A stretch of DNA of 64,000 nt from Candidatus Symbiopectobacterium endolongispinus (GTDB taxonomy: Bacteria; Pseudomonadota; Gammaproteobacteria; Enterobacterales; Enterobacteriaceae), in NCBI RefSeq assembly GCF_018777385.1, contig NZ_JAFJYB010000001.1, forward strand, positions 1,198,610-1,262,609. Reading direction: 5' to 3'. Below are positions 1-64,000 of the stretch, in pieces (the first letter of the stretch is position 1; every line of letters starts with the position of its first letter). The position numbers and the translations under genes were made by a program. The notes beneath the pieces were generated by a model, which had not been told where the DNA came from, searched no databases, and saw only the letters and a list, made by a program, of their open reading frames with translations.

Positions 1-134
1 GAAGGGGGCGCACTCATGCCGCAATCATACGAGGAGAGAAAACGTCCCTTCACAATATCCCTGAATGCGCCGAAACGCTCAAGGTCAGGAATGTCCTGCG
101 TTGTAAAAATGCTTCTCATCACGTTTGCCTTCAT
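1..134 (-). CDS. AraC-type regulator, N-terminal fragment (runs off window)
   Basis: The minus strand is open from an ATG at 134 to the window edge, giving about 44 residues that begin MKANVMRSIFTTQDIPDLER. The pattern of a short leader followed by D-x-x-x-ERF-x-AFRDIV resembles the first helix of the ligand-binding domain found at the N-terminus of AraC-family activators. This assignment rests on a short stretch and is tentative. The gene is divergent from the acyl-CoA operon starting near 558, with about 420 bp between them, so a role as its local regulator is a reasonable inference. The DNA-binding domain lies outside the window, so I cannot say whether the gene is whole. Confidence 0.45.
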   Translation of the reverse strand, partial: MKANVMRSIFTTQDIPDLERFGAFRDIVKGRFLSSYDCGMSAPP

Positions 135-557
135 AAAAGACATATTCTTTATGTGGTCTATCGTTATTCAGAACAAAAATCAAGCACGCTGACCTTAAAA
201 ATGAATCGCCGTCTCATAAAGTCAAACTGGCGGTTATTTATTTTCTTTTATGTCTAACCGGTGATGGAATTAATAAATTTCTCTTCGACCCGATTATTAC
301 AAATATTTCACATCGTACTCATGGAGCGGCTTCATTTTACTCACTAGAAAACCACAGATCGCCTACTTTATTCATTTTTATCTTTAGCGGAAATCAAGTG
401 TGGGCGTAAATCACAATTTTTATTCTTTGGTGAAAATGACGAAAAAAGTTCGCAATTTATCAAGAATATGCCCGTGCGCACTTTCACAATAAACGCATTA
501 AAACGGGCTGAGAAAATAACCCATCACGGAATTAGAACAGTACTGAGTAGGTTTTTT
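135..557. other. Divergent intergenic region, no gene seen
   Basis: AT-rich spacer between the AraC-type gene and the acyl-CoA ligase. It must hold both promoters, but I could not assign a convincing -35/-10 pair or operator. An upstream in-frame extension of the ligase ORF back to 468 exists but does not look like protein. Confidence 0.4.
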
Positions 558-2161
558 GTGAATCTATTAACGACCACCGTTGGCGAATGCTTAAATAAAG
601 CAGCGATGCGTAATCCATCCGGTGTGGCATTGATTACCGCTCAAGGTGGGACGTCACTGACTTGGCAGGAATTAAGTGATGAGGTTCATCAGGTCGCTCG
701 TGGATTACTGGTTTCCGGATTAAAAAAGGTGATCGACTGGGGCTTTGGTCTGCAAACAGTGTTGAATGGATCATCTGTTTTTTAGCTGCCGCTAACATCA
801 GTGTGGTGGTGGTTGGCCTTAATTTTCAGTTTCAGAAAAGGGAAATTCTCAATTTACTCCACTTAACCCACATTGATGTTCTGTGTTTCTCGGACGGTTT
901 TCGAGATAATGACTTCGCGGCCGCGGTTGCTGAACTGGTGCAAGAGACATCACTGTCACATTTGCGCTTAACTATTGCCCTGGAAAAGAAAACACTTCCT
1001 GGCACATTGTCGCTCAACGAAATAAAAGTGCTCGGTACGGCATTGTCATCGAGGGATTATCAGCAGGCACAAGTGCAAAGCAGCGATCTGCTGACATTGC
1101 AACTGACGTCCGGAAGCACTGCGGCACCCAAGCGGGTAATGCTCAGTCATCATAGCGTTATTAATAATGCACTGTTCTCTGCCCAGCGTTTGGTGGTGAC
1201 GCGCGCGGATACGCTGTGTCTGGCTGTGCCGCTGTTTCATTGTTTCGGGCTCTCTTCCGGGCTGCTGTTTGCCTTTCATCAGGGATGCAAAATAGTGTTG
1301 CTGAATAACTACAGCGCCGAGGCTATGCTTAAGACCATTGAGCGCTATGGTTGTACTATTTTGCATGGTGTTCCTACTATTTTCAGCCGCCTTATGCAGC
1401 ACGATGCGTTCACGCAGTATGATGTTTCCAGCCTGGATAAGGGCATCGTAGCTGGAGCCTACTGCTCGCCGTGCCTGATATCGGATATTACGCAGCATCT
1501 TGGCATGCGGCATCTTGCCGTCTCTTATGGTCAGACTGAAACGTCCCCCTGTTGTACCCAAACGCTGTTTAACGATCCGCTGGTCGTCAAATGTTTTTCA
1601 GTTGGCAAACCGCTGCCTTTTGTTGAAATAAAGATTATTCACACCAAATCCGGTGCGCTTTGCCCCAGCGGGGTTTCGGGTGAAATCTGTTCACGAGGGT
1701 TCCATGTGATGCGGGGGTATGACGATGCCCCGGAACAAACGCGCGCCGTACTCGACAATGAAGGGTGGTTACATACCGGTGACGTGGGTTTTATGGATGC
1801 CGAAGGGTATTTACATTACTCCTATCGCCTAAAAGAGATCATCGTGCGCGGTGGTGAAAATATCAGCCCACGAGAAATAGAAGAAGCGATTTTAGAATAT
1901 CCAGGCATTGAGATTGTTAAGGTATTCGGCATTGAGTCGGGGGCGCTGGGAGAGGAGATTATTGCTGCTCTCTGCGTTAAGCCTGGTTATCACATCAACG
2001 AATCAATGCTGAGTGAATTTTTAATTCATCAGGTGGCGCGTTACAAGATTCCCGCGCAATTTAATTTTTTAGCACAGTTTCCTTATACCCCCTGCGGGAA
2101 AATTGATGTCCAGCAGTTGAAATTATTAACCCATGCCACAGAGAACAGCGAAAAGACATAA
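558..2161 (+). pseudogene. Acyl-CoA ligase (AMP-forming, CaiC/FadK-like), frameshifted
   Basis: ATP-dependent acyl-CoA synthetase of the ANL superfamily, which would activate a carboxylic acid as its CoA thioester. The long second part carries the P-loop-like LTSGSTAAPKRV, the YGQTE motif, GWLHTGD and RGGENISPREIEE, ending with the C-terminal lid. The chosen start is GTG at 558 (VNLLTTTVGE), where similarity to ligases begins. A one-base loss in the A-tract near 722 (GLKK then out of frame) puts a stop at 783-785; adding one base gives GLKKGDRLGLWSANSVEWI and rejoins the frame. The 1604 bp plus one base equals 535 codons, a normal family length. It is the first gene of the operon running to fixX. 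Confidence 0.88.
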
Positions 2162-2231
2162 ATTTCGGTTGGGAATAATGATATTTCACACATTATGCCG
2201 TGAGCCAAAATAATCGATCAAGGAGAAGAGT

Positions 2232-3581
2232 ATGGCGAAGAAAAAAGCATTGACGGACGTTACCGTGGTAGAACTGGCGACCTTTATAGCCGTGCCTGCT
2301 GCCGGACGTATTCTGGCAGACATGGGAGCAAACGTAATTAAAATAGAATCTCTGGATGGGGATAATTTACGTTACACCGCGCCAACGGAAGGTCGTCCGT
2401 TAGATCAGCATGAAAACACCACCTTTGACCTGGAGAGTGCCAATAAACGCGGCATTGCGCTCAACACCAAAACGGCCACCGGGCAAAAAATATTATTTCA
2501 ACTACTGGAAAAGGAAGACATTTTCCTGACTAACTGGCGGCCAAAAGCGCGCGATCGTGCTGGTTTGGATTATGAAACCCCGAAACAAAAATTCCCCCAT
2601 CTGGTTTATGCCTGCGTCACTGGCTATGGAGACACCGGCCCAGATCAGGATTTGCCCGGCTTTGATTACACCGCATTTTATGCGCGTGGCGGTATTTTGG
2701 GATCGCTGTATCAGAAAGGCACGGTGCCGATGAACGTGATTCCGGTGCTGTGCGACACCTTGAAATGCCTGGGGCAAAACTGGAAGGTAGGGGTGCCGCA
2801 AGTGCCCTTTATCCAACTGGTACACCCACAGAATCGGGCCATTCCAGCCGGTATTGCGTTTTTGACTGAACAGTATCAGCGAATTGTCCAACAGTTAGGG
2901 CAGATATCCGGACAGTCTGTCACACCGCAAGCACTCGATCGCGCCATTGAGCTGTTTAATCAGCATCGTGCTGTGCTGCGTGAGTTCTCACTGGTTGCCG
3001 CTCGCCATCCGCGTATAATCAGTCCTCTGATGCGCAACACCGTGATAAAAAACGGCTATTTCATGGACGTTGTCGAACACACCCAGTGTGTGCGTGAAAT
3101 CATCGCACTGTGCACAGCATTACCCACAGTGCAGTGGGAGGGGCATAACATTGTGGTGACCGGCATCATTGCGGACAGCCCTGCTATTCTGCAAATTTTT
3201 GCTGACAATCATATGGCAATCGTGGCCGATGAAGTGGCTCACGAATCCCGCCAGTTCCGGCAAGACGTTCCTCCAGACAGCGATCCCTACCATCGCCTGG
3301 CCTTGCAGATTTCCCAGCTCTAAGGGTGCTCATTGCTACATGATCCCGAGAAGAAACGGGGCAGTCTATTGGTCGACATGGTGCGGAAAAATAATGCGCA
3401 GGGCGTGGTGTATCTGTTAACCAAGTTTTGCGATCCAGAAGAGTTTGATGCACCCATTATCAAAAAACAGCTCGATAAGAAAGGTATTCCCTAGATTATT
3501 ATCGAAATCGATCAACAAACAAAAAGTTATGAGCAGGCGCGAACCGCGTTACAAACTTTTGCCGATGTGCTGTCAGCATAA
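2232..3581 (+). pseudogene. Fusion remnant: CaiB-family CoA-transferase / 2-hydroxyacyl-CoA dehydratase subunit
   Basis: The first ~170 residues are a class III (CaiB/FldA-type) CoA-transferase N-terminus: VVELATFIAVPAAGRILADMG, NWRPKARDRAGLDYE, then GGILGSLYQKGTVPMN. From about residue 172 the protein switches to the C-terminal two thirds of an HgdB/FldB-type 2-hydroxyacyl-CoA dehydratase subunit: CDTLKCLGQNWK, LVHPQNR, and later KFCDPEEFDAP and IEIDQQ. An internal deletion near nt 2740 would explain this, removing the rest of the transferase and probably the activator and first dehydratase subunit. Two in-frame stops follow (TAA 3321-3323, TAG 3492-3494), while the same frame keeps family sequence to the TAA at 3579-3581. 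A good ribosome site (AAGGAGAAGAG) precedes the ATG. Not functional as either enzyme. Confidence 0.85.
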
Positions 3582-3713
3582 ATGAATGCGTGACGATGGG
3601 TAAATTAATAACGCTGGGTTGAATGCGGAATATTAAACCGCGTTCAACGAAGGTGGATGGTTATTTAATTTAATCATCTCTGACGCTAATAAATAAATAG
3701 GAGAGAGAATATC

Positions 3714-5051
3714 ATGGGTATTTTCTGTTTGATTCTCGGATTAATTATTTTGATGGTGATGTGTATAAAAGGCATACACATCTTTATTTCTGTCTTTACA
3801 GCCAGCCTGTTTTTAGCCGTGACGGCATGGTTAACCTCGCCAGATGGATTGAATCCGCTGGATGCAATATTAAAAATCTACACCACAGGGCTTGGCAGCT
3901 ATTTCGGTGCCTTCTTTTTTATTTTTGTACTGGGGGCCATATTCGGCAAGCTGACGGCCATCAGCGGTGCGGCTGACAGCGTGGCATCGTTCATCATCGG
4001 TAAGTTTGGTGAAAGGGCGGTAATCCCCTCGTTGGTGGCAGCCTGTGCCATTCTGGCATATGGCGGCGTCTCGGTGTTTGTAGCGTTGTTTACCGTCTAT
4101 TCCATGATGGTCAGCATGTTCAAAAAGGCCAATTTGCCGCGCAGGCTGATCCCCGCCGTCTATTTTGCAGGAGCGGGCACCTTTGTCATGATCATGCCGG
4201 GTTCACCGCAAATCCAGAACCTGATCCCGATGAAGTTTCTCGGCACCTCAGCCACCGCGGGATTAGTGCCGGGGTTATTGACAGCTGCATTTCAGGCGAC
4301 ATTGGTGATCTTCTATCTGTCATGGCTGTTTCGCAAAGTGAAAGCCAGCGGAGAAGGGTGGGTGGATGGCGATGCCGCCGCCGGGAAAAGCAATGCTACG
4401 CAAAGTGCGGCAAAAGATAAGCCGCAGCCCCATGTGATCATTGCGCTGCTGCCGATGCTGCTGTTGCTGTCGGTGCTGAATATTTTGAAATGGGACCCGG
4501 CAATTGTACTGTTTTGCGCCATCGTTTCGGCACTGATTATTTACGCTCGCTATCTCAATTGGAAAGAGATTATTGGCAACCTTGCCGCAGGCACTATGGA
4601 GGGCGTGATTTCTCTGTTTAACACTGCGGTTATCGTCGGTTTTGGCGCGCTGGTCATGAAGCTGCCTGCGTTTCAGGAATCCTTTCAGGCGATCGCGCAC
4701 TCCGGGCTGAATCCGTTGATGGTGACCGCCATTGCTGTTGGCGCGTTGGTGTTTATCAGTGGCTCCGGCTCGGGGGCGCTCAGTATCGCCATACCGCTGA
4801 TTGCCTCTATGTTTCCGGCGGCGGTGGTGGATCAGGGCGCATTGCACCGCGTGGTAACCATGGCTTGCATGAGTACTACGCCGCCTTTTAACGGATTGAT
4901 TATTACCGTACTGAGTGTGTGTGGTGTCAGACATAAACAGGCATATGGTCCGGTCGGTATGCTGACGCTGGCCATTCCATTGGTTGCCATGGACTTTATG
5001 CTGCTGCTTTATGCCGTGTTGCCCGCCTCTATCACCATACTCGGCGGCTAA
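3714..5051 (+). CDS. GntP-like / anion carrier, inner membrane
   Basis: An intact 445-residue polytopic membrane protein with about twelve hydrophobic segments and a central hydrophilic loop rich in Ala, Lys and Asp near residues 215-240. Features such as the GSGSGALSIAIPL stretch and the conserved SPQIQNLIP segment fit the GntP/CitMHS-type ion-transporter clan of proton- or sodium-coupled carboxylate carriers. The substrate cannot be read from sequence; the context of 2-hydroxyacyl-CoA chemistry suggests a hydroxy- or aryl-carboxylate. A GGAGAGAG site precedes the ATG. It sits in the middle of an operon whose other genes are nearly all broken, yet shows no lesion. Confidence 0.8.
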   Translation: MGIFCLILGLIILMVMCIKGIHIFISVFTASLFLAVTAWLTSPDGLNPLDAILKIYTTGLGSYFGAFFFIFVLGAIFGKLTAISGAADSVASFIIGKFGERAVIPSLVAACAILAYGGVSVFVALFTVYSMMVSMFKKANLPRRLIPAVYFAGAGTFVMIMPGSPQIQNLIPMKFLGTSATAGLVPGLLTAAFQATLVIFYLSWLFRKVKASGEGWVDGDAAAGKSNATQSAAKDKPQPHVIIALLPMLLLLSVLNILKWDPAIVLFCAIVSALIIYARYLNWKEIIGNLAAGTMEGVISLFNTAVIVGFGALVMKLPAFQESFQAIAHSGLNPLMVTAIAVGALVFISGSGSGALSIAIPLIASMFPAAVVDQGALHRVVTMACMSTTPPFNGLIITVLSVCGVRHKQAYGPVGMLTLAIPLVAMDFMLLLYAVLPASITILGG

Positions 5052-5180
5052 AACCCTCTTTTAATCAGAGCGTGATCTACTCCGGTGCACGGTAATTATC
5101 GCTATAACTGCGTACCGAAAAAAATGAAACACCAGGGAATAGATATTGCTATTCCAGAAAAATTATCGGGAGACGTAAAT

Positions 5181-6351
5181 ATGAATTTCGAACTTAACGA
5201 AGAGCAAACGCTGATTCGTAATATGGTCAGAGAGTTTGTGGACAGCGATATTAAACCCATTGCCGCTATTATTGATAAACAGCACCGTTTCCCGCAGGAA
5301 AGTATTGCTCCCATGGCTGAATTAGGCCTGTTTGGTTTTAATATTAACGAGGCATTTGGCGGCAGCGATGCCGATGCTGTCAGCTATATCCTGGCGACGG
5401 AAGAAATGGCAAAGGTAAGTGCGGCTCATGCCATGATCATGGGATCGCAATGTTCCCTGACCGGACCAATCATTCAGAAATATGCTGATGCGCAAACACA
5501 GCAGCGCTTGCTGCCAAAAGTGGTGACGGGGGAAAGCCTTGGCTGTTTCTGTCTGTCTGAGCCGAGCGCCGGATGCGATGCCGCTGCACAGCAGACTACC
5601 GCAATGCATCAGGGCGATAGCTATATCATAAATGGCTCCAAGCTCTGGATCACAGCAGCACCGCAGCACCGCAGCACCGCAGCACCGCAGCACCGCAGGG
5701 GGCATTCTTTATCGTGTTTGCTATGACCGACAAAAGCCAAGGGGTGAAGGGTATTACCGCATTTCTGGTTGAGCGAGATAACCCCGGCATTAGTATCGGA
5801 CTGCCGGAAGAGAAAATGGGGATGAACGGCTCTGATACCTGTGCCGTCAGCTTTAGCGACTGTGTGGTGCCTGCCCGTTGTCGCTTGGGTGCGGAGGGGA
5901 AGGATTTGCTATCGCCATGGAAACGCTGGATGGCGGTCGGCTCAGTTGCTCGGCGATTGCACTGGGCATTGCCCAAAGTGCACTCGATGCCACGCTCACG
6001 TACACCAAAGAACGTATTCAGTTCGGCAAACCGGTTGCCGCCAATCAAGGGGTACAGTGGATGCTGGTGGAGATGGCTACCCGGGTTGATTGTGCCCGCA
6101 TGCTGGTCTATCGTGCCGCCGCCGCCAAAATGGCCGGACACACCTACACCCGCGAAGCCGCACAAGCCAAGCTTTATGCTTCTGAAACCGCCACCTATGT
6201 CACTCAAAAAGCAGTGCAATTGCATGGTGGCATGGGCTACACCTCGTCTTACCCGGTTGAACGACTGATGCGGGAAGCGAAGCTGACAGAGATCTTCGAA
6301 GGCACCAGCGAAGTACAACGCATGGTGATCGCTAAACATATTTTGGCCTGA
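5181..6351 (+). pseudogene. Acyl-CoA dehydrogenase, broken by repeat expansion and a frameshift
   Basis: FAD-dependent short-chain acyl-CoA dehydrogenase/reductase family (CaiA, FldP/AcdA-like). The ATG at 5181 (MNFELNEEQTLIRNMVREF) follows a GGGAG site. Family marks are CFCLSEPSAGCDA, GSKLWIT, the ALGIAQSAL helix, QLHGGMGYTSSYPVERLMRE, and the C-terminal LTEIFEGTSEVQRMVI. Two lesions are visible. An 8-bp unit is repeated five times at 5657-5696, where one copy would restore the frame (WITAAPQGGAFFIVFAM). A single G is missing near 5895 (AEGEGFAIAMETLDGGR becomes out of frame). Removing 32 bp and adding one gives exactly 380 codons, the normal family length, which supports the reconstruction. 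It would pass or receive electrons through the EtfBA proteins encoded next. Confidence 0.93.
5657..5696 (+). repeat. 8-bp tandem repeat, five copies (AGCACCGC)
   Basis: Five exact copies of AGCACCGC inside the acyl-CoA dehydrogenase reading frame. Four extra copies add 32 bp and shift the frame. Reading frames before and after the array agree for copy numbers of 1, 4, 7 and so on, so the array could in principle switch the gene on and off by slippage. Confidence 0.97.
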
Positions 6352-6450
6352 ATCAGGCTACTGACCCGTTGGTCACAGTGATCTCCTGCATCTTGTGGCC
6401 CGTTTCAATCACTCTTATTTTTTCAGGCATCTTTAGGGAGAGTACTCACT

Positions 6451-7226
6451 ATGAGACTTATCGCCTGCTGCAAAATCGTCCATGACGAGCAAGACATCAC
6501 CACCAACGCCGATCGTTCGCTGTGTGTGGATAATGCCAATCTGAAAATCAGCCTCTACGATCTCAATGCATTAGAGGCGGCAACGGTGCTAGCAAGCGAA
6601 CAGCCCGATAGCCAACTGACGGCACTCAGTGTGGGCAGTAAGACCCTGCTGGAAAACGCCAGAATTCGTAAGGACGTGCTGTCTCGAGGGCCGGATGCGT
6701 TGACGGTGATTGCCGATGACGCCTGTGACGGGGCTATCCAACCGAAACGGCACAGATTCTGGCCTGCGCCGCTCAGAAGCTAGGCTTCGATCTGATTATC
6801 TGTGGCGAAGGTTCTGGCGATCTCTATGCACAACAAACCGGTATCCAGATAGGCGAGCGGCTCGATCTGCCCTGCGTCAATGCGGTCAGCAAAATCACGG
6901 TTGTCGGCGATAAAGTGCGCGTTGAACGCGATCTCGAAGATGTGGTTGAAGAACTGGAACTGACATTGCCCGCGGTGATCTCCGTGACGTCGGATATCAA
7001 CACGCCACGCCTGCCCTCAATGAAGGCAATTCTCGCCGCGAGTAAAAAAACGGTGACCCAATGGAGTCTGGCTGATGTGGCCTGTGACATCGGACCGCTA
7101 ACGGCTACCCGTGCGAGTGCCTGTGCACCGGAACAGACCGACAGGCTTGGCATCTGCATTGAAGGCGATTCGGACGATAATATCGCCGCCTTTGCCGATC
7201 ATCTTCGTAACGTGCTGAATCAATAA
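6451..7226 (+). pseudogene. Electron transfer flavoprotein beta subunit (FixA/YdiQ-like), frameshifted
   Basis: EtfB-type subunit that would carry electrons between the acyl-CoA dehydrogenase and the FixC/FixX quinone-linked branch. Starts MRLIACCKIVHDEQDI at ATG 6451 after an AGGGAG site. Family features include LSRGPDALTVIADDA, then FDLIICGEGSGDLYAQQTG and the conserved segment TSDINTPRLPSMKAIL with AKK-like SKKTV. The frame breaks around 6735-6745 (reads AIQPKRHR, then the true frame PTETAQILACAAQKLGF). A net loss of one base (or equivalent) gives 259 codons, matching FixA length. Followed 20 bp later by fixB. Confidence 0.9.
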
Positions 7227-7246
7227 CCCTACGCAAGGAATCCATC

Positions 7247-8186
7247 ATGGCTACGCTATTACCTCTTGTTTTTGTTTACGCCGACAGTGCGGATCGTCTT
7301 GCCGGATTAATTGCCAACGCCCGCCAGTGGGGCGAGAAAGTTAACGTTTTATTTGTGGGAGATGAACAGCAGGTGAAGGCATGCGTCAATCTTGGCGCCA
7401 ATATTGTGTATCGCTTCACGCCTCAGGAAGGTGTTATCAGCGAAGACTATGTGCCGTCGTTTGTCAGCATTATTCGCGAATCGTGGCCTCAGGCACTGGT
7501 GTTGCTGGCAGCCAGCAAACGTGGCAAGGCCATTGCCGCTCGACTGGGTGCACAACTTAATACTGCTGTGGTCAACGATGTTATTCACCTGCGAGTGGAA
7601 GAAGACGGCGTGTTTGCCTCTTATCCGTTCTACGGTGGTCTGGCTCATGAAACGCAACAGTTGCTCTCGCCTTATGCTGTGGTCACCTGCGGCAGTAGCG
7701 CTGAGGGAAACGTTAACGGCACAGCTAGTGCGAGTGTAAAACCGGGCGCTTTTATTCCGCCGGCGCATCCGCTGAAACTGATTTCACGTCGGTCTAAACC
7801 CGGCAGCACGGTCGATCTCGCCAAGGCGAAGCGTGTGGTCGGCGTCGGGCGGGGTTTTGGCAAACAGCAGGATGTCGAACTGGCGACGGCACTGGCTCGG
7901 GCGATTCAGGGGGAAGTGGGTTGCTCGCACCCCATTGCAGAGGGGGGAAGGCTGGATGGAACATCAGCGCTATATCGGCGTTTCCGGTACCACGCTGCAC
8001 GCCGATCTCTATATTGCCTCCGGTGTGTCTGGGCAGATCCAGCATATGGTCGGTGTGAATAACGTCAAGACGCTGGTTGCCATCAACAAAGACAAGAATG
8101 CCCCGATTTTAAACAGCGTTGATTACGGCATCGTCGGCGATCTTTATAAAATTCTCCCGGTATTGACCGCCAGGTTAAACGGTTAA
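7247..8186 (+). pseudogene. Electron transfer flavoprotein alpha subunit (FixB/YdiR-like), frameshifted
   Basis: EtfA-type FAD-binding partner of FixA. It begins MATLLPLVFVYADSADRL after an AAGGA site. The C-terminal FAD-binding domain is clear: [20 protein letters not shown], then [24 protein letters not shown] and [17 protein letters not shown]. An extra G in the G-run near 7940-7945 shifts the frame right after GCSHPIAEG, where E. coli-type FixB has RPIAEG followed by a short linker. Removing one base leaves 313 codons, the usual length. Same strand and tight spacing with fixA and fixC. Confidence 0.92.
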
Positions 8187-8210
8187 CGCAAGGAAAAGGA
8201 TTAACACACT

Positions 8211-9495
8211 ATGGCAGACGATATTTTTGACGCCATCATCGTGGGGGGAGGGCTGGCCGGTGCCACAGCCGCCTACGTATTGGCACAAGCCGGGCTGGAT
8301 GTGCTGGTGATCGAACGCAGCAATGTCTCGGGTGGAAAAAATATGACGGGTGGGCGGCTCTATGCCCACAGTCTAGAGCGCATCATGCCGGGATTTGCCG
8401 AGCGCGCACCGATGGAACGGCAGGTCACACGAGAGAAAATCTCCATGCTCACGGCGGATAGCGGTGTCACACTGGACTACCAGCACGCGGCTTCTGCGCT
8501 GCCCGAGGCGTGTTCTTACACCGTGTTACGTGCCACGTTCGATCCCTGGTTGATGGGAGGACAGAGGCGGCGGACGCGCTACTGATCCCCGGCGTACGCG
8601 TCGATGAATTGATCGTGCGTGAGGGCAAGGTATGCGGCGTGAGGGCGGGCGAAGACGAAATTGAAGCGCGCGTGGTGATTCTGGCTGACTGGGTTAATTC
8701 ACTGTTGGGGGAAAAGCTGGGCATGGTGCGTCATGTTAATCCCCATACCGTGGCAGTGGGGGTTAAAGAACTGCTGGCGTTTACCCCGGAACAGATGGCC
8801 GAGCGTTTCGGTTGTTCAGGAGACGACGGCTGGCCTGGTTGTTTGCAGGCACGACTTCTGAGGGGCTGATGGGGGGAGGATTCCTGTATACCAACAAGAA
8901 CACCGTTTCATTAGGTTTGGTGCTCGGCTTGCACAACGTAGACAAGCTGGCCAAAAGCGTGCCGCAACTGCTGGAGGATTTCAAGCAACATCCGCTGGTT
9001 GCCCCGTTGGTCTGCGATGGCAAGCTGCTGGAATACTCCGCGCATCTGGTGCCTGAAGGCGGTTTGGATATGGTGCCGGAACTGATCGGAGACGGTGTGC
9101 TGATTGCTGGTGATGCTGCCGGTTTCTGTCTGAACGTTGGCTATACGGTACGCGGGATGGATCTGGCTATTGCCTCTGGCGAAGCTGCCGCCAAAGCTAT
9201 TATCGCTGCCAAACAGCGCGACGATTTCAGCCGACAGGGGCTGTCTGGCTATCAGATGCTGTTGGATGAAAGCTTCGTTATCAAAGATATGACGCTGTAT
9301 AAAAACTTGCCTGCGTTTTTAGACAATCCGCGTTTTTTCAGCGCTTATCCGGCGATGATGACGGGCATGATGCAGGATTTGTTCACGGTTAACGGCCCGC
9401 AACGTCCGCTGCGTAATAAGATGCTCTCCCACATCGGTAAGGTGGGCGTCATAAACATGCTTAAAGATGGCTTCAAGGGAGTGCGTTCGCTATGA
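8211..9495 (+). pseudogene. FixC/YdiS-like flavoprotein (Etf:quinone oxidoreductase type), two frameshifts
   Basis: FAD-dependent oxidoreductase that would accept or deliver electrons for the EtfBA pair together with ferredoxin FixX. The N-terminal dinucleotide fold is intact (DAIIVGGGLAGATAAYVLAQAG) and the C-terminal part includes DGVLIAGDAAGFCLNVGYTVRGMD. Two frame breaks occur: near 8553-8560 (FDPWLMG then out of frame) and near 8830 (GDDG then WPGC instead of LAWLFAG). Net +1 base relative to 428 codons agrees with family length. The stop overlaps the fixX start as ATGA, a sign of translational coupling in the ancestor. Confidence 0.92.
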
Positions 9496-9776
9496 GTAAC
9501 GTCAATGTGGATATCAAGTTGGGGGTTAACAAGTTTTATGTTGATGAGGGCAATCCGCACATTGTACTGATGGCTAACCCTGACCCGGTGGAGTTCAACA
9601 AGCTGATGTTAGCCTGCCCGGCAGGGCTGTATAAACAGGATGAGCGAGGCCAATATCTGTTTGATTCCGCAGAGTGTCTGGAGTGCGGTACCTGCCGCGT
9701 GCTGTGCGGGGACACCATTCTGGAGAAATGGACCTTTCCCGTCGGGACCCAAGGGGTTGAATTTCGCTATGGTTGA
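9492..9776 (+). CDS. FixX/YdiT-like ferredoxin
   Basis: A 94-residue ferredoxin-like protein that partners FixC. It contains CPAGLYKQDERGQYLFD followed by ECLECGTCRVLC, the Cys arrangement of the FixX family that binds an iron-sulfur cluster. The start overlaps the fixC stop. The frame reads through without lesion and ends 46 bp before IS copy A. Since fixA, fixB and fixC are broken, it probably has no partner now; intactness may simply reflect its small size. Confidence 0.9.
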   Translation: MSNVNVDIKLGVNKFYVDEGNPHIVLMANPDPVEFNKLMLACPAGLYKQDERGQYLFDSAECLECGTCRVLCGDTILEKWTFPVGTQGVEFRYG

Positions 9777-9810
9777 GTGGGTAGTTTCCAACGGGTGAAG
9801 ATATGCTATG

Positions 9811-9822
9811 CTGTATGTAATT
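9811..9822 (+). promoter_or_regulatory. LexA half-site at left end of IS copy A
   Basis: CTGT at 9811-9814 followed by the 8 bp ATGTAATT and then the IS terminus. This is the left half of a CTGT-N8-ACAG SOS operator split by the insertion. The gene it once controlled is not identifiable here. Confidence 0.75.
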
Positions 9823-11137
9823 GGGTCTTCCCTTGTTGTGGTGGCTGAAGGCATGATAATGGCGTATTAAATCGCCAGAGGTCACCACCATGGACGAAAA
9901 GTCTCTCTACGCTCATATCCTCAACCTGTCTATTCCGTGGCAGGTAAAGTCTCTTTCTCTCGATGAAAATGCCGGTTCTGTTACCGTTACAGTTGAGATT
10001 GCGAAAAACACTCAGTTAACCTGTCCAACCTGCGGGAAATCTTGTCCTATTCACGATCACCGACATCGTAAATGGCGCCATCTCGATACCTGTCAGTTCG
10101 CGACAATAGTCGAAGCTGATGTACCCCGTATTATGTGCCCGGAGCATGGCTACCAGACGCTGTCTGTTCCATGGGCCGGCCCCGGTAGCCGGTATACGCT
10201 GTTGTTCGAGTCGTTCGTTATCTCATGGCTGAAAATCAGCACCGTGGATGCCGTCAGGAAACAGCTGAGGCTGAGCTGGAATGCTGTCGATAATATTATG
10301 CAACGGGCGGTTAAGCGTGGACTGGCCCGTCGAAAAACACCTCAGGCCGCACGTCATCTCTGTGTTGATGAGGTCGCTTTCAAAAAGGGGCATCAGTACG
10401 TCACCGTTATCTCTGATACCCAAGGACAGGCATTGGAACTCAAAGATGATCGCGGAGTTGAAAGTCTTGCTGGCTATCTCCGGAGTCTGGGTGACCGCCA
10501 GATTGAATCCATTAAAACCCTGTCGATGGACATGAATCTATCCTATATAAGCGCAGCGCGGCTCCATCTGCCTAACGCGGTGGAGAAGATCGCGTTCGAC
10601 CACTTCCATGTAGCGAAAATGCTCTGTGCCGTCGTAGATAAAACACGACAGTTGGAGATGAAAACCATCCCGTTACCGGCACGAAAAAGTGCACATCGTT
10701 CCCGTTATCTGTGGTTGTACGGTCGCCATAAACGTCATGGTCGAATAGCAGAAAGACTGGAAGCAGCGCAGATGGTTCTGCCTGATACCAGCCGTTGCTG
10801 GGCAATGAAGGCGCTGGCCCGGGAACTCTGGAACCGCCGGTATGACGAACACAGCAGGCGTCTGTGGCTGGAATGGATAGGGATGGCAAAAGACGTTGGT
10901 GTCCCGCTACTAAGCAGCGCCGCCCGGACGTTACGTAAACGACTGTACGGGATCCTGAATGCCATGAAACACAGGGTATCAAACGGTAATGCAGAGTCAC
11001 TAAACAGCAAGATAAGGCTGCTGCGGATCAAGTCCAGAGGATACCGGAACAAAGAACGCTTTAAGGTGGCAGTGATGTTCCATTACGGCAGGTTAAACAT
11101 GTTGTTATAAGTCTCCCACCATGATAGGGGAAGACCC
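9823..11137 (+). mobile_element. ISL3-family insertion sequence, copy A (1315 bp)
   Basis: Terminal inverted repeats start GGGTCTTCCC on the left and end GGGAAGACCC on the right. One long transposase gene fills the element. It is identical in length to copy C. The 8-bp sequences beside the two ends differ (ATGTAATT left, ATTTATGT right), so the two flanks are not a target duplication of one insertion and have probably been rejoined by recombination between IS copies. Confidence 0.95.
9890..11110 (+). CDS. ISL3-family transposase (copy A)
   Basis: 406-residue transposase with an N-terminal zinc-finger-like region (CPTCGKSCPIHDHRHRKWRH, later MCPEHG), a helix-turn-helix region, and the DDE-type catalytic domain: CVDEVAFKKGHQYVTVISD for the first Asp, SMDMNLSY for the second, and NGNAESLNSKIRLLR with the late Glu. 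Intact, so it may still be active and able to act on the defective copy B. Ends with a TAA 27 bp before the right terminus. Confidence 0.95.
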   Translation: MDEKSLYAHILNLSIPWQVKSLSLDENAGSVTVTVEIAKNTQLTCPTCGKSCPIHDHRHRKWRHLDTCQFATIVEADVPRIMCPEHGYQTLSVPWAGPGSRYTLLFESFVISWLKISTVDAVRKQLRLSWNAVDNIMQRAVKRGLARRKTPQAARHLCVDEVAFKKGHQYVTVISDTQGQALELKDDRGVESLAGYLRSLGDRQIESIKTLSMDMNLSYISAARLHLPNAVEKIAFDHFHVAKMLCAVVDKTRQLEMKTIPLPARKSAHRSRYLWLYGRHKRHGRIAERLEAAQMVLPDTSRCWAMKALARELWNRRYDEHSRRLWLEWIGMAKDVGVPLLSSAARTLRKRLYGILNAMKHRVSNGNAESLNSKIRLLRIKSRGYRNKERFKVAVMFHYGRLNMLL

Positions 11138-11149
11138 ATTTATGTACAG
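11138..11149 (+). promoter_or_regulatory. LexA half-site at right end of IS copy A
   Basis: The 8 bp ATTTATGT directly follow the IS end, then ACAG at 11146-11149. The half-site spacing is the same as at the other five IS ends. The next 250 bp up to 11400 hold no gene I can see. Confidence 0.75.
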
Positions 11150-11400
11150 CATTAAAGGCAAGGTGCTTTTGAGATAACCGTATTAATAATATGTAATTTG
11201 TGAGCGCACTCTGATTCTACCCATATCCTGATGTAAACGGCGGATATGGCCAAGTCATGGTTAAAACCTAAATAACAACAAAATAGCTTTCGTTTTTTGA
11301 TAGAAACTCATCATTTTCCTAAAGAACGAAATATTGCCTATGACATGATCGGCGCTTATTTTTAATTAACTGTCATACAAATAAAAATTTAGGTGGTCTC

Positions 11401-11799
11401 ATGCAATTATTTAAAACTATAGCGGTATTAACGATGGGGTTGTTATCAGGATGCGATGCGCAACAGGCGGAAGACAGTAACAAGAGCAACAATCATGTGC
11501 AGGCAGATAGTTCTGTACCGCTCATTATCGCGTTAAAAGACAGAGGGGAGGGCTTTCAGGAAATTCCTTCGACGTTACTTATTAAGCAGACGGTATCCGG
11601 TGATTCCGTTGAGTCTCCTGAGCGTGCAACCGTGACCATTGAGGAAGATATTCCCACTGACGATTCAGTGGCTGCAATGCGTTATGTCTATCAATTATCA
11701 AAGAGGGATGACTCCTGGGAAATAGACAGCAAAGATATCAGTCAGCGTTGTGTCAGCGGTCGGGGGAGTGCAGATTTTTCTAAGGAACTTTGCCGCTAG
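11401..11799 (+). CDS. Putative lipoprotein, unknown function
   Basis: 132 residues with a lipoprotein signal: MQLFKTIAVLTMGLLSGC, lipobox LLSGC, so Cys18 would be acylated. The mature part is acidic and Ser-rich at first, then contains a plausible small beta-rich domain (PLIIALKDRGEGF, TVTIEEDIPTDDSV, YVYQLSKRDDSWEIDSK). AGGTGG lies just before the ATG. I do not recognise the family. No operon partner is evident. Confidence 0.7.
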   Translation: MQLFKTIAVLTMGLLSGCDAQQAEDSNKSNNHVQADSSVPLIIALKDRGEGFQEIPSTLLIKQTVSGDSVESPERATVTIEEDIPTDDSVAAMRYVYQLSKRDDSWEIDSKDISQRCVSGRGSADFSKELCR

Positions 11800-11915
11800 C
11801 CTCATTCGGATAATTGCACTCGTTGAGCACGGTGACTGAATATCATGCTTAAAGAGGTTGGCATCGTGCCACCCGTGTTGTTTTCCAGGTGGCCCTATTT
11901 ACGCTGCTACTACAG

Positions 11916-12290
11916 TCAGGCGATTTGCGTTTGCAAACCTTCCTTTGCCCTCTCTTTGATGCTTTCCTGGACTTTGTGAGTGACTCTACTCTGTTCTTCG
12001 GGCGGCATAGCCTCAAACTCTTCTTTGGAGATCCCCATCGAGGCCAGAACCGTGAAAAAGAGTCGATCCTCAGGAGACATCTCAAGCCATTCCTGCAATT
12101 CCTGTGCAGCAGTAGACTGGTGGGAGACTAGCTCTGGTTGGGCACTGACCGAGTTTTCTTGTTGAGCTGGATGTTCTTTCGCTACCGCTTTTTTTAACTC
12201 AATATCGAAAGCATTTCCTTGCGATGCAACCAGGCGTGATGCTGATGATGTCAAAGCGGTACGCGTAGCCAATGTTTCAATAATCGACAT
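11916..12290 (-). CDS. Small hypothetical protein
   Basis: About 124 residues starting at MSIIETLATRTALTSSASR. The N-terminal half is low complexity and Ala/Gln-rich; the C-terminal half is a compact acidic region, LQEWLEMSPEDRLFFTVLA, followed by SKEEFEAMPPEEQ and a helical tail. The shape resembles small secreted or regulatory proteins seen in plant- or host-associated enterobacteria, but I cannot name a family. A longer start at 12308 is possible. Confidence 0.55.
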   Translation of the reverse strand: MSIIETLATRTALTSSASRLVASQGNAFDIELKKAVAKEHPAQQENSVSAQPELVSHQSTAAQELQEWLEMSPEDRLFFTVLASMGISKEEFEAMPPEEQSRVTHKVQESIKERAKEGLQTQIA

Positions 12291-12542
12291 TCGTATTTTC
12301 CTGAGCAAAGTGGGGAAATACGATAATGCTACTTTTTCAGGGATCCAATTTGGATGGTAACCACGATAATTGTGGCTAAATTACCGGATAGACGCAAATC
12401 ATTGGTTTAGTGAGATTAACGGTGAGATGAGTAAGCGGAGGGTAATGAGCGAACGGTATAGTTAGGAAGCAAATTAAAAGTTACCTCCTCTCTAGCCATG
12501 ATGGCACGAGAGGAGTCATCGATTGGGGGGGATCAGTGTTCA

Positions 12543-12638
12543 TCAGTCATCCCATTTAGGGCTAAAGAAAGCGATAATAAAACCTACCGCCACGATAACA
12601 GCGAGTACGCTGATAAATACATTTTCGTTTGCCAACAT
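12543..12638 (-). CDS. mgtS: MgtS-like small membrane protein (31 aa)
   Basis: A 31-codon gene on the minus strand with AAGGAG just upstream of its ATG. The product begins MLANENVFISVLAVIVAV and ends FSPKWDD. It matches the length and layout of E. coli MgtS (MLGNMNVF at the start, a single membrane helix, and SHKWDD at the end). In E. coli MgtS sits in the inner membrane, stabilises the magnesium transporter MgtA and is induced at low magnesium through PhoPQ. The conserved ends make chance similarity unlikely. The next 245 bp toward the Nudix gene hold nothing else I recognise. Confidence 0.85.
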   Translation of the reverse strand: MLANENVFISVLAVIVAVGFIIAFFSPKWDD

Positions 12639-12883
12639 GGTAAAACTCCTTGAGTTAAGTAATTCGATAGATAATCCTCTGCGATAAAAACAGCCTGACT
12701 AAATGTCAACGAGAATTCTAAGATATACACCCTAAACGGGCTTTAAATAATAGCTACTTTTGGCTATGCTGTTGGAAAAGCGCGAAATTAAAAATAGTAG
12801 GATCATTTTTTGATCGCGATCTCAATTTGCTTTCACCACCTCAGGTAATCTTCTCGGCCTTTTTTGTTAAGGAAGCATTAGTT

Positions 12884-13306
12884 ATGAGTAAGATAAGAGC
12901 GAAATCGGTCTGCCTTTTCCGCCACAAAGGGCGGGTGCTGTTAGCGGAAGGGCACGACCCGGTCAAGAACTCGCATTATTTGTTACCCATCGGCGGTGGC
13001 GTTGATTTTGGTGAAACCTCTGAGGCTGCGGCCATCCGTGAAGTCAAAGAATAGATTGGCGCTGATGCCGTTGATCTGACGTTGTTGGGCGTATCAGAGA
13101 ATATTTTCGAATACAACGGAAAACCGGGTCACGAAATCGTTTTTGTTTATGAAGGCCAGTTTGCCGATAAGGCCTTTTATCAGCGTGATGTGGTTCACGG
13201 GGTTGAGTCCAATGGTATGCCGATTGTGATGCGCTGGATCGATCAGACGGCTGTGCTAAGTGATGTGCTAGCCGTGTTTCCTGATGGCATAAAGGACATG
13301 TTATAG
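12884..13306 (+). pseudogene. Nudix hydrolase with a nonsense codon in the Nudix box
   Basis: Nudix-fold pyrophosphohydrolase. The ATG at 12884 follows AAGGAAG. The box GX5EX7REUXEEXGU reads GGVDFGE, seven residues, then REVKE, followed by TAG (13052-13054) exactly where the second Glu of the EE pair is invariant, then IGA. So GAG to TAG in a metal-binding catalytic position is the likely event. The frame continues normally to 13306, giving a 140-codon gene, typical for small Nudix proteins. No other lesion is visible. Confidence 0.9.
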
Positions 13307-13366
13307 CCCGCGTTGCTGATGCGTAAATCGGTGCCTGGCATAGTCCACTTTGGCGGCACACCGCTG

Positions 13367-13735
13367 TTATTCCTGTATCGTTGGCTCTCGCTTGGCGATT
13401 TCCCGTTCCAACCATGCCATCACGACGCTCACGATGTAGTCTTGTTCTTGTTGGCTAAGCGCTTGGTGCGCTGCAATACCATGCCATTTTGTTAAACACC
13501 CCCGACAGCAGGTCGCGGTGGCATGTTGCGCAATAAATACAGGATGGCCGCGCATTGGGGTCTGTTTGCCATCATTGCGTGGTTCGGTGGGCGCTAAGCG
13601 TTGGGCCACGAAATCGGCAGCATGTTGCTTGATGACATCGAAGCCCTTTTGATTCAGATAATTCAACTCTTTTGGCCCGAGAGCAAAACGTTGTCGAAAT
13701 GCAGAGCGAGACAAACGTAAGAAAAGATCGCCCAT
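13367..13735 (-). CDS. DUF4186 family protein
   Basis: 122 residues without lesion. Recognisable elements are LSRSAFRQRFALGPKELNYL, a central HPVFIAQHATATCCRGCLTKWH with two Cys and a His that could bind a metal, and a C-terminal helix IVSVVMAWLEREI. These fit DUF4186, a family of small uncharacterised bacterial proteins. Convergent with the Nudix gene and divergent from the downstream UspF gene. Confidence 0.75.
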   Translation of the reverse strand: MGDLFLRLSRSAFRQRFALGPKELNYLNQKGFDVIKQHAADFVAQRLAPTEPRNDGKQTPMRGHPVFIAQHATATCCRGCLTKWHGIAAHQALSQQEQDYIVSVVMAWLEREIAKREPTIQE

Positions 13736-13831
13736 AGAAAACCTACCTCACAGATTTATAAAGCGTTATTTTACATCATACGGAGGTGAGATATGCTTTT
13801 CTTAAGCGGGAAGCTGCAATAAGGAGCTGCT

Positions 13832-14260
13832 ATGTATACGATGATACTGGTCCCTATCGATCTGGAAGAAGATGGATTAACGCAAAACGCCTTGCAGCAT
13901 GCAGTACAGTTGGCAAAGGCGTCGGATGCCATGCTTCACTTGTTTCATGCCTTGCCCGATGCCTCCGCCTTCATGTCTGCCTACTCATTTGGTATCAAAG
14001 AGTTTGAGAATCAAGCCGTGGTCAAAGCAAACGAGGTGCTTAAAGCGCTGGTAGCAAAGACCGGTTTTCCGGCTGAGCGTGTGCACTATAGCGTAAGCTT
14101 TGGGTCTCCACGCGACGAGACATTGCAATTAGCGCAAGAGATTGGTGCGGATTTGATCGTGGTCGGCTCACGCAGACCCAATGTTAAAACCTATCTGCTT
14201 GGTTCTAATGCTGCGGCCATCGTTCGTCATGCAACGACGACAGTACTGGTCGTCAGATAG
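13832..14260 (+). CDS. Universal stress protein, UspF/UspG type
   Basis: 142 residues with a single Usp domain: MYTMILVPIDLEE at the first strand with the conserved Asp, VHYSVSFGSPRDE in the middle, and the ATP-binding signature G-2X-G-9X-G(S/T) seen as VVGSRRPNVKTYLLGSNAAA, ending VRHATTTVLVVR. This is the nucleotide-binding class of Usp proteins. An AAGGAG site lies before the ATG. It is cytoplasmic and stress-induced in relatives. Convergent with the OrtT-like gene. Confidence 0.9.
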   Translation: MYTMILVPIDLEEDGLTQNALQHAVQLAKASDAMLHLFHALPDASAFMSAYSFGIKEFENQAVVKANEVLKALVAKTGFPAERVHYSVSFGSPRDETLQLAQEIGADLIVVGSRRPNVKTYLLGSNAAAIVRHATTTVLVVR

Positions 14261-14300
14261 CGTTTTGTTGTTGTGCGGCGTTGTCCGTCAGGACGCGCCG

Positions 14301-14486
14301 CTACAGCAGTGAAAACAGTAATACCAGTGGAAAGCTGAGCGGCCAGGTCAGCCCGATCAGTGCTGAGGCCAGAAAACGCATCAACAGGGATTTATCTCGG
14401 CTCAGCGAAAACGTTATCACCATCGCAATGATGGCACCCAACAAGTAGGCATGCTTGATAAATTCCCAGACGGCGTGGTGTGACAC
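14301..14486 (-). CDS. OrtT/GhoT-like membrane toxin
   Basis: 61 residues with two predicted membrane helices. The C-terminal half, RFLASALIGLTWPLSFPLVL followed by LFSLL, closely follows the GhoT/OrtT signature (LSAFLVG-TWP-S-PVALLFSLF). In E. coli GhoT is the membrane-damaging toxin of the GhoST type V system and OrtT is a related orphan toxin that lowers ATP and proton motive force under stress. No GhoS-like antitoxin gene is seen beside it, so OrtT-like (orphan) is the better guess. Intact. The ~370 bp between it and the next gene show no further coding. Confidence 0.8.
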   Translation of the reverse strand: MSHHAVWEFIKHAYLLGAIIAMVITFSLSRDKSLLMRFLASALIGLTWPLSFPLVLLFSLL

Positions 14487-14856
14487 AGCAGGTTCCTTTT
14501 CGTGGCGGCGCGTTATTCTAATGTGTTAATATATTATGATCAACGCGTTAAGTTTGATGTTGTGGCACCGATCGCAAATCATTTACCTTCTCTCCATTGT
14601 AAGTAAAATAATTGGCTTACCAATAATTATTATTGTCATCTCTTTTCGCAATAATTCAGGTTGCAGACCTGTGATGTTCCCATGATTGCTCTGTGTATGA
14701 TGACTATCACACAGCGGTGTCGAAATAGGTAACTGACTGAGCCTGCGTAGCGTGGTGTCTTTTTCATGACGGAAATATTAAATTTTTGTGTCATGCTAGA
14801 CTTCATCATACGACTAACATATCGTGTCCCTTTGTCTCTTAAAGAAAGGTAAGAAA

Positions 14857-15138
14857 ATGAGTGAGGTATCCAGTTTATCCTTAAAGATCCCTCAAGAGTT
14901 GAAAGAGCAAATCAAAGCGGCTGCCTTAGAAAATCAGGTTTCCATTAGTGCAGAAGTGGCGGCGCGTTTGGCGAAAAGTTTTACTATTGCTGCTAAGGAT
15001 AGCGTCGATGCTGAGCAGGCTGATGTAGATAACCAGCATACTGAAGAGGTTGTTGAACAACCATTGAGCCAGAAAGAATTGAAAAAGATCAGACAGTTGA
15101 TAAAAGATAAAGGCAAGGGCACATCCAAGAAAAAGTGA
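14857..15138 (+). CDS. Small Arc-like (ribbon-helix-helix) protein
   Basis: 93 residues from ATG 14857, preceded by AAAGGTAAG. The N-terminal 50 residues (SSLSLKIPQELKEQIKAAA followed by NQVSISAEVAARLAKS) match an Arc-type ribbon-helix-helix: one beta strand, two helices, with SISAE at the second helix. The rest is acidic, then a strongly basic tail ending KGKGTSKKK. Such proteins bind DNA as dimers and act as repressors or antitoxins. No toxin gene is adjacent on this strand. A terminator follows directly. Confidence 0.75.
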   Translation: MSEVSSLSLKIPQELKEQIKAAALENQVSISAEVAARLAKSFTIAAKDSVDAEQADVDNQHTEEVVEQPLSQKELKKIRQLIKDKGKGTSKKK

Positions 15139-15150
15139 TGTTGCCAGATA

Positions 15151-15187
15151 AAACCTCACCGTATTGTTGATGACGGTGGTTTTTTTT
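15151..15187 (+). terminator. Rho-independent terminator after the Arc-like gene
   Basis: AAACCTCACCGT pairs imperfectly with GACGGTGGTTT around a 9-nt loop and is followed by a run of T. Confidence 0.75.
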
Positions 15188-15277
15188 GTCAGTAGCGATC
15201 CGTGCCGTGTTTTTGACGCCTTGTTTTAAGGTTTTTCCAGCCATGGCCGATGAAAAAAGTTTAGGCATTAGGGGGGC

Positions 15278-15553
15278 ATGGAAGATGTTACTGGGTATAT
15301 TAAAAGAAACACTCATTTTCAGCATCAGGATGATAACCTGTTTTATCGTTATGAGATTATTAAAAATGAGCACCGTGGTGGCTACTTCGCTATTATTTAT
15401 TTGTCTGATAACCGTATTCATCAGGGTAGTAAAATACCGAGCTGGGAAATAACTATTCCTTTTATGCAATTGAAGTCAAATTACCTTCCTAATGCCAGAG
15501 TAGAGTGCGAATTACATTTTAATGAAACCCACAAAATTGCTGTTCTGCAGTGA
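15278..15553 (+). CDS. Hypothetical protein
   Basis: 91 residues, MEDVTGYIKRNTHFQH to ETHKIAVLQ. The composition is that of a real folded protein, with alternating beta-like stretches (GGYFAIIYLSD, SWEITIPFMQLK, VECELHFNE). I do not recognise it. The overlapping ORF from 15186 has a less protein-like, hydrophobic translation. The ATG has GGGGGG rather than a clear ribosome site, so the start or even the gene could be wrong. Confidence 0.5.
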   Translation: MEDVTGYIKRNTHFQHQDDNLFYRYEIIKNEHRGGYFAIIYLSDNRIHQGSKIPSWEITIPFMQLKSNYLPNARVECELHFNETHKIAVLQ

Positions 15554-15867
15554 TGTTAATATTTTAATACCGCCTGGCGTATTCTGTGATTGATAAAACA
15601 ATAATATTACTCCCCTGCTTGAAGGCAAGGGGGCAATACGTGCATTAACGACCGTTTGTTTTCTGATTATTATCTCTGCTGCGGGTAAGTCTCTTCGATT
15701 ATTTATTCAAAAATGTTTTAAATTTATTAAGGCAAAATAGACACCGCCAGCAACTATAATTTACCTTGAATATAGGTAAATATGTGCATAATGATCGATT
15801 ATGGTGGTATATGGGTTTTGTAAATAAAAATAGACATATAAATTTCATTTAATCAGTAAAGAAATCG

Positions 15868-15943
15868 TATAATATGCCGTTGAACATAAGTCTCTGGATT
15901 TGCGTGAATACAACCATACTCTGCATGAGAGTATGGATTTTTT
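15868..15943 (+). ncRNA. Candidate small RNA with own promoter box and terminator
   Basis: A perfect TATAAT (15868-15873) is followed about 40 bp later by a 9-bp perfect hairpin, CCATACTCT at 15914-15922 with AGAGTATGG at 15928-15936, and ATTTTTTC. No ORF links them. A transcript of about 60-65 nt would result. The -35 region is weak. The rest of the 15.55-16.26 kb gap shows no gene. Confidence 0.4.
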
Positions 15944-16265
15944 CGTAACTATCAGAAAGATGACTTGTGTTCATCTTAATGATTTTTATTGAGTTATTTT
16001 ATTGAAGGGACGCGGTGCGTCAAAGAGTGGCAAGGATTGTTCTAATGAACTGGTTTCAAGCAAGATTTAATGCCGCACTCACGCAGCTAGCATATTAGAT
16101 TATCTCGCATGTGTGTCGCCATCCTTTGGTTGATGCAATGTGTTGATGTCAAATCCACAGGGATAAATAGCGCATACCGCTATTCAGTGAATAGACATTC
16201 TGTTGAATGAAACATTCAGCAATGGTGCCGTAACGTTTATAGTAAAGATGAATAAAGGAATTTAT

Positions 16266-17868
16266 ATGAATCTGTCAAATTGGCGTATTGGATATCGTCT
16301 AGGGATAGGGTTTTCACTCCTGGTATTAATGCTATTGATCGTCGGCGTGATGTCATTGGGACGACTGGCTGATTTTAACTCCCAGATAGACCGGATTGTG
16401 GCGAGTGACTATCCGCCCACAGTAAAGGGGAACCAACTGATTGGTGAACTTAATGGCTATGCACTTAGCCAACAACGCGTATTGTTGACGACATCAGAAC
16501 AGGATATCAAAAAAGAGATGGAGTCGATGAAACAGCGAACGGTCACTGTTTCAGCCCTGATGGAAGACCTACGTAAATCCGCCAATGACTCGCGCTCGCA
16601 GGCGATATTACAGGACATTAATCAGGCGCGTGCAGATTTTCATACCTCCAGTACCAAGTTCGCTGGATTTATCAATAGCGGTGATACCACTGTGGCGCGC
16701 AACGAGTTTATGACGGCAACGGAGAAAAGCATTCAAGCTTACAAAGCCGCGATTAGCGCGTTTATTGACCACCGTGATGACCAGATGTCGCTCTCTCAGC
16801 AGCAGGTGGCGCAAAGCTATACCAACACTCGATTGCTGCTGGTGGGCATGATCCTTGCCGCGATTTTGCTGAGTGTGATCGTGGCTGCTGCTATCACACG
16901 CAGCGTCACCCATTCCGATTAACGAAGCACTGTCCATTGCTGAGCGTGTGGCGACTGGGGATCTTACTTCGGATATTCTTGTCACGCGTAAGGATGAAAC
17001 CGGTTTATTGCTTCAGGCACTGAGAAATATGAATGACAGTCTGCGCCATATTGTCAGTCAGGTGAGGGATGGGTCGGAAAGCATACCCAGTGCCGCAGGC
17101 CAGATCGCCGCAGGCAATCAGGACTTGTCAGCGCGTACCGAAGAACAGGCCAGTTCGCTGGAGCAAACGGCTTCCTCAATGGAACAATTAACGGCGACTA
17201 TCAAGAATACCGCAGATAATACCACGGAAGCGACACAGCTTGCCGCCCAGGGCTCACAAACGGTACGTGAGAGCGGCGAGTTGATGAATGATGTTACCAC
17301 CGAAATGCGCGGCATTCGTGAATCCTCACAGCGGATGGCGGAAATTATCGGCGTGATTGATAGCATTGCTTTTCAAACTAATATTCTCGCTCTGAACGCG
17401 GCCGTAGAAGCCGCGCGTGCCGGCGAGCAGGGACGTGGTTTTGCTGTGGTAGCAAGCGAGGTCCGCGCATTGGCACAGCGCAGTGCGACGGCGGCGAAAG
17501 AAATTAAAGAGCTGATTGATGGCTCCGTGGAAAAGGTGCGCCAGGGGATGGTGCTGGTGGAAAAAACCGCCGTTTCCATGCAGACGCTGGTGACTAACGT
17601 TGAGGGGGTTAACGGCATCGTCACGGAGATTGCGCAGGCAAGCCGTGAGCAGAGCGATGGTGTGAATCAGATCAACCTGGCCGTGGGGCAGATAGATACC
17701 ACGACCCAGCAAAACGCTGCGCTGGTTGAAGAATCTGCTGCTGCGGCACTGTCGTTGCAAGAGCAAGCTCAGGCGCTGACCAGTACGGTGAGCATTTTTA
17801 AACTGGGTAGTTATCACGAAGACCCTGTAGTGCATCAAGATCCACTGCGCATGTTGCCCGGCGCATAA
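16266..17868 (+). pseudogene. Methyl-accepting chemotaxis protein, frameshifted
   Basis: Chemoreceptor of the Tsr/Tar type. It starts MNLSNWRIGYRLGIGFSLL with the first membrane helix, has a four-helix periplasmic domain, and a second helix ([20 protein letters not shown]). A HAMP domain and a signalling domain follow, with the invariant hairpin tip ending [20 protein letters not shown] and [20 protein letters not shown]. An extra C in the CCC near 16910, right at the membrane-HAMP junction, breaks the frame (ITRSVTHSD stop instead of ITRSVT-IPINEAL). Removing one base gives 534 codons, a normal length. The C-terminus lacks the NWETF CheR/B tether. Confidence 0.93.
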
Positions 17869-17922
17869 GGCCTTACCGGCTCTGCACCAAGGGCAGAGCC
17901 GGAGAACTCCCTCCGCGAACGA

Positions 17923-19320
17923 TTACTGCGGTGCGTGTGGCAGCACGTCGGTGTTTTGTATTGCTTGATAACGCCGCCATCGCACGATGTCTATCAGCAA
18001 GAATATTAGCAGGCTGACCCCCATGACGGGCAAACACCCACCGAGTAACAGCGCGATGCAGCCTACAAGTACTCGCCCTGCGAGCGGCAACGCAGTTAAG
18101 GCGGCAAAAAAGCGTGTTCGCCGGGTGAGGTTGGCCGGCAGGTCGCTGTCGACGCAGCCACCACAAGCGGTATCCCCACGCGATCAGGGCGCACAGTCCT
18201 AGGCCGAATCCTGCCAGAATCAGTTGATTTGGCAAGCCGAACAGTACACCCATATGGGCATCGATCCCCCAGCGAGTCAGTTTTGCTGCAAAAGGGTAAT
18301 CCGCAAACCTGACGTAATCGACGACAACACCGCTGTCAAGATTGATGGCAACCATATCGGCCTGCGTCGGCCACCGCCTCTCAATTTCTGTCACGGTCCA
18401 GGCGTTATGTGCGTTTTTTGCCGGGCGGACCTCCAGTTTATTGGCACTGATCCCAGCTTGTCGTGCTATCGCTAATACGTTATCGACGTTATCCAACCCC
18501 GCTGGGGGCGGCATGATGAGCCATGGCTTCACCGTGGTGCTCGGCATGAGCATCCTGTACTACGGGGGCGGAATGGGTGACGAGCGCGGTATTCAGGGAT
18601 GGAGTTTGCCAACCCAATGCGTTGCGCCACACGCCAATATTATTGCCTGCCCATTGTGACCAAGTCAGCCCGGTAGCGGAGAAAAATAGCATCCCGATGA
18701 GTAGCGTTAGCCCCAACGTGCTGTGTATGGCGGGCAGCGGGCGGCAATTTACGGCGAGGTGCGACCCGCGAAGGCATACGCGTTCTCCACCACAGATAAA
18801 CGCCGCCGAGCGCGGCGATCCACAGCTAGGAAGCCGCCAGTTCACTATAGAGACGGCCGACGGAACCGAGGAATAACCCCTTATGCAAACGATCGAGCCA
18901 GGTGCGCAAAGGCAATATTCCTGATGTGCCGTACACCATGAGCTGGCCCTGTATGGCCAGTGTGCTTGGATTAACAAACACAGCGAGGTATTCAGAAGGG
19001 GCCGAGTCAGGGAATCGAAATAGCACACGACTGGTGTCGCGCGGTGTGGGGGCAGGACGTATGGCTAGCCATTGGGCTGAGGGTTGCTCAGCCAGTGCAG
19101 CCTGAGCGGCGAGCGGTTGCGCTGTGCCCGGCACATCAACATGCAATTGATGTGTATACAAGCGTTCTTCAATCTGCGGTGTCAGCACATACAGCGTGCC
19201 AGTCAACGCAGCAACAAAGATAAACGGCCCAACGAACAGACAAATATAGAAATGCAAGCGTAAGAAAAGCGCCATTACCGCCGCAGAGAGGGACTTTTTG
19301 TCAGAGTTTACGGTATCCAT
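17923..19320 (-). pseudogene. PepSY-associated membrane protein, several lesions
   Basis: Inner-membrane PepSY-TM protein, often linked to siderophore or heme-iron reduction. It begins MDTVNSDKKSLSAAVMALFL, followed by the first helix HFYICLFVGPFIFVAALTGT. A TAG at 18826-18828 interrupts SELAAS-LWIAALGGVYLW where Trp (TGG) is expected. After frame breaks the later parts are still readable: HSTLGLTLLIGMLFFSATGL, then a PepSY-like segment (NVLAIARQAGI, WTVTEIERRWPTQ), HMGVLFGLPNQLI and a last helix pair (FFAALTALPLAGRVL, then LLLGGCLPVMG). It ends LPHAPQ at 17923. At least three frameshifts plus the nonsense codon. The DUF2946 gene lies 94 bp upstream. Confidence 0.8.
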
Positions 19321-19413
19321 AGCATGGGAGCCCTTGTCATAAATAAAGGAAAAGGAGAAGTCGTCTTGTGACGGGACGTTATCCAATATCAAATTTTTGT
19401 GTTTATGGTTGTG

Positions 19414-19788
19414 TTATATGACTGTCGGCGGTGCGCGAGGTGATTGGGCGCGATAACACGCGGCGACGATCTTGTGCCGTGGGCGCGGCTCATTCACCTC
19501 GGACTGAGTGACAAACCGCGGATCAAGCGGCGGCGAGTTTTCAGGAAACAGCGCTGGGTGATGGGATAACAGCCCGCAGTAACCACAGGCGTCATGGCCC
19601 ATGGTTGCATCGGATGACATCGGTGACGATGTTGCCGGTTTGCCGTGAGAATGATGGTGCTGAGTATGAGTGGGCGGAGTATAATCATGCCGCATTAACG
19701 CCTGTGAAACGATGGGCGCGATGAAAATCATCAGCAACGCGAAGAGGCTTAGCGTGGTGGCAATTTTGTTGTGGCGCAATGCGTTCAT
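19414..19788 (-). CDS. DUF2946 family protein
   Basis: About 124 residues from MNALRHNKIATTLSLFALLM. It has a signal-like or membrane helix, a His-rich stretch (HTQHHHSHGK) and the DUF2946 hallmark GHDACGYCGLLSHHP, ending SPRAPPTVI like the usual RxPP terminus. The His cluster and CGYC motif suggest metal binding (copper or iron), which fits its place upstream of a PepSY membrane protein. Compared with most relatives the hydrophobic middle after the CGYC motif looks short, so a small internal deletion is possible. The 460 bp beyond it toward opgG hold no gene I can see. Confidence 0.6.
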   Translation of the reverse strand: MNALRHNKIATTLSLFALLMIFIAPIVSQALMRHDYTPPTHTQHHHSHGKPATSSPMSSDATMGHDACGYCGLLSHHPALFPENSPPLDPRFVTQSEVNEPRPRHKIVAACYRAQSPRAPPTVI

Positions 19789-20989
19789 GTAAGAATCAGT
19801 AAGCGTCGATGCAAGTAGGTGGACGGGCATAACTATGTCACCCTACCGTACCTGATTTAACGCGATTTTGTTACCAATGGGTGTAATTCGTGTTGCATCC
19901 GAATTTTTTAATGCATCAGCGTGCAACCGTTCGGATTATTCTTGAAAGTTGCACGAGCTTAAACGTCATGGTGGACGTGTTAACAAAAGCAGCATGTATT
20001 CTCTGCAATCACAGCATAAACAGGGTGTTTTGCTAACAGTGCAACAGGTAGAATTGTAGGTAAGCAGCGCGCCGCTGGCATAAATAACCGCAAGGGGTTG
20101 CCAACGGCTGACCGGTGACAGAGTATCCTCTCTAATTTTCGATTTTTTACAGAAATTTATCGGGGTTGCAGTTTGCGTTGTTTAAACGCTGACCTATCAT
20201 GATGAACCGGGCTTTTATCAAGTTGTCGGGAGGTTAACTTATCCATTAATATGGATTTTAGTTGATTTAAGCACACGAACAGTGGGAGCTGTGCTGGTTA
20301 ATAATTTTGGGGTTGAACGTCGAGTAGCGAATTTGCGCTGGTTGTCCGCAGCGATTGTGTTATCTTTCACTGCGTTGCCTGCCTGGGCATTCTCGCTGGA
20401 TGATGTGGCAGCGCAAGCTGAACAGCTGGCAGCGAAAGGCTATTAAGCGCCGAAGAGCAATCTTCCCGCCCAGTTCCGCGATATGAAATTTGCTGACTAT
20501 CAGCAGATTCGTTTTAACCAGGAGAAGTCATACTGGAATAACCTGCAAACGCCGTTTCGCATTCAGTTCTATCATCAGGGCATGTATTTCGATACACCGG
20601 TGAGAATCAATGAAGTGACGGCCACTGAGGTTAACGAGATCGCCTATTCACCGGAATATTTTAATTTCGGTACGGTGAATCACGATGCAGAGACCGTGAA
20701 GAATCTCGGTTTTGCAGGCTTTAAGATCCTGTATCCCATCAACAAGCTTGGCAAGGATGACGAAATTGTCAGCATGCTGGGTGCCAGCTATTTCCGTGTG
20801 ATCGGTAAAGGGCAGACTTACGGCCTTTCTGCGCGCGGTCTGGCGATTGACACTGCATTACCTTCTGGGGAAGAGTTACCACGTTTCCGCGAGTTTTGGA
20901 TCGAACGTCCAAAACCCAATGACAAGCACCTGCCGGTATACGCGCTGCTCGATTCGCCGCGTGCTACAGGTGCATACCGTTTCGTCATT

Positions 20990-21003
20990 TATCCAGTATC
21001 CAG
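20990..21003 (+). repeat. 7-bp tandem duplication (TATCCAG x2) in opgG
   Basis: TATCCAG occurs twice in direct succession. Removing one copy restores [14 protein letters not shown], the OpgG reading. Confidence 0.95.
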
Positions 21004-21387
21004 GACGTGACAGCGTGGTTGATGTTCAGGCTAAAGTGTTCCTGCACGCTCGCGTCGGTAAACTGGGGCTGGCACCGTTAACCAGTATGTTCCTGTTTGG
21101 GCCGAACCAGCCTTCTCCCACCTTGAACTACCGTGGGGCGTTGCATGACTCTAACGGTTTATCTATTCACGCGGGCAACGGTGAGTGGATTTGGCGTCCG
21201 CTGAATAACCCGAAACACCTGTCTGTCAGCACCTATTCGATTGAAAACCAGAAAGGCTTCGGTTTGCTGCAACGTGGGCGTGACTTCTCCAGCTATGAAG
21301 ATCTGGATGACCGTTACGATCTTCGTCCTAGCGGCTGGGTTGAAACCAAGGGCGAGTGGGGTAAAAGGAAAGTCGAACTGGTGAAAA

Positions 21388-21438
21388 TTCCGGCGTCCAG
21401 AAACCAACGATAACATCGTTGGTTTCTGGACGCCGGAA
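21388..21438. repeat. Perfect palindrome, 24-bp arms with 3-nt loop, in opgG
   Basis: Positions 21388-21411 are the exact reverse complement of 21415-21438, with AAC between. The right arm is normal OpgG coding sequence (IVGFWTPE). The left arm replaces what should encode the loop before NDNIV. A natural 9-bp quasi-palindrome (ACCAACGAT / ATCGTTGGT) sits at the centre. Confidence 0.97.
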
Positions 21439-21856
21439 GCGCTGCCTGAAATTGGTAAGCCGCTGGAAGTGGGTTATCGCCTGCACTTCACGCGTGACGA
21501 AGAACAATTACATTCACCTGAATTGGCCTACGTTCAGCGCACCATGCGTTCCAGTGGGGATGTGAAACAGTCTAACCTGATTCGCCAACCGGATGGCACC
21601 GTTGCGTTCCTGGTCGATTTTGCCGGCCCGATGATGAAAGAGATGGAAGAGGCAACGCCTGTGTCGTCTCAAGTCAGCATCGGCGACAACGGTGAAATCG
21701 TTGAGAATAATGTTCGCTATAATCCGGTAACGCGTGGCTGGCGTTTAACACTGCGTCTGCGTGTGAAAGATCCTAAACAGCCAACCGAGCTGCGCGCTGC
21801 GTTGGTGAACGGCGAAACGCTGTTATCGGAAACCTGGAGCTATCAGCTACCTGCCA

Positions 21857-24370
21857 ATGAATAAGTTAATTTCGAGCCCTGATTATATCGGGAAATTGCC
21901 TCTGTCCGCGCAAGCGGCGGAGGCGTTGCCTCAGGCAGAGAGTAAAAGTCTCTCTGCAATACATCTGGCTCTGGCGCAGGGAGAATCCCCTGCGACGCTG
22001 CTGACGGAAGACGATTCGCCGCTGCAATCTGTCAAGGCGCGTCTGGATGCCGCCTGGCCCGATACGGCAACGGCGGTTAAACCGGTGATTGTTGATAAAG
22101 AAGGGCGTACCGCATTACAGGCGATGCCCACGATCAAACGTGCGTCGATGTTTCCTGACATGTGGCGCACCAACCCGCTGGTACGCTGGTGGGAAAGTAT
22201 GCTCGGGCGCTCCCCGGCGCCGGGTCGTCCGCATGCCAGCCCGGAAGAGAAGATTGCCGAGAACCGCTGGAGAATGGTGGGGACGTTGCGCCGTTACACC
22301 CTGCTTATCTTGACGTTGTTCCAAACGGCAATCGCCACCTGGTACATGAAAACCATTTTGCCTTATCAGGGATGGGCGCTGATCGATCCGTTCGCAATGG
22401 TGAATCAGCCTTTCCTGCGCTCCTTTATGCAGGTTCTGCCTTATATCCTGCAAAGTGGCATTCTGGTGCTGTTTGCCGTACTGTTCTGTTGGGTCTCTGC
22501 CGGTTTTTGGACTGCGCTGATGGGCTTTTTACAACTGCTGATCGGCAAGGACAAATACAGTATCTCGTCAACGACGGTAGGGGATGAGTCGCTCAATCCC
22601 GAGCACAGAACGGCGTTAATCATGCCTATCTGTAACGAAGACGTTGAGCGCGTGTTCGCTGGATTACGGGCGACCTACGAATCGGTGGCAGCGACCGGAC
22701 AGCTCGATCACTTCGATCTGTATGTGTTGAGTGACAGTAACGACCCGGACAAATGCGTTGCAGAGCAGAAAGCCTGGGTGGACCTGTGCCGTGAAGTGGA
22801 TGGGTTTGGCCGTATCTTCTATCGCCGTCGTCGTCGCGTGAAACGTAAGAGCGGTAATATCGATGATTTCTGCCGTCGTTGGGGCAGCCAATACAGCTAC
22901 ATGGTGATATTGGATGCCGACAGCGTGATGAGTGGCGAATGTCTGACGCAACTGGTACGTCTGATGGAAGCCAACCCCAATGCCGGGATTATCCAGTCTT
23001 CTCCCAAAGCGTCCGGGATGGATACCTTGTATGCACGCTGTCAGCAATTTGCCACACGTATGTACGGGCCGTTGTTCACCGCCGGTCTGCACTTTTGGCA
23101 ACTGGGTGAGTCGCACTATTGGGGCCATAACGCCATCATCCGTGTGAAACCCTTTATCGAGCACTGTGCGCTGGAACCGTTGCCCGGTGAAGGTTCTTTT
23201 GCGGGCGCGATTTTGTCTCATGACTTTGTTGAAGCGGCACTAATGCGCCGTGCGGGCTGGGGGGTATGGATCGCCTATGATCTGCCCGGCTCTTATGAGG
23301 AACTGCCGCCTAACCTGCTTGATGAACTTAAGCGCGATCGCCGCTGGTGCCACGGCAACCTGATGAATTTCCGGTTGTTCCTGGTGAAAGGGATGCACCC
23401 GGTACACCGTGCCGTGTTCCTGACCGGTGTGATGTCTTATCTTTCCGCGCCGCTGTGGTTTATGTTCCTGGCGCTGTCAACCGCACTGCAAGTGGTGCAT
23501 ACGCTGATGGAGCCGCAATATTTCCTCCAACCGCGTCAGCTCTTCCCCGTGTGGCCACAGTGGCGTCCTGAATTGGCAATAGCCTTGTTCTCGACCACAT
23601 TGGTACTGCTGTTCCTACCAAAATTGCTGAGTGTGATTCTGGTATGGGCAAATGGGGCGAAACCTTACGGCGGTGCCGTGCGCGTTTTCCTGTCGTTACT
23701 GCTTGAGATGCTGTTTTCGGTATTGCTGGCCCCGGTGCGTATGCTGTTCCATACCGTTTTCGTGGTCAGTGCCTTCCTGGACTGGTCCGTGCAATGGAAA
23801 TCGCCGCAGCGTGATGATGATGCCACGCCGTGGAGCGAAGCCTTCGCTCGTCACGGCTCTCAATTGGTGTTGGGGTTGGTGTGGGCCATTGGTATGGCTT
23901 GGCTGGATTTGCGTTTCCTGTGGTGGCTGTCGCCGATTGTTTTCTCGTTGATCCTGTCGCCATTCGTGTCGGTGATTTCAAGCCGTGCCTCGATTGGGCT
24001 GGCGTGCAAGCGTGCTAATCTTCTGTTGATTCCGGAAGAGTACGAGCCGCCGCGCGAACTGGTAGCGACGGACACCTATTTCCGTGCCAACCGTGCGCGT
24101 AAATTGGAAAATGGTTTCGTGCATCCTTCTCTCAATGCGTTGGCGAGTGCAATGGCAACTGCGCGCCATGGCTTTAGCCGTGCGGTTGAGCAGGGCCGTG
24201 CCCAGCGCGTGGCTGATGCGTTGAAACAGGATCTGGATGCGCTAAGCGACAATCAGCGTTTGGTGCTGTTGAGTGATCCGGTGACGATTTCCCGTTTACA
24301 CTACGCGGTGTGGCACGATCCGCAGCAGTTTGCCGCATGGCATCAGTGCTACCACGCACTGGAGTCCTGA
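21857..24370 (+). CDS. opgH: Glucan glucosyltransferase OpgH
   Basis: 837-residue inner-membrane glycosyltransferase that makes the linear beta-1,2 glucan backbone from UDP-glucose. The catalytic region (family GT2) carries [19 protein letters not shown], the Asp motifs in VLSDSNDP and VILDADSVM, and the acceptor-side [16 protein letters not shown] (the QxxRW-like element). Several membrane helices lie on both sides. Intact and of normal length. It overlaps the end of opgG by 8 bp. In E. coli OpgH also slows FtsZ assembly when UDP-glucose is high, so it might be kept for that role even though OpgG is broken. A strong bidirectional terminator follows. Confidence 0.96.
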
Positions 24371-24397
24371 CGGTTTTACCGTAACAGTGTATTTCAT

Positions 24398-24434
24398 CAA
24401 TAAAAAACAGCGGCTATGCCGCTGTTTTTTATTG
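24398..24434. terminator. Bidirectional terminator between opgH and lpxL
   Basis: A perfect 17-bp stem (CAATAAAAAACAGCGGC with its complement) closes on a TAT loop, with A- and T-runs on both sides; it serves both convergent genes. Confidence 0.95.
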
Positions 24435-24454
24435 CGCGGAGAACATCCGGCGAT

Positions 24455-25375
24455 TTAATACAGAGTGGGTTCGCCTTCCGGACGCGTTTTGAAGCGGCGG
24501 TGTAACCACATATACTGATCGGGCGCCAGCAGCACATTTTGTTCTACCAGCGCGTTCATCCAAGCGGCTGTTGTGGCTTCATCATCTAACGGTACGCTGA
24601 GTTCAGCAGGCTGGATGATCAATTCATAGCCTTTCCCCTCCTCGCGCCGCCGAGGGACAAACGGCACAATGGCGGGTTTAGCCGCTTTTGCCAACAAATA
24701 ACTCCCGCTGGTGGTTGCAGCACTCTCCATGGCAAAGAAGGGAACAAACACGCTGCTGCGCGGGCCATAGTCATGATCGGGGGCATACCAAATAATCTCC
24801 CCCTGCTTGAGCGCACGGATCATGCCCTTGAGATCTTTGCGATCCAACATGGTCTTATTTGAGCGCATGCGGCCCCAGGTTTGCAACCAGTCAATCAGTT
24901 TGTTGTCATTGGGCCGATAAACACCGATCCCAGGGTTATGCATGCCGAAAATGCGTGCCCCCAGTTCCAGCGTAAGAAAATGCAATCCAATCAGAAGTAT
25001 GCCGCGTTTTTCTGCACGCAGTAGTTGTATATGCTCAAGGCCAGTGACATTAAACCAGCGGGCGATGCGCCAGTCGGGCCAAAACCAGGCCATGCCGGTT
25101 TCTAGCAGCCCCATGCCCACGGATTCAAAGTTTTTACGCACCAATGCGGCACGCGCTTGTTCTGTCATCTCTGGAAAACAAAGTTCCAGATTGCGCTCTG
25201 CAATGTGCACGCGGTGCTTCATAACGCGCATGGCGATACGGCCTAGCGCTGTGCCGAGACGATAAATAACCGGGTAAGGCAGTAACACGACAAGATAGAG
25301 TATGGCGATCCCTAGCCAGGTCAACCAGTAACGAGGGTGTAACAATGAACGAGTGAATGATGGGAGTTGTGTCAT
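24455..25375 (-). CDS. lpxL: Lipid A lauroyl acyltransferase
   Basis: 306 residues from [20 protein letters not shown]. LpxL (HtrB) transfers laurate from acyl-ACP to Kdo2-lipid IVA at the inner membrane. The single N-terminal membrane anchor ([17 protein letters not shown]) is followed by the acyltransferase motif [12 protein letters not shown] (HX4E-type), GVYRPNDN, and WYAPDHDYG, all typical of the family. Intact and normal in length. It is convergent with opgH as in E. coli. LPS assembly is usually retained in host-restricted enterics. Confidence 0.95.
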
Positions 25376-25662
25376 GAGTTCCAGTATCAAAAAATGCAGG
25401 CGCAGTCATCCGCGCTTGTCGTTAAAAGAAATCAGTCACACCAAGTGATAGTGTCTAATGTGGTGCGGTGCATCAGCTATCGTAATGATGCGGGAAAACG
25501 TTCCGGTACAGGAAGGCTAACCCGCCGTAAGGCAATGTGGAATACTCCAAAATTCAATATCCGCCTTTTATCTTAGCATCGACGAATAATGATGTTTAAC
25601 CTTTGGTGGGATGTCTGTGCAGAAGAGACCCCTCCCGTTTGCGCCAGGGAGGGGAGGATTGC

Positions 25663-26757
25663 TTAATGTTGAAACAGGTTTTTAATGTGATGCGGTTCAC
25701 TACGCCAGAATTGCGGCGGCGTTGATACTTGCGCGCCCAGTCGTGCGACAACGTGCCACGGCCAGCGCGGGTTATAGAGCATGGCGCGCGCAATGCCGAT
25801 AGCGTCCGCCTGCCCCGTTGCCACAATGCCTTCAGTCTGCTCGGCTTCTGTGATAAGGCCAACCGCGATGGTGGTGATCCCCACCTCACGCTTGATACGT
25901 TCAGCATAGGAGACCTGATAACTGGGACCTGGCTGAATGCGCTGTGCCGGAGAGAGCCTGCCGCTTGAGACATGCATAAAATCGCAGCCAGCGGCATGCA
26001 GTGCATGGCTGAGCGCTACAGACTGCTCGAGATCCCACCCGCCTTCTACACCATCGGTGGCAGAAATGCGTACGCCAACGGCTTTGTGGGCGGGAACAAC
26101 CTCACGCACTGCGCGGAACACCTCAAGTACCAGACGCATACGGTTATTCAAATCCCCGCCGTAGCGATCGTCACGGACATTCGACAACGGAGACAGAAAT
26201 TGATGCAGCAAATAGCCGTGTGCGGCATGAATTTCGAACACATCAAACCCGATGCGATCGGCGCGTTGAGCGGCATTGGCAAAAGCGGTGACGACATCCG
26301 CAATCTGCTTTGTCGTCATTGCCGTTGGTGAAGATTCATTGTCATCATAAGGCAGGGCGGAAGGGGCAACAGGCTGCCAGCCTCCTTGCTGTTCGCTCAC
26401 GCGAGCCCGTCCTTGCCACGGTACTGCGGTGGATGCTTTGTGTCCGGTGTGGTCCAACTGGATACCAAGCGGCATAGCAGAGTACGTATTAACCGCGTTG
26501 ACAGCCGTGGCGAGCGCCTGCTCGGTTTCATCATTCCACAGACCCAGATCCTGAGGAGATATACGGCCTTCAGGCACAACGGCTGTCGCTTCAATGATCA
26601 GCAATCCGGCACCTGAGTGGGACAGGTTACCTAAATGCATGGTATGCCAGGGGGTAGCCAGACCGTTCTGGGCCGCATACTGACACATGGGGGCAATGAT
26701 AATGCGGTTGGGCAGTGTGACGTGGCCTAGCGTGAGTGGGGTAAATAGCCGGCTCAT
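25663..26757 (-). CDS. NADH:flavin oxidoreductase, Old Yellow Enzyme family
   Basis: 364 residues from MSRLFTPLTLGHVTLPNRII. FMN-binding TIM-barrel ene-reductase, of the YqjM-like class (IIAPMCQYAAQNGLATPWH with the N-terminal Cys, HLGNLSHSGAGLLI). The substrate-binding pair His-Ala-Ala-His appears in EIHAAHGYLLHQFLSP, and the FMN phosphate site near IAVGLITEAEQTE and DAIGIARAML. Intact. It would reduce activated C=C bonds with NAD(P)H. It lies between lpxL and trhO, where E. coli has other genes. Confidence 0.93.
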   Translation of the reverse strand: MSRLFTPLTLGHVTLPNRIIIAPMCQYAAQNGLATPWHTMHLGNLSHSGAGLLIIEATAVVPEGRISPQDLGLWNDETEQALATAVNAVNTYSAMPLGIQLDHTGHKASTAVPWQGRARVSEQQGGWQPVAPSALPYDDNESSPTAMTTKQIADVVTAFANAAQRADRIGFDVFEIHAAHGYLLHQFLSPLSNVRDDRYGGDLNNRMRLVLEVFRAVREVVPAHKAVGVRISATDGVEGGWDLEQSVALSHALHAAGCDFMHVSSGRLSPAQRIQPGPSYQVSYAERIKREVGITTIAVGLITEAEQTEGIVATGQADAIGIARAMLYNPRWPWHVVARLGAQVSTPPQFWRSEPHHIKNLFQH

Positions 26758-26956
26758 GGTGGGTTTCCTTAGCCAAGAAAAAACGAATAAACCATCATAC
26801 GCCGAGATATTTTTGCTGTGTCGATGATTTTCTCCATGCCGCACGAATTCCTCCTGTGGCGTAATTGCCGCGATCGGCTATAATCCCGCGCGTTACGCAC
26901 ATGTCTCCGTAACGTTATAATCTGGTTAACCATCGCTGAAGACAGGAACGTACACC

Positions 26957-28027
26957 ATGCCAGTGTTACACAACCGTGTTTCCAATGAGGAACTGAAAGC
27001 GCGTATGCTCGCGGAAACCGAGCCGCGTACCACAGTTTCCTTTTACAAATATTTTGCGCTTGATGATGCACAAGCGTTTCGCGATAACCTCTACGTGCAA
27101 TTTCTGCAATGTCAGGTATTTGACCGTGTCTATGTGGCAACTGAAGGTATTAATGCGCAGGTGAGTGTGCCTGCCAGCCGCTTCGACGACTTTAAGGCGG
27201 CGCTGTAAAGCGCGCATCCGGCGTTGGACAGTATCCGGCTTAATGTGGCACTGGATGATGACGGAAAATCCTTTTGGGTACTGCGCATGAAAGTTCACGA
27301 TCGCATTGTCGCGGATGGCATCGACGATCCCACCTTTAATCCCAGCGATGTTGGTACCTACCTGAAAGCCGAAGCGGTTAACGCCATGGCGGACGATCCG
27401 GACACGCTGTTTGTCGATATGCGTAATCATTATGAATATGAAGTAGGGCATTTTGAAAATGCACTTGAAGTACCTTCCGATACTTTTCGCGAGCAATTGC
27501 CGATGGCCGCAGAAATGCTCGCTGATGCGCGTGAAAAAAATATCGTGATGTATTGCACCGGCGGTATTCGCTGTTAAAAGGCCAGCGCCTATATGCGCCA
27601 TCAGGGTTTCAAGAACGTTTATCATGTGGAAGGTGGCATCATTGAATATACCCGTCAGGCCAAGGCCCAAGGCCTACCGGTAAAATTCATCGGTAAAAAC
27701 TTTGTCTTCGATGAGCGCATGGGGGAACGCATCACCGACGATATTATTGCCCACTGCCATCAATGTGGTGAACCGTGCGATACCCACACCAACTGCCGCA
27801 ATGCAGGGTGTCATTTATTGTTTATTCAGTGCCACAGCTGCCAGGTGTCCTATCAGGGCTGTTGTAGTGATGCCTGTCAGAGCGAGTTGGCGTTACCGCT
27901 GGAAGAGCAGCGTGAGCGGCGTCGCGGACGTGAAACCAGCATGAAGATTTTTAATAAATCACGCGATCGGCTCAGAGGGGCGTTGCATATCCCGGCGCCT
28001 GATGAAAACGGCAGCAGTGAACAGTGA
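26957..28027 (+). pseudogene. trhO: tRNA uridine 5-hydroxylase TrhO, two nonsense codons
   Basis: TrhO (YceA) is a rhodanese-domain enzyme that makes 5-hydroxyuridine at tRNA position 34. The frame begins [20 protein letters not shown] and runs to 28027 without any indel. Two stops break it: TAA 27206-27208 after RFDDFKAAL (relatives have Tyr), and TAA 27575-27577 inside the rhodanese active loop CTGGIRC-KAS, where the family has Glu right after the catalytic Cys. The C-terminal Cys-rich region ([16 protein letters not shown]) is intact. Each stop is a single-base change from the expected codon. Confidence 0.96.
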
Positions 28028-28138
28028 CAGAGTATTCATGGGGCGCGGTTAATCAGGAAACTTAAGCGCACTGAATATGACGACACAGCCATCAGGCGGT
28101 GTCGTCAAGGGATAATCGGTTACTGTGAAATCGGTAGA

Positions 28139-28393
28139 CTAGTGTTTAAGTAAATCTTGTGGCTGAAAATCTGTCGACTCAATTTTAGCAATACCCGCTT
28201 CAAGAATATAAATAAGTTGCCTTGCTACATCGGTAGTAAGCCATAAGGTTCGGCCTACATTTGCCTCTGCGGGAGCTTGGTCTGGGGTGGTTAAATAATG
28301 CAAACGGATCATCATGGCGTCATAACTGTCAGCGGTGCTGATATCCCATCCTACAAGAGGATGTGTCTGAATAACTTCATTTTTTCTGTCCAT
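28139..28393 (-). CDS. bssS: Biofilm regulator BssS
   Basis: 84 residues, MDRKNEVIQTHPLVGWDIST through VARQLIYILEAGIAKIES. It matches the small conserved enteric protein BssS (YceP), which affects biofilm formation and indole/AI-2 signalling in E. coli by an unknown mechanism. Intact, and in its usual place between trhO and dinI. Unlike trhO it shows no lesion. Confidence 0.92.
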   Translation of the reverse strand: MDRKNEVIQTHPLVGWDISTADSYDAMMIRLHYLTTPDQAPAEANVGRTLWLTTDVARQLIYILEAGIAKIESTDFQPQDLLKH

Positions 28394-28590
28394 ACATACC
28401 CCTTATTGACTAGTTACTAACATGAGTGACTAACGAGGCTTGGGCGGCTCCTTATTGACAAGAGCAACTTAAGTATACTGTGACTTTTGTACAGCAGGTG
28501 AGTTATTTCGACTCTTTTTGCAAAGAAAAATTTCTGGATATGATATCCCCATATTTCAAGGGGATATCAGTCAGGCGGGCACAAAACAGG

Positions 28591-28857
28591 TTATTCGGCG
28601 CTGATACCGACATGCTTTTCAAACACGGCAATAAGCAACGCCAGATGTTTTTTGGTCCGTTCTGCGCGGTGTTCGTTGTGCGATTCCAGTTTCAAATTAT
28701 GTAGCAACAGCTGTGCCGTTCTTTCATCCAATGCAAATGCCAGGGAGGAAAACGCCAGTTCCAGCGCATCAATCTTGTGCTGCTGGTCTCCAATAATTCG
28801 CCGAACGTCATGGCTTGTTCTGGTTTCTCTACCTCCATTGTCATGTCTCTCCGTCAT
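28591..28857 (-). CDS. Small hypothetical protein, helical
   Basis: 88 residues rich in His, Glu, Arg and Leu. The central part (QHKIDALELAFSSLAFALDE followed by RTAQLLLHNLKLESHN) would form amphipathic helices, possibly a coiled coil. I do not recognise a family with confidence. It sits between bssS and dinI on their strand. Coding appearance is moderate. Confidence 0.5.
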   Translation of the reverse strand: MTERHDNGGRETRTSHDVRRIIGDQQHKIDALELAFSSLAFALDERTAQLLLHNLKLESHNEHRAERTKKHLALLIAVFEKHVGISAE

Positions 28858-28926
28858 CGACCATCTACCGGCTAGTGTGAAGACTACAAGGATAAAATAG
28901 AAGGTCTCGATTATTAATGCCAGTGA

Positions 28927-29166
28927 TTATTCTGCACTAAACCAATCGTCGGCGCTCTCCCAGGTTTCCTGAAGAATTTCTGAAATTAACGCTTTATCAT
29001 CCTTGTTTCCTCCCAATACGCTCAGATTGTTGGCTACAGCGTAACGGACCTGAATGGCACTATCGGGATAATAACGGTGTACGCGCTGGGTGAATTCGTG
29101 CGTCAAGGCTTCAAGGGCGCCAGCGGGTAAAGGGGCTGATTTGGCTAATGTGAGTTCTACGCGCAT
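28927..29166 (-). CDS. dinI: DNA damage-inducible protein I
   Basis: 79 residues, MRVELTLAKSAPLPAGALEA to ETWESADDWFSAE, matching DinI throughout. DinI binds and stabilises RecA filaments, limiting coprotease activity toward UmuD and tuning the SOS response. The C-terminal acidic helix (LISEILQETWESADDWF), which mimics DNA at RecA, is fully conserved. GGAGAG precedes the ATG. A LexA-like box lies 20 bp upstream and, unlike three others here, has not been hit by the IS. Confidence 0.96.
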   Translation of the reverse strand: MRVELTLAKSAPLPAGALEALTHEFTQRVHRYYPDSAIQVRYAVANNLSVLGGNKDDKALISEILQETWESADDWFSAE

Positions 29167-29185
29167 GATACTCTCCTTTAATTTA

Positions 29186-29201
29186 CCGGTTATTCATACA
29201 G
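29186..29201 (-). promoter_or_regulatory. LexA box upstream of dinI
   Basis: On the minus strand CTGT, then ATGAATAA, then CCGG. This follows the known E. coli dinI box (CTGTATAAATAACCAG) with an extra mismatch in the right half-site, so LexA control of dinI is likely but weakened. Confidence 0.75.
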
Positions 29202-29307
29202 TTAAAGGTCGGAGGGAGCAATAGTGCTGATACAAATATGTGGTGGTGAAATGCAAAGGCCGTTAAAAGCCTGTGCGCCGAGAATATGCAGCACACGGGC
29301 GGTGGGA

Positions 29308-30351
29308 TTAACGTACTTGCCAGTCCAAGGTTTGACCGGCAAGGAATGGTACTAGCGCGTCATCACCTAACGCGATGCTTTCCGGGAAGGTCGTGGGAGC
29401 CTTATGCAGTTCAATCCAGCCCTCATTGATCGGTAAACCGTAAAATGCGGGTCCATTGAGCGAGCAGAACGCTTCTAACTTATCCAGCGCGCCGATCTCT
29501 TCAAACACGGTGGCGTAGGCACAAAGCGCGGCCTGCGCGTTGAATACCCCGGCACAGCCACAACTTGCTTCTTTCTTGTGGCGCGCATGAGGCGCTGAAT
29601 CCGTACCGAGGAAGAAACGGTCGGAACCACTGGCGACCGCATCGCGCAGTGCCTGTTGGTGAATATTGCGTTTCAGAATCGGCAGGCAATACAAGTGAGG
29701 CCGCACACCGCCCACCAGCATGTGGTTGCGGTTAAACATCAGGTGTTGCGGCGTTACAGTAGCGCCCAGATAGCGATCGCCGTCCAACACGTATTGTGCG
29801 GCTTCGCGGGTTGTTATGTGTTCAAACACGATTTTCAGTGTAGGGAAGCGTTTGCGCAGCGGCTCCATGACTGATTCGATAAAACGGGCTTCGCGGTCGA
29901 AAATATCGATCGCTGGATCGGTCACTTCGCCGTGAATCAGCAGCGGCATACCGATGTCTGCCATCTGCTCAAGGATAGGGTAGATATTGGCGACATCGGT
30001 AACACCAAAACTGGAGTTGGTGGTCGCGTTTGCTGGATAGAGCTTGGCGGCGGTAAATACCCCTTGTTGGAAGCCTGCCACGACCTCTTCCGCGTCTAGC
30101 GAATCTGTCAGATAGCATGTCATCAACGGTTGAAAATCGTCACCTGCCGGGATCGCGGCGAGAATGCGTTCGCGATAGGCCAGCGCACTGGCGATGCTGG
30201 TGATCGGCGGTGTCAGGTTGGGCATTACAATCGCGCGGCCAAAATGACGACTGGTAAACGGCAACACGGTTGCGAGTACGTCATCGTCGCGCAGGTGAAG
30301 ATGCCAGTCATCAGGACGGCGAATTTTTAATACGGTAGACAGTATTGTCAT
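29308..30351 (-). CDS. pyrC: Dihydroorotase PyrC
   Basis: 347 residues, intact. PyrC closes carbamoyl aspartate to dihydroorotate in pyrimidine synthesis. The zinc ligands are visible: [10 protein letters not shown] (HxH), the later LIHGEVTD and [14 protein letters not shown] histidines, and [19 protein letters not shown] with the catalytic Asp. Normal length for the class II enterobacterial enzyme. Retention of pyrC fits an organism that still makes its own pyrimidines. The same order dinI-pyrC is found in E. coli. Confidence 0.97.
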
Positions 30352-30599
30352 GAAAGCGCTCCAGCGGGCTAAATGCTAAATGTCACGAGCAGATACGGCG
30401 GGACACAAGCATAAGCGCAAAGTGCTGGGAATGCACCCGTTTGTTGCTGGCGAAACCTTATTCGAAGCGAGTGGCGTTCTGTGCTAATCACGGTGGTACA
30501 GAGTACACGGTGGGGAAAGAGTAGCGTATGGTAAGTCCCATCGCTAATTTCTCAGTCTGGCCATTCAAGGCCCGTTGGGATACCTAACAGGAGCAACAT

Positions 30600-30887
30600 A
30601 TGGAATTGCGTATTGTCGCCAGTATTCAGGCTAAACCAGAACACGTTGATGCCGTCGCACAAGCGGTGAAAAAAGTGGCGGCACCCAGTCGTGCCGAAAC
30701 GGGAAACCTGCAATACGATCTGCACGAATCACTGGAAGCGCCGGGTACGTTCGTCTTTTTTGAACGCTGGGCAAGTCGTGAGGTCTTGACGGAGCACGAA
30801 GCAACCCCGCACTTTCAGCAACTGGTGACCGAGTTGGAAGGCAAAACGCTGGGTATGGTAATAACCCCGCTGCGTGCGCTGATTTAA
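30600..30887 (+). CDS. Antibiotic biosynthesis monooxygenase-type (YgiN-like) protein
   Basis: 95 residues with the ABM ferredoxin-like fold: MELRIVASIQAKPEHVDAVA, the central ETGNLQYDLHESLEAPGTF, VFFERWASREVLTEHEATPH and a final strand. Such small dimeric proteins act on quinols or other aromatic compounds without cofactors. CAGGAG lies before the ATG. Intact. The neighbour at its 3' side is the decayed receptor gene on the opposite strand, and the receptor's 3' deletion ends just beyond this gene's stop. Confidence 0.85.
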   Translation: MELRIVASIQAKPEHVDAVAQAVKKVAAPSRAETGNLQYDLHESLEAPGTFVFFERWASREVLTEHEATPHFQQLVTELEGKTLGMVITPLRALI

Positions 30888-30899
30888 GCTGCGATGTTT

Positions 30900-31930
30900 T
30901 CAATACAGATATAAAAAACCCCTCTTCCAGACGGGTATTGTTGGTGTGATCGTAGGCGAAAGCCAGACGTGATTGTCCCCAATCCCAAATACCGTTATGG
31001 GTCAGCGCGTAGTTCTGACGGTACATGCGGTTGGTTTCTGCACCACTTTATGCCAGCGCCTGAGGGATTGCCTGGCTACTGTTGAATTGAGTGTCTCCGG
31101 TATAGATATTACCCTGGCGGCTGTAGCCCGCATCAAAATCGATAATCTGCTGCGGTGACAGTTTCCATGACAGTTGGGTGTTGATATCGCGATTGCGCAC
31201 CCCTTCGCGGCCCGCTGCATAAGGAACCGTTTTGGTTATGGTTAATGTTTGGGTCATCTGCGTCGGTTTTATTGATATTGCCATACAACCGCATGGTGAG
31301 CGCTTCACCGGCCAATTGGCCGGACAGTGTGAAATTGGTGCGACGAGTGGCGCCTTCCTTGCTGCTTTCCGGCTGATTTCCGTACAGCGACAATGTGCCC
31401 GTCCAGTTATTGGTGGGGCGTTTGGTGATGATATTCACCACGCCGCCAGCCGCACCGGAACCATAGCGTGCCGCCACCGGGCCGCGCAGTACTTCAATGC
31501 GCTCCACGGCTTCAACCGGCACCCAGTTGGTATCGCCGCGCGTGTCGCGTTCACCGTCCCATGAATAGCGGATGGCGTTGCGTGAGGTGACCGGGCGGCC
31601 ATCAATCAGAATCAGAGTATTTTCCGGCCCCATGCCGCGCAGATCTATCTGGCGGTTGTTGCCGCGTGCGCCTGTGGCACTGTTACCGGTCAGATTCACT
31701 CCCGGCATTTTGCGGATGATCTCAGACAGATCGTTGACCGGCGGAGATTTTTGAATGTCTTCTGCTGCGATAATCGAAACACCCGGCTGTTGTTTTAACT
31801 CCTGCTCGGCGGTGGCCTTGACGGTGATGGTATCTTCATCAGCGGCATACACCATGCCGGAGACGGAACCGACCAAGCCTGCGACGATCAGTGTCAGCGG
31901 CGTGAGTGTGAAGAGAGGCGCTTTGTACAT
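30900..31930 (-). pseudogene. TonB-dependent catecholate siderophore receptor (FepA-like), truncated
   Basis: Outer-membrane receptor. The N-terminus has a signal peptide (MYKAPLFTLTPLTLIVAGLV), a plug domain with the TonB box (DTITVKA) and the FepA-type motifs DLSEIIRKMPGVNLTGNSA, NTLILIDGRPV, then ERIEVLRGPVAARYGSGAAG. A frame break near 31230 is followed by readable strands (DINTQLSWKLSPQQI, YSRQGNIYTGDTQFN, NYALTHNGIWDWGQS) and the gene then stops matching at about 30900. Roughly half of the usual ~750 residues, including most of the barrel, is gone. Iron uptake by this route is lost. Confidence 0.88.
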
Positions 31931-32112
31931 TGTCCTTTTCCCTTTTGTCAGTAATATGGGCTGCGCTGGCCCAAATGCTAATGATTCGCGTTCGCTAATC
32001 TGGCAGAGAATGGTACAAATGTACACTTTTTGTAATCAATGTGTAATGGCCTAAAAAGCGTAATGGAATGACAACAGGGTGATGGCTTTCTTAGGTGGAA
32101 AGCCGTTGGCGA

Positions 32113-33327
32113 TTAACGGAAGGCGTGGTACAGCGCGGCAATCGCGGGGTAAATTTGCCGGTGCGTCAGCGGATATTCATGCTGCGCCAGCAGGGCGCGA
32201 ATGAAAAAGCAGTTCATCAGCGTCCCGAGAGGCAGTGCAGCATTGTCGGGCACAACCAGCTTTAATAGTGCAATTACGGTGTTGGACCATTCCAATGCCA
32301 TTGGGCGCAGGGATGGGCGAGAAATGGCGGCGGTAAACAGTTCATACTCGCGTGCCAGATCCTGGATGTCGGTGGTCCCGCGCAAAATAAACTGGGTCAA
32401 CACCTCGCAAGGATCGTCGTGGCGGCGTGCATTGAGCCATTGAAACATGTCTTCACGAAACAGGGCGATGGCTTCACGCATCACCGCGTTCAGCAAATCG
32501 TCCAGGCTTTTAAAATGATACGTGGTTGACCCCAGAGGTACTCCAGCTTCGGCCGCAACTGCGCGGTGCGTCAGCATGGCGATGCCGTCACGGCGGATAA
32601 TCTGCGTAGCGGTGGCAATGATTTGCGCCGCGCGCGCATGCCTGCGCTCAGCAGACAGGCTGACCCCGTTCACGCCGTTAGCGGATAACCAGGCAACGGC
32701 CGGTGTTGGGGGGAAAGGTGGCGAACTGGGGGTGTAAGTCTGTATTGAACCTTGAGGCTTGTCGGTGGTTTTAAGGTTGCTATAGGCTGAGCGCACCTCA
32801 TCCCCGATATCATCAAGCATGGATTGCCGTTCTTCCCGGCTGATGGCAGCAAAGCCAGTGCCATGCAACAAAAACACCCCTTCAGCGGCGAGAAAAGCAA
32901 TGCGTAAGCGTTTGGTGAGCGGTGTGGCTTGTGCCAGACGCGCCAGTTGCATGCGGTAAAAGGTTTGTACCGGTGCCAGCATGGCAGGCGCGTGGACCAG
33001 CGTCGTCAATAAGCCAATGGCGCGCGATGCCGTTTCTTCAGTCTCTTGCCCGATAGCGTTGATATGGCCCAGAATCTCAGCACCGGGTGTACTGCCATAA
33101 CGCACGCTTTGCTGCTCCGCTTCTTGCGAAAAACGGGTCAGTTCACGTTCCAGCAGCGTTTGTATCAGCAGATCCTTGCTGGGGAAACGGTAAACCAGCC
33201 CACATTTGCTGATGCCTGCCTGTGCGGCAACGGCATCGAGGGTGAAACCGTGCACGCCACCGCTCAGCAGAACGGTTTCCGCTGCATCAAGAATCTGGTC
33301 GCTATCAATGGTTTGTTTGCGTGCCAT
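32113..33327 (-). CDS. Tandem TetR-family regulator (two TetR units in one protein)
   Basis: 404 residues, unusual for TetR proteins, which are near 200. The first unit starts ARKQTIDSDQILDAAETVLL and has the helix-turn-helix LDAVAAQAGISKCGLVYRFP. A Pro-rich linker lies near residues 190-215. The second unit has its own HTH domain: RAAQIIATATQIIRRDGIAM, then THRAVAAEAGVPLGSTTYHF and KSLDDLL. Each HTH is followed by an all-helical ligand domain. The gene is divergent from a Bcr/CflA-type efflux gene, so it is probably that pump's repressor. No lesion is visible, although the pump gene is broken. Confidence 0.85.
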   Translation of the reverse strand: MARKQTIDSDQILDAAETVLLSGGVHGFTLDAVAAQAGISKCGLVYRFPSKDLLIQTLLERELTRFSQEAEQQSVRYGSTPGAEILGHINAIGQETEETASRAIGLLTTLVHAPAMLAPVQTFYRMQLARLAQATPLTKRLRIAFLAAEGVFLLHGTGFAAISREERQSMLDDIGDEVRSAYSNLKTTDKPQGSIQTYTPSSPPFPPTPAVAWLSANGVNGVSLSAERRHARAAQIIATATQIIRRDGIAMLTHRAVAAEAGVPLGSTTYHFKSLDDLLNAVMREAIALFREDMFQWLNARRHDDPCEVLTQFILRGTTDIQDLAREYELFTAAISRPSLRPMALEWSNTVIALLKLVVPDNAALPLGTLMNCFFIRALLAQHEYPLTHRQIYPAIAALYHAFR

Positions 33328-33451
33328 TTACCTACCTTGCATTTCCGACTGATCAGTCATATATTGCGCTGCATATTACGCATGTTAGCTGATTGGCCAC
33401 TACTTTGCCGACGGTTATTACTTCTTTTGCATGGTTAACAAGGTTACATCA

Positions 33452-34626
33452 ATGTCTGAGTCTTCACGGCCCGGCGCGCACCGTTTTACCCTTATCGTCA
33501 TTCTTGGGATACTTTGCGCGTTTGACGCCATGTCCATCGACCTCTATCTACCAGCATTCCCGCGATTGCACACGCCATTGGTGCCGATGCTGCCGGTATG
33601 CAAACCTCGCTTTCGGTGTTTCTTATCAGGTTGGCGTTCGGACAAATTCTTTATGGGCCGTTTACCGATCGCTATGGGCGAAAAGTACCGTTACTGCTGG
33701 GTATCGCGCTGTTTCTGGCCGCATCGATCTGCCTTTCTCATGCGGCCTCATTGACCGAATTCGTTTTCTTCCGCTTGTTGCAGGGCATCGGCGGTGCGGC
33801 AGGGTTAGTGATCCCACGTGCAATTGTGGCTGACCTTTGCGCCGAGCGTGAGGCAGCAAAAGTGTTTTCACTGTTGATGCAGGTGATGGCGATCGCGCCG
33901 ATTGTTGCGCCGCCGTTGGGGAACCTGTTGTCAGGTTCGCTGGGCTGGCAGGCGATTTTCTGGGGACTGGGTGTTGTCGGGGCGATCATGTTGTTTGCCA
34001 CCTGGAGCTGGGTGCCAGAGAGTCTGCCGCGAGATCAGCGCATGCAGGGCAATATTGGTTCGGCTTTTGTAGGTTATGCCGCGCTGTTTCGCCAACGTAT
34101 CTACATGGGGTATACCCTGTCTGGGGTATTCACCATGGGCGGACTGTTTACCTACATCGGTGCATCGGCATTTATTTTTATCGATTATTTCCATCTCTCT
34201 CCCACCCTGTACAGCACCTTGTTTGCCGCGAATGTACTGGGTATGGTGGTGTGCGGGCAGATCAATATCTTTCTGCTTAACCGTTGGCGTGAGCAGCAGA
34301 TTCTTGCTGTGGGATTGGGGATACATCTGGTTTGAACCTTGTTACTGGTGGGGTTGTGGTTGAGCGGCGGCGCGACGCTGTGGCTGTTAACCGCGCTGCT
34401 GTTTATGGCCATGAGCAGCTTGAGCCTGGTGTTTGGCAACGGTGTGGCGGTCGCTATGGGGTCAGCGGCAGGTCAGACCGGCGTGGCATCGTCGCTACTG
34501 AGGGTAATGCAGTACCTGTTCGGCGGTGTGGTCGGCGTGTTGCTCGGTGTTCTGCATGATGGCACATTGTTGCCGCCGTTGCTCATGCTGGCCGTGTGTG
34601 CACTGGCAGCACTGCTCGATAGATAA
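33452..34626 (+). pseudogene. MFS multidrug transporter (Bcr/CflA type), frameshift and nonsense
   Basis: Twelve-helix major facilitator of the Bcr/CflA drug-export group: start MSESSRPGAHRFTLIVILGI, DAMSIDLYLPAFP, then after the break MQTSLSVFLIRLAFGQILYG with the MFS loop 2-3 motif GPFTDRYGRK. A one-base loss near 33565 (LPAFP-AIAHAIGADAAG) and a TGA at 34333-34335 (LGIHLV-TLLLVG) destroy the frame. Adding one base yields 392 codons, the normal length. Divergent from the tandem-TetR gene. The 3' end is 126 bp from IS copy B. Confidence 0.93.
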
Positions 34627-34740
34627 CATATATAAATAAAAACAATTCATTAATGGCATTATGGTGTCCTATTGGTGTCCCCATTGCTAAATTACACTTC
34701 GATCATGCCTCTCTATTTTTCTACCAACTAGCATTGATTG

Positions 34741-34752
34741 CTGGTTATGTAT
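34741..34752 (+). promoter_or_regulatory. LexA-like half-site at window-left end of IS copy B
   Basis: CTGG (34741-34744), then TTATGTAT, then the IS terminus. It is the only one of six flanking half-sites with a mismatch to CTGT. The variant resembles the CCAG half of the E. coli dinI box. Confidence 0.6.
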
Positions 34753-36065
34753 GGGTCTTCCCTATCATGGTGGGAGACTCATAACAACATGTTTAACCTG
34801 CCGTAATGGAACATCACTGCCACCTTAAAGCGTTCTTTGTTCCGGTATCCTCTGGACTTGATCCGCAGCAGCCTTATCTTTCTGTTTAGTGACTCTGCAT
34901 TACCGTTTGATACCCTGTGTTTCATGGCATTCAGGATCCCGTACAGTCGTTTACGTAACGTCCGGGCGGCGCTGCTTAGTAGCGGGACACCAACGTCTTT
35001 TGCCATCCCTATCCATTCCAGCCACAGACGCCTGCTGTGTTCGTCATACCGGCGGTTCCAGAGTTCCCGGGCCAGCGCCTTCATTGCCCAGCAACGGCTG
35101 GTATCAGGCAGAACCATCTGCGCTGCTTCCAGTCTTTCTGCTATTCGACCATGACGTTTATGGCGACCGTACAACCACAGATAACGGGAACGATGTGCAC
35201 TTTTTCGTGCCGGTAACGGGATGGTTTTCATCTCCAACTGTCGTGTTTTATCTACGACGGCACAGAGCATTTTCGCTACATGGAAGTGGTCGAACGCGAT
35301 CTTCTCCACCGCGTTAGGCAGATGGAGCCGCGCTGCGCTTATATAGGATAGATTCATGTCCATCGACAGGGTTTTAATGGATTCAATCTGGCGGTCACCC
35401 AGACTCCGGAGATAGCCAGCAAGACTTTCAACTCCGCGATCATCTTTGAGTTCCAATGCCTGTCCTTGGGTATCAGAGATAACGGTGACGTACTGATGCC
35501 CCTTTTTGAAAGCGACCTCATCAACACAGAGATGACGTGCGGCCTGAGGTGTTTTTCGACGGGCCAGTCCACGCTTAACCGCCCGTTGCATAATATTATC
35601 GACAGCATTCCAGCTCAGCCTCAGCTGTTTCCTGACGGCATCCACGGTGCTGATTTTCAGCCATGAGATAACGAACGACTCGAACAACAGCGTATACCGG
35701 CTACCGGGGCCGGCCCATGGAACAGACAGCGTCTGGTAGCCATGCTCCGGGCACATAATACGGGGTACATCAGCTTCGACTATTGTCGCGAACTGACAGG
35801 TATCGAGATGGCGCCATTTACGATGTCGGTGATCGTGAATAGGACAAGATTCCCGCAGGTTGGACAGGTTAACTGAGTGTTTTTCGCAATCTCAACTGTA
35901 ACGGTAACAGAACCGGCATTTTCATCGAGAGAAAGAGACTTTACCTGCCACGGAATAGACAGGTTGAGGATATGAGCGTAGAGAGACTTTTCGTCCATGG
36001 TGGTGACCTCTGGCGATTTAATACGCCATTATCATGCCTTCAGCCACCACAACAAGGGAAGACCC
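34753..36065 (-). mobile_element. ISL3-family insertion sequence, copy B (1313 bp, inverted)
   Basis: Same element as copies A and C but on the opposite strand, and two bases shorter: one base lost in the transposase gene and one G near its right terminus. The flanks belong to two different insertions, because the window-right 8 bp match the window-right flank of copy C and not the window-left flank of B. Confidence 0.95.
34779..35998 (-). pseudogene. ISL3-family transposase (copy B), frameshifted
   Basis: Near-identical to the 406-residue transposase of copies A and C, but one A is missing near 35852, in the zinc-finger region (CPTCG then NLVLF instead of KSCPIHDH). This separates the N-terminal 50 residues from the catalytic part. 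One Ser-to-Arg change is also seen in the last catalytic segment (ESLNRKIRLL). Defective on its own. Confidence 0.95.
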
Positions 36066-36077
36066 ATGTGTATACAG
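36066..36077 (+). promoter_or_regulatory. LexA half-site at window-right end of IS copy B (former sulA/sxy operator)
   Basis: ATGTGTAT directly after the IS, then ACAG (36074-36077). Read on the other strand this is CTGT-ATACACAT, the left half of the operator whose right half lies beside sulA at 51372-51383. Confidence 0.88.
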
Positions 36078-36270
36078 TATATCGGCTATAGATGAAAATC
36101 AACCTGCTTTTTTTGGAAGCGCTTCGCATAATTGGCATGGTAGTGGGCGTAGATCACATTTTGTGTTTGAAGTCTCACCAACCTTATGATTAATTACTTT
36201 AACATGTTAAGAACACATATACAGACAGAGGATTGATTTTCAATACTAAAGGGTGTTGTATGAATTAGTT

Positions 36271-36876
36271 ATGCAAAAAAAGATTTTGCAATCAAAAATT
36301 TCTTTCTCCTCATTGGTAGAAATTACCACCCGTTCTCAATTTGGCGGTTATAGCATCGCGGCAAATAAAACGATCTTTGGCCTTATCTCCAACGGAGAGC
36401 TTTATTTACGTGCGAACAAGCGCTGTTAGCCTCATTTCCTTGCACTGAATATGCCGCACCTGGTTTATACCAAACGGGGCATGCCCGTTCCGTTGAGTTA
36501 CTATCTGGTGGGGGAGGTCTTATGGGAGGAACCGACTCAGCTGCTGCAATTGGCCAAAATGTCGCTTGAGGGCGCAGAACAGGATAAATCAGAGCGTGAG
36601 CACTGCACACGGTTAAAGGATTTGCCCAATCTGAATCACGATCTTGAGCGAACGTTATGGAAGGCGGGAATCAGAAATGCTGACGAGCTGCAACAACACG
36701 GTGCAAAGGAGAGCTACTTGAGGCTAAAAGCAGTCAGTAAACATGCCGGTGTGAATATTTTACTGGCGTTGGCGGGCGCGATTTGCAGAACGCATCAGGC
36801 CGCTTTGCCAATAGGGGTAAGAAACGAGCTGATTGAATGGCATAAACACCATTCAGCGCCTTTGCCTAAAACCTGA
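36271..36876 (+). pseudogene. sxy: Competence/CRP-S regulator Sxy (TfoX), frameshifted
   Basis: Sxy is the CRP co-activator of competence-type genes. The N-terminal TfoX domain is readable (SSLVEITTRSQFGGYSIAAN, NGELYLRA) and the C-terminal domain too (LKDLPNLNHDLERTLWKAGI, ALPIGVRNELIEW). A loss of about four bases near 36417 breaks GELYLRA-EQALLASF, and a second indel near 36452 restores the frame at PHLVYTKRGMPVPLSYY. In E. coli sxy is divergent from sulA; here sulA is 15 kb away because of an inversion, and IS copy B sits upstream instead. Confidence 0.88.
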
Positions 36877-36989
36877 GACGTCAACTTGCGCGGTATCTTC
36901 AAAGGTAATGATGCCGCGCTATATGTTTTTATGCTTCGCGTGTTCTCTGCACCATTTTGACCGTGTGTACTATCACCGGATAGTTTCTT

Positions 36990-39104
36990 TTAACGGATGG
37001 TTCCCTTCAACTGCGTCAGTTCTGGCAAGACATCGATGATCAGACCAATTTGCTGCAAGACCAGTTGCTCCTTGCTGTCTGGATCGGGGGCAAGTTGTTG
37101 TACCTGCTGTTGACGTGCCAACAACCCCTCTCGCTGTGTTTGCACATCAATGTCAGGATGGTGCAGTGCTGCATCAATATAGCAAATAGCGTCATCCAGC
37201 AGTTGTAGCGTCTGCGGCAGCGCCAGCTTTTCTCGGTGGGCACCGAGTGTAGAAATATAGCTCAACAGCGTATGGTTAAGGCACATAAAGCGAAACGCAT
37301 CATCGAGCGTATTCCTGATGGCATGGGGTTCAGAAGACATGTTCGCGACGACAGAGGCCAGCTCTGCGTCGCTGTTATGCGCATCGCGGCGCGCGATGCG
37401 GTAACGCAAACTGTTGCTTTTACCTTGATGATATTGTTCAAGAATGGCATCCAGATAACGGCAATTGGCATTGGTGGTTTTATCTATGACCGCAGGTAAA
37501 CCGCGAAAACGCCAGTCCGGCCAGATAAAACTGACAGCGGCCTAGGCAATGGCGCAGCCAATCAGTGTATCCAGAATGCGTGGCCCTGCCACTTCGAAAC
37601 CCTCACCCAGCAAGTTAAAGCAGAGCAAAACCAATAAGGTAATAAACAGGGTGGCATGGGCATATTGTACGTTGCGAAAGGCAAAGAACAACACACCGCT
37701 GATAACAATCAGCGTGAGTTGTCCTTCAAGCGAGGGGACAAAATAGAGTACCGGAATCCCAATCAGTATGCCTGCCAGCGTCCCGATAATACGCAGCGCC
37801 AAACGCCGTCGCGTTGCATTGTAGTTTGGCTGACACACAAACAGGCTGGTGAGCAGAATCCAATAGCCGTGCTGCATGTGTGTCAGTTGAATAAGCGCAT
37901 ACCCCCCCGCAGAGCAGGGCAGACATACGGATAGCGTGGCGAAACAAGGCTGAACGCGGTGTAAGATGACGACTGATGCGCAGCCGAATATCACTCCAGC
38001 CGGTCAGTCCATCATCAGCCAGACTTTCTTCCATCTGTTGCTGCGATTCCAGCCATTGCTCTGATTCGATATTCATTAACTGGGTATCAATGGCACGAAG
38101 ATTATTCAGCAAGTGGCGTAATGCTTTTCCTTGGGTTGGATTTGCGCCATCTTTGGCAAAAAAAGCATGCAGCGCGGCATCCAGATAAACAAACGCCAGT
38201 TCGATACGTCCATCGTGCTGATATTTTTGCTGTAACAGAATGGATTGCGCCAATTGACGACAGGCGCGTGCCTGCATCGTCAGTAAACGTTGAAAACGAA
38301 AAAGAATATCACTGTGGCGAAAGGTTTCACGTAACTGAGCGTATTGCACGTGCGAGGAACTGGCGCGTTCGTGAATATCTTGTGCTGCAAAATAGTAGTG
38401 CCGCGTTGTCCGCGATCGCCGCGTAACCGGGTTAACAAAGGGGCTTTGGCTTGATTGAGCGTTGCCACCACATCACTGTTAACCAGTGCCACATCGATCA
38501 ATGGGTTATCGGTCGAATCATCAATATCGGGATCAAACAGTGTCGCTTTAGCATCCAGATAGTGGGAAAGCTGCTCAAAGCAGCGAGCCAGACTGTCCTG
38601 CAAAGGACGAATGGGAAAAACAACATGCCCCAACAATGTAAGCAGGTTGTACCACAACGCCCCCGCGAGCAGCAAAAGCGGCTGTTGATACCAATTGTCA
38701 TACAGGGACACGCCCAGCATGGTGTAAATGGCAATTAGCAGAGCACCAAAAGCAATGGTGGCGTAGCGCTGACCCAATGCACCGAGCAGAATAAAACCTG
38801 CCGTTGAAAAGGCCAGACCGATGCCGAATAACCACGGGTAAGGAAAAAGCAGTTCTATGGATACAGACGCTATAAAGAAACAAAGTAGCGTAATAAACAA
38901 ATTGCGTAATCTGCCGGTTAGCCTATCATTGAGATCGGTCAGCGCAGCGGCCACTACCCCGAGCGTTAACGGAATGGTAGTGGTAGGTTGGCCCATCCAC
39001 CAGGGCAGCAACGCGGCGCCGGCTAAGGCAATAAAAATACGCGCGTTGTACAACTAACCGCTATTGTATAGGTAACTCCGGAATCCTGAGATGAATGTCA
39101 ACAA
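36990..39104 (-). pseudogene. yccS: YccS-type FUSC-domain membrane protein, several lesions
   Basis: Inner-membrane protein with two FUSC-like membrane blocks and a soluble linker, unknown function. Aligning by eye to E. coli YccS: a TTG start near 39104, then a TAG at 39054-39056 where NSAWLY has Trp. RLRGDRGQRGT is followed by a frameshift near 38395. A longer C-run near 37910 shifts the frame again, with GYWILLTSLFVCQPNYNATR beyond it. A TAG at 37542-37544 replaces Trp in GCAIA-AAVSFIWPDWR. The rest, to LPELTQLKGTIR, is intact. Both nonsense changes are consistent with TGG to TAG. Confidence 0.93.
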
Positions 39105-39124
39105 CGTCTGTTCCTTACCGACGG

Positions 39125-39571
39125 TTAGCGATAGCGACGGCGCGCGTTTCTTTCACGTATCGCCTGTGCCTCTTCAATGGACACCACGCGACGACCTACA
39201 GGCCACAGCGCGATGACTACCAGTTTGAAGTTGGCGATCCCGACAGGAATACCGATAATCGTTAGGCATTGCGCAATGCCACTGGCAATGTGCGATATAC
39301 ACAGCCACCATCCGAAAAGAATAAACCAAAAGACATTAAGGACTGTCCCGCCAGCGCTCAATACGGCATTTTTACGCTCAGGCTCTACTTCATCGATGTG
39401 AACGGCCTCATTGCCGTAAGGGAACAGCGATAGCTTGGTGATTTCCCAGCATGATCGGGTCAGTGGCAATGTGAAAATCAGAACAATGCTGATTAGCGTT
39501 GCAATAAACAATGCCGGCGTAGTGAAAAATCCACCCAGCACAAAATTAAGAATGTTCAATGCGGCTCGCAT
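39125..39571 (-). CDS. yccF: YccF inner-membrane protein (DUF307)
   Basis: 148 residues with two DUF307 repeats and four membrane helices. The repeated motif is visible: PLTRSCWEITKLSLFPYGNE in the first half and GIPVGIANFKLVVIALWPVG in the second. Function unknown. Intact, directly upstream of the yccS remnant on the same strand, as in E. coli, and divergent from helD. Confidence 0.92.
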   Translation of the reverse strand: MRAALNILNFVLGGFFTTPALFIATLISIVLIFTLPLTRSCWEITKLSLFPYGNEAVHIDEVEPERKNAVLSAGGTVLNVFWFILFGWWLCISHIASGIAQCLTIIGIPVGIANFKLVVIALWPVGRRVVSIEEAQAIRERNARRRYR

Positions 39572-39796
39572 TGTTGCTCCATGATGTCAGGCGTAGCGAA
39601 GGTCTCGTAAATAGGGCATCTATCATTACAAAATACAGACATCTCATGGCATTGCTTCGGCACACATCGCGTATGATGTCATCAGAAAGAATATTACATC
39701 AAGCGCGGGGATATCCTAACGTATTTTAACACTGGAGAAGGGGTCTGTGTCGCAGGTAAACTACCGAAAAGCCGTTTTTTTCATGGCGTAACGAAA

Positions 39797-41854
39797 ATGG
39801 AACTGAAAGCAACCTCTTTAGGCAAACATCTGGCGCAACACCCCTACAATCGGGTGAAGCTGCTCAATGCGGGCGTTCAGGTGAGCGGTGAGAAACACGA
39901 GTATGTCATTCCCTTTAACCAGTTGCTGGATATGCAATGCAAGCGTGGGCTGGTATGGGGGGAACTGGAGTTTGTGCTACCAGAAAACCAGGTGGTGCGG
40001 CTGCATGGCACCGAATGGCAGGAAACCCAGCAGTTCTACCGCTATCTGATGAAAATGTGGCGTCAGTGGAGTGACGACATGAGCGCAGTGTGTGCCGACG
40101 CGTTACAGCGCCAGGTCACCGATATTGAGCAAATGGCGAACCATCATGGGTGGATTTCACGTCAGGCGTTGACTGAGTTACAGGCAGATATTCGTGCAAC
40201 GCTCGCTTCCTTGCCGTTGCCTGTCGCAAGGCTGGCGGGGTTTGTGAATTGTTGTGACAGCTACACCCTTTGTCAGCAGTGGCTCGCTGAGGGGGAGTCG
40301 TGCAGAACCGTCTGTAACCAAACTTGGATGGAGAAAACGCTCTCCTCAGAGCAGGCGTTTTTTGACGGCGTTGAAACTACTCCGCTTAATGTTTCGCAGT
40401 GTCGCGCCGTCATCAATGGTGAAGATTCCGTATTAGTGCTGGCGGGGGCGGGCAGTGGAAAAACGTCCGTATTAGTGGCGCGCGCCGCCTGGTTGCTGCA
40501 CCGAAACGAAGCGATGCCGGAACAAATCTTGTTACTTGCCTTTGGCCGCAAAGCCGCGCAGGAGATGAATGAACGTATACAGGCGTGCTTACACACGGAC
40601 GCTGTACAGGCCAAAACATTCCATGCGCTGGCACTGCATATTATTCAGCATGCTACGCGCAAAGCGCCGGTTATCAGACGATTGGAAAGCAATGGCGCGC
40701 TACGACATGAACTGCTGATTAAAACCTGGCAGCAGCAGTGCGCGGAGAAGAAAGCGCAAGCCAAAGGATGGCGGGAGTGGCTGAGCGAGGAGATGGCGTG
40801 GGATGTGCCTGACGGCGAGTTCTGGCTGGATGCGCGTATGGCAGCGCGGCTGAGTGGTCGTTTGGATCGCTGGCTCGGGCTAATGCGTATGCAGGGCGGG
40901 AGCCAAAATGACATGCTGGCGCTGGCGGATGATGAGCAGCGCCCGCGATTGCAACGTGGTTTACGCTTGATGGCCCCTTTGCTTAAGGCATGGAAAGCAG
41001 CATTGAAAGAAGAAGGCGCGGTGGACTTCTCTGACCTGATCCTCCATCAGGCGGTAAATTTGCTGGATAAGGGGCGCTTTATCAGCCCTTGGAAGCATAT
41101 TCTGGTCGATGAATTTCAGGATATTTCTCCCCAGCGTGCGCAATTGTTGGCCGCGCTGCGCAGGCAAAATCTGCGTACCCGCCTTTTTGCTGTCGGTGAT
41201 GACTGGCAGGCGATTTACCGTTTCAGTGGCGCTGAACTGACGCTGACCAAGGCATTTGAGCATCACTTTGGGCGCGGAGAGCGCTGTGCGCTGGATACGA
41301 CCTATCGCTTTAACGATCGTATTGGCGAGATTGCCAATACCTTTGTGCAGCAGAATCCGCATCAGTTAAAGAAGCCTCTTAACAGCTTGCGCGCTGGCGA
41401 TAAAAAAGCGGTCATGCTGCTGCCTGAAACACAGTTGGAAACGTTGTTCGATAAGCTCAGCAGTTACGTCACGCCCGATGAGCGTATTCTTGTGCTGGCG
41501 CGTTATCACCATTTGCGGCCAGCCATGCTGGATAAAGCGGGTGTGAGATGGCCAAACCTGATTATTGAGTTTATGACAATCCATGCCAGCAAGGGGCAAC
41601 AGGCTGACTATGTGGTGATTGTGGGATTGAACGATGGCAAAGAAGGTTTCCCCGCCTTGCCGCGTGAAAGTTTGCTGGAGCAGGTCTTGTTACCCCAGCC
41701 GGAACCTTTTGCTGATGCGGAAGAGTGTCGTTTACTTTATGTGGCGCTAACCCGTGCGAAACACCGGGTCTGGTTGCTCTACGATCGTGACGCACCGTCT
41801 GTCTTTGTTGAACAATTACAGCGTATCGGTGTGCCGCTTCAGAGGAAACCTTAA
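39797..41854 (+). CDS. helD: DNA helicase IV
   Basis: 685 residues, UvrD/Rep superfamily 1 helicase. The Walker A motif is VLAGAGSGKTSVLVARAAWL, Walker B ILVDEFQDISPQR, motif III VGDDWQAIYRFSGAELTLT, and motifs V-VI TIHASKGQQADYVV and LLYVALTRAKHRVWLL. It translocates 3'-5' on single-stranded DNA. Intact and of normal length. In E. coli it lies between yccF and mgsA, as here. Confidence 0.96.
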   Translation: MELKATSLGKHLAQHPYNRVKLLNAGVQVSGEKHEYVIPFNQLLDMQCKRGLVWGELEFVLPENQVVRLHGTEWQETQQFYRYLMKMWRQWSDDMSAVCADALQRQVTDIEQMANHHGWISRQALTELQADIRATLASLPLPVARLAGFVNCCDSYTLCQQWLAEGESCRTVCNQTWMEKTLSSEQAFFDGVETTPLNVSQCRAVINGEDSVLVLAGAGSGKTSVLVARAAWLLHRNEAMPEQILLLAFGRKAAQEMNERIQACLHTDAVQAKTFHALALHIIQHATRKAPVIRRLESNGALRHELLIKTWQQQCAEKKAQAKGWREWLSEEMAWDVPDGEFWLDARMAARLSGRLDRWLGLMRMQGGSQNDMLALADDEQRPRLQRGLRLMAPLLKAWKAALKEEGAVDFSDLILHQAVNLLDKGRFISPWKHILVDEFQDISPQRAQLLAALRRQNLRTRLFAVGDDWQAIYRFSGAELTLTKAFEHHFGRGERCALDTTYRFNDRIGEIANTFVQQNPHQLKKPLNSLRAGDKKAVMLLPETQLETLFDKLSSYVTPDERILVLARYHHLRPAMLDKAGVRWPNLIIEFMTIHASKGQQADYVVIVGLNDGKEGFPALPRESLLEQVLLPQPEPFADAEECRLLYVALTRAKHRVWLLYDRDAPSVFVEQLQRIGVPLQRKP

Positions 41855-41895
41855 TAACAGCGCTGCCAGCAACCGGGTAGCGCTGATGCGCCGCG

Positions 41896-42267
41896 TTACT
41901 TCAGACGCTCATTCAGATAGCGTTGGTAGTCAGGAATGGCGATCTCAACGGGCTGTTTAAAAAGGGCTGAGTTAACCAAAAAGTCAGCGGTGGAACGGTT
42001 GGTTGCGACCGGAATATTCCAGACGGTAGCGAAGCAGAGCCTTGACGTCAGGATCGTGCGGAACCTCATTCAGTGGGTCCCAAAAGAAGATCATCAGATC
42101 GATTACAACATGATACCAAGGTGAAGAGCGCAGCGTATCGTGGGCATCCAGTTCCTCCCACGCCGGGCTTACCAGCGAGTATTCAGGATCGATTCAATCA
42201 CGACACCAGGGTATCCCAGCAGTTTATGACGAATCTGTTCTCCAATACCAAATTTACAGATAATCAT
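41896..42267 (-). pseudogene. Deletion chimera: hspQ start joined to mgsA end
   Basis: The 5' part (ATG 42267, ribosome site AGGAG) encodes HspQ, the heat-shock protein that binds hemimethylated oriC and aids Lon: [20 protein letters not shown], then after a one-base loss [20 protein letters not shown] and PWYHVVID. There it passes into the C-terminal half of methylglyoxal synthase: [20 protein letters not shown], ending [13 protein letters not shown]. Another small deletion lies near the [14 protein letters not shown] junction. In E. coli mgsA, yccT, yccU and hspQ are separate genes in this order, so the deletion removed the genes between them. Neither product is made. The shared ATCGAT at the joint suggests short-homology recombination. 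Confidence 0.87.
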
Positions 42268-42460
42268 AATGACTCCTGAGATAATCTGACTCTGTAACCT
42301 TACTTCTATATGGGCGCGAACGCCCAGATTTCAAGTTGTATGTGGAACAGCGTATTTGCTAACGGAATAAGGTTATTTTACTGCTAATAGTATGAGGCAT
42401 ATTGTATCGCCGTGCAGGAAATAAAGGTGTCTGCCCATTGATGATTGAGGTGGCGTTTAG

Positions 42461-42741
42461 ATGTCTGAACACTGTGTGACAGCCTATGTATACGGTGTGG
42501 TGCAGGGGGGGTTGGTTTTCGTTATCACACACAACAGCAGGCCCGACAGTTGGGCGTAAAAGGGTATGCCAGGAATTGCGAGGATGGCAGTGTGGAAGTG
42601 GTAGCCAGTGGTGAGCCGCAGCAGGTTGAACAACTTATCATTTGGCTAAAAGCGGGTGGGCCGCGCAGTGCTCGTGTTGAGCACGTTCTTGTCGAGCCTT
42701 GCGCGATGATGGATTACACGGGTTTTTCAATCCGCTATTAG
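42461..42741 (+). pseudogene. acyP: Acylphosphatase, broken in a G-run
   Basis: AcyP hydrolyses acyl phosphates. The frame starts [16 protein letters not shown] and continues, after a shift, as [20 protein letters not shown] with the catalytic Arg and Asn ([13 protein letters not shown]). The G-run at 42505-42511 has two extra bases compared with the expected QGVGFR. Removing them gives 93 codons, the family length. In its usual place beside tusE, although rlmI, which lies between hspQ and acyP in E. coli, is missing. Confidence 0.95.
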
Positions 42742-42748
42742 CCGAATA

Positions 42749-43078
42749 TCAGATACATTTTACCGGCTTAGGTAGTCCTGCAATTTTGGTTGCCTGTTTG
42801 GCGGGGCCTTTCGGAAAGAGCCGATACAGGTAGCGGCTATTACCTTTTTCTTCGCCGTACTTTTGTGCCATCGCTTTTACCAGCATGCGAATCGCCGGTG
42901 AGGTGTTGAACTCCAGATAGAAGTGGCGAACAAAGCGCACCACTTCCCAATGCGCATCCGTTAACGCGATATCTTCCTGCTTTGCCAGTAGCGGTGCGAG
43001 AGACTCACTCCAATCAGCGCTGTTAAGCAAGTATCCCTGTGCATCCGTTTCTATAAAACGCCCTTCAAACTCCAACAT
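42749..43078 (-). CDS. tusE: Sulfur relay protein TusE
   Basis: 109 residues of the DsrC/TusE family. It receives sulfur from TusBCD and passes it to MnmA for 2-thiouridine in tRNA. The conserved penultimate-type Cys lies in the terminal PVKCI, and the helical core reads [20 protein letters not shown]. Intact. It overlaps little with neighbours and keeps the E. coli arrangement acyP-tusE-yccA. Confidence 0.95.
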
Positions 43079-43160
43079 AGTGCCTCGTAACCCCCTGTTT
43101 TAAGCGAAGTGTAGCAAAGAAATTCAGTCGGAAGAATGGGGGGTTCAGGGGGAATAAAAA

Positions 43161-43192
43161 GGCCTGAGCGGCAGAGACGCCACACTCAGGCC
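43161..43192 (-). terminator. Terminator after yccA
   Basis: On the minus strand GGCCTGAG and CTCAGGCC pair around a GC-rich loop, followed by TTTTTATT (43153-43160). Confidence 0.8.
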
Positions 43193-43234
43193 CGTTACAT
43201 CAGTGCAATGATAAAGGCAGAAGCCTCAATCCGG

Positions 43235-43894
43235 TTAGTCGTTGCGCATGGTGCCTAAAATGCTCAACAAGCTCACGAACAGGTTATAAATGGAGACGTA
43301 CAGGCTAACCGTGGCGCGAATATAATTCGTTTCACCACCGTGAATGATGTTGCTGGTTTCCCAGAGAATGGCGCCGGCAGAAAACAGAATGAACAAGCCA
43401 CTCAACGCAAGATGTAACGCCGGAAGTTGCAGGAACAGATTGGCAATCACCCCGACGATCAGAACAACAAATCCCGCCATCATCATCCCGGACAGGAATG
43501 ACATATCCTTGCGCGTTGTTAGAACATAGGCAGAACAGCAGAAAAAGACCAGGGCCGTGCCGCCCAATGCAAGCATGATAATGTCAGAGGCGCCGGAGGC
43601 AATCAGTGAGCTCAGAATCGGGCCCAACGTGTACCCCATAAAACCCGTGAGCGCAAATGCTGCCAGAATACCTGCTGGACTGTTGGCGAGTTTGTGGGTC
43701 AAAAACATCAGTCCGTAAAACCCTATCAGCATCAACAATAAGCCAGGCGCGGGAAGGTTTAGCACGGTACTGACGGTTGCGGTAAGCGCGGAAAAACCCA
43801 GAGTAAGTGATAAAAGGAAATACGTGTTACGCAGCACCTTGTGCGTGCTGAGCAGTGAGCTTTCCTGTCTGGAAGAGACAACAATACGATCCAT
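43235..43894 (-). CDS. yccA: YccA, BAX inhibitor-1 family membrane protein
   Basis: 219 residues with seven membrane helices. It is a substrate and modulator of the FtsH protease, and overproduced or stabilised forms protect cells with jammed SecY. It begins [20 protein letters not shown], the conserved cytosolic tail, and includes GFTGYTLGP-like [19 protein letters not shown]. Intact. It is next to serT as in E. coli. Confidence 0.95.
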
Positions 43895-44123
43895 GGCAGC
43901 GACTCTCTCTGTTAAATGATTATTATGACTCAGGATATCAGCATAGATAGTTGCATAGGGTTATTAAAGACGTTTTACCCTTCTTTACGCTGTGAAGTGC
44001 TAATTTTATAAGCATTATGATGATATTACGTCCAGTTAACGCTAAATTAGGTTATTTTTAGCGCAGTTGAGCGTTATCAGGCTTTACAACCTGTCGGGCT
44101 GTGTTTATAGTTCGCTTCGTTGT

Positions 44124-44211
44124 GGAGGGGTGGCCGAGTGGTTTAAGGCAGCGGTCTTGAAAACCGCCGAGTGTAACAGCTCCGTGAGTTCGAATCTCAC
44201 CTCCTCCGCCA
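44124..44211 (+). tRNA. serT: tRNA-Ser(TGA)
   Basis: 88 nt with an encoded CCA end. The anticodon is TGA (CT-TGA-AA loop). Acceptor GGAGGGG pairs with CTCCTCC, the D arm reads GGCCGAG, a long class II variable arm follows, and the T loop is GTTCGAATC. It is the chromosomal attachment site used by the island that follows. Confidence 0.97.
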
Positions 44212-44213
44212 CT
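44157..44213 (+). other. Attachment site (left), 3' part of serT
   Basis: The last 57 nt of the serT region (anticodon loop to ACT beyond the CCA) are repeated at 49434-49490 with 50 of 57 identical positions. This is the classical pattern of a tRNA-targeting integrase. Confidence 0.8.
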
Positions 44214-44399
44214 TTTTTTTCAAATGCTTATCTGTAGTTCCTCACATTGTTTTTCTCTATTGTTATCCACTTGGTATATCCTATTTTTTCTGTGTGTTAT
44301 TGTTCATTTTTATTGATTAGCGGCAAATCAAGCGTCGTCTAGTTTGTATTTTTCTACCGTAGTATTGCTACGGCTGCTACAAATATAGATTTAGATCTA

Positions 44400-44931
44400 A
44401 AAGATAACCCCCCCCTTATCACCCAAAAGAAACCAGCTCAAAAATTCGAACCACTTGAGGCTGAACTGCCTGAATCGATATCGCCTGATCTGTTGCGTGA
44501 GTGGGTTGAGTTTTGCCAACAGCTTAAGCAACCTATCAGGACCGAGCATGGGTTGGTCAGAACGCTCCAAAAACTCGACGACTTGCGTATGGCCGGGCTG
44601 TTTGAGCACCGGGGTGAAAAGCATGCAGGAAAAACTGACGCAGCAGAATCGCAAACCGCCAGAGACATTCGGACAGCACGCGCAGCCTGGGAACGGCACG
44701 TATAAGGTCTGTGGTGAGTTTATGGTACTGACCGTGGAGAGCGGGGCAAACCCGTTTGGGGTGAACGTAGCTGACGTACTTGTGGAATATAAGCGCTGGC
44801 GCAACGAGTTATAGCGTTACTCGATCAGTGCTGAATTTCCGTGGCGCCAGCCGGTGCTGCATCACATTTGCATCGGGAATACCTGCGTCGTAAGGCTGCA
44901 CGGCTGATTTAGCCAACCAATCGAGTTATGA
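44400..44931 (+). pseudogene. Phage replication-protein remnants
   Basis: Debris of what look like phage replication genes. One stretch (PLEAELPESISPDLLREWVE, FCQQLKQPIRTEHGLVRTLQ) resembles the C-terminal region of phage O/DnaT-like initiators. A second (GEFMVLTVESGANPFGVNVA, EYKRWRNEL, in-frame stop, then SAEFPWRQPVLHHICIG) resembles phage P-type helicase loaders. Several frame changes and a stop interrupt both. Family assignment is by feel, not by a hard motif, so take it as phage-like rather than exact. Confidence 0.5.
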
Positions 44932-45044
44932 CCAATGACCAATTTGTTAAACACAACCAAATGGATAATCGAGCCTATTCCATGGTCGACGCGAGGGGAT
45001 TAAACCGGTAAGCCTGACGTTTTGAGAATGAAAAAACCTTAACG

Positions 45045-45075
45045 AAAAAGCAGCCTTGGTTTCAGACTGCTTTTT
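45045..45075 (-). terminator. Terminator after the metallo-beta-lactamase-fold gene
   Basis: On the minus strand AAAAAGCAGTC pairs with GGCTGCTTTTT (one mismatch) around a 9-nt loop, ending in a T-run. Confidence 0.8.
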
Positions 45076-45110
45076 ACTTTAATTTGAAAATCAGGTTTTA
45101 ACGAGAGGGT

Positions 45111-46052
45111 TTATTTCCATCCCATTTCGCCTTTGGCGACTTTAGCACTTAGTTCGAGAGAACTTTCTCCCCCCAAACCAGGATAGTGTTTTTTCATAGC
45201 CTTGATCAGTTCTTCTGAGTTTTTAGCCTTTGCGGTTTCTTCATCAAACACACGAATGTAGTTTGCAGTAAAATCAACCGCTGTAACGCCCTCAGGAATT
45301 TTCCCTGTGAAATGCCCTGGGATTACCTTGGTTGGAGAGAGTGATTTAATCTTTTCAAGGGTTGTTAGCCAGTCTGCGTGCGATTTTGCTGTCTGGGTAT
45401 CAGCCATCCAGACATGTTCTCCTGATACGACAGGGATCCAGCCTGAAACCGTTTTGATTGACGGTATCCACACAAAAGTTCGGTCAGGGGTAGGGCCATC
45501 GAGACCTACAACTTGCAGTTCATGCCCCTCAAGTTGGAGCGAATTGCCTTGGAGAGGCTGAGGTACAATAATTTTACCCGGTGCGTTTGAGCCTAACTGT
45601 GGCCCCCACACTTTAAGTTTCTCGTCTTTAGTTTCCTGAATATGTGCGATGGTTTGTGGTGTGGCAACGATTTTTGTCTGCGGGAAAGCCGCCTGAAGAG
45701 TATCAAGGCCAAAGTAGAAATCTGGATCTCCATGGCTGATATAAATTGTCGTCAGGTGCTTCTGGGATGCCTTGATTTTGTCCACCAACTTACGGGCCTG
45801 CTCTGCTGAAAACTGAGCGTCAATCAAGATAGCATCATTTTTTCCTTCAACTACAGAGGATATGGCAAAAATAGCCTGCTCCCCGGGATTAAAAACAGAG
45901 GTAGTGATAGCTCGATGTTCCTGTTTGTTGGCGGAAGCCGATGAAGTTTATGTTCCTGTCGATTTAGATACGGCTGCATGACTCTGGAACCCTACCATCG
46001 CGGTCGCCAGAGCGAAGGCACATGCTGGGAGTGTATATTTCGATAACGTCAT
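45111..46052 (-). pseudogene. Exported metallo-beta-lactamase-fold hydrolase, one nonsense codon
   Basis: 314 codons in one frame. The N-terminus is a signal peptide (MTLSKYTLPACAFALATAMV). A TAA at 45948-45950 interrupts just after it (SKSTGT-TSSASANKQEH), in the linker before the catalytic domain. The MBL fold follows: NDAILIDAQFSAEQA, then TIYISHGDPDFYFGL where the usual HxHxDH is HGDPDFYFG, and a later KVIPGHFTGKIPEG. The first metal motif is the atypical HGDPD seen in a group of uncharacterised secreted MBL proteins. It may be island cargo. Without the stop it would look functional. Confidence 0.87.
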
Positions 46053-46314
46053 ATCAATTCACCTTTTTCAGTGTAGGGAAATTATTGAAAAATTGCTATC
46101 AGGTCATATGATTCAGCTATCAATGATTCTTTTTCAAGGCCATCAAAATTGATGTAGTAGGTCTGTCCACCGTCAGAGGCGCTTTAGTTGCGTGCATTAT
46201 CAATCACTTTTCGCTTTAGACGTGATATGGCTGTATATGAGGCAGCACAACAATAATATTGGGAAGAAGTATAAGCGCTTACTTTTTAGGTTAGATCATA
46301 TTTGTAGGCTTTGC

Positions 46315-46659
46315 TTAATGTTGGCTTTCTAAATGTCGCTGTATGTCTCTTGATAAACGCTGTTGCTGTTCCAAATCATGAGCCCAAAATTTATTATCAG
46401 GAAAATTATTATCACTGCTAAGGATATTACCTCCGCGCTTCATCCTTATTCGTGACAGCGCGTAACACCGCTCTTGATCGATGCCCGAGCCCCGTTTGTT
46501 TATCTCTTCGGTTATACGGAGCACTGTGTGTCCATGGCTATTGTATGTGCCTAGTGCTTTACACAAATCGTCATTGTTGTACGCAGATATTTGCTGGCTG
46601 GATAGGCTTGTGGCAGCGCACCCGGATAAAGTCAGTGTTATTGCTAAGGCTAATTTCAT
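46315..46659 (-). CDS. Small putative lipoprotein
   Basis: 114 residues from MKLALAITLTLSGCAATSLS, with a lipobox LSGC. The mature part includes NNDDLCKALGTYNSHGHTVL and ERCYALSRIRMKRGG, two further Cys that could pair. I do not recognise the family, though similar short lipoproteins occur in prophages and islands. GGAGCG lies before the ATG. Intact. Confidence 0.65.
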   Translation of the reverse strand: MKLALAITLTLSGCAATSLSSQQISAYNNDDLCKALGTYNSHGHTVLRITEEINKRGSGIDQERCYALSRIRMKRGGNILSSDNNFPDNKFWAHDLEQQQRLSRDIQRHLESQH

Positions 46660-46679
46660 GAGCGCTCCTTGTGGCAAGA

Positions 46680-47194
46680 GCCTTGGGCAAATGCAACGAA
46701 TTGGATTGATGTGACTGATATGGCCATGGTGAGTTCTTCTACCGTTATCTTGTTCATGTATTCAAATGGTATCTGGATGTCTGTTTTCACAACAGAAACA
46801 AAGGGTAAACCAACTGTTTTTAGTCAATTACTCGTCATGAGCTATGACATTAATGAGTATATCTTAGCAACTTTGACGAAAGGGAGAACATCATACAGGG
46901 CATTTTCAGCGGCACTGGTACTCAGGTCAAACCAGTGTTGTCGGCAGTGGATACATGGGGAATGAGAGACTGAGAAAAAGGCCTGCGCCTGCGTTGGGAT
47001 AAGGGGGACGCTGAAAGCGGGAGCTAAACGATGTCGTCCCATGGAACCCGTAGATCCATACGATCGAAAAAACGGGATTTACAGGAAGAATAATGAGAAA
47101 TAGCTGGGATCATGAAAAGGTCATTACAAATAAAGAGTTATATTCTCACAAATGAGGATTAAATTGCATCTTCCTTAATCAACTTATTGATTTT
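46680..47194. other. Island DNA without a recognisable gene
   Basis: Short ORFs only. One plus-strand stretch (ENIIQGIFSGTGTQVKPVLS) looks like a phage structural or regulatory fragment, but I cannot name it. No RNA gene or repeat is evident. Confidence 0.35.
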
Positions 47195-47228
47195 AAGCCC
47201 AGCGCTGTACTACAGCGCTGGGTTTTTA
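47195..47228 (+). terminator. Strong hairpin terminator inside the island
   Basis: CCCAGCGCTGT and ACAGCGCTGGG form a perfect 11-bp stem around ACT, followed by TTTTT. No intact gene precedes it on the plus strand; it is probably left over from a lost gene. Confidence 0.75.
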
Positions 47229-47307
47229 AGGAAAACAATCAAAAATACAATGTCCATTGTCATAATCCGTAATAAAATAGATTAATAATTAAACTGTTAG
47301 GTTGATA

Positions 47308-47556
47308 CTATTCTCGATAAGACTTAGGCGTTGAAATAACGAGAAGAACTTGTTTGAATGCTTCATTAATAATAGGATGATTTTCAGGTGTTTTCCCCTT
47401 TTGTTCCTCCGCCACTAATTTGAGGACTTCAAATACGTGACCTTTAGGAGATAAGGCATTAATAGTTCTCATTATCATTATTAATAGCAAGCTATTAGTG
47501 ACTTTTTGTACCTCAAGTGCGTGTTTTAAGTTTTTAATTTCATTCTCAACGTCCAT
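47308..47556 (-). CDS. Hypothetical protein
   Basis: 82 residues, MDVENEIKNLKHALEVQKVT with a helical N-terminus, then LLLIMIMRTINALSPKG and a Lys/Glu-rich end. AT-rich codon use fits island DNA. Not recognised. Coding looks likely but unproven. Confidence 0.5.
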   Translation of the reverse strand: MDVENEIKNLKHALEVQKVTNSLLLIMIMRTINALSPKGHVFEVLKLVAEEQKGKTPENHPIINEAFKQVLLVISTPKSYRE

Positions 47557-47749
47557 CTATTTCCTCAATCCGAAGGTCATCAGCCACTCCTTCGGGGTAA
47601 GCGCTTGTGCAAAAAAAAATAGCTCAAGCGGGCTGATATGTTTCCTGTGGTGTTTAACGTTTTTATTTTTACGTTAGTAGCTCAACTGAAGTCCGTACAA
47701 ATTGATATGCCCATTTTGTGCGGGCTTTCTCATTTATGGAGCATACAGG

Positions 47750-48285
47750 ATAATTAATGGTCGAAAAGGTGGCAGTGGCAATGCCCGGATGGCAGCTGAG
47801 TCGCCGGATTCCTACGCAAAAATCCTGTTGGCGCTGGGTGAGGGAGCGTTTAGTGGCGGGCTTGATGGCACGCGTGTTTTCATGGACGGTACACCGATCA
47901 CTGATGCCAATAGTAACGCTAACTTTTCGGGAGTGGCGTGGGAGTTTCGTTCTGGTACGCCCAATCAATCCTCTATTCCCGGTTTCCCTGGCGTTAGAGC
48001 ATGGAATCGCCGTCAGCACAGAATTAACGAGCCAGACAGACTGAGTGTATTATGACCATCCAGATCAGCGATCGCTTTGGCAGCCGTATCAAGGCTGAAA
48101 ACCTCTCTGTTTCGAAGTGGGCGCTGTACCAGATTGCGCAGCATTGCGACCAGTTGATTCCTGACGGCCGCGGTGGCGACAGCTCGGAGCCACGTTTTTT
48201 GTGCGATGTGTATATCCAGTCGCAGGAAGAAGCCTTGACCGTGTTAAACGATTTGGCCGCAATTGGCACTTTATCTGAATTCTAG
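47750..48285 (+). pseudogene. Lambda-like tail tip protein J, two fragments
   Basis: The first fragment (KGGSGNARMAAESPDSYAKI, then LLALGEGAFSGGLDGTRVFM and NFSGVAWEFRSGTPNQSSIP) corresponds to the N-terminal region of phage tail tip attachment protein J. The second (48052-48285: RFGSRIKAENLSVSKWALYQ, ARYCDQL-like IAQHCDQLIPDGRGG, EPRFLCDVYIQSQEEALTVL) matches a region much further on in J. The two are joined by an internal deletion with a frame change near 48035. J is over 1000 residues, so most of it is gone. Clear evidence of a lambdoid or similar siphophage origin for the island. Confidence 0.83.
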
Positions 48286-48332
48286 CATTATGCTTGATAG
48301 GAGGTTAACGCGTTGAATGATCGAGCGTAAAC

Positions 48333-48991
48333 TCAAACAAATACTGTGCTCATATTATGGGAGAAATAAGAAACCATTCTTGGTATTTTAGGATTTAAGG
48401 CGCTTCCTGACATTATCATGAAAAGTGCAAGCAAGTCACCATAGAGTGCTGAGCTATGATGAAGAATAAAGGGTTCACCTAGGATGCTTTTAAACTGACG
48501 CATAGTATCAATGAAAGCCGTGTATGGCTTTTCATTCCCTGAAGCTCCAGAGCGATTGTTCAGTGAAGCGCTAACCTCATCAATTATTTCATGTAAGTTG
48601 ACTAAGCCTTTAATGTAGTTGTCTCGGTCATGGGTTGTACAGTTATCCGCTAAAGTCCCATAAACATCTTTTGTATGCTTATTATGTATGACAAACGTTT
48701 TTCTCTTAACTCACTAAAATTATTGATAATTTCACTCAGCATATCTTTCATTCTTCCTTGTGATGCACCTCGCTCTTCTCCGCTATTTGCATGCTTCAAT
48801 TTAGATAATATTTCAGAAATATCCCTTCTTTGGGGATCATTCTGATCTGGCTTGTGATATGCATTTAATTCGGTAACGTAAGAGTTGGTGATCCCTTTGT
48901 TGTATATTGCTGCTTCAGGATTTCTTGATATATCTTCACGCATTGCACGCATAAATGAGCTTTCATTAGTCGTTGAACTGATTCTGTCCAT
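48333..48991 (-). pseudogene. Unrecognised AT-rich gene, one frameshift
   Basis: The first part (MDRISSTTNESSFMRAMRED, then KLKHANSGEERGASQGRMKD) and the second part (HTKDVYGTLADNCTTHDRDN, then YIKGLVNLHEIIDEVSASLN and a C-terminal helix LYGDLLALFMIMSGS) are one gene broken by loss of one A in an A-run near 48706. Adding it gives 220 codons. The composition (Ser, Asn, Thr-rich N-terminus, low GC) resembles horizontally acquired secreted or effector-like proteins, but nothing in it names a function. Confidence 0.65.
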
Positions 48992-49433
48992 TAAATTATC
49001 CTTAATTTAAGGGGGGTTTATATAAACGGTAGTTATAGTGTACGGTATTTAGTGATTGTTACGGTAACTTATTTTTAATTACTAACTGCCTTCCTTAATA
49101 TCATGTCAGAAAAAAATAATAATAATAAATATCAAAAAAACATTATGTGAGCAAGCAGATACCAGAAAGTGAGGAATCCACTCCGACGGTAATGTACCGT
49201 AATGTTTACTGCAACACAGTAGTAAACTAAGTGAAAAGTCCGCGCGGGTCGACTATAAGGTTGGGCGTATCTTCAGGTATAAAAACGCTTTTATACCATG
49301 ATTTATGACAATGAAGCGTTGGTATTTGAAGAAATCAGACCTTATAACTGGTTGATATATATTGGTTGTAGATGCTTCACTATACCAACGAATGATGTTA
49401 ATTGATTGATTTAAATGGGGTGTCGTGGTGTTA

Positions 49434-49490
49434 TTGAAAAGCGTCGAGTGTAACAGTTGCGTGAATTCGAATCTCATCACCTCCGCCACT
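49434..49490 (+). other. Attachment site (right), partial serT copy
   Basis: 57-nt copy of the serT 3' part (see 44157-44213) with seven substitutions. The seven differences show that the integration is old or that the phage-borne tRNA end was divergent. No integrase gene remains between the two sites. Confidence 0.8.
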
Positions 49491-49553
49491 CATTTAATAC
49501 AATCGATGCGCTATGAATATGTCTTCGACTTTATCCTAATTATATGCAGCATC

Positions 49554-49578
49554 AAAGTCCCTTAACAGGGGCTTTTTT
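49554..49578 (+). terminator. Hairpin terminator, probably the original serT terminator
   Basis: AAGTCCC pairs with GGGGCTT around TTAACA, followed by TTTTTT. It lies just beyond the right attachment site, where the terminator of serT would end up after integration into the tRNA 3' end. Confidence 0.6.
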
Positions 49579-49647
49579 GTTTGTACTTTATCTGCTTTTA
49601 ATCATTACCTACTCTGATTATCCATTTATCTGACCAGATCGCGGTGT

Positions 49648-50013
49648 CTAATGATTTGAGTTTACTACGGCTGTTCCGTCTATCATGCACAGGCAGTTTT
49701 CGTTGATAAGATCAGTAAATACCGTCATCCGTGCTGGATAGTGTCTTGCAGTGAAAAATTCGCGAAAAATATCCCGGACCGCAGGGAAATCGTGTCGATG
49801 TTTTAGGTAAAGCGTCAGTTGAACCATATCATCCAGGCTTGCATCGACCGACTGAAGTGTTTTTTGCAAAGCTTTCAGGGATGTCCTTGTCTGAAACACC
49901 GCATCCGCTTTCTCGTGACCGCCACTGTGGTGCGCCAGGAAAATAAAACCTCCTGCCACCACGCATGCCGGGCAGGTATCATCTTTCGTATGGGATGCTG
50001 CTCTTAAAATCAT
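49648..50013 (-). CDS. RidA (YjgF) family protein
   Basis: 121 residues from MILRAASHTKDDTCPACVVA. The RidA fold is clear: DAVFQTRTSLKALQKTLQSV, DDMVQLTLYLKHRHDFPAVR, and the C-terminal YPARMTVFTDLINENCLCMI. The active-site Arg used by imine deaminases (in the R-x-C/T motif) appears as PARMTVFTDL rather than the usual RxCVEV, so deaminase function is not assured. The frame is also open upstream into IS copy C, which would add 25 residues starting inside the IS. Intact. Confidence 0.82.
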   Translation of the reverse strand: MILRAASHTKDDTCPACVVAGGFIFLAHHSGGHEKADAVFQTRTSLKALQKTLQSVDASLDDMVQLTLYLKHRHDFPAVRDIFREFFTARHYPARMTVFTDLINENCLCMIDGTAVVNSNH

Positions 50014-50044
50014 CACGCTGTCCTCATGATTAATCGTGTTAATA

Positions 50045-50056
50045 CTGTATTTATTT
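50045..50056 (+). promoter_or_regulatory. LexA half-site at window-left end of IS copy C
   Basis: CTGT at 50045-50048 preceded by AATA (TACTGT-like), then ATTTATTT, then the IS. It lies upstream of the RidA gene on the minus strand. Confidence 0.78.
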
Positions 50057-51371
50057 GGGTCTTCCCTTGTTGTGGTGGCTGAAGGCATGATAATGGCGTA
50101 TTAAATCGCCAGAGGTCACCACCATGGACGAAAAGTCTCTCTACGCTCATATCCTCAACCTGTCTATTCCGTGGCAGGTAAAGTCTCTTTCTCTCGATGA
50201 AAATGCCGGTTCTGTTACCGTTACAGTTGAGATTGCGAAAAACACTCAGTTAACCTGTCCAACCTGCGGGAAATCTTGTCCTATTCACGATCACCGACAT
50301 CGTAAATGGCGCCATCTCGATACCTGTCAGTTCGCGACAATAGTCGAAGCTGATGTACCCCGTATTATGTGCCCGGAGCATGGCTACCAGACGCTGTCTG
50401 TTCCATGGGCCGGCCCCGGTAGCCGGTATACGCTGTTGTTCGAGTCGTTCGTTATCTCATGGCTGAAAATCAGCACCGTGGATGCCGTCAGGAAACAGCT
50501 GAGGCTGAGCTGGAATGCTGTCGATAATATTATGCAACGGGCGGTTAAGCGTGGACTGGCCCGTCGAAAAACACCTCAGGCCGCACGTCATCTCTGTGTT
50601 GATGAGGTCGCTTTCAAAAAGGGGCATCAGTACGTCACCGTTATCTCTGATACCCAAGGACAGGCATTGGAACTCAAAGATGATCGCGGAGTTGAAAGTC
50701 TTGCTGGCTATCTCCGGAGTCTGGGTGACCGCCAGATTGAATCCATTAAAACCCTGTCGATGGACATGAATCTATCCTATATAAGCGCAGCGCGGCTCCA
50801 TCTGCCTAACGCGGTGGAGAAGATCGCGTTCGACCACTTCCATGTAGCGAAAATGCTCTGTGCCGTCGTAGATAAAACACGACAGTTGGAGATGAAAACC
50901 ATCCCGTTACCGGCACGAAAAAGTGCACATCGTTCCCGTTATCTGTGGTTGTACGGTCGCCATAAACGTCATGGTCGAATAGCAGAAAGACTGGAAGCAG
51001 CGCAGATGGTTCTGCCTGATACCAGCCGTTGCTGGGCAATGAAGGCGCTGGCCCGGGAACTCTGGAACCGCCGGTATGACGAACACAGCAGGCGTCTGTG
51101 GCTGGAATGGATAGGGATGGCAAAAGACGTTGGTGTCCCGCTACTAAGCAGCGCCGCCCGGACGTTACGTAAACGACTGTACGGGATCCTGAATGCCATG
51201 AAACACAGGGTATCAAACGGTAATGCAGAGTCACTAAACAGCAAGATAAGGCTGCTGCGGATCAAGTCCAGAGGATACCGGAACAAAGAACGCTTTAAGG
51301 TGGCAGTGATGTTCCATTACGGCAGGTTAAACATGGGGTTATGAGTCTCCCACCATGATAGGGGAAGACCC
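50057..51371 (+). mobile_element. ISL3-family insertion sequence, copy C (1315 bp)
   Basis: Same length and ends as copy A. The right flank ATACACAT-ACAG is the sulA side of a split SOS operator. The left flank belongs to a different insertion, in agreement with an inversion between copies B and C. Confidence 0.96.
50124..51344 (+). CDS. ISL3-family transposase (copy C)
   Basis: 406 residues, the same as copy A except at the penultimate position (LNMGL instead of LNMLL). Zinc-finger region, helix-turn-helix and DDE catalytic segments are all intact. Confidence 0.95.
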   Translation: MDEKSLYAHILNLSIPWQVKSLSLDENAGSVTVTVEIAKNTQLTCPTCGKSCPIHDHRHRKWRHLDTCQFATIVEADVPRIMCPEHGYQTLSVPWAGPGSRYTLLFESFVISWLKISTVDAVRKQLRLSWNAVDNIMQRAVKRGLARRKTPQAARHLCVDEVAFKKGHQYVTVISDTQGQALELKDDRGVESLAGYLRSLGDRQIESIKTLSMDMNLSYISAARLHLPNAVEKIAFDHFHVAKMLCAVVDKTRQLEMKTIPLPARKSAHRSRYLWLYGRHKRHGRIAERLEAAQMVLPDTSRCWAMKALARELWNRRYDEHSRRLWLEWIGMAKDVGVPLLSSAARTLRKRLYGILNAMKHRVSNGNAESLNSKIRLLRIKSRGYRNKERFKVAVMFHYGRLNMGL

Positions 51372-51383
51372 ATACACATACAG
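51372..51383 (+). promoter_or_regulatory. LexA half-site beside sulA
   Basis: ATACACAT then ACAG (51380-51383), followed by TAACACTAAGG and the sulA ATG 12 bp on. It corresponds to the right half of the E. coli sulA operator (CATACAGTAACT). The other half-site is now at 36066-36077. Confidence 0.9.
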
Positions 51384-51394
51384 TAACACTAAGG

Positions 51395-51916
51395 ATGAAA
51401 CCCATCATGCGTGCGCACTCTATTCGTTCAGAACGTCATCAGCCAGCCTCACTGCACAGCGCCCCGATGCCACGGCACACTGTTGCAGGATATGGCAGCG
51501 GTATCATCAGCGAAATCGACTACAGTGTTGAGCACCCAATGACAACGCTTCTGTTACTTCCCCTTTTGCAACAATTAGCCGCGCAATCACGCTGGCTACT
51601 GTGGCTGGCCCCACAACAAAAAATTAGTCGCCACTGGTTACAGCAATCGGGTTTACCGCTGGATAAAGTTATTCAACCTTATCACCTCAACCCCAATGAA
51701 ACCGTGGATGCCATGGAAAAAGCACTGTTAACGGGAAATTACGGCGTTGTCTTATGCTGGCTTGAGCACCATTTGACAGAAGAAGAAAGTATGCGTTTGA
51801 GGCAAGCAGCCCAAAAAGGAAACGCCTACTGGTTTATCATGAGACCACAGCGTATAAACGGAGAAGAGGATGGACTATTTTCTCGCCTAAAAATTCATTC
51901 AACGCTGTACCATTAA
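51395..51916 (+). CDS. sulA: Cell division inhibitor SulA
   Basis: 173 residues. SulA binds FtsZ and stops division during SOS. The conserved core is MTTLLLLPLLQQLAAQSRWL, LWLAPQQKISRHWLQQSGLP, then GNYGVVLCWLEHHLTEEE and the end KIHSTLYH, which is the Lon recognition terminus. The start is ATG 51395 after AAGG, or 51407. The frame is intact, but the operator and promoter have been separated by IS copy C, so LexA-controlled expression is presumably lost. Followed by ompA as in E. coli. Confidence 0.94.
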   Translation: MKPIMRAHSIRSERHQPASLHSAPMPRHTVAGYGSGIISEIDYSVEHPMTTLLLLPLLQQLAAQSRWLLWLAPQQKISRHWLQQSGLPLDKVIQPYHLNPNETVDAMEKALLTGNYGVVLCWLEHHLTEEESMRLRQAAQKGNAYWFIMRPQRINGEEDGLFSRLKIHSTLYH

Positions 51917-52275
51917 GTAAATTAAGAGTTTTCTCATCTGCGTGTCGCCATCCTGATTTGTTTGACGCTAAAACCACGGATAAGCAGGTGTGATGCGCGT
52001 CGACCATTACGGATAAACGTTGCGATTCGCCAAAATAAACTATTATTTGTTAGGAAGTATGTATGAAACGCTGTTTTTTCTACAAGGCAGTTCATATCGT
52101 ACTTGTAACTTTCGTATCATGTTGTAGACTTTAACGCGCTGGAGTTGCTCTTTGCATAATGCCAGTTGGCTGGCAGTAAGTTATAAATTAAGAGCAGTGG
52201 CTTCAGTCAAGGATTTAACCAAAGGCCTATTGGCATTAATGCTGATTGCCGGTTTGGATGATAATGAGGCGTAAA
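51917..52275 (+). other. ompA upstream region
   Basis: About 360 bp without an intact gene. In relatives this region carries the long ompA 5' leader that controls message stability; I see the AT-rich promoter region but no clear single motif to mark. Confidence 0.4.
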
Positions 52276-53367
52276 ATGAAAAAAACAGCTATCGCAATTG
52301 CAGTGTCACTGGCTGGCTTTGCTACAGTAGCACAAGCAGCCCCCAAAGAAGAAACCTGGTACGTTGGCGGTAAACTGGGTGTTTCCCAGTTCCATGACAC
52401 CGGTTTCTACGGTAATGGTTTCGAGGGTATTAACAATAACCCAATCAAGAGCAAACTGGGCGCAGGCGCATTCGTCGGCTATCAGGCAAACCAATATCTG
52501 GGCTTTGAATTAGGTTATGACTGGCTGGGCCGTTTGAAATATTCAGGTTCTCAGAACAGTGCAACTGACAGTGCCGCTTTCAAAGCTCAGGGCGTTCAGT
52601 TGGCCGCGAAATTAAGCTACCCGGTAATGCAAGATCTGGACGTATACACTCGTCTGGGCGGCATGGTATGGCGTGTTGACGCTAACGGCAAAAATGGCAC
52701 TACTCATCAGTTGAGCGACAGCGACACTAGTGTATCTCCACTGGCTGCTGTTGGTATCGAATACGCTTTCGATCGTGACTGGGCTGCACGTGTTGACTAC
52801 CAGTGGACCAACAACATTGGCGATGCTGGCACCGTTGGCGCACGTCCGGATAACCTGCTGATGAGCGTTGGCGTTTCCTACCGTTTCGGTCAGGGTGATG
52901 CTCCGGCACCGGTTGTTGCTGCTTCGGCACCTGTTGCAGCACCAGCACCAGTTGTAGAAACCAAGCGTTTCATACTGCGTTCTGACGTTCTGTTCAACTT
53001 CGCTAAAGACACACTGAAACCAGAAGGTCGTCAGTCTCTGGACCAACTGTACAGCCAACTGAGCAATCTGGATCCTAAAGACGGCTCTGTTGTTGTTCTT
53101 GGCTTCACTGACCGCATCGGTTCTGTAGAAGCTAACCAAGCGCTGTCTGAACGTCGTGCTCAGAACGTCGTGTCTTACCTGGTATCCAAGGGTATCCCGG
53201 CTAACAAGATATCTGCGCGTGGCATGGGTAAATCCAACCCGGTTACCGGTTCTACCTGCGATAACACGAAACCGCGTGCAGCGTTGATCGACTGCCTGGC
53301 ACCGGATCGTCGCGTTGAGATCGAAGTTAAAGGCATCAAAGACGTCGTTTCTCAGCCTCAGGCTTAA
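52276..53367 (+). CDS. ompA: Outer membrane protein A
   Basis: 363 residues from [20 protein letters not shown], a signal peptide cleaved after QAA. The eight-stranded barrel follows ([15 protein letters not shown] to [10 protein letters not shown]), then a Pro/Ala hinge ([20 protein letters not shown]) and the OmpA C-terminal peptidoglycan-binding domain with [20 protein letters not shown] and the paired Cys near GSTCDN and IDCLAP. Intact. Its codon use is strongly biased, as for an abundant protein. A clear terminator follows. Confidence 0.98.
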
Positions 53368-53412
53368 GTTATTCGTTTCTGAATAACCTTATTCTGAATA
53401 ACCTTATACTGA

Positions 53413-53442
53413 AAAAAAACCTCGCGATTGCGAGGTTTTTTT
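53413..53442 (+). terminator. ompA terminator
   Basis: AAAACCTCGC and GCGAGGTTTT pair around GATT, followed by TTTT. Two copies of CTGAATAACCTTA lie just before it (53380-53408). Confidence 0.92.
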
Positions 53443-53472
53443 ACTTCCTTTTTTTGAAGAATTCTTTTTCGA

Positions 53473-53946
53473 TCAGCTGTTTTTTATGTTGCCATCGTCT
53501 TGAGACAAGATCGCTTTCAGATCCTGTTTTAGCAATGACATTTGAGTCGCATAACGCTCTTTTGACTCAGCATCTTCAATCAATTGCACTACGGTTTCAG
53601 ACAGCGTCGCATTACGACGGGTTGCCAATGCCGCCAACCGTTGCCAAACCAGATATTCAAGATCGATAGATTTTTTGCGCGTGAGCTGACTTTCGGCATT
53701 GAAATGGCGCTTGCGGCGTGCACGTATCGTTTGCTTGAGACGATTTTCCAATGCGGGGTTCATGCACTGTTTAATCCAGGCAAGCACTAGCACCGGTTGG
53801 TTTGCCATTTTTAGCAACGCGTCTACCGCATCATCAGCCGCACTTTGCTCAATGAAGCGCGTGATGGCTTCACCTTCCCGGTGTTTTTTCACCAGGTATT
53901 TCCATTTCCAACCGCACTCAAGATTCTCTAACTGTTGATATTTCAT
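53473..53946 (-). CDS. matP: Macrodomain Ter protein MatP
   Basis: 157 residues, [20 protein letters not shown] to the end DDGNIKNS. It organises the chromosome terminus region by binding matS sites and bridging to the divisome. The N-terminal four-helix bundle and the ribbon-helix-helix ([36 protein letters not shown]) are both present. Intact, and opposite to ompA and lonH as in E. coli. Confidence 0.96.
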
Positions 53947-54159
53947 GATAAATTCTTCAGTGACAGTGTAACGCTTACCTTAGCATAACAGTTTTTAGTC
54001 AACTTTCCTCTCAGGGCTCGCGTTTTTGCCATGAACGTCAAGAGATGGCGTCATCACACATCAATTATCTATTTCCATAACGTTCCAACACTTCGTCTGT
54101 GCAGCAGGTATTATTCTTGTATAATCACGCTCTTCACTCAGACAACTACCTTTGATACT

Positions 54160-55887
54160 TTGACCAATAACCAACTTGCATGGCAGCATCTGCTGCCCGA
54201 CCATACGCCTTACCAGTCTCTGTTCGATCGGGCAGACAAGCTTGAATCGCTGGATTTTGCTGCACTTCAGCCCCGACTGGCGGATAGCCTGAAGGTATTT
54301 TGCCATCCGCGCTCACCGTCACCCTATATGTTGGTGAAGGCAGAAGAGACCCATGATTACCTCGCACTTATTACAGGGGCGGTAAGGCATCTGTGCCCAC
54401 CGATCTCAGCCCCTCGCGGTAGCTGTTATCGTATTGAGCACGATCGGGTTGAGATTCAACCGGCTCAACAACTTGACGATAATTTCGCAGCCCAGCAGGT
54501 ATGCGAATTCCAGGCATGGATCGAAGCAGAACAGTTATTCGGCTGTGTCCGTTATTTTCAGGAACGCATTAGCCTGCAACCCGGCTTATTACACCGTATC
54601 AATGGCGGCACGTTGATCCTGACCGCACGAACCTTGTTAGCACAGCCATTGCGGTGGTTACGCCTGAAACAAATTATCGCAGAAGGCCAATACCATTGGC
54701 TTTCACCTGATGAAAGGCGTACTTTACCCCTCGCCATTCCGCCGATGCCCATGAACATTCGGCTGATCGTGGTCGGCGATCGCGAAAGCCTTGGCGATCT
54801 ACACGATATTGAACCCGACCTGCGTGACCTGGCCGTTTACGGTGAATTTGAATCCAAATTGCCGCTGATTGACGAAGATGATATGTCGCGCTGGTGTGCA
54901 TACATTAATGCATTATGCACCGCCAATCATCTCCCCTTGCTCGCGGCAGATGCCTGGCCTTCATTGCTGCAATTAGCTGTACGTTACAGTGGCGATCAGG
55001 GCAGCCTGCCGCTTTGTCCTCAATGGCTTACGCATCAGCTCAAGCACATTGCCATTTACGCTCAGGATGCGCATATCACCGCTCAAACCATCACTGAGGC
55101 GATCGCAGCCCAACGCTGGCGAGAAGGCTCTCTGGCAGAGCGTATGCATGACGAAATTGAGCTGGGGCAGATAGTGATAGAAACCGAGGGCGAAGTCGTT
55201 GGTCAAATTAACGGACTCTCGGTACTCGAATATCCCGGTCATCCGGTGGCATTTGGTGAGCCCACTCGCATTAGCTGTGTGGTTCACCCTGGCGATGGCG
55301 AATTTACCGATGTCGATCGCAAAGCAGAATTGGCAGGTAATTTACACGCCAAAGGCATGATGATCATGCAGGCATTTCTAATTTCCGAACTGGAGTTGGA
55401 ACAACAGTTGCCTTTCTCTGCATCGCTGGTGTTTGAGCAGTCCTACAGTGAAGTTGATGGTGACAGTGCGTCGCTGGCAGAACTGTGCACATTAATCAGT
55501 GCGTTGTCGCTACAACCGATTAATCAGCAACTCGCGATCACCGGCTCGGTCGATCAGTTTGGCCGCGTGCAACCCATTGGCGGTGTCAATGAGAAGATTG
55601 AAGGCTTCTTTGAAATTTGTCAGCGACGAGAACTCACTGGCAATCAGGGTGTCATCATTCCAGCGGCCAATCTTCGTCACCTGAGTCTAAATGCTGATGT
55701 GGTTGAGGCCGTTCGAGCCGGACAATTCCATATCATTCCAGTGGAAACGGTGCCGGAAGCCATCACATTATTAACCAATATGCTCTATGACGATGAACAA
55801 CAGCCGAATCTGTTGGGCTTGATCAAAGAGCGTATTGCGCAATTCTCACCGCCGGAGCGACGCCGCTTCCCGTGGTTTTTTCGGTGA
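54160..55887 (+). CDS. LonH/YcbZ, Lon-like protease homolog
   Basis: About 575 residues from TTG 54160 (TNNQLAWQHLLPDHTPYQSL), where similarity to E. coli YcbZ begins; an upstream in-frame ATG at 54031 leads through unlikely sequence. The Lon-type proteolytic domain holds the Ser-Lys dyad: Ser in EVDGDSASLAEL and Lys in GGVNEKIEGFFEIC. The central ATPase part is degenerate as in the family. The product ends RRRFPWFFR, about ten residues short of YcbZ; reading one frame over after the T-run gives VRNWFNQ, which resembles the usual end, so a late one-base change is possible. Confidence 0.9.
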   Translation: MTNNQLAWQHLLPDHTPYQSLFDRADKLESLDFAALQPRLADSLKVFCHPRSPSPYMLVKAEETHDYLALITGAVRHLCPPISAPRGSCYRIEHDRVEIQPAQQLDDNFAAQQVCEFQAWIEAEQLFGCVRYFQERISLQPGLLHRINGGTLILTARTLLAQPLRWLRLKQIIAEGQYHWLSPDERRTLPLAIPPMPMNIRLIVVGDRESLGDLHDIEPDLRDLAVYGEFESKLPLIDEDDMSRWCAYINALCTANHLPLLAADAWPSLLQLAVRYSGDQGSLPLCPQWLTHQLKHIAIYAQDAHITAQTITEAIAAQRWREGSLAERMHDEIELGQIVIETEGEVVGQINGLSVLEYPGHPVAFGEPTRISCVVHPGDGEFTDVDRKAELAGNLHAKGMMIMQAFLISELELEQQLPFSASLVFEQSYSEVDGDSASLAELCTLISALSLQPINQQLAITGSVDQFGRVQPIGGVNEKIEGFFEICQRRELTGNQGVIIPAANLRHLSLNADVVEAVRAGQFHIIPVETVPEAITLLTNMLYDDEQQPNLLGLIKERIAQFSPPERRRFPWFFR

Positions 55888-55977
55888 GAAACTGGTTTAA
55901 CCAGATGTTTCTGGGTTGCTCAGCTTACAGGTGTAAGCTAACCTGCGTGCTTCACTAGAATAAGGCTTACTGAGAAT

Positions 55978-56496
55978 ATGGTAGATAAACGCGAATCTTA
56001 TACGAAAGAAGACCTTCTTGCCTCTAGCCGCGGTGAACTGTTCGGCCCTCAAGGCCCACAGTTGCCTGCCCCGAACATGTTGATGATGGACCGTGTCGTC
56101 AAAATGACGGAAGACGGCGGTAATCATGGCAAAGGCTACGTCGAAGCCGAATTGGATATTACTCCTGACCTGTGGTTCTTTGGTTGCCACTTTATCGGCG
56201 ATCCGGTAATGCCTGGGTGCCTGGGATTGGATGCCATGTGGCAGTTGGTCGGGTTCTATCTGGGCTGGCTGGGCGGTGAAGGTAAAGGCCGTGCGCTGGG
56301 TGTAGGTGAAGTGAAATTCACCGGTCAGGTATTGCCAACGGCTAAAAAAGTCACCTACCGTATTCACTTCAAGCGCGTTATCAATCGCCGTTTGGTGATG
56401 GGAATTGCCGATGGTGAAGTGTTGGTTGATGGCAAGCAGATCTATATCGCTGACGAATTAAAAGTGGGCCTGTTCAAAGATACCACCTCGTTCTAA
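55978..56496 (+). CDS. fabA: 3-hydroxydecanoyl-ACP dehydratase/isomerase FabA
   Basis: 172 residues. FabA dehydrates 3-hydroxydecanoyl-ACP and isomerises the product to start unsaturated fatty acid synthesis. The hot-dog fold active site is visible: [20 protein letters not shown] with the catalytic His, followed by Asp84-type in [10 protein letters not shown]. Intact. It is essential in enterics and keeps its position after lonH. Confidence 0.97.
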
Positions 56497-56545
56497 TCGC
56501 TACATGTGGACTGTTTTCCCCACCGTCCACGTTCTCTCCGCTCAG

Positions 56546-57211
56546 CTACAATGCGGCTCGCGTTGTCTGCACTTCATTACTGATCGACGCGCAAACGTCT
56601 GCTGGAATTTTCAGTTCCTGTGCCAGAGCATTGAGGTAGCTTTTCTCCATAAAGTGGTCGACATCAATCACCGCACAGCTTAAGAAGTAGACCTCCAGCG
56701 CTTCGTCCTCATTCTTAACTCCATTCGCTAACAGTGCAGGATCCAGCGGTTGGTCGATAGAGTCTTGTATCCAGGTTTCAGCTTCTGCACCCAGTTGAAG
56801 TTCATGAACGTTCTCTTTTATGCGTTGCTGTTCTGTGGCATCAATATGCCCATCGCTCTTGGCCGCAAACACCAATGCCATGATCAAACGGCGGGCGCGC
56901 ACATTGTCGCTGGATGACTGAACACCAAAATCGGCATCCTCGACGTGGGTATCGCGTACACGCTTTTTGTATTGGTTCCACAGCATGACACCAGCAGCAG
57001 CGCTTCCACCAATGATCAAGGCATTTTTACCCAGAGACCCCAGCATCTTTCTTGTGGATTTGTTCGCCAACAGCACCCCTGCCAACCCACCAAACGCCGC
57101 AGGTTTGAGCATATCGCCCAGATTGCCATTTTTAGCGCTGCTCGCTGCCGAACTCGCTTTTGCTCCCGCAGCCCCCAGGAGCGTTTGTATCTGCTGCATC
57201 CATTGGCTCAT
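56546..57211 (-). CDS. YebE-like DUF533 / TerB-fold protein
   Basis: 221 residues. The N-terminal half has a Gly/Ala-rich stretch and a membrane segment (LGKNALIIGGSAAAGVMLWN). The C-terminal half is a TerB-like helical domain (LIMALVFAAKSDGHIDATEQ with the acidic DGHID loop, and CAVIDVDHFMEKSYLNALA). This matches DUF533 inner-membrane proteins such as YebE. Function unknown; in E. coli yebE responds to envelope stress. Intact. Confidence 0.88.
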   Translation of the reverse strand: MSQWMQQIQTLLGAAGAKASSAASSAKNGNLGDMLKPAAFGGLAGVLLANKSTRKMLGSLGKNALIIGGSAAAGVMLWNQYKKRVRDTHVEDADFGVQSSSDNVRARRLIMALVFAAKSDGHIDATEQQRIKENVHELQLGAEAETWIQDSIDQPLDPALLANGVKNEDEALEVYFLSCAVIDVDHFMEKSYLNALAQELKIPADVCASISNEVQTTRAAL

Positions 57212-57476
57212 TGCCGTCCCCCCGTTATCGTTGTCGGTATCATATGTAACGTCAGGCGGACATTACCTGTATTTATATATAATAGAGCCTCTTACGCCCG
57301 TTGTTTGTCAGGTAATGTATAACAATGAAAATGTGACACAGGCCCGGTTTTACCACTGCAAAGGCAATTCTGCACTGGGATGATTTGCGCTTTATTTTTG
57401 ACAAGGTATACTGCACCCATCGAAATGAAATAGTGTTTTATTATTTGTAGTTGCCCATCACAATAAAGGAACGAAC

Positions 57477-58115
57477 ATGAAAATTGCATTGATTAACGAG
57501 AACAGCCAGGCTGCCAAGAACGCTATCATTGCCTAAGCGCTGACTAAAGCCGTTGCACCGCAAGGTCACACCGTATACAACTACGGTCAGTACGCCGTTG
57601 ATAACGCTGCACAACTGACCTACATCCAGAACGGTATTCTGGCAGCTATCCTGCTGAACTCTGGTGCTGCTGATTTCGTGGTAACCGGTTGTGGTACTGG
57701 TCAGGGCGCGATGCTGGCTTGTAACTCTTTCCCGGGCGTGATCTGTGGTCTGGTTGTTGACCCGTCCGATGCGTACCTGTTCTCCCAGATCAACAACGGT
57801 AACGCCGTTTCTCTGCCGTATGCCAAAGGCTTCGGCTGGGGCGCTGAGCTGAACCTGGAAAACCTGTTCACTCAACTGTTCAAAGAAGAAGGTGGCTGTG
57901 GCTACCCGAGCGACCGCGTTGTTCCTCAACAACGTAACAAGAAGATCCTGGACGCAGTGAAAGAAGTTACCTATAATGATCTAATATCCATCCTGAAAGG
58001 TCTGGATCAGGAGCTGGTTAAAGGTGCTATTTCTGGTCCTAAATTCCAAGAATACTTCTTTGCCAACAGCAAAGATGCAGAACTGACCAGCTTTATCAAA
58101 TCGCTGCTGGCATAA
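57477..58115 (+). pseudogene. RpiB/LacA-type sugar-phosphate isomerase, one nonsense codon
   Basis: The frame starts MKIALINENSQAAKNAIIA at ATG 57477 (ribosome site AAAGGA), is cut by TAA at 57534-57536, and continues with no further lesion. The RpiB signature is present: DFVVTGCGTGQGAMLACNSF, GLVVDPSDAYLFSQINNGNA and the C-terminal GWGAELNLENLF. With the stop repaired it would be 212 residues, the usual length. The strong codon bias suggests a once highly expressed gene. A GTG or ATG restart after the stop would remove the first nucleotide-side strand, so function is unlikely. Confidence 0.92.
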
Positions 58116-58152
58116 TTCACCTATAGGGAAAGTTGCAGTATCAATTTATCAG

Positions 58153-58180
58153 CCGCAGGTGGAAACACCTGCGGTTTTTT
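58153..58180 (+). terminator. Terminator after the RpiB-like gene
   Basis: CCGCAGGTG and CACCTGCGG pair around GAAA, followed by a T-run. Confidence 0.93.
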
Positions 58181-58356
58181 TATGCGTCAATCCGCGCTCT
58201 TCGCGTGTCAATCGCCATGTTATCGCATTCCATTCAATCTGTTTCACCTCTGGCGTTCACTGTGTAATCAGATGCGTGAAATCCATAAAATTCTGCTTGA
58301 CCGAAAGCAGTCGACTCCCTATAGTACCGCCCAGTTGCCCTTGAACGGAAACCCCC

Positions 58357-58447
58357 GGTGAGGTGTCTGAGTGGCTGAAGGAGCACGCCTGGAAAGTGTG
58401 TATACGTGAAAGCGTATCGAGGGTTCGAACCACATCTCTCACCGCCA
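58357..58447 (+). tRNA. tRNA-Ser(GGA), T-arm damaged (likely pseudo-tRNA)
   Basis: Matches enterobacterial serX/serW over most of its length: acceptor GGTGAGG with TCTCACC, D arm, anticodon arm with GGA (CCT-GGA-AAG), a long variable arm, and CCA. The T stem should pair GAGGG with CCCTC, but the 3' strand reads CACATC with an extra base, leaving only a few pairs. The total is 91 nt against 88 in E. coli. E. coli has two copies of this tRNA, so one could be lost. Confidence 0.82.
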
Positions 58448-58455
58448 TATAAAAG

Positions 58456-58484
58456 AACGCCCCTGAGCAATCAGGGGCGTTTTT
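58456..58484 (+). terminator. Terminator after tRNA-Ser(GGA)
   Basis: AACGCCCCTGA and TCAGGGGCGTT pair around GCAA, followed by TTTT. Confidence 0.92.
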
Positions 58485-58700
58485 GCTTTTTGCGTACAGC
58501 CTGATTCTCATTCCCCCGGCTGAAAACGCTTATACAGATGAATCCCCAATAGCATGGTTGCCAGACTTACCGTCATTGCCACCGTTGCCATCGCCATTCC
58601 CTGCCCTACAGACCCTTGCTCAAACTGCCGCCAAATAAAGATCGCTGTGGTTTGCACACCCGCCGGCGCCAAGAGCAATGAGGTCACCAGCTCACGAACA

Positions 58701-58734
<34 letters not shown>

Positions 58735-59982
58735 ACACTAGCAGCATCGCCGCCAGCAAGCTGGGGAAGATAAGCGGTGCCACCACGTAGCGCAATGCCC
58801 TCAACGTCGAGGCACCGTGAACGCGGGCGGCAGCTTCCAGGTTAGGACCCAGTTGACGCAATGCCGCACTCACATTGCGGATGGGATAAGGCAACAACAA
58901 GCAACTGTACGCCAACAGGAGAATCGCCCAGGTGTTGTAGGGCGTAATTGGCCAAAACTTCGGTTCCAGGCCAATATCAGCCCCACGCCAACCACAATGC
59001 CGGGAAGCGCCACAGGCAACAGAGAGAGGCCATCCAATAGCGCCGCACCGCGGACACCCCTTACCGTCACCAGCCAGGCCACCAGCGTTCCAACAACCCC
59101 CGTCAGTAATGCAGTGCCGCTGGCTAATCCCATGCTGCTTAAGAGCGCACTGAGCGCCTGATTCTGATTGTTCAGCACTGCACTAAAATGCCTTAGCGTC
59201 ACATTGTCCGCAGATAACCCACCGTATAGGGTGCCGGAAAAGGCGGTTACCAGCATGGCGCTCACCGGAATGCCTACAGCAATCACCGCCACGCCGAAGA
59301 ACAGCGTTACGAAGGGCAGCGTCCATCGCCCCGGATCGCGAATCACAATGGCCGCTGGCTTCCCGGTAATGGTGCCAACGTCTTTTCCCGCAGTGAGTGC
59401 GCGCTGAACGGTGTAGGCCGTCAATGCCAATGCAACCAACAACAACGACAACACCACTGCACCTGAAAGATCGATAGGCCAATCTGCAAGGTGTTGCTCA
59501 ATCCCGGTGGTCAATGCCTGAATCCCCGCATGTGGGCCAATCGCAGCAGGCACGCCGTACTCCTCAATTGCCAGCGCGAACGTTAGCAGACAACTGGCCG
59601 CAATCGCTGGTAATGCCAACGGTAATGTAATACGGAAAAATGCCGCCCACGGACCCGCGCCATGTACCCGGGCAACATCTGCAAGACGCCCACCGTGACT
59701 CGCCATGCTGCGCGAGACGGCGAAATAGACCACAAGGAAAATATTCAATGCCATCACTATCGCCATACCCGGTAATGAGAACAGCAGCGCATTAAACTTG
59801 AACGAGAAAATCTGTTCCAGATAACCACGCGCTTGCAGTGCAAGCATCCATGACAGTGCCGAAATATACGGAGGGATCAGAAAGGGGATCAAAAATAACA
59901 AATCCCACACTCGGGCACAGGGAATATGGAACAACCCGCGTAAGGTTCCCAACGTTATCCCCAATAAGCCACTCAGCAAAGC

Positions 59983-60018
59983 AATACCAATACCAATACC
60001 AATACCAATACCAATACC
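59983..60018 (+). repeat. 6-bp tandem repeat, six copies (AATACC)
   Basis: In-frame expansion in the same permease gene, giving a run of Gly-Ile pairs between ISNTFGIG and ALLSGLLG on the coding strand. Confidence 0.96.
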
Positions 60019-60251
60019 GAAAGTATTAGAGATCAACGGGCCAAGGCGTGGATCCTGCGCCACGGCGATAAATGCACTCATTGGCTCACGCATTGAACCT
60101 TCACCCAGCCCGGGAAATACCGCTTGCAGCACGACAAAGATAACGGGAATACCCACCAGCACGAAAAGTATTGCCACCGTAATCAGTGGCAATAATGCAA
60201 AACCTCTAATGTTTTACTCCTGCGCCAGCATTGCGCTGGCGCTGTTAATCC

Positions 60252-61256
60252 TTAACGTTGCCCGAACTGGCTCGCAAAACGCGCCAGAATAGCGTTACGT
60301 GAAGTGCTGGCGGCATCCCCTTCCTGGAGTAATGTCAGGGATTTAAACAAGGGACGTTTGGCATCAATATCCTGACGCGCAGGCATCAACCAAGCCTCTG
60401 CAACCGCCTATTGCCCCGCGGGTGAAAGCACATAATCGACAAACGCTTTTGCCTGCTCCTGATGTTGACTGCTTTTCAGGATCATCATCGGACGCGGCGC
60501 AATTGCCGTACCGCTGGTGGGAAAAATCACCTTGATCGATTCACCTTGCTCAACGCTGTTATAGGCCACGTAATCCACCACACCAAACACGGCAGCCTTG
60601 GCCTCCTGCAACACCGGCGTCAACGCTTGCGCGTTAGGGCCGGCTACGATCATCCCGTTGTTCTTCAAAGCATCAAACAGCTTCCAGGCGTTCTCACCTT
60701 GTGTATTTTGTAAACCAATAATCAGGTCTAGCGAAGCACCTGAGAGTGCCGGATCGGGCGCTGCCACCTTATCTTTGAATGCAGGCTGAGCCAAATCCCG
60801 CCAATCCTTCGGCTCTGGAGTGCCACTCTTGCTGTTCCACACAATCCCCAACGCAGAAATGCCCTGAGCAACGTAATAAGGGGTTTTAAACGGCGCAGGT
60901 ACCTGAGCTGCATTTTTACTTTCATAGGCCAGCAGCCAGCCACGCTGCTGCAAATCCGTGGCAGTATCCCAAGAGGCGGAGATCAACACATCCGCACGCG
61001 GGTTCGCTTGTTCAGCATCCAGCCTGGCCATCACTTTGCCGGTGGTGGCTTGAAAAATATCAACTTTAACGCCGGTTTCCTTTTCAAACCCGGCGGCCAG
61101 CTTGCTGCTTAACGATCCTGGCCCTGCGGTATACACCGTCAATGCCTGCGCACTGCTGCTTGCCATGACCAAAGAAAGTGCCATACCTGTTAATACTCCT
61201 GATGTTAACTTTTTACTGAGGTAAACTGTGCTGATATTTACTGTGTTCATGTTCAT
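60252..61256 (-). pseudogene. Iron-type ABC transporter binding protein (FbpA/SfuA), one nonsense codon
   Basis: 335 codons in one frame. The signal peptide is SGVLTGMALSLVMASSSAQA, and the periplasmic binding domain reads LTVYTAGPGSLSSKLAAGFE, DVLISASWDTATDLQQRGWL, and FPTSGTAIAPRPMMILKSSQ. TAG at 60408-60410 replaces the residue after SPAGQ, just before AVAEAWLMPARQDIDAKRPL, and cuts off the last 52 residues. These form a C-terminal helix group in this family, so the truncated protein is probably unstable. First gene after the ATPase on the same strand. Confidence 0.9.
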
Positions 61257-61268
61257 CGTATAACTCCC

Positions 61269-61955
61269 CTACTCTGCATTTAAGGTGGAAACAGAGACCA
61301 GTTGGCCTGCGGATAACGTGGCAATCGCATCTGCCATGGTGTTCGCTTCTTCGCGATCGTGCGTGACATATACCGCAGTCGTACCTAACTGGCGAAGTAA
61401 TGCCGACATCTCTTTACTGAGTGACTCACGCAGATCGCGATCAAGATTGGAAAGCGGTTCATCGAACAGCAGAATCCGCGGCTCGGCCACCACCGCGCGC
61501 GCCAAAGCGACACGCTGCTGTTGACCACCCGACAATGCGGAGGGGTAGCAATCGGCCAAGGAGGACAGCCCAACACGCTCCAAAGCGGCATCCGTTTTCT
61601 CTTTACGGCGCGTCGCATTGAGACCGCGCATCTTCAGCGGAAAGGCAACGTTCTCACACACCGTCATATGCGGCCACAATGCATAGTCCTGAAACACCAT
61701 GCCTAAATTACGTTGCTCCGGCGGTGCGCTAAAACGCGCCTCCGCGACCCGAACGCCACCGAAGATAATGCTGCCATCCGTCGGTTGCAGTAGCCCTGCC
61801 AACAGCTTAAGCAGCGTGCTTTTGCCACAGCCGGATGGGCCTAACAACGCAAGTACCGTGCCGGCAGGAACGCGCAGATCGATGTCACGCAGAATCGGTT
61901 GCTGCGCAATGTGAAAGCAAAGGCCGCTAACCGTGATATCAACCGAGCGGTTCAT
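61269..61955 (-). CDS. ABC transporter ATPase, iron-type (FbpC-like), short
   Basis: 229 residues from MNRSVDITVSGLCFHIAQQP. Walker A is LLGPSGCGKSTLLKLLAGLL, the Q-loop is FQDYALWP, the signature ALSGGQQQRVALARAVVAEP, Walker B ILLFDEPLSNLDRDLRE, and the H-loop VYVTHDREEA. FbpC-type ATPases usually have a further ~100-residue C-terminal regulatory domain, which is absent; the frame ends in LSAGQLVSVSTLNAE. The ATPase domain itself is complete. Its permease and binding-protein partners are broken, so it probably serves nothing now. The 313 bp before phoH hold no clear gene. Confidence 0.85.
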   Translation of the reverse strand: MNRSVDITVSGLCFHIAQQPILRDIDLRVPAGTVLALLGPSGCGKSTLLKLLAGLLQPTDGSIIFGGVRVAEARFSAPPEQRNLGMVFQDYALWPHMTVCENVAFPLKMRGLNATRRKEKTDAALERVGLSSLADCYPSALSGGQQQRVALARAVVAEPRILLFDEPLSNLDRDLRESLSKEMSALLRQLGTTAVYVTHDREEANTMADAIATLSAGQLVSVSTLNAE

Positions 61956-62268
61956 CGCTCCGCTCCACGTAATACATGAGAGACGTTTTGTGCAACCCGG
62001 CGTGGCCATAACAGCGACGCGAGATAGCGCAGTAGGGAGGACAGGCGTGTAAAAACCGCCTGCCAATAAAGCAGGAAAGGCATAAACATACGGGCATCCT
62101 CTTTGGGACTTTATATCGGAATCCGTAGGGTAAGAAAGCAATGCGACGGCGTGATGACAGAAAAAAGAGCTGACGTTTCAGGGGGATCTCAGGGGCGAGC
62201 AAGGGACCGAACAGCGAGGAGCGAAGAGCTGCCGTCAACGTAAGCCTCTACGTTGACGGCAGAATGTA

Positions 62269-63057
62269 TCAGTTATAAGCGAAGAGCGTGCGCTGGCACA
62301 ATTGCGAGCGTACGCAATCCGGTGTGCGGAAAGAAACAATGCCAATCATGTCATCGTCCTGGAAGCGATCCAGTGCATCCTGCAAACCGGATTTCACTCC
62401 GACGGGCAAATCACATTGCGTAATATCCCCGTTGACAATCACCGTGACATTTTCACCCAGACGGGTCATGAACATCTTCATCTGATTCACCGTGACATTC
62501 TGTGCTTCATCAAGAATCACCACAGCATTTTCAAATGTGCGCCCGCGCATATAGGCAAACGGTGCTATTTCCACTTTTCCGATCTCCGGGCGTAAACAGT
62601 ATTGCAAGAACGATGCGCCAAGACGCCGCTGCAATACGCCATACACCGGGCGGAAATAGGGAGCGAACTTCTCAGTAATGTCACCAGGTAAAAAACCAAG
62701 ATCCTCGTCAGCCTGTAACACCGGCCGGGTAACAATTATCCTTTCAACCTCTTTATGAATCAGCGCTTCAGCCGCTTTGGCCGCACTGAGAAACGTTTTG
62801 CCACACCCCGCCTCGCCGGTGGCAAAGATTAACTGTTTATTTTCTATTGCAGACAAGTAATGCTCCTGGGCGATGGTACGCGCGGCAATCGGTGACGTAT
62901 CGCGATTTTCTCGCGCCATACCGATAGCCTCAATTCCCCCCATCTGAACCAGAGAAGTGACCGATTCTTCTTCACGCTGACGATGACTGCGTGAATCACG
63001 ACGAATAACGCGTTTAGCTTCACGACGCGCTTTGATCACTGCTTTTTGTCTTCCCAT
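62269..63057 (-). CDS. phoH: PhoH-like ATPase
   Basis: 262 residues, matching E. coli PhoH rather than the longer YbeZ. Walker A is FATGEAGCGKTFLSAAKAAE, followed by IIVTRPVLQADEDLGFLPGD and Walker B with NAVVILDEAQNVTVNQMKMF, then RLGENVTVIVNGDITQCDLP. PhoH is a cytoplasmic ATPase induced at low phosphate in E. coli, with suspected RNA-related activity. The N-terminal extension is very basic (KARREAKRVIRRDSRSHRQR). Intact. A pho box was looked for upstream, without a convincing match. Confidence 0.94.
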   Translation of the reverse strand: MGRQKAVIKARREAKRVIRRDSRSHRQREEESVTSLVQMGGIEAIGMARENRDTSPIAARTIAQEHYLSAIENKQLIFATGEAGCGKTFLSAAKAAEALIHKEVERIIVTRPVLQADEDLGFLPGDITEKFAPYFRPVYGVLQRRLGASFLQYCLRPEIGKVEIAPFAYMRGRTFENAVVILDEAQNVTVNQMKMFMTRLGENVTVIVNGDITQCDLPVGVKSGLQDALDRFQDDDMIGIVSFRTPDCVRSQLCQRTLFAYN

Positions 63058-63732
63058 AGTGGCACCTTACAGTTTGTTTCACTTACCGAACATAACCACT
63101 GTGCGTGACGTTTCACTCACAAACGAGGTTGGCTTCCTTATTAAGCCGATACTGGAGACATGAATAGCGCACCGCCAATAACGGCGGCGGACGATAATAT
63201 CGTCCCGCAAAGTGGGCACGAGGGATAAAAAACGGTGAAGCAGTAGAGAAGAATAAAGACAAGACGAGTTGCGGGAGAAATTCACACGGGGAGTTAGCCC
63301 CTCTCCCCCCTTTATCAACCATCGCGTTTGATGACGGCGACAGCAGAGGTGATATTGAAAACGACATGTCAGAAGTTGCTGATTGGGTCCCCAAAAGGAC
63401 ATTACCATGTGCGTTCCTCACTGTGGCAACGACTATTCCACGGAATAATAATTGACCGTATTAGAACTTCCGATCATCACCCCTAGAAAATAACGCAGGT
63501 TGATGTCAGTAAGATGACATTGCAATAAAATGCCCTGCGTTGGCAAGCGTTTTTTACAGTTCCATAACATTTATCTATGACAAAAAAATATAACCCTTTG
63601 CCGTTACAGACTTTTACCGCTTCATTTTTTTTGAGGAACCAGATAGGAGCGCAGGCAGGGATACCGCCCTGCCCGTCTGACACACAGCGAGATACCGAAC
63701 ATCACGACGACTGGTTCAGCATCCAGAAAAGA
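63058..63732. other. Intergenic region, no gene seen
   Basis: About 670 bp. Minus-strand ORFs in this stretch have composition unlike protein. I see no tRNA, strong hairpin with T-run, or repeat. Confidence 0.4.
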
Positions 63733-64000
63733 TCAATAAAGGCGTTGCCAGGAGAGATATTGGTCATATTTACGCAACGCACTGCGATACAGCATGCGCT
63801 CTTTCTCGGGTAAATATTCAATTAACCGTTGTTGCACACCTGCGGGTGAAAACGTCTCTGCCGGATGATTCTTCGCCAGCAGAATGTCATCCAACCGCCG
63901 CAGCCGGATAACATATTCACGCATGGTGCTGTGGCGCACATCGGTTTGATCGATCAGATACTTGATACGCCGTTATGTTGAATCGGGTTCAGCCCCGCGA
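63733..64000 (-). pseudogene. C-terminal part of an unrecognised protein (runs off window)
   Basis: Reads RRIKYLIDQTDVRHSTMREY, then VIRLRRLDDILLAKNHPAET and KERMLYRSALRKYDQYLSWQ. A TAA is in frame just upstream (63976-63978 region), and the alternative frame there (GLNPIQHNGVSS) looks protein-like, so a frameshift near 63970 is likely. The family is not recognised; the basic, helical character suggests a nucleic acid-associated role but this is only an impression. Confidence 0.45.

What the first reader, a model, noticed from the sequence alone, without database searches (positions are those of the whole stretch)
9811..51383. All three ISL3-type IS copies sit inside LexA (SOS) operators
Each of the six IS ends is exactly 8 bp from a half-site: CTGT-ATGTAATT and ATTTATGT-ACAG (copy A), CTGG-TTATGTAT and ATGTGTAT-ACAG (copy B), CTGT-ATTTATTT and ATACACAT-ACAG (copy C). 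The 8 bp differ while the tetranucleotides are fixed, so the conservation is not part of the IS. CTGT-N8-ACAG is the core of the enterobacterial LexA box. Five perfect matches in six fixed positions cannot reasonably be chance. The element appears to home to SOS operators, either by transposase recognition of the palindrome or through LexA bound to it. ISL3 elements are known for 8-bp duplications; I know of no established LexA-box targeting in that family.
Basis: partly seen in the sequence, partly recalled or inferred. Interest (0 to 1): 0.95.

Follow-up and report, generated by a model that had tools for sequence, protein, structure and literature searches.

The report
Jumping gene targets SOS operators
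A group of bacterial jumping genes is found preferentially at one exact spot inside the DNA switches of the SOS response to DNA damage, in chromosomes, plasmids and phages, likely because its transposase itself recognises the sequence that those switches share.

Summary
Confirmed and extended. All three ISL3 copies in the window carry half LexA boxes exactly 8 bp from each end (5 of 6 arms perfect). Genome-wide, 29 of 46 ends of 23 full copies have CAG at that offset (at most 2 at any of 44 other offsets). The 8-mers of one copy often differ because copies have recombined; reunited, they give LexA boxes at cho, uvrB, sulA, uvrA-ssb, umuD and ydjM, and half a box remains at recA. Three same-genus genomes have uninterrupted LexA boxes there (7 loci, 21 of 21). 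A genome of another genus (79% element) has copies beside lexA, sulA, uvrD, recA, recN, dinB, cho and umuD. The named relative ISKox3 sits in E. coli dinD, sbmC and tisB boxes. One ISL3 clade does this; its sister clade does not. Of 39 distinct sites with exact 8-bp repeats, 39 keep TG-N10-CA, including nine scoring below 21 recalled LexA boxes; six further two-ended rows do not keep it. This favours direct reading by the transposase over recruitment by LexA, which is not excluded. Ten literature searches found umuD-ISKox3 listed as neighbours but no LexA-box targeting.

The parts
9811..9822 (.). Left half LexA box of copy A: CTGT + 8-mer (half of the cho operator)
   Evidence: 8-mer pairs with L013L (cho side); reunited box LexA score 22.9
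9823..11137 (+). ISL3 element copy A, ends GGGTCTTCCC/GGGAAGACCC
9890..11110 (+). Transposase, 406 aa (Pfam DDE_Tnp_ISL3, HTH_Tnp_ISL3, Zn_ribbon_ISL3)
11138..11149 (.). Right half LexA box of copy A: 8-mer + ACAG (no partner found)
34741..34752 (.). Half LexA box of copy B, CTGG + 8-mer (no partner found)
34753..36065 (-). ISL3 element copy B, 1313 bp, transposase reading frame broken
36066..36077 (.). Half LexA box on the side of a tfoX/sxy-like gene (named by eye; no NCBIfam hit)
50045..50056 (.). Left half LexA box of copy C, CTGT + 8-mer (no partner found)
50057..51371 (+). ISL3 element copy C
50124..51344 (+). Transposase of copy C (open frame)
51372..51383 (.). Half LexA box on the sulA side
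   Evidence: reunited with 36066-36077 gives TACTGTATGTGTATACAGTA, score 25.9, the same box (other strand) as upstream of sulA in sister genome G167
51374..51913 (+). sulA frame (Met candidate at 51407), SOS division inhibitor next to copy C
   Evidence: TIGR00623, E 1.9e-63, above cut-off

Best explanation
One clade of ISL3-family insertion sequences, to which the three copies in this window belong, is found inside LexA (SOS) operators with its 8-bp target duplication exactly on the 8-bp spacer of the operator, most likely because the transposase dimer itself reads the TGT...ACA arms of the palindrome. Shown by the sequences: the register, the SOS genes next to the copies, the uninterrupted boxes in sister genomes, the grouping of targeting elements in one clade, and the TG-N10-CA core also at sites that are poor LexA boxes. 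Inferred: the two strand transfers fall just inside the two arms, each arm contacted by one subunit; the older ISL3 taste for AT-rich 8-mers plus this acquired arm recognition would make LexA boxes the best sites available. Residues R101 and Y102 at the start of the helix-turn-helix region are candidate contacts (untested). Each insertion puts more than 1.2 kb between the half-sites and so is predicted to abolish LexA binding there. LexA boxes occur in hosts, conjugative plasmids and temperate phages, so this would be a widely shared landing site that mostly spares coding sequence.
For:: CAG at the fixed offset at 29 of 46 own ends, at most 2 elsewhere; control 0 of 20; 10 own sites with matching 8-mers, 6 at named SOS genes scoring 15.0-25.9, against 13.0-27.5 for 21 recalled E. 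coli boxes; uninterrupted boxes at seven loci in three sister genomes, 21 of 21; genome G026 (another genus) beside lexA, sulA, uvrD, recA, recN, dinB, cho, umuD; exact repeats at lexA, sulA and uvrD. E. coli ISKox3-type and ISEc53 copies at tisB, dinD and sbmC with exact repeats; dinD and sbmC hit in both orientations, sbmC by two different elements. Shewanella plasmid umuD-like gene, dinB, integron integrase. Enterobacter phage record (unverified, unannotated), CTGT-ATATATAT-ACAG; 17 elements labelled targeters on one side of a branch (95/95), 8 non-targeters on the other. For direct reading: TG...CA at 39 of 39 exact-repeat sites, while the outer TA bases typical of LexA boxes average 0.89 of 4 at the nine low-scoring sites and 2.70 of 4 at the other 30; the first C of the arm varies (9 of 78); targeters and sister elements have similar length with no extra domain; only R101, Y102, G167 and M359 are fixed in 14 of 14 targeters and absent from the sister rows (4, at M359 3).
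Against: No transposition or binding was measured. 3 of 23 own copies have no CAG arm; two of these (L018, L023) lie in coding sequence between 9-bp repeats. 17 of 46 own ends lack CAG; deletion or rearrangement beside the element is only an inference. TG...CA is lost at six two-ended rows dropped from the 39 (L018, L023, L172, L173, L201, and L196, where one base is missing). LexA scores rest on 21 boxes written from memory; of the nine low-scoring sites two lie just under the limit (12.8, 12.9) and one of these is at uvrD. The own genome has 68 intact CTGT-N8-ACAG sites (reversed-pattern control 43), 41 of the 50 listed with core scores below 14, while at least eight SOS operators are hit; pure arm reading does not predict this unless insertions in genes were purged, and LexA recruitment would fit it. 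Boxes at lexA, recN and ftsK are still empty. No full inventory of the host's SOS operators was made.
Confidence: 0.62

Rival explanations
1. LexA-guided insertion: the transposase recognises LexA bound to its operator and inserts into the DNA under it.
For: Sites concentrate on SOS operators: 19 of 39 at genes known to me as LexA-regulated, 30 of 39 score at least as high as the lowest of 21 recalled boxes. In the own genome 41 of the 50 listed empty palindromes have low LexA core scores. PMC3108266 (passages) describes the beta/gamma-proteobacterial LexA motif; that the clade's hosts here use it is my inference.
Against: Strand transfer falls exactly inside the dimer's own footprint, where bound LexA would be in the way; tethered systems that I recall insert beside the tether. 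Seven exact-repeat sites score only 0.8-8.8 and yet keep TG...CA.
Confidence: 0.28
2. Selection, not targeting: insertions are random but survive mainly in SOS operators because losing LexA control is useful or harmless.
For: The host genome holds many copies and is rearranged between them; insertions in regulatory DNA may be mild.
Against: Selection does not fix the register to the base: 39 of 39 exact-repeat sites have TG and CA around the 8-bp repeat; the same boxes are hit by different elements and in both orientations; the sister element shows no such pattern.
Confidence: 0.03
3. The transposase recognises a generic AT-rich palindrome or promoter-like DNA, with LexA boxes only as common examples.
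For: ISL3 relatives that do not target operators also duplicate mostly AT-rich 8-mers; the seven sites scoring below 9 are not at recognised SOS genes.
Against: The arms are sequence-specific; 32 of 39 sites have CTG and CAG on both sides.
Confidence: 0.07

Closest known systems
ISKox3, ISCfr12, ISEc53 (ISL3 family, Enterobacteriaceae)
   Same: Same clade (ISKox3 71% protein identity; tree), same type of ends, same 8-bp duplication, LexA-box sites as shown here.
   Different: Already named; the target rule was not found in ten literature searches. A paper on an IncX3 plasmid lists umuD-ISKox3 only as a neighbourhood (PMC10466682, passages).
Other ISL3 elements (G419, G1180, G1205 and others)
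   Same: Same transposase family and 8-bp duplications.
   Different: No CTGT/ACAG arms: 0 of 20 ends in G419; exact repeats aggaaact and aaaacttt in G1180 and G1205 without arms.
Tn7 and attTn7; IS elements aimed at REP palindromes (recalled)
   Same: Sequence-directed insertion into a conserved, widespread and tolerable site.
   Different: Here the site is the operator of a global stress repressor, present many times per genome, and the insertion splits it.
ISCR elements with SOS-promoted transposase (PMC13393415; listing and start of abstract only)
   Same: A link between an insertion sequence and SOS.
   Different: There SOS promotes transposase expression; here the LexA box is the target, and no LexA-like box was found inside the own element or ISKox3 (best scores 2.6 and 1.6).
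ISCth4 transposase (PDB 6xg8; IS256 family, recalled) as nearest fold
   Same: Foldseek E 2.6e-7 to the AlphaFold model.
   Different: 13% identity, TM-scores 0.44 and 0.45; no PDB relative by sequence.

Membership tests
ISL3 family of insertion sequences | DDE_Tnp_ISL3 transposase with ISL3 zinc ribbon and HTH | tested here: met
   PF01610 E 9.3e-54, PF13542, PF14690, each above its cut-off
ISL3 family of insertion sequences | Terminal inverted repeats and 8-bp target duplication | tested here: met
   GGGTCTTCCC/GGGAAGACCC; exact 8-bp repeats in relatives and in two own copies (L012, L016), reunited across other own copies; two own copies (L018, L023) have 9-bp repeats
LexA operator (beta/gamma-proteobacterial SOS box) | CTGT-N8-ACAG palindrome at the promoter of DNA-damage genes | tested here: met
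   that these genes are LexA-regulated is recalled
LexA operator (beta/gamma-proteobacterial SOS box) | Binding by LexA and SOS induction | not testable with these tools
   needs DNA-binding and expression assays
Operator-targeting ISL3 clade (proposed) | Single clade, sister clade not targeting | tested here: met
   17 labelled targeters on one side of a branch, 95/95, 96% of 200 bootstrap trees; three labels (L031, L034, L136) rest on one or imperfect ends, and the tree warns of long outgroup branches
LexA-guided (tethered) transposition | Requires LexA protein | not testable with these tools
   indirect evidence only
Direct sequence readout by the transposase | Arms conserved even where the LexA box is poor | tested here: met
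   TG...CA at 9 of 9 exact-repeat sites scoring below 13.0; not met at the dropped rows L018, L023, L172, L173, L196, L201

The most novel reading that the evidence does not exclude
A transposase lineage has evolved the DNA specificity of a host stress repressor: by reading the LexA palindrome directly it turns the SOS regulon into a ready-made set of landing sites shared by chromosomes, plasmids, integrons and phages, and where it multiplies it takes SOS genes out of LexA control, operator by operator, and makes those operators the breakpoints of genome rearrangement.
Probability: 0.55. Interest if true: 0.92.

Novelty: new variant of a known kind. Interest (0 to 1): 0.87.

Why it matters
Target-specific insertion sequences are known, but the operator of a global regulator as the preferred target of an IS clade was not found described in the papers searched. 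It explains repeated neighbourhoods such as umuD-ISKox3 on IncX3 plasmids. It predicts which promoters such elements will split: recA, lexA, sulA, uvrA, uvrB, umuD, dinB, dinD, sbmC, tisB and integron integrases. It also offers a natural system, with a non-targeting sister clade of similar length, for studying how a transposase acquires sequence specificity.

Tried and rejected
The unequal 8-mers at one copy first looked like an argument against transposition into these sites; pairing them across copies resolved this for many ends, not all. Some 8-mers have several possible partners (L004R fits L003R, L008R, L011L and L020R); the sulA-sxy pair was chosen by gene neighbourhood and by the sister genome box. 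Pairing the recA half with the sulA half (last row) is therefore not counted: in G167 recA and sulA have mirror-image spacers. A LexA box inside the element, to explain the half-sites, was not found. In one search the far end chosen for L090, L091 and L094 (longer than 1712 bp) was a wrong IS-end match, as searches suggest; these are not in the 39. No solved relative was found by sequence. Literature searches: 10 of 10 used, open-licence PMC papers only.

Rows dropped before the count of 39: L018, L023 (9-bp repeats, no arms), L172, L173, L201 (no exact 8-bp repeat, arms not conserved), L196 (intI site, one base short), L031 and L136 (ends do not match, or only one found), L177, repeated insertions in the same box (counted once), and own or G026 copies without an exact or reunited 8-bp repeat. 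Eight of the ten own sites are reunited from two copies. L050 is called umuD by eye only (no NCBIfam hit).
Full report
Observation. The three copies lie at 9823-11137 (+), 34753-36065 (-) and 50057-51371 (+). Their six outer ends read CTGT/ACAG, CTGG/ACAG and CTGT/ACAG exactly 8 bp out. The element encodes a 406-aa ISL3 transposase with zinc ribbon, HTH and DDE domains. The window lies in an unnamed 4.49-Mb genome with 26 matches to the element, 23 of them full length.

Statistics. Over the 46 ends of the 23 full copies, ACAG stands at offset 8 in 19 and CAG in 29; at any of 44 other offsets the maxima are 1 and 2. Nine copies have CAG at both ends, 11 at one, 3 at none. The two 8-mers are identical in only two of the 23 copies (L012 at umuD, L016 at ydjM; L018 and L023 have 9-bp repeats), but many other ends have an exact complementary partner at another copy, as expected if copies recombined after insertion. 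In the window, the right flank of copy B (tfoX/sxy-like gene, named by eye) and the right flank of copy C (sulA) reunite to TACTGTATGTGTATACAGTA; the same box, other strand, stands upstream of sulA in sister genome G167. So at least one exchange, most simply inversion of the stretch between B and C, has split this operator.

Genes. NCBIfam places RecA, SulA, UvrB, UvrA, Ssb, UmuD, Cho, YdjM (metal-dependent hydrolase PRK11648) and Tag next to own copies (the UvrA frame is cut by the locus end and stays below the whole-protein cut-off). A dinI-like frame with an internal stop is read by eye. Reunited or intact boxes: cho 22.9, uvrB 24.2, sulA 25.9, uvrA-ssb 19.8, ydjM 20.9, umuD 15.0, on a matrix from 21 recalled E. 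coli boxes (13.0 to 27.5). One reunited site in coding sequence scores 2.2.

Empty sites. In three genomes of the same genus (G167, G022, G251; aligned segments 79-98% identical) the seven loci recA, sulA, uvrB, umuD, ssb (uvrA-ssb), cho and ydjM hold an uninterrupted LexA box. The best-scoring 20-mer was sought within about 80 bases; in 19 of 21 cases it lay exactly at the expected position, in two it was 3 or 6 bases off; scores 13.4 to 26.3. An eighth locus, dinI, was found in one genome (26.7). For E. coli, the joined empty dinD junction matches over at least 80% of the query in 4385 of 5426 genomes and the sbmC junction in 5090 (the five rows listed each are 100% identical, the others were not read).

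Other lineages. G026, of another genus of the same family, carries a 79%-identical element of 1712 bp. Of 22 loci fetched, 17 rows with two candidate ends were printed. NCBIfam matches LexA, SulA, UvrD, RecA, RecN, DNA polymerase IV, Cho, UmuD and UvrB beside them (SulA, UvrD, Cho and UvrB below the whole-protein cut-off, mostly cut or shortened frames); lexA, sulA-sxy and uvrD have exact repeats. Three G026 sites with exact repeats are not at recognised SOS genes (L080, L083, L085/L086). In E. coli, ISKox3-type copies sit at tisB, dinD (four strains, two orientations) and sbmC (two strains, two orientations), ISEc53 also at sbmC and in a region that I read as prophage (flanks). Of 18 loci read from the plasmid and E. 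coli collections (L177 left out), 14 show CTGT-N8-ACAG with exact repeats; Salinivibrio L168 has one arm changed; L136 shows only its right arm; L172 and L173 fail. Further members sit beside umuD-like genes on K. pneumoniae, IncX3 and Shewanella plasmids, at dinB in G939 and at integron integrases in G669 and G692 (G669 by eye from its similarity to G692, and one base short), and in an unverified phage record at CTGT-ATATATAT-ACAG. ISKox3-like DNA has a match in 1703 of 5426 complete E. coli genomes, 1272 over at least 80% of its length.

Clade. In a 29-row tree the 17 elements labelled targeters fall on one side of a branch supported 95/95 and the 8 with readable, non-matching targets on the other; 4 rows are unlabelled. 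Three labels (L031, L034, L136) rest on one or imperfect ends, and the program warns of long outgroup branches. The sister element in G419 has exact 8-bp duplications in the 10 copies counted (nine distinct sites) and 0 of 20 ends with CAG or ACAG. G1180 and G1205 likewise lack arms.

Mechanism. Of 39 distinct sites with exact 8-bp duplication, TG and CA are present in 39, CTG/CAG on both sides in 32, CTGT/ACAG in 25; 19 are at genes known to me as LexA-regulated and 30 score at or above 13.0. The nine sites below 13.0 (seven at 0.8-8.8, two at 12.8-12.9, one of these at uvrD) keep TG...CA but not the outer TA bases (0.89 of 4, against 2.70 of 4). Six two-ended rows left out (L018, L023, L172, L173, L196, L201) do not keep TG...CA in register. 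What is kept is thus the inner part of the arms, not LexA-box quality as a whole. With the coaxial register this favours direct reading by the transposase. It is an inference: recruitment by LexA would also favour good boxes, and the genome still has 68 perfect CTGT-N8-ACAG sites untouched (reversed-pattern control 43; 50 of 68 listed and scored, median core score 9.2), as well as intact boxes at lexA, recN and ftsK. The AlphaFold model (mean pLDDT 86.4) puts R101 and Y102, two of only four positions fixed in 14 targeters and different in the sister rows, at the start of the helix 101-116.

Consequence. At six junctions of three own copies the best remaining LexA score is -1.4 to -6.7, against about 15-26 for the reunited boxes at SOS genes, so loss of LexA control is predicted for hit genes. 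Whether the genes become constitutive or silent was not tested.

Literature. Ten searches and passages of PMC12102499, PMC3108266 and PMC10466682 gave no description of LexA-box targeting by an insertion sequence. Only open-licence PMC papers are held, so absence there is not proof of novelty.

Noticed in passing
window 34753-36065: Copy B is 2 bp shorter and its transposase frame is broken, while copies A and C are open.
   Followed up: partly
window 36066-51383: The sxy-like and sulA halves of one operator lie at copies B and C, which face opposite ways: the stretch between them was probably inverted by recombination between the copies.
   Followed up: partly
window 36253-36873: The sxy/tfoX-like gene next to copy B (named by eye) appears split over two frames.
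   Followed up: no
L002 (dinI side of the element): The dinI-like frame has an internal stop, perhaps decay of the SOS regulon in this genome.
   Followed up: no
L181, L179, L237: The lexA, recN and ftsK boxes of the host are still intact although at least eight other SOS operators are hit.
   Followed up: partly
L174:964-1482: ISEc53 (1885 bp) carries a passenger gene annotated ClbS/DfsB family between its ends; the G026 element is also longer (1712 bp).
   Followed up: no
L139, L144: In G419 two copies of the non-targeting sister element stand in tandem 5 bp apart, as expected from a circle or dimer intermediate.
   Followed up: no
L242 (Escherichia phage SaltyDalty): A 186-bp element remnant, with a half LexA box outside it (CTGT-TTATCCAT), overlaps the start of a gene annotated UmuD-like.
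   Followed up: partly
L178 (IncX3-type plasmid): ISKox3 splits CTGT-ATGCATAT-ACAG near a gene annotated S24 family peptidase (umuD-like), which would explain the umuD-ISKox3 neighbourhood listed in papers on such plasmids.
   Followed up: partly
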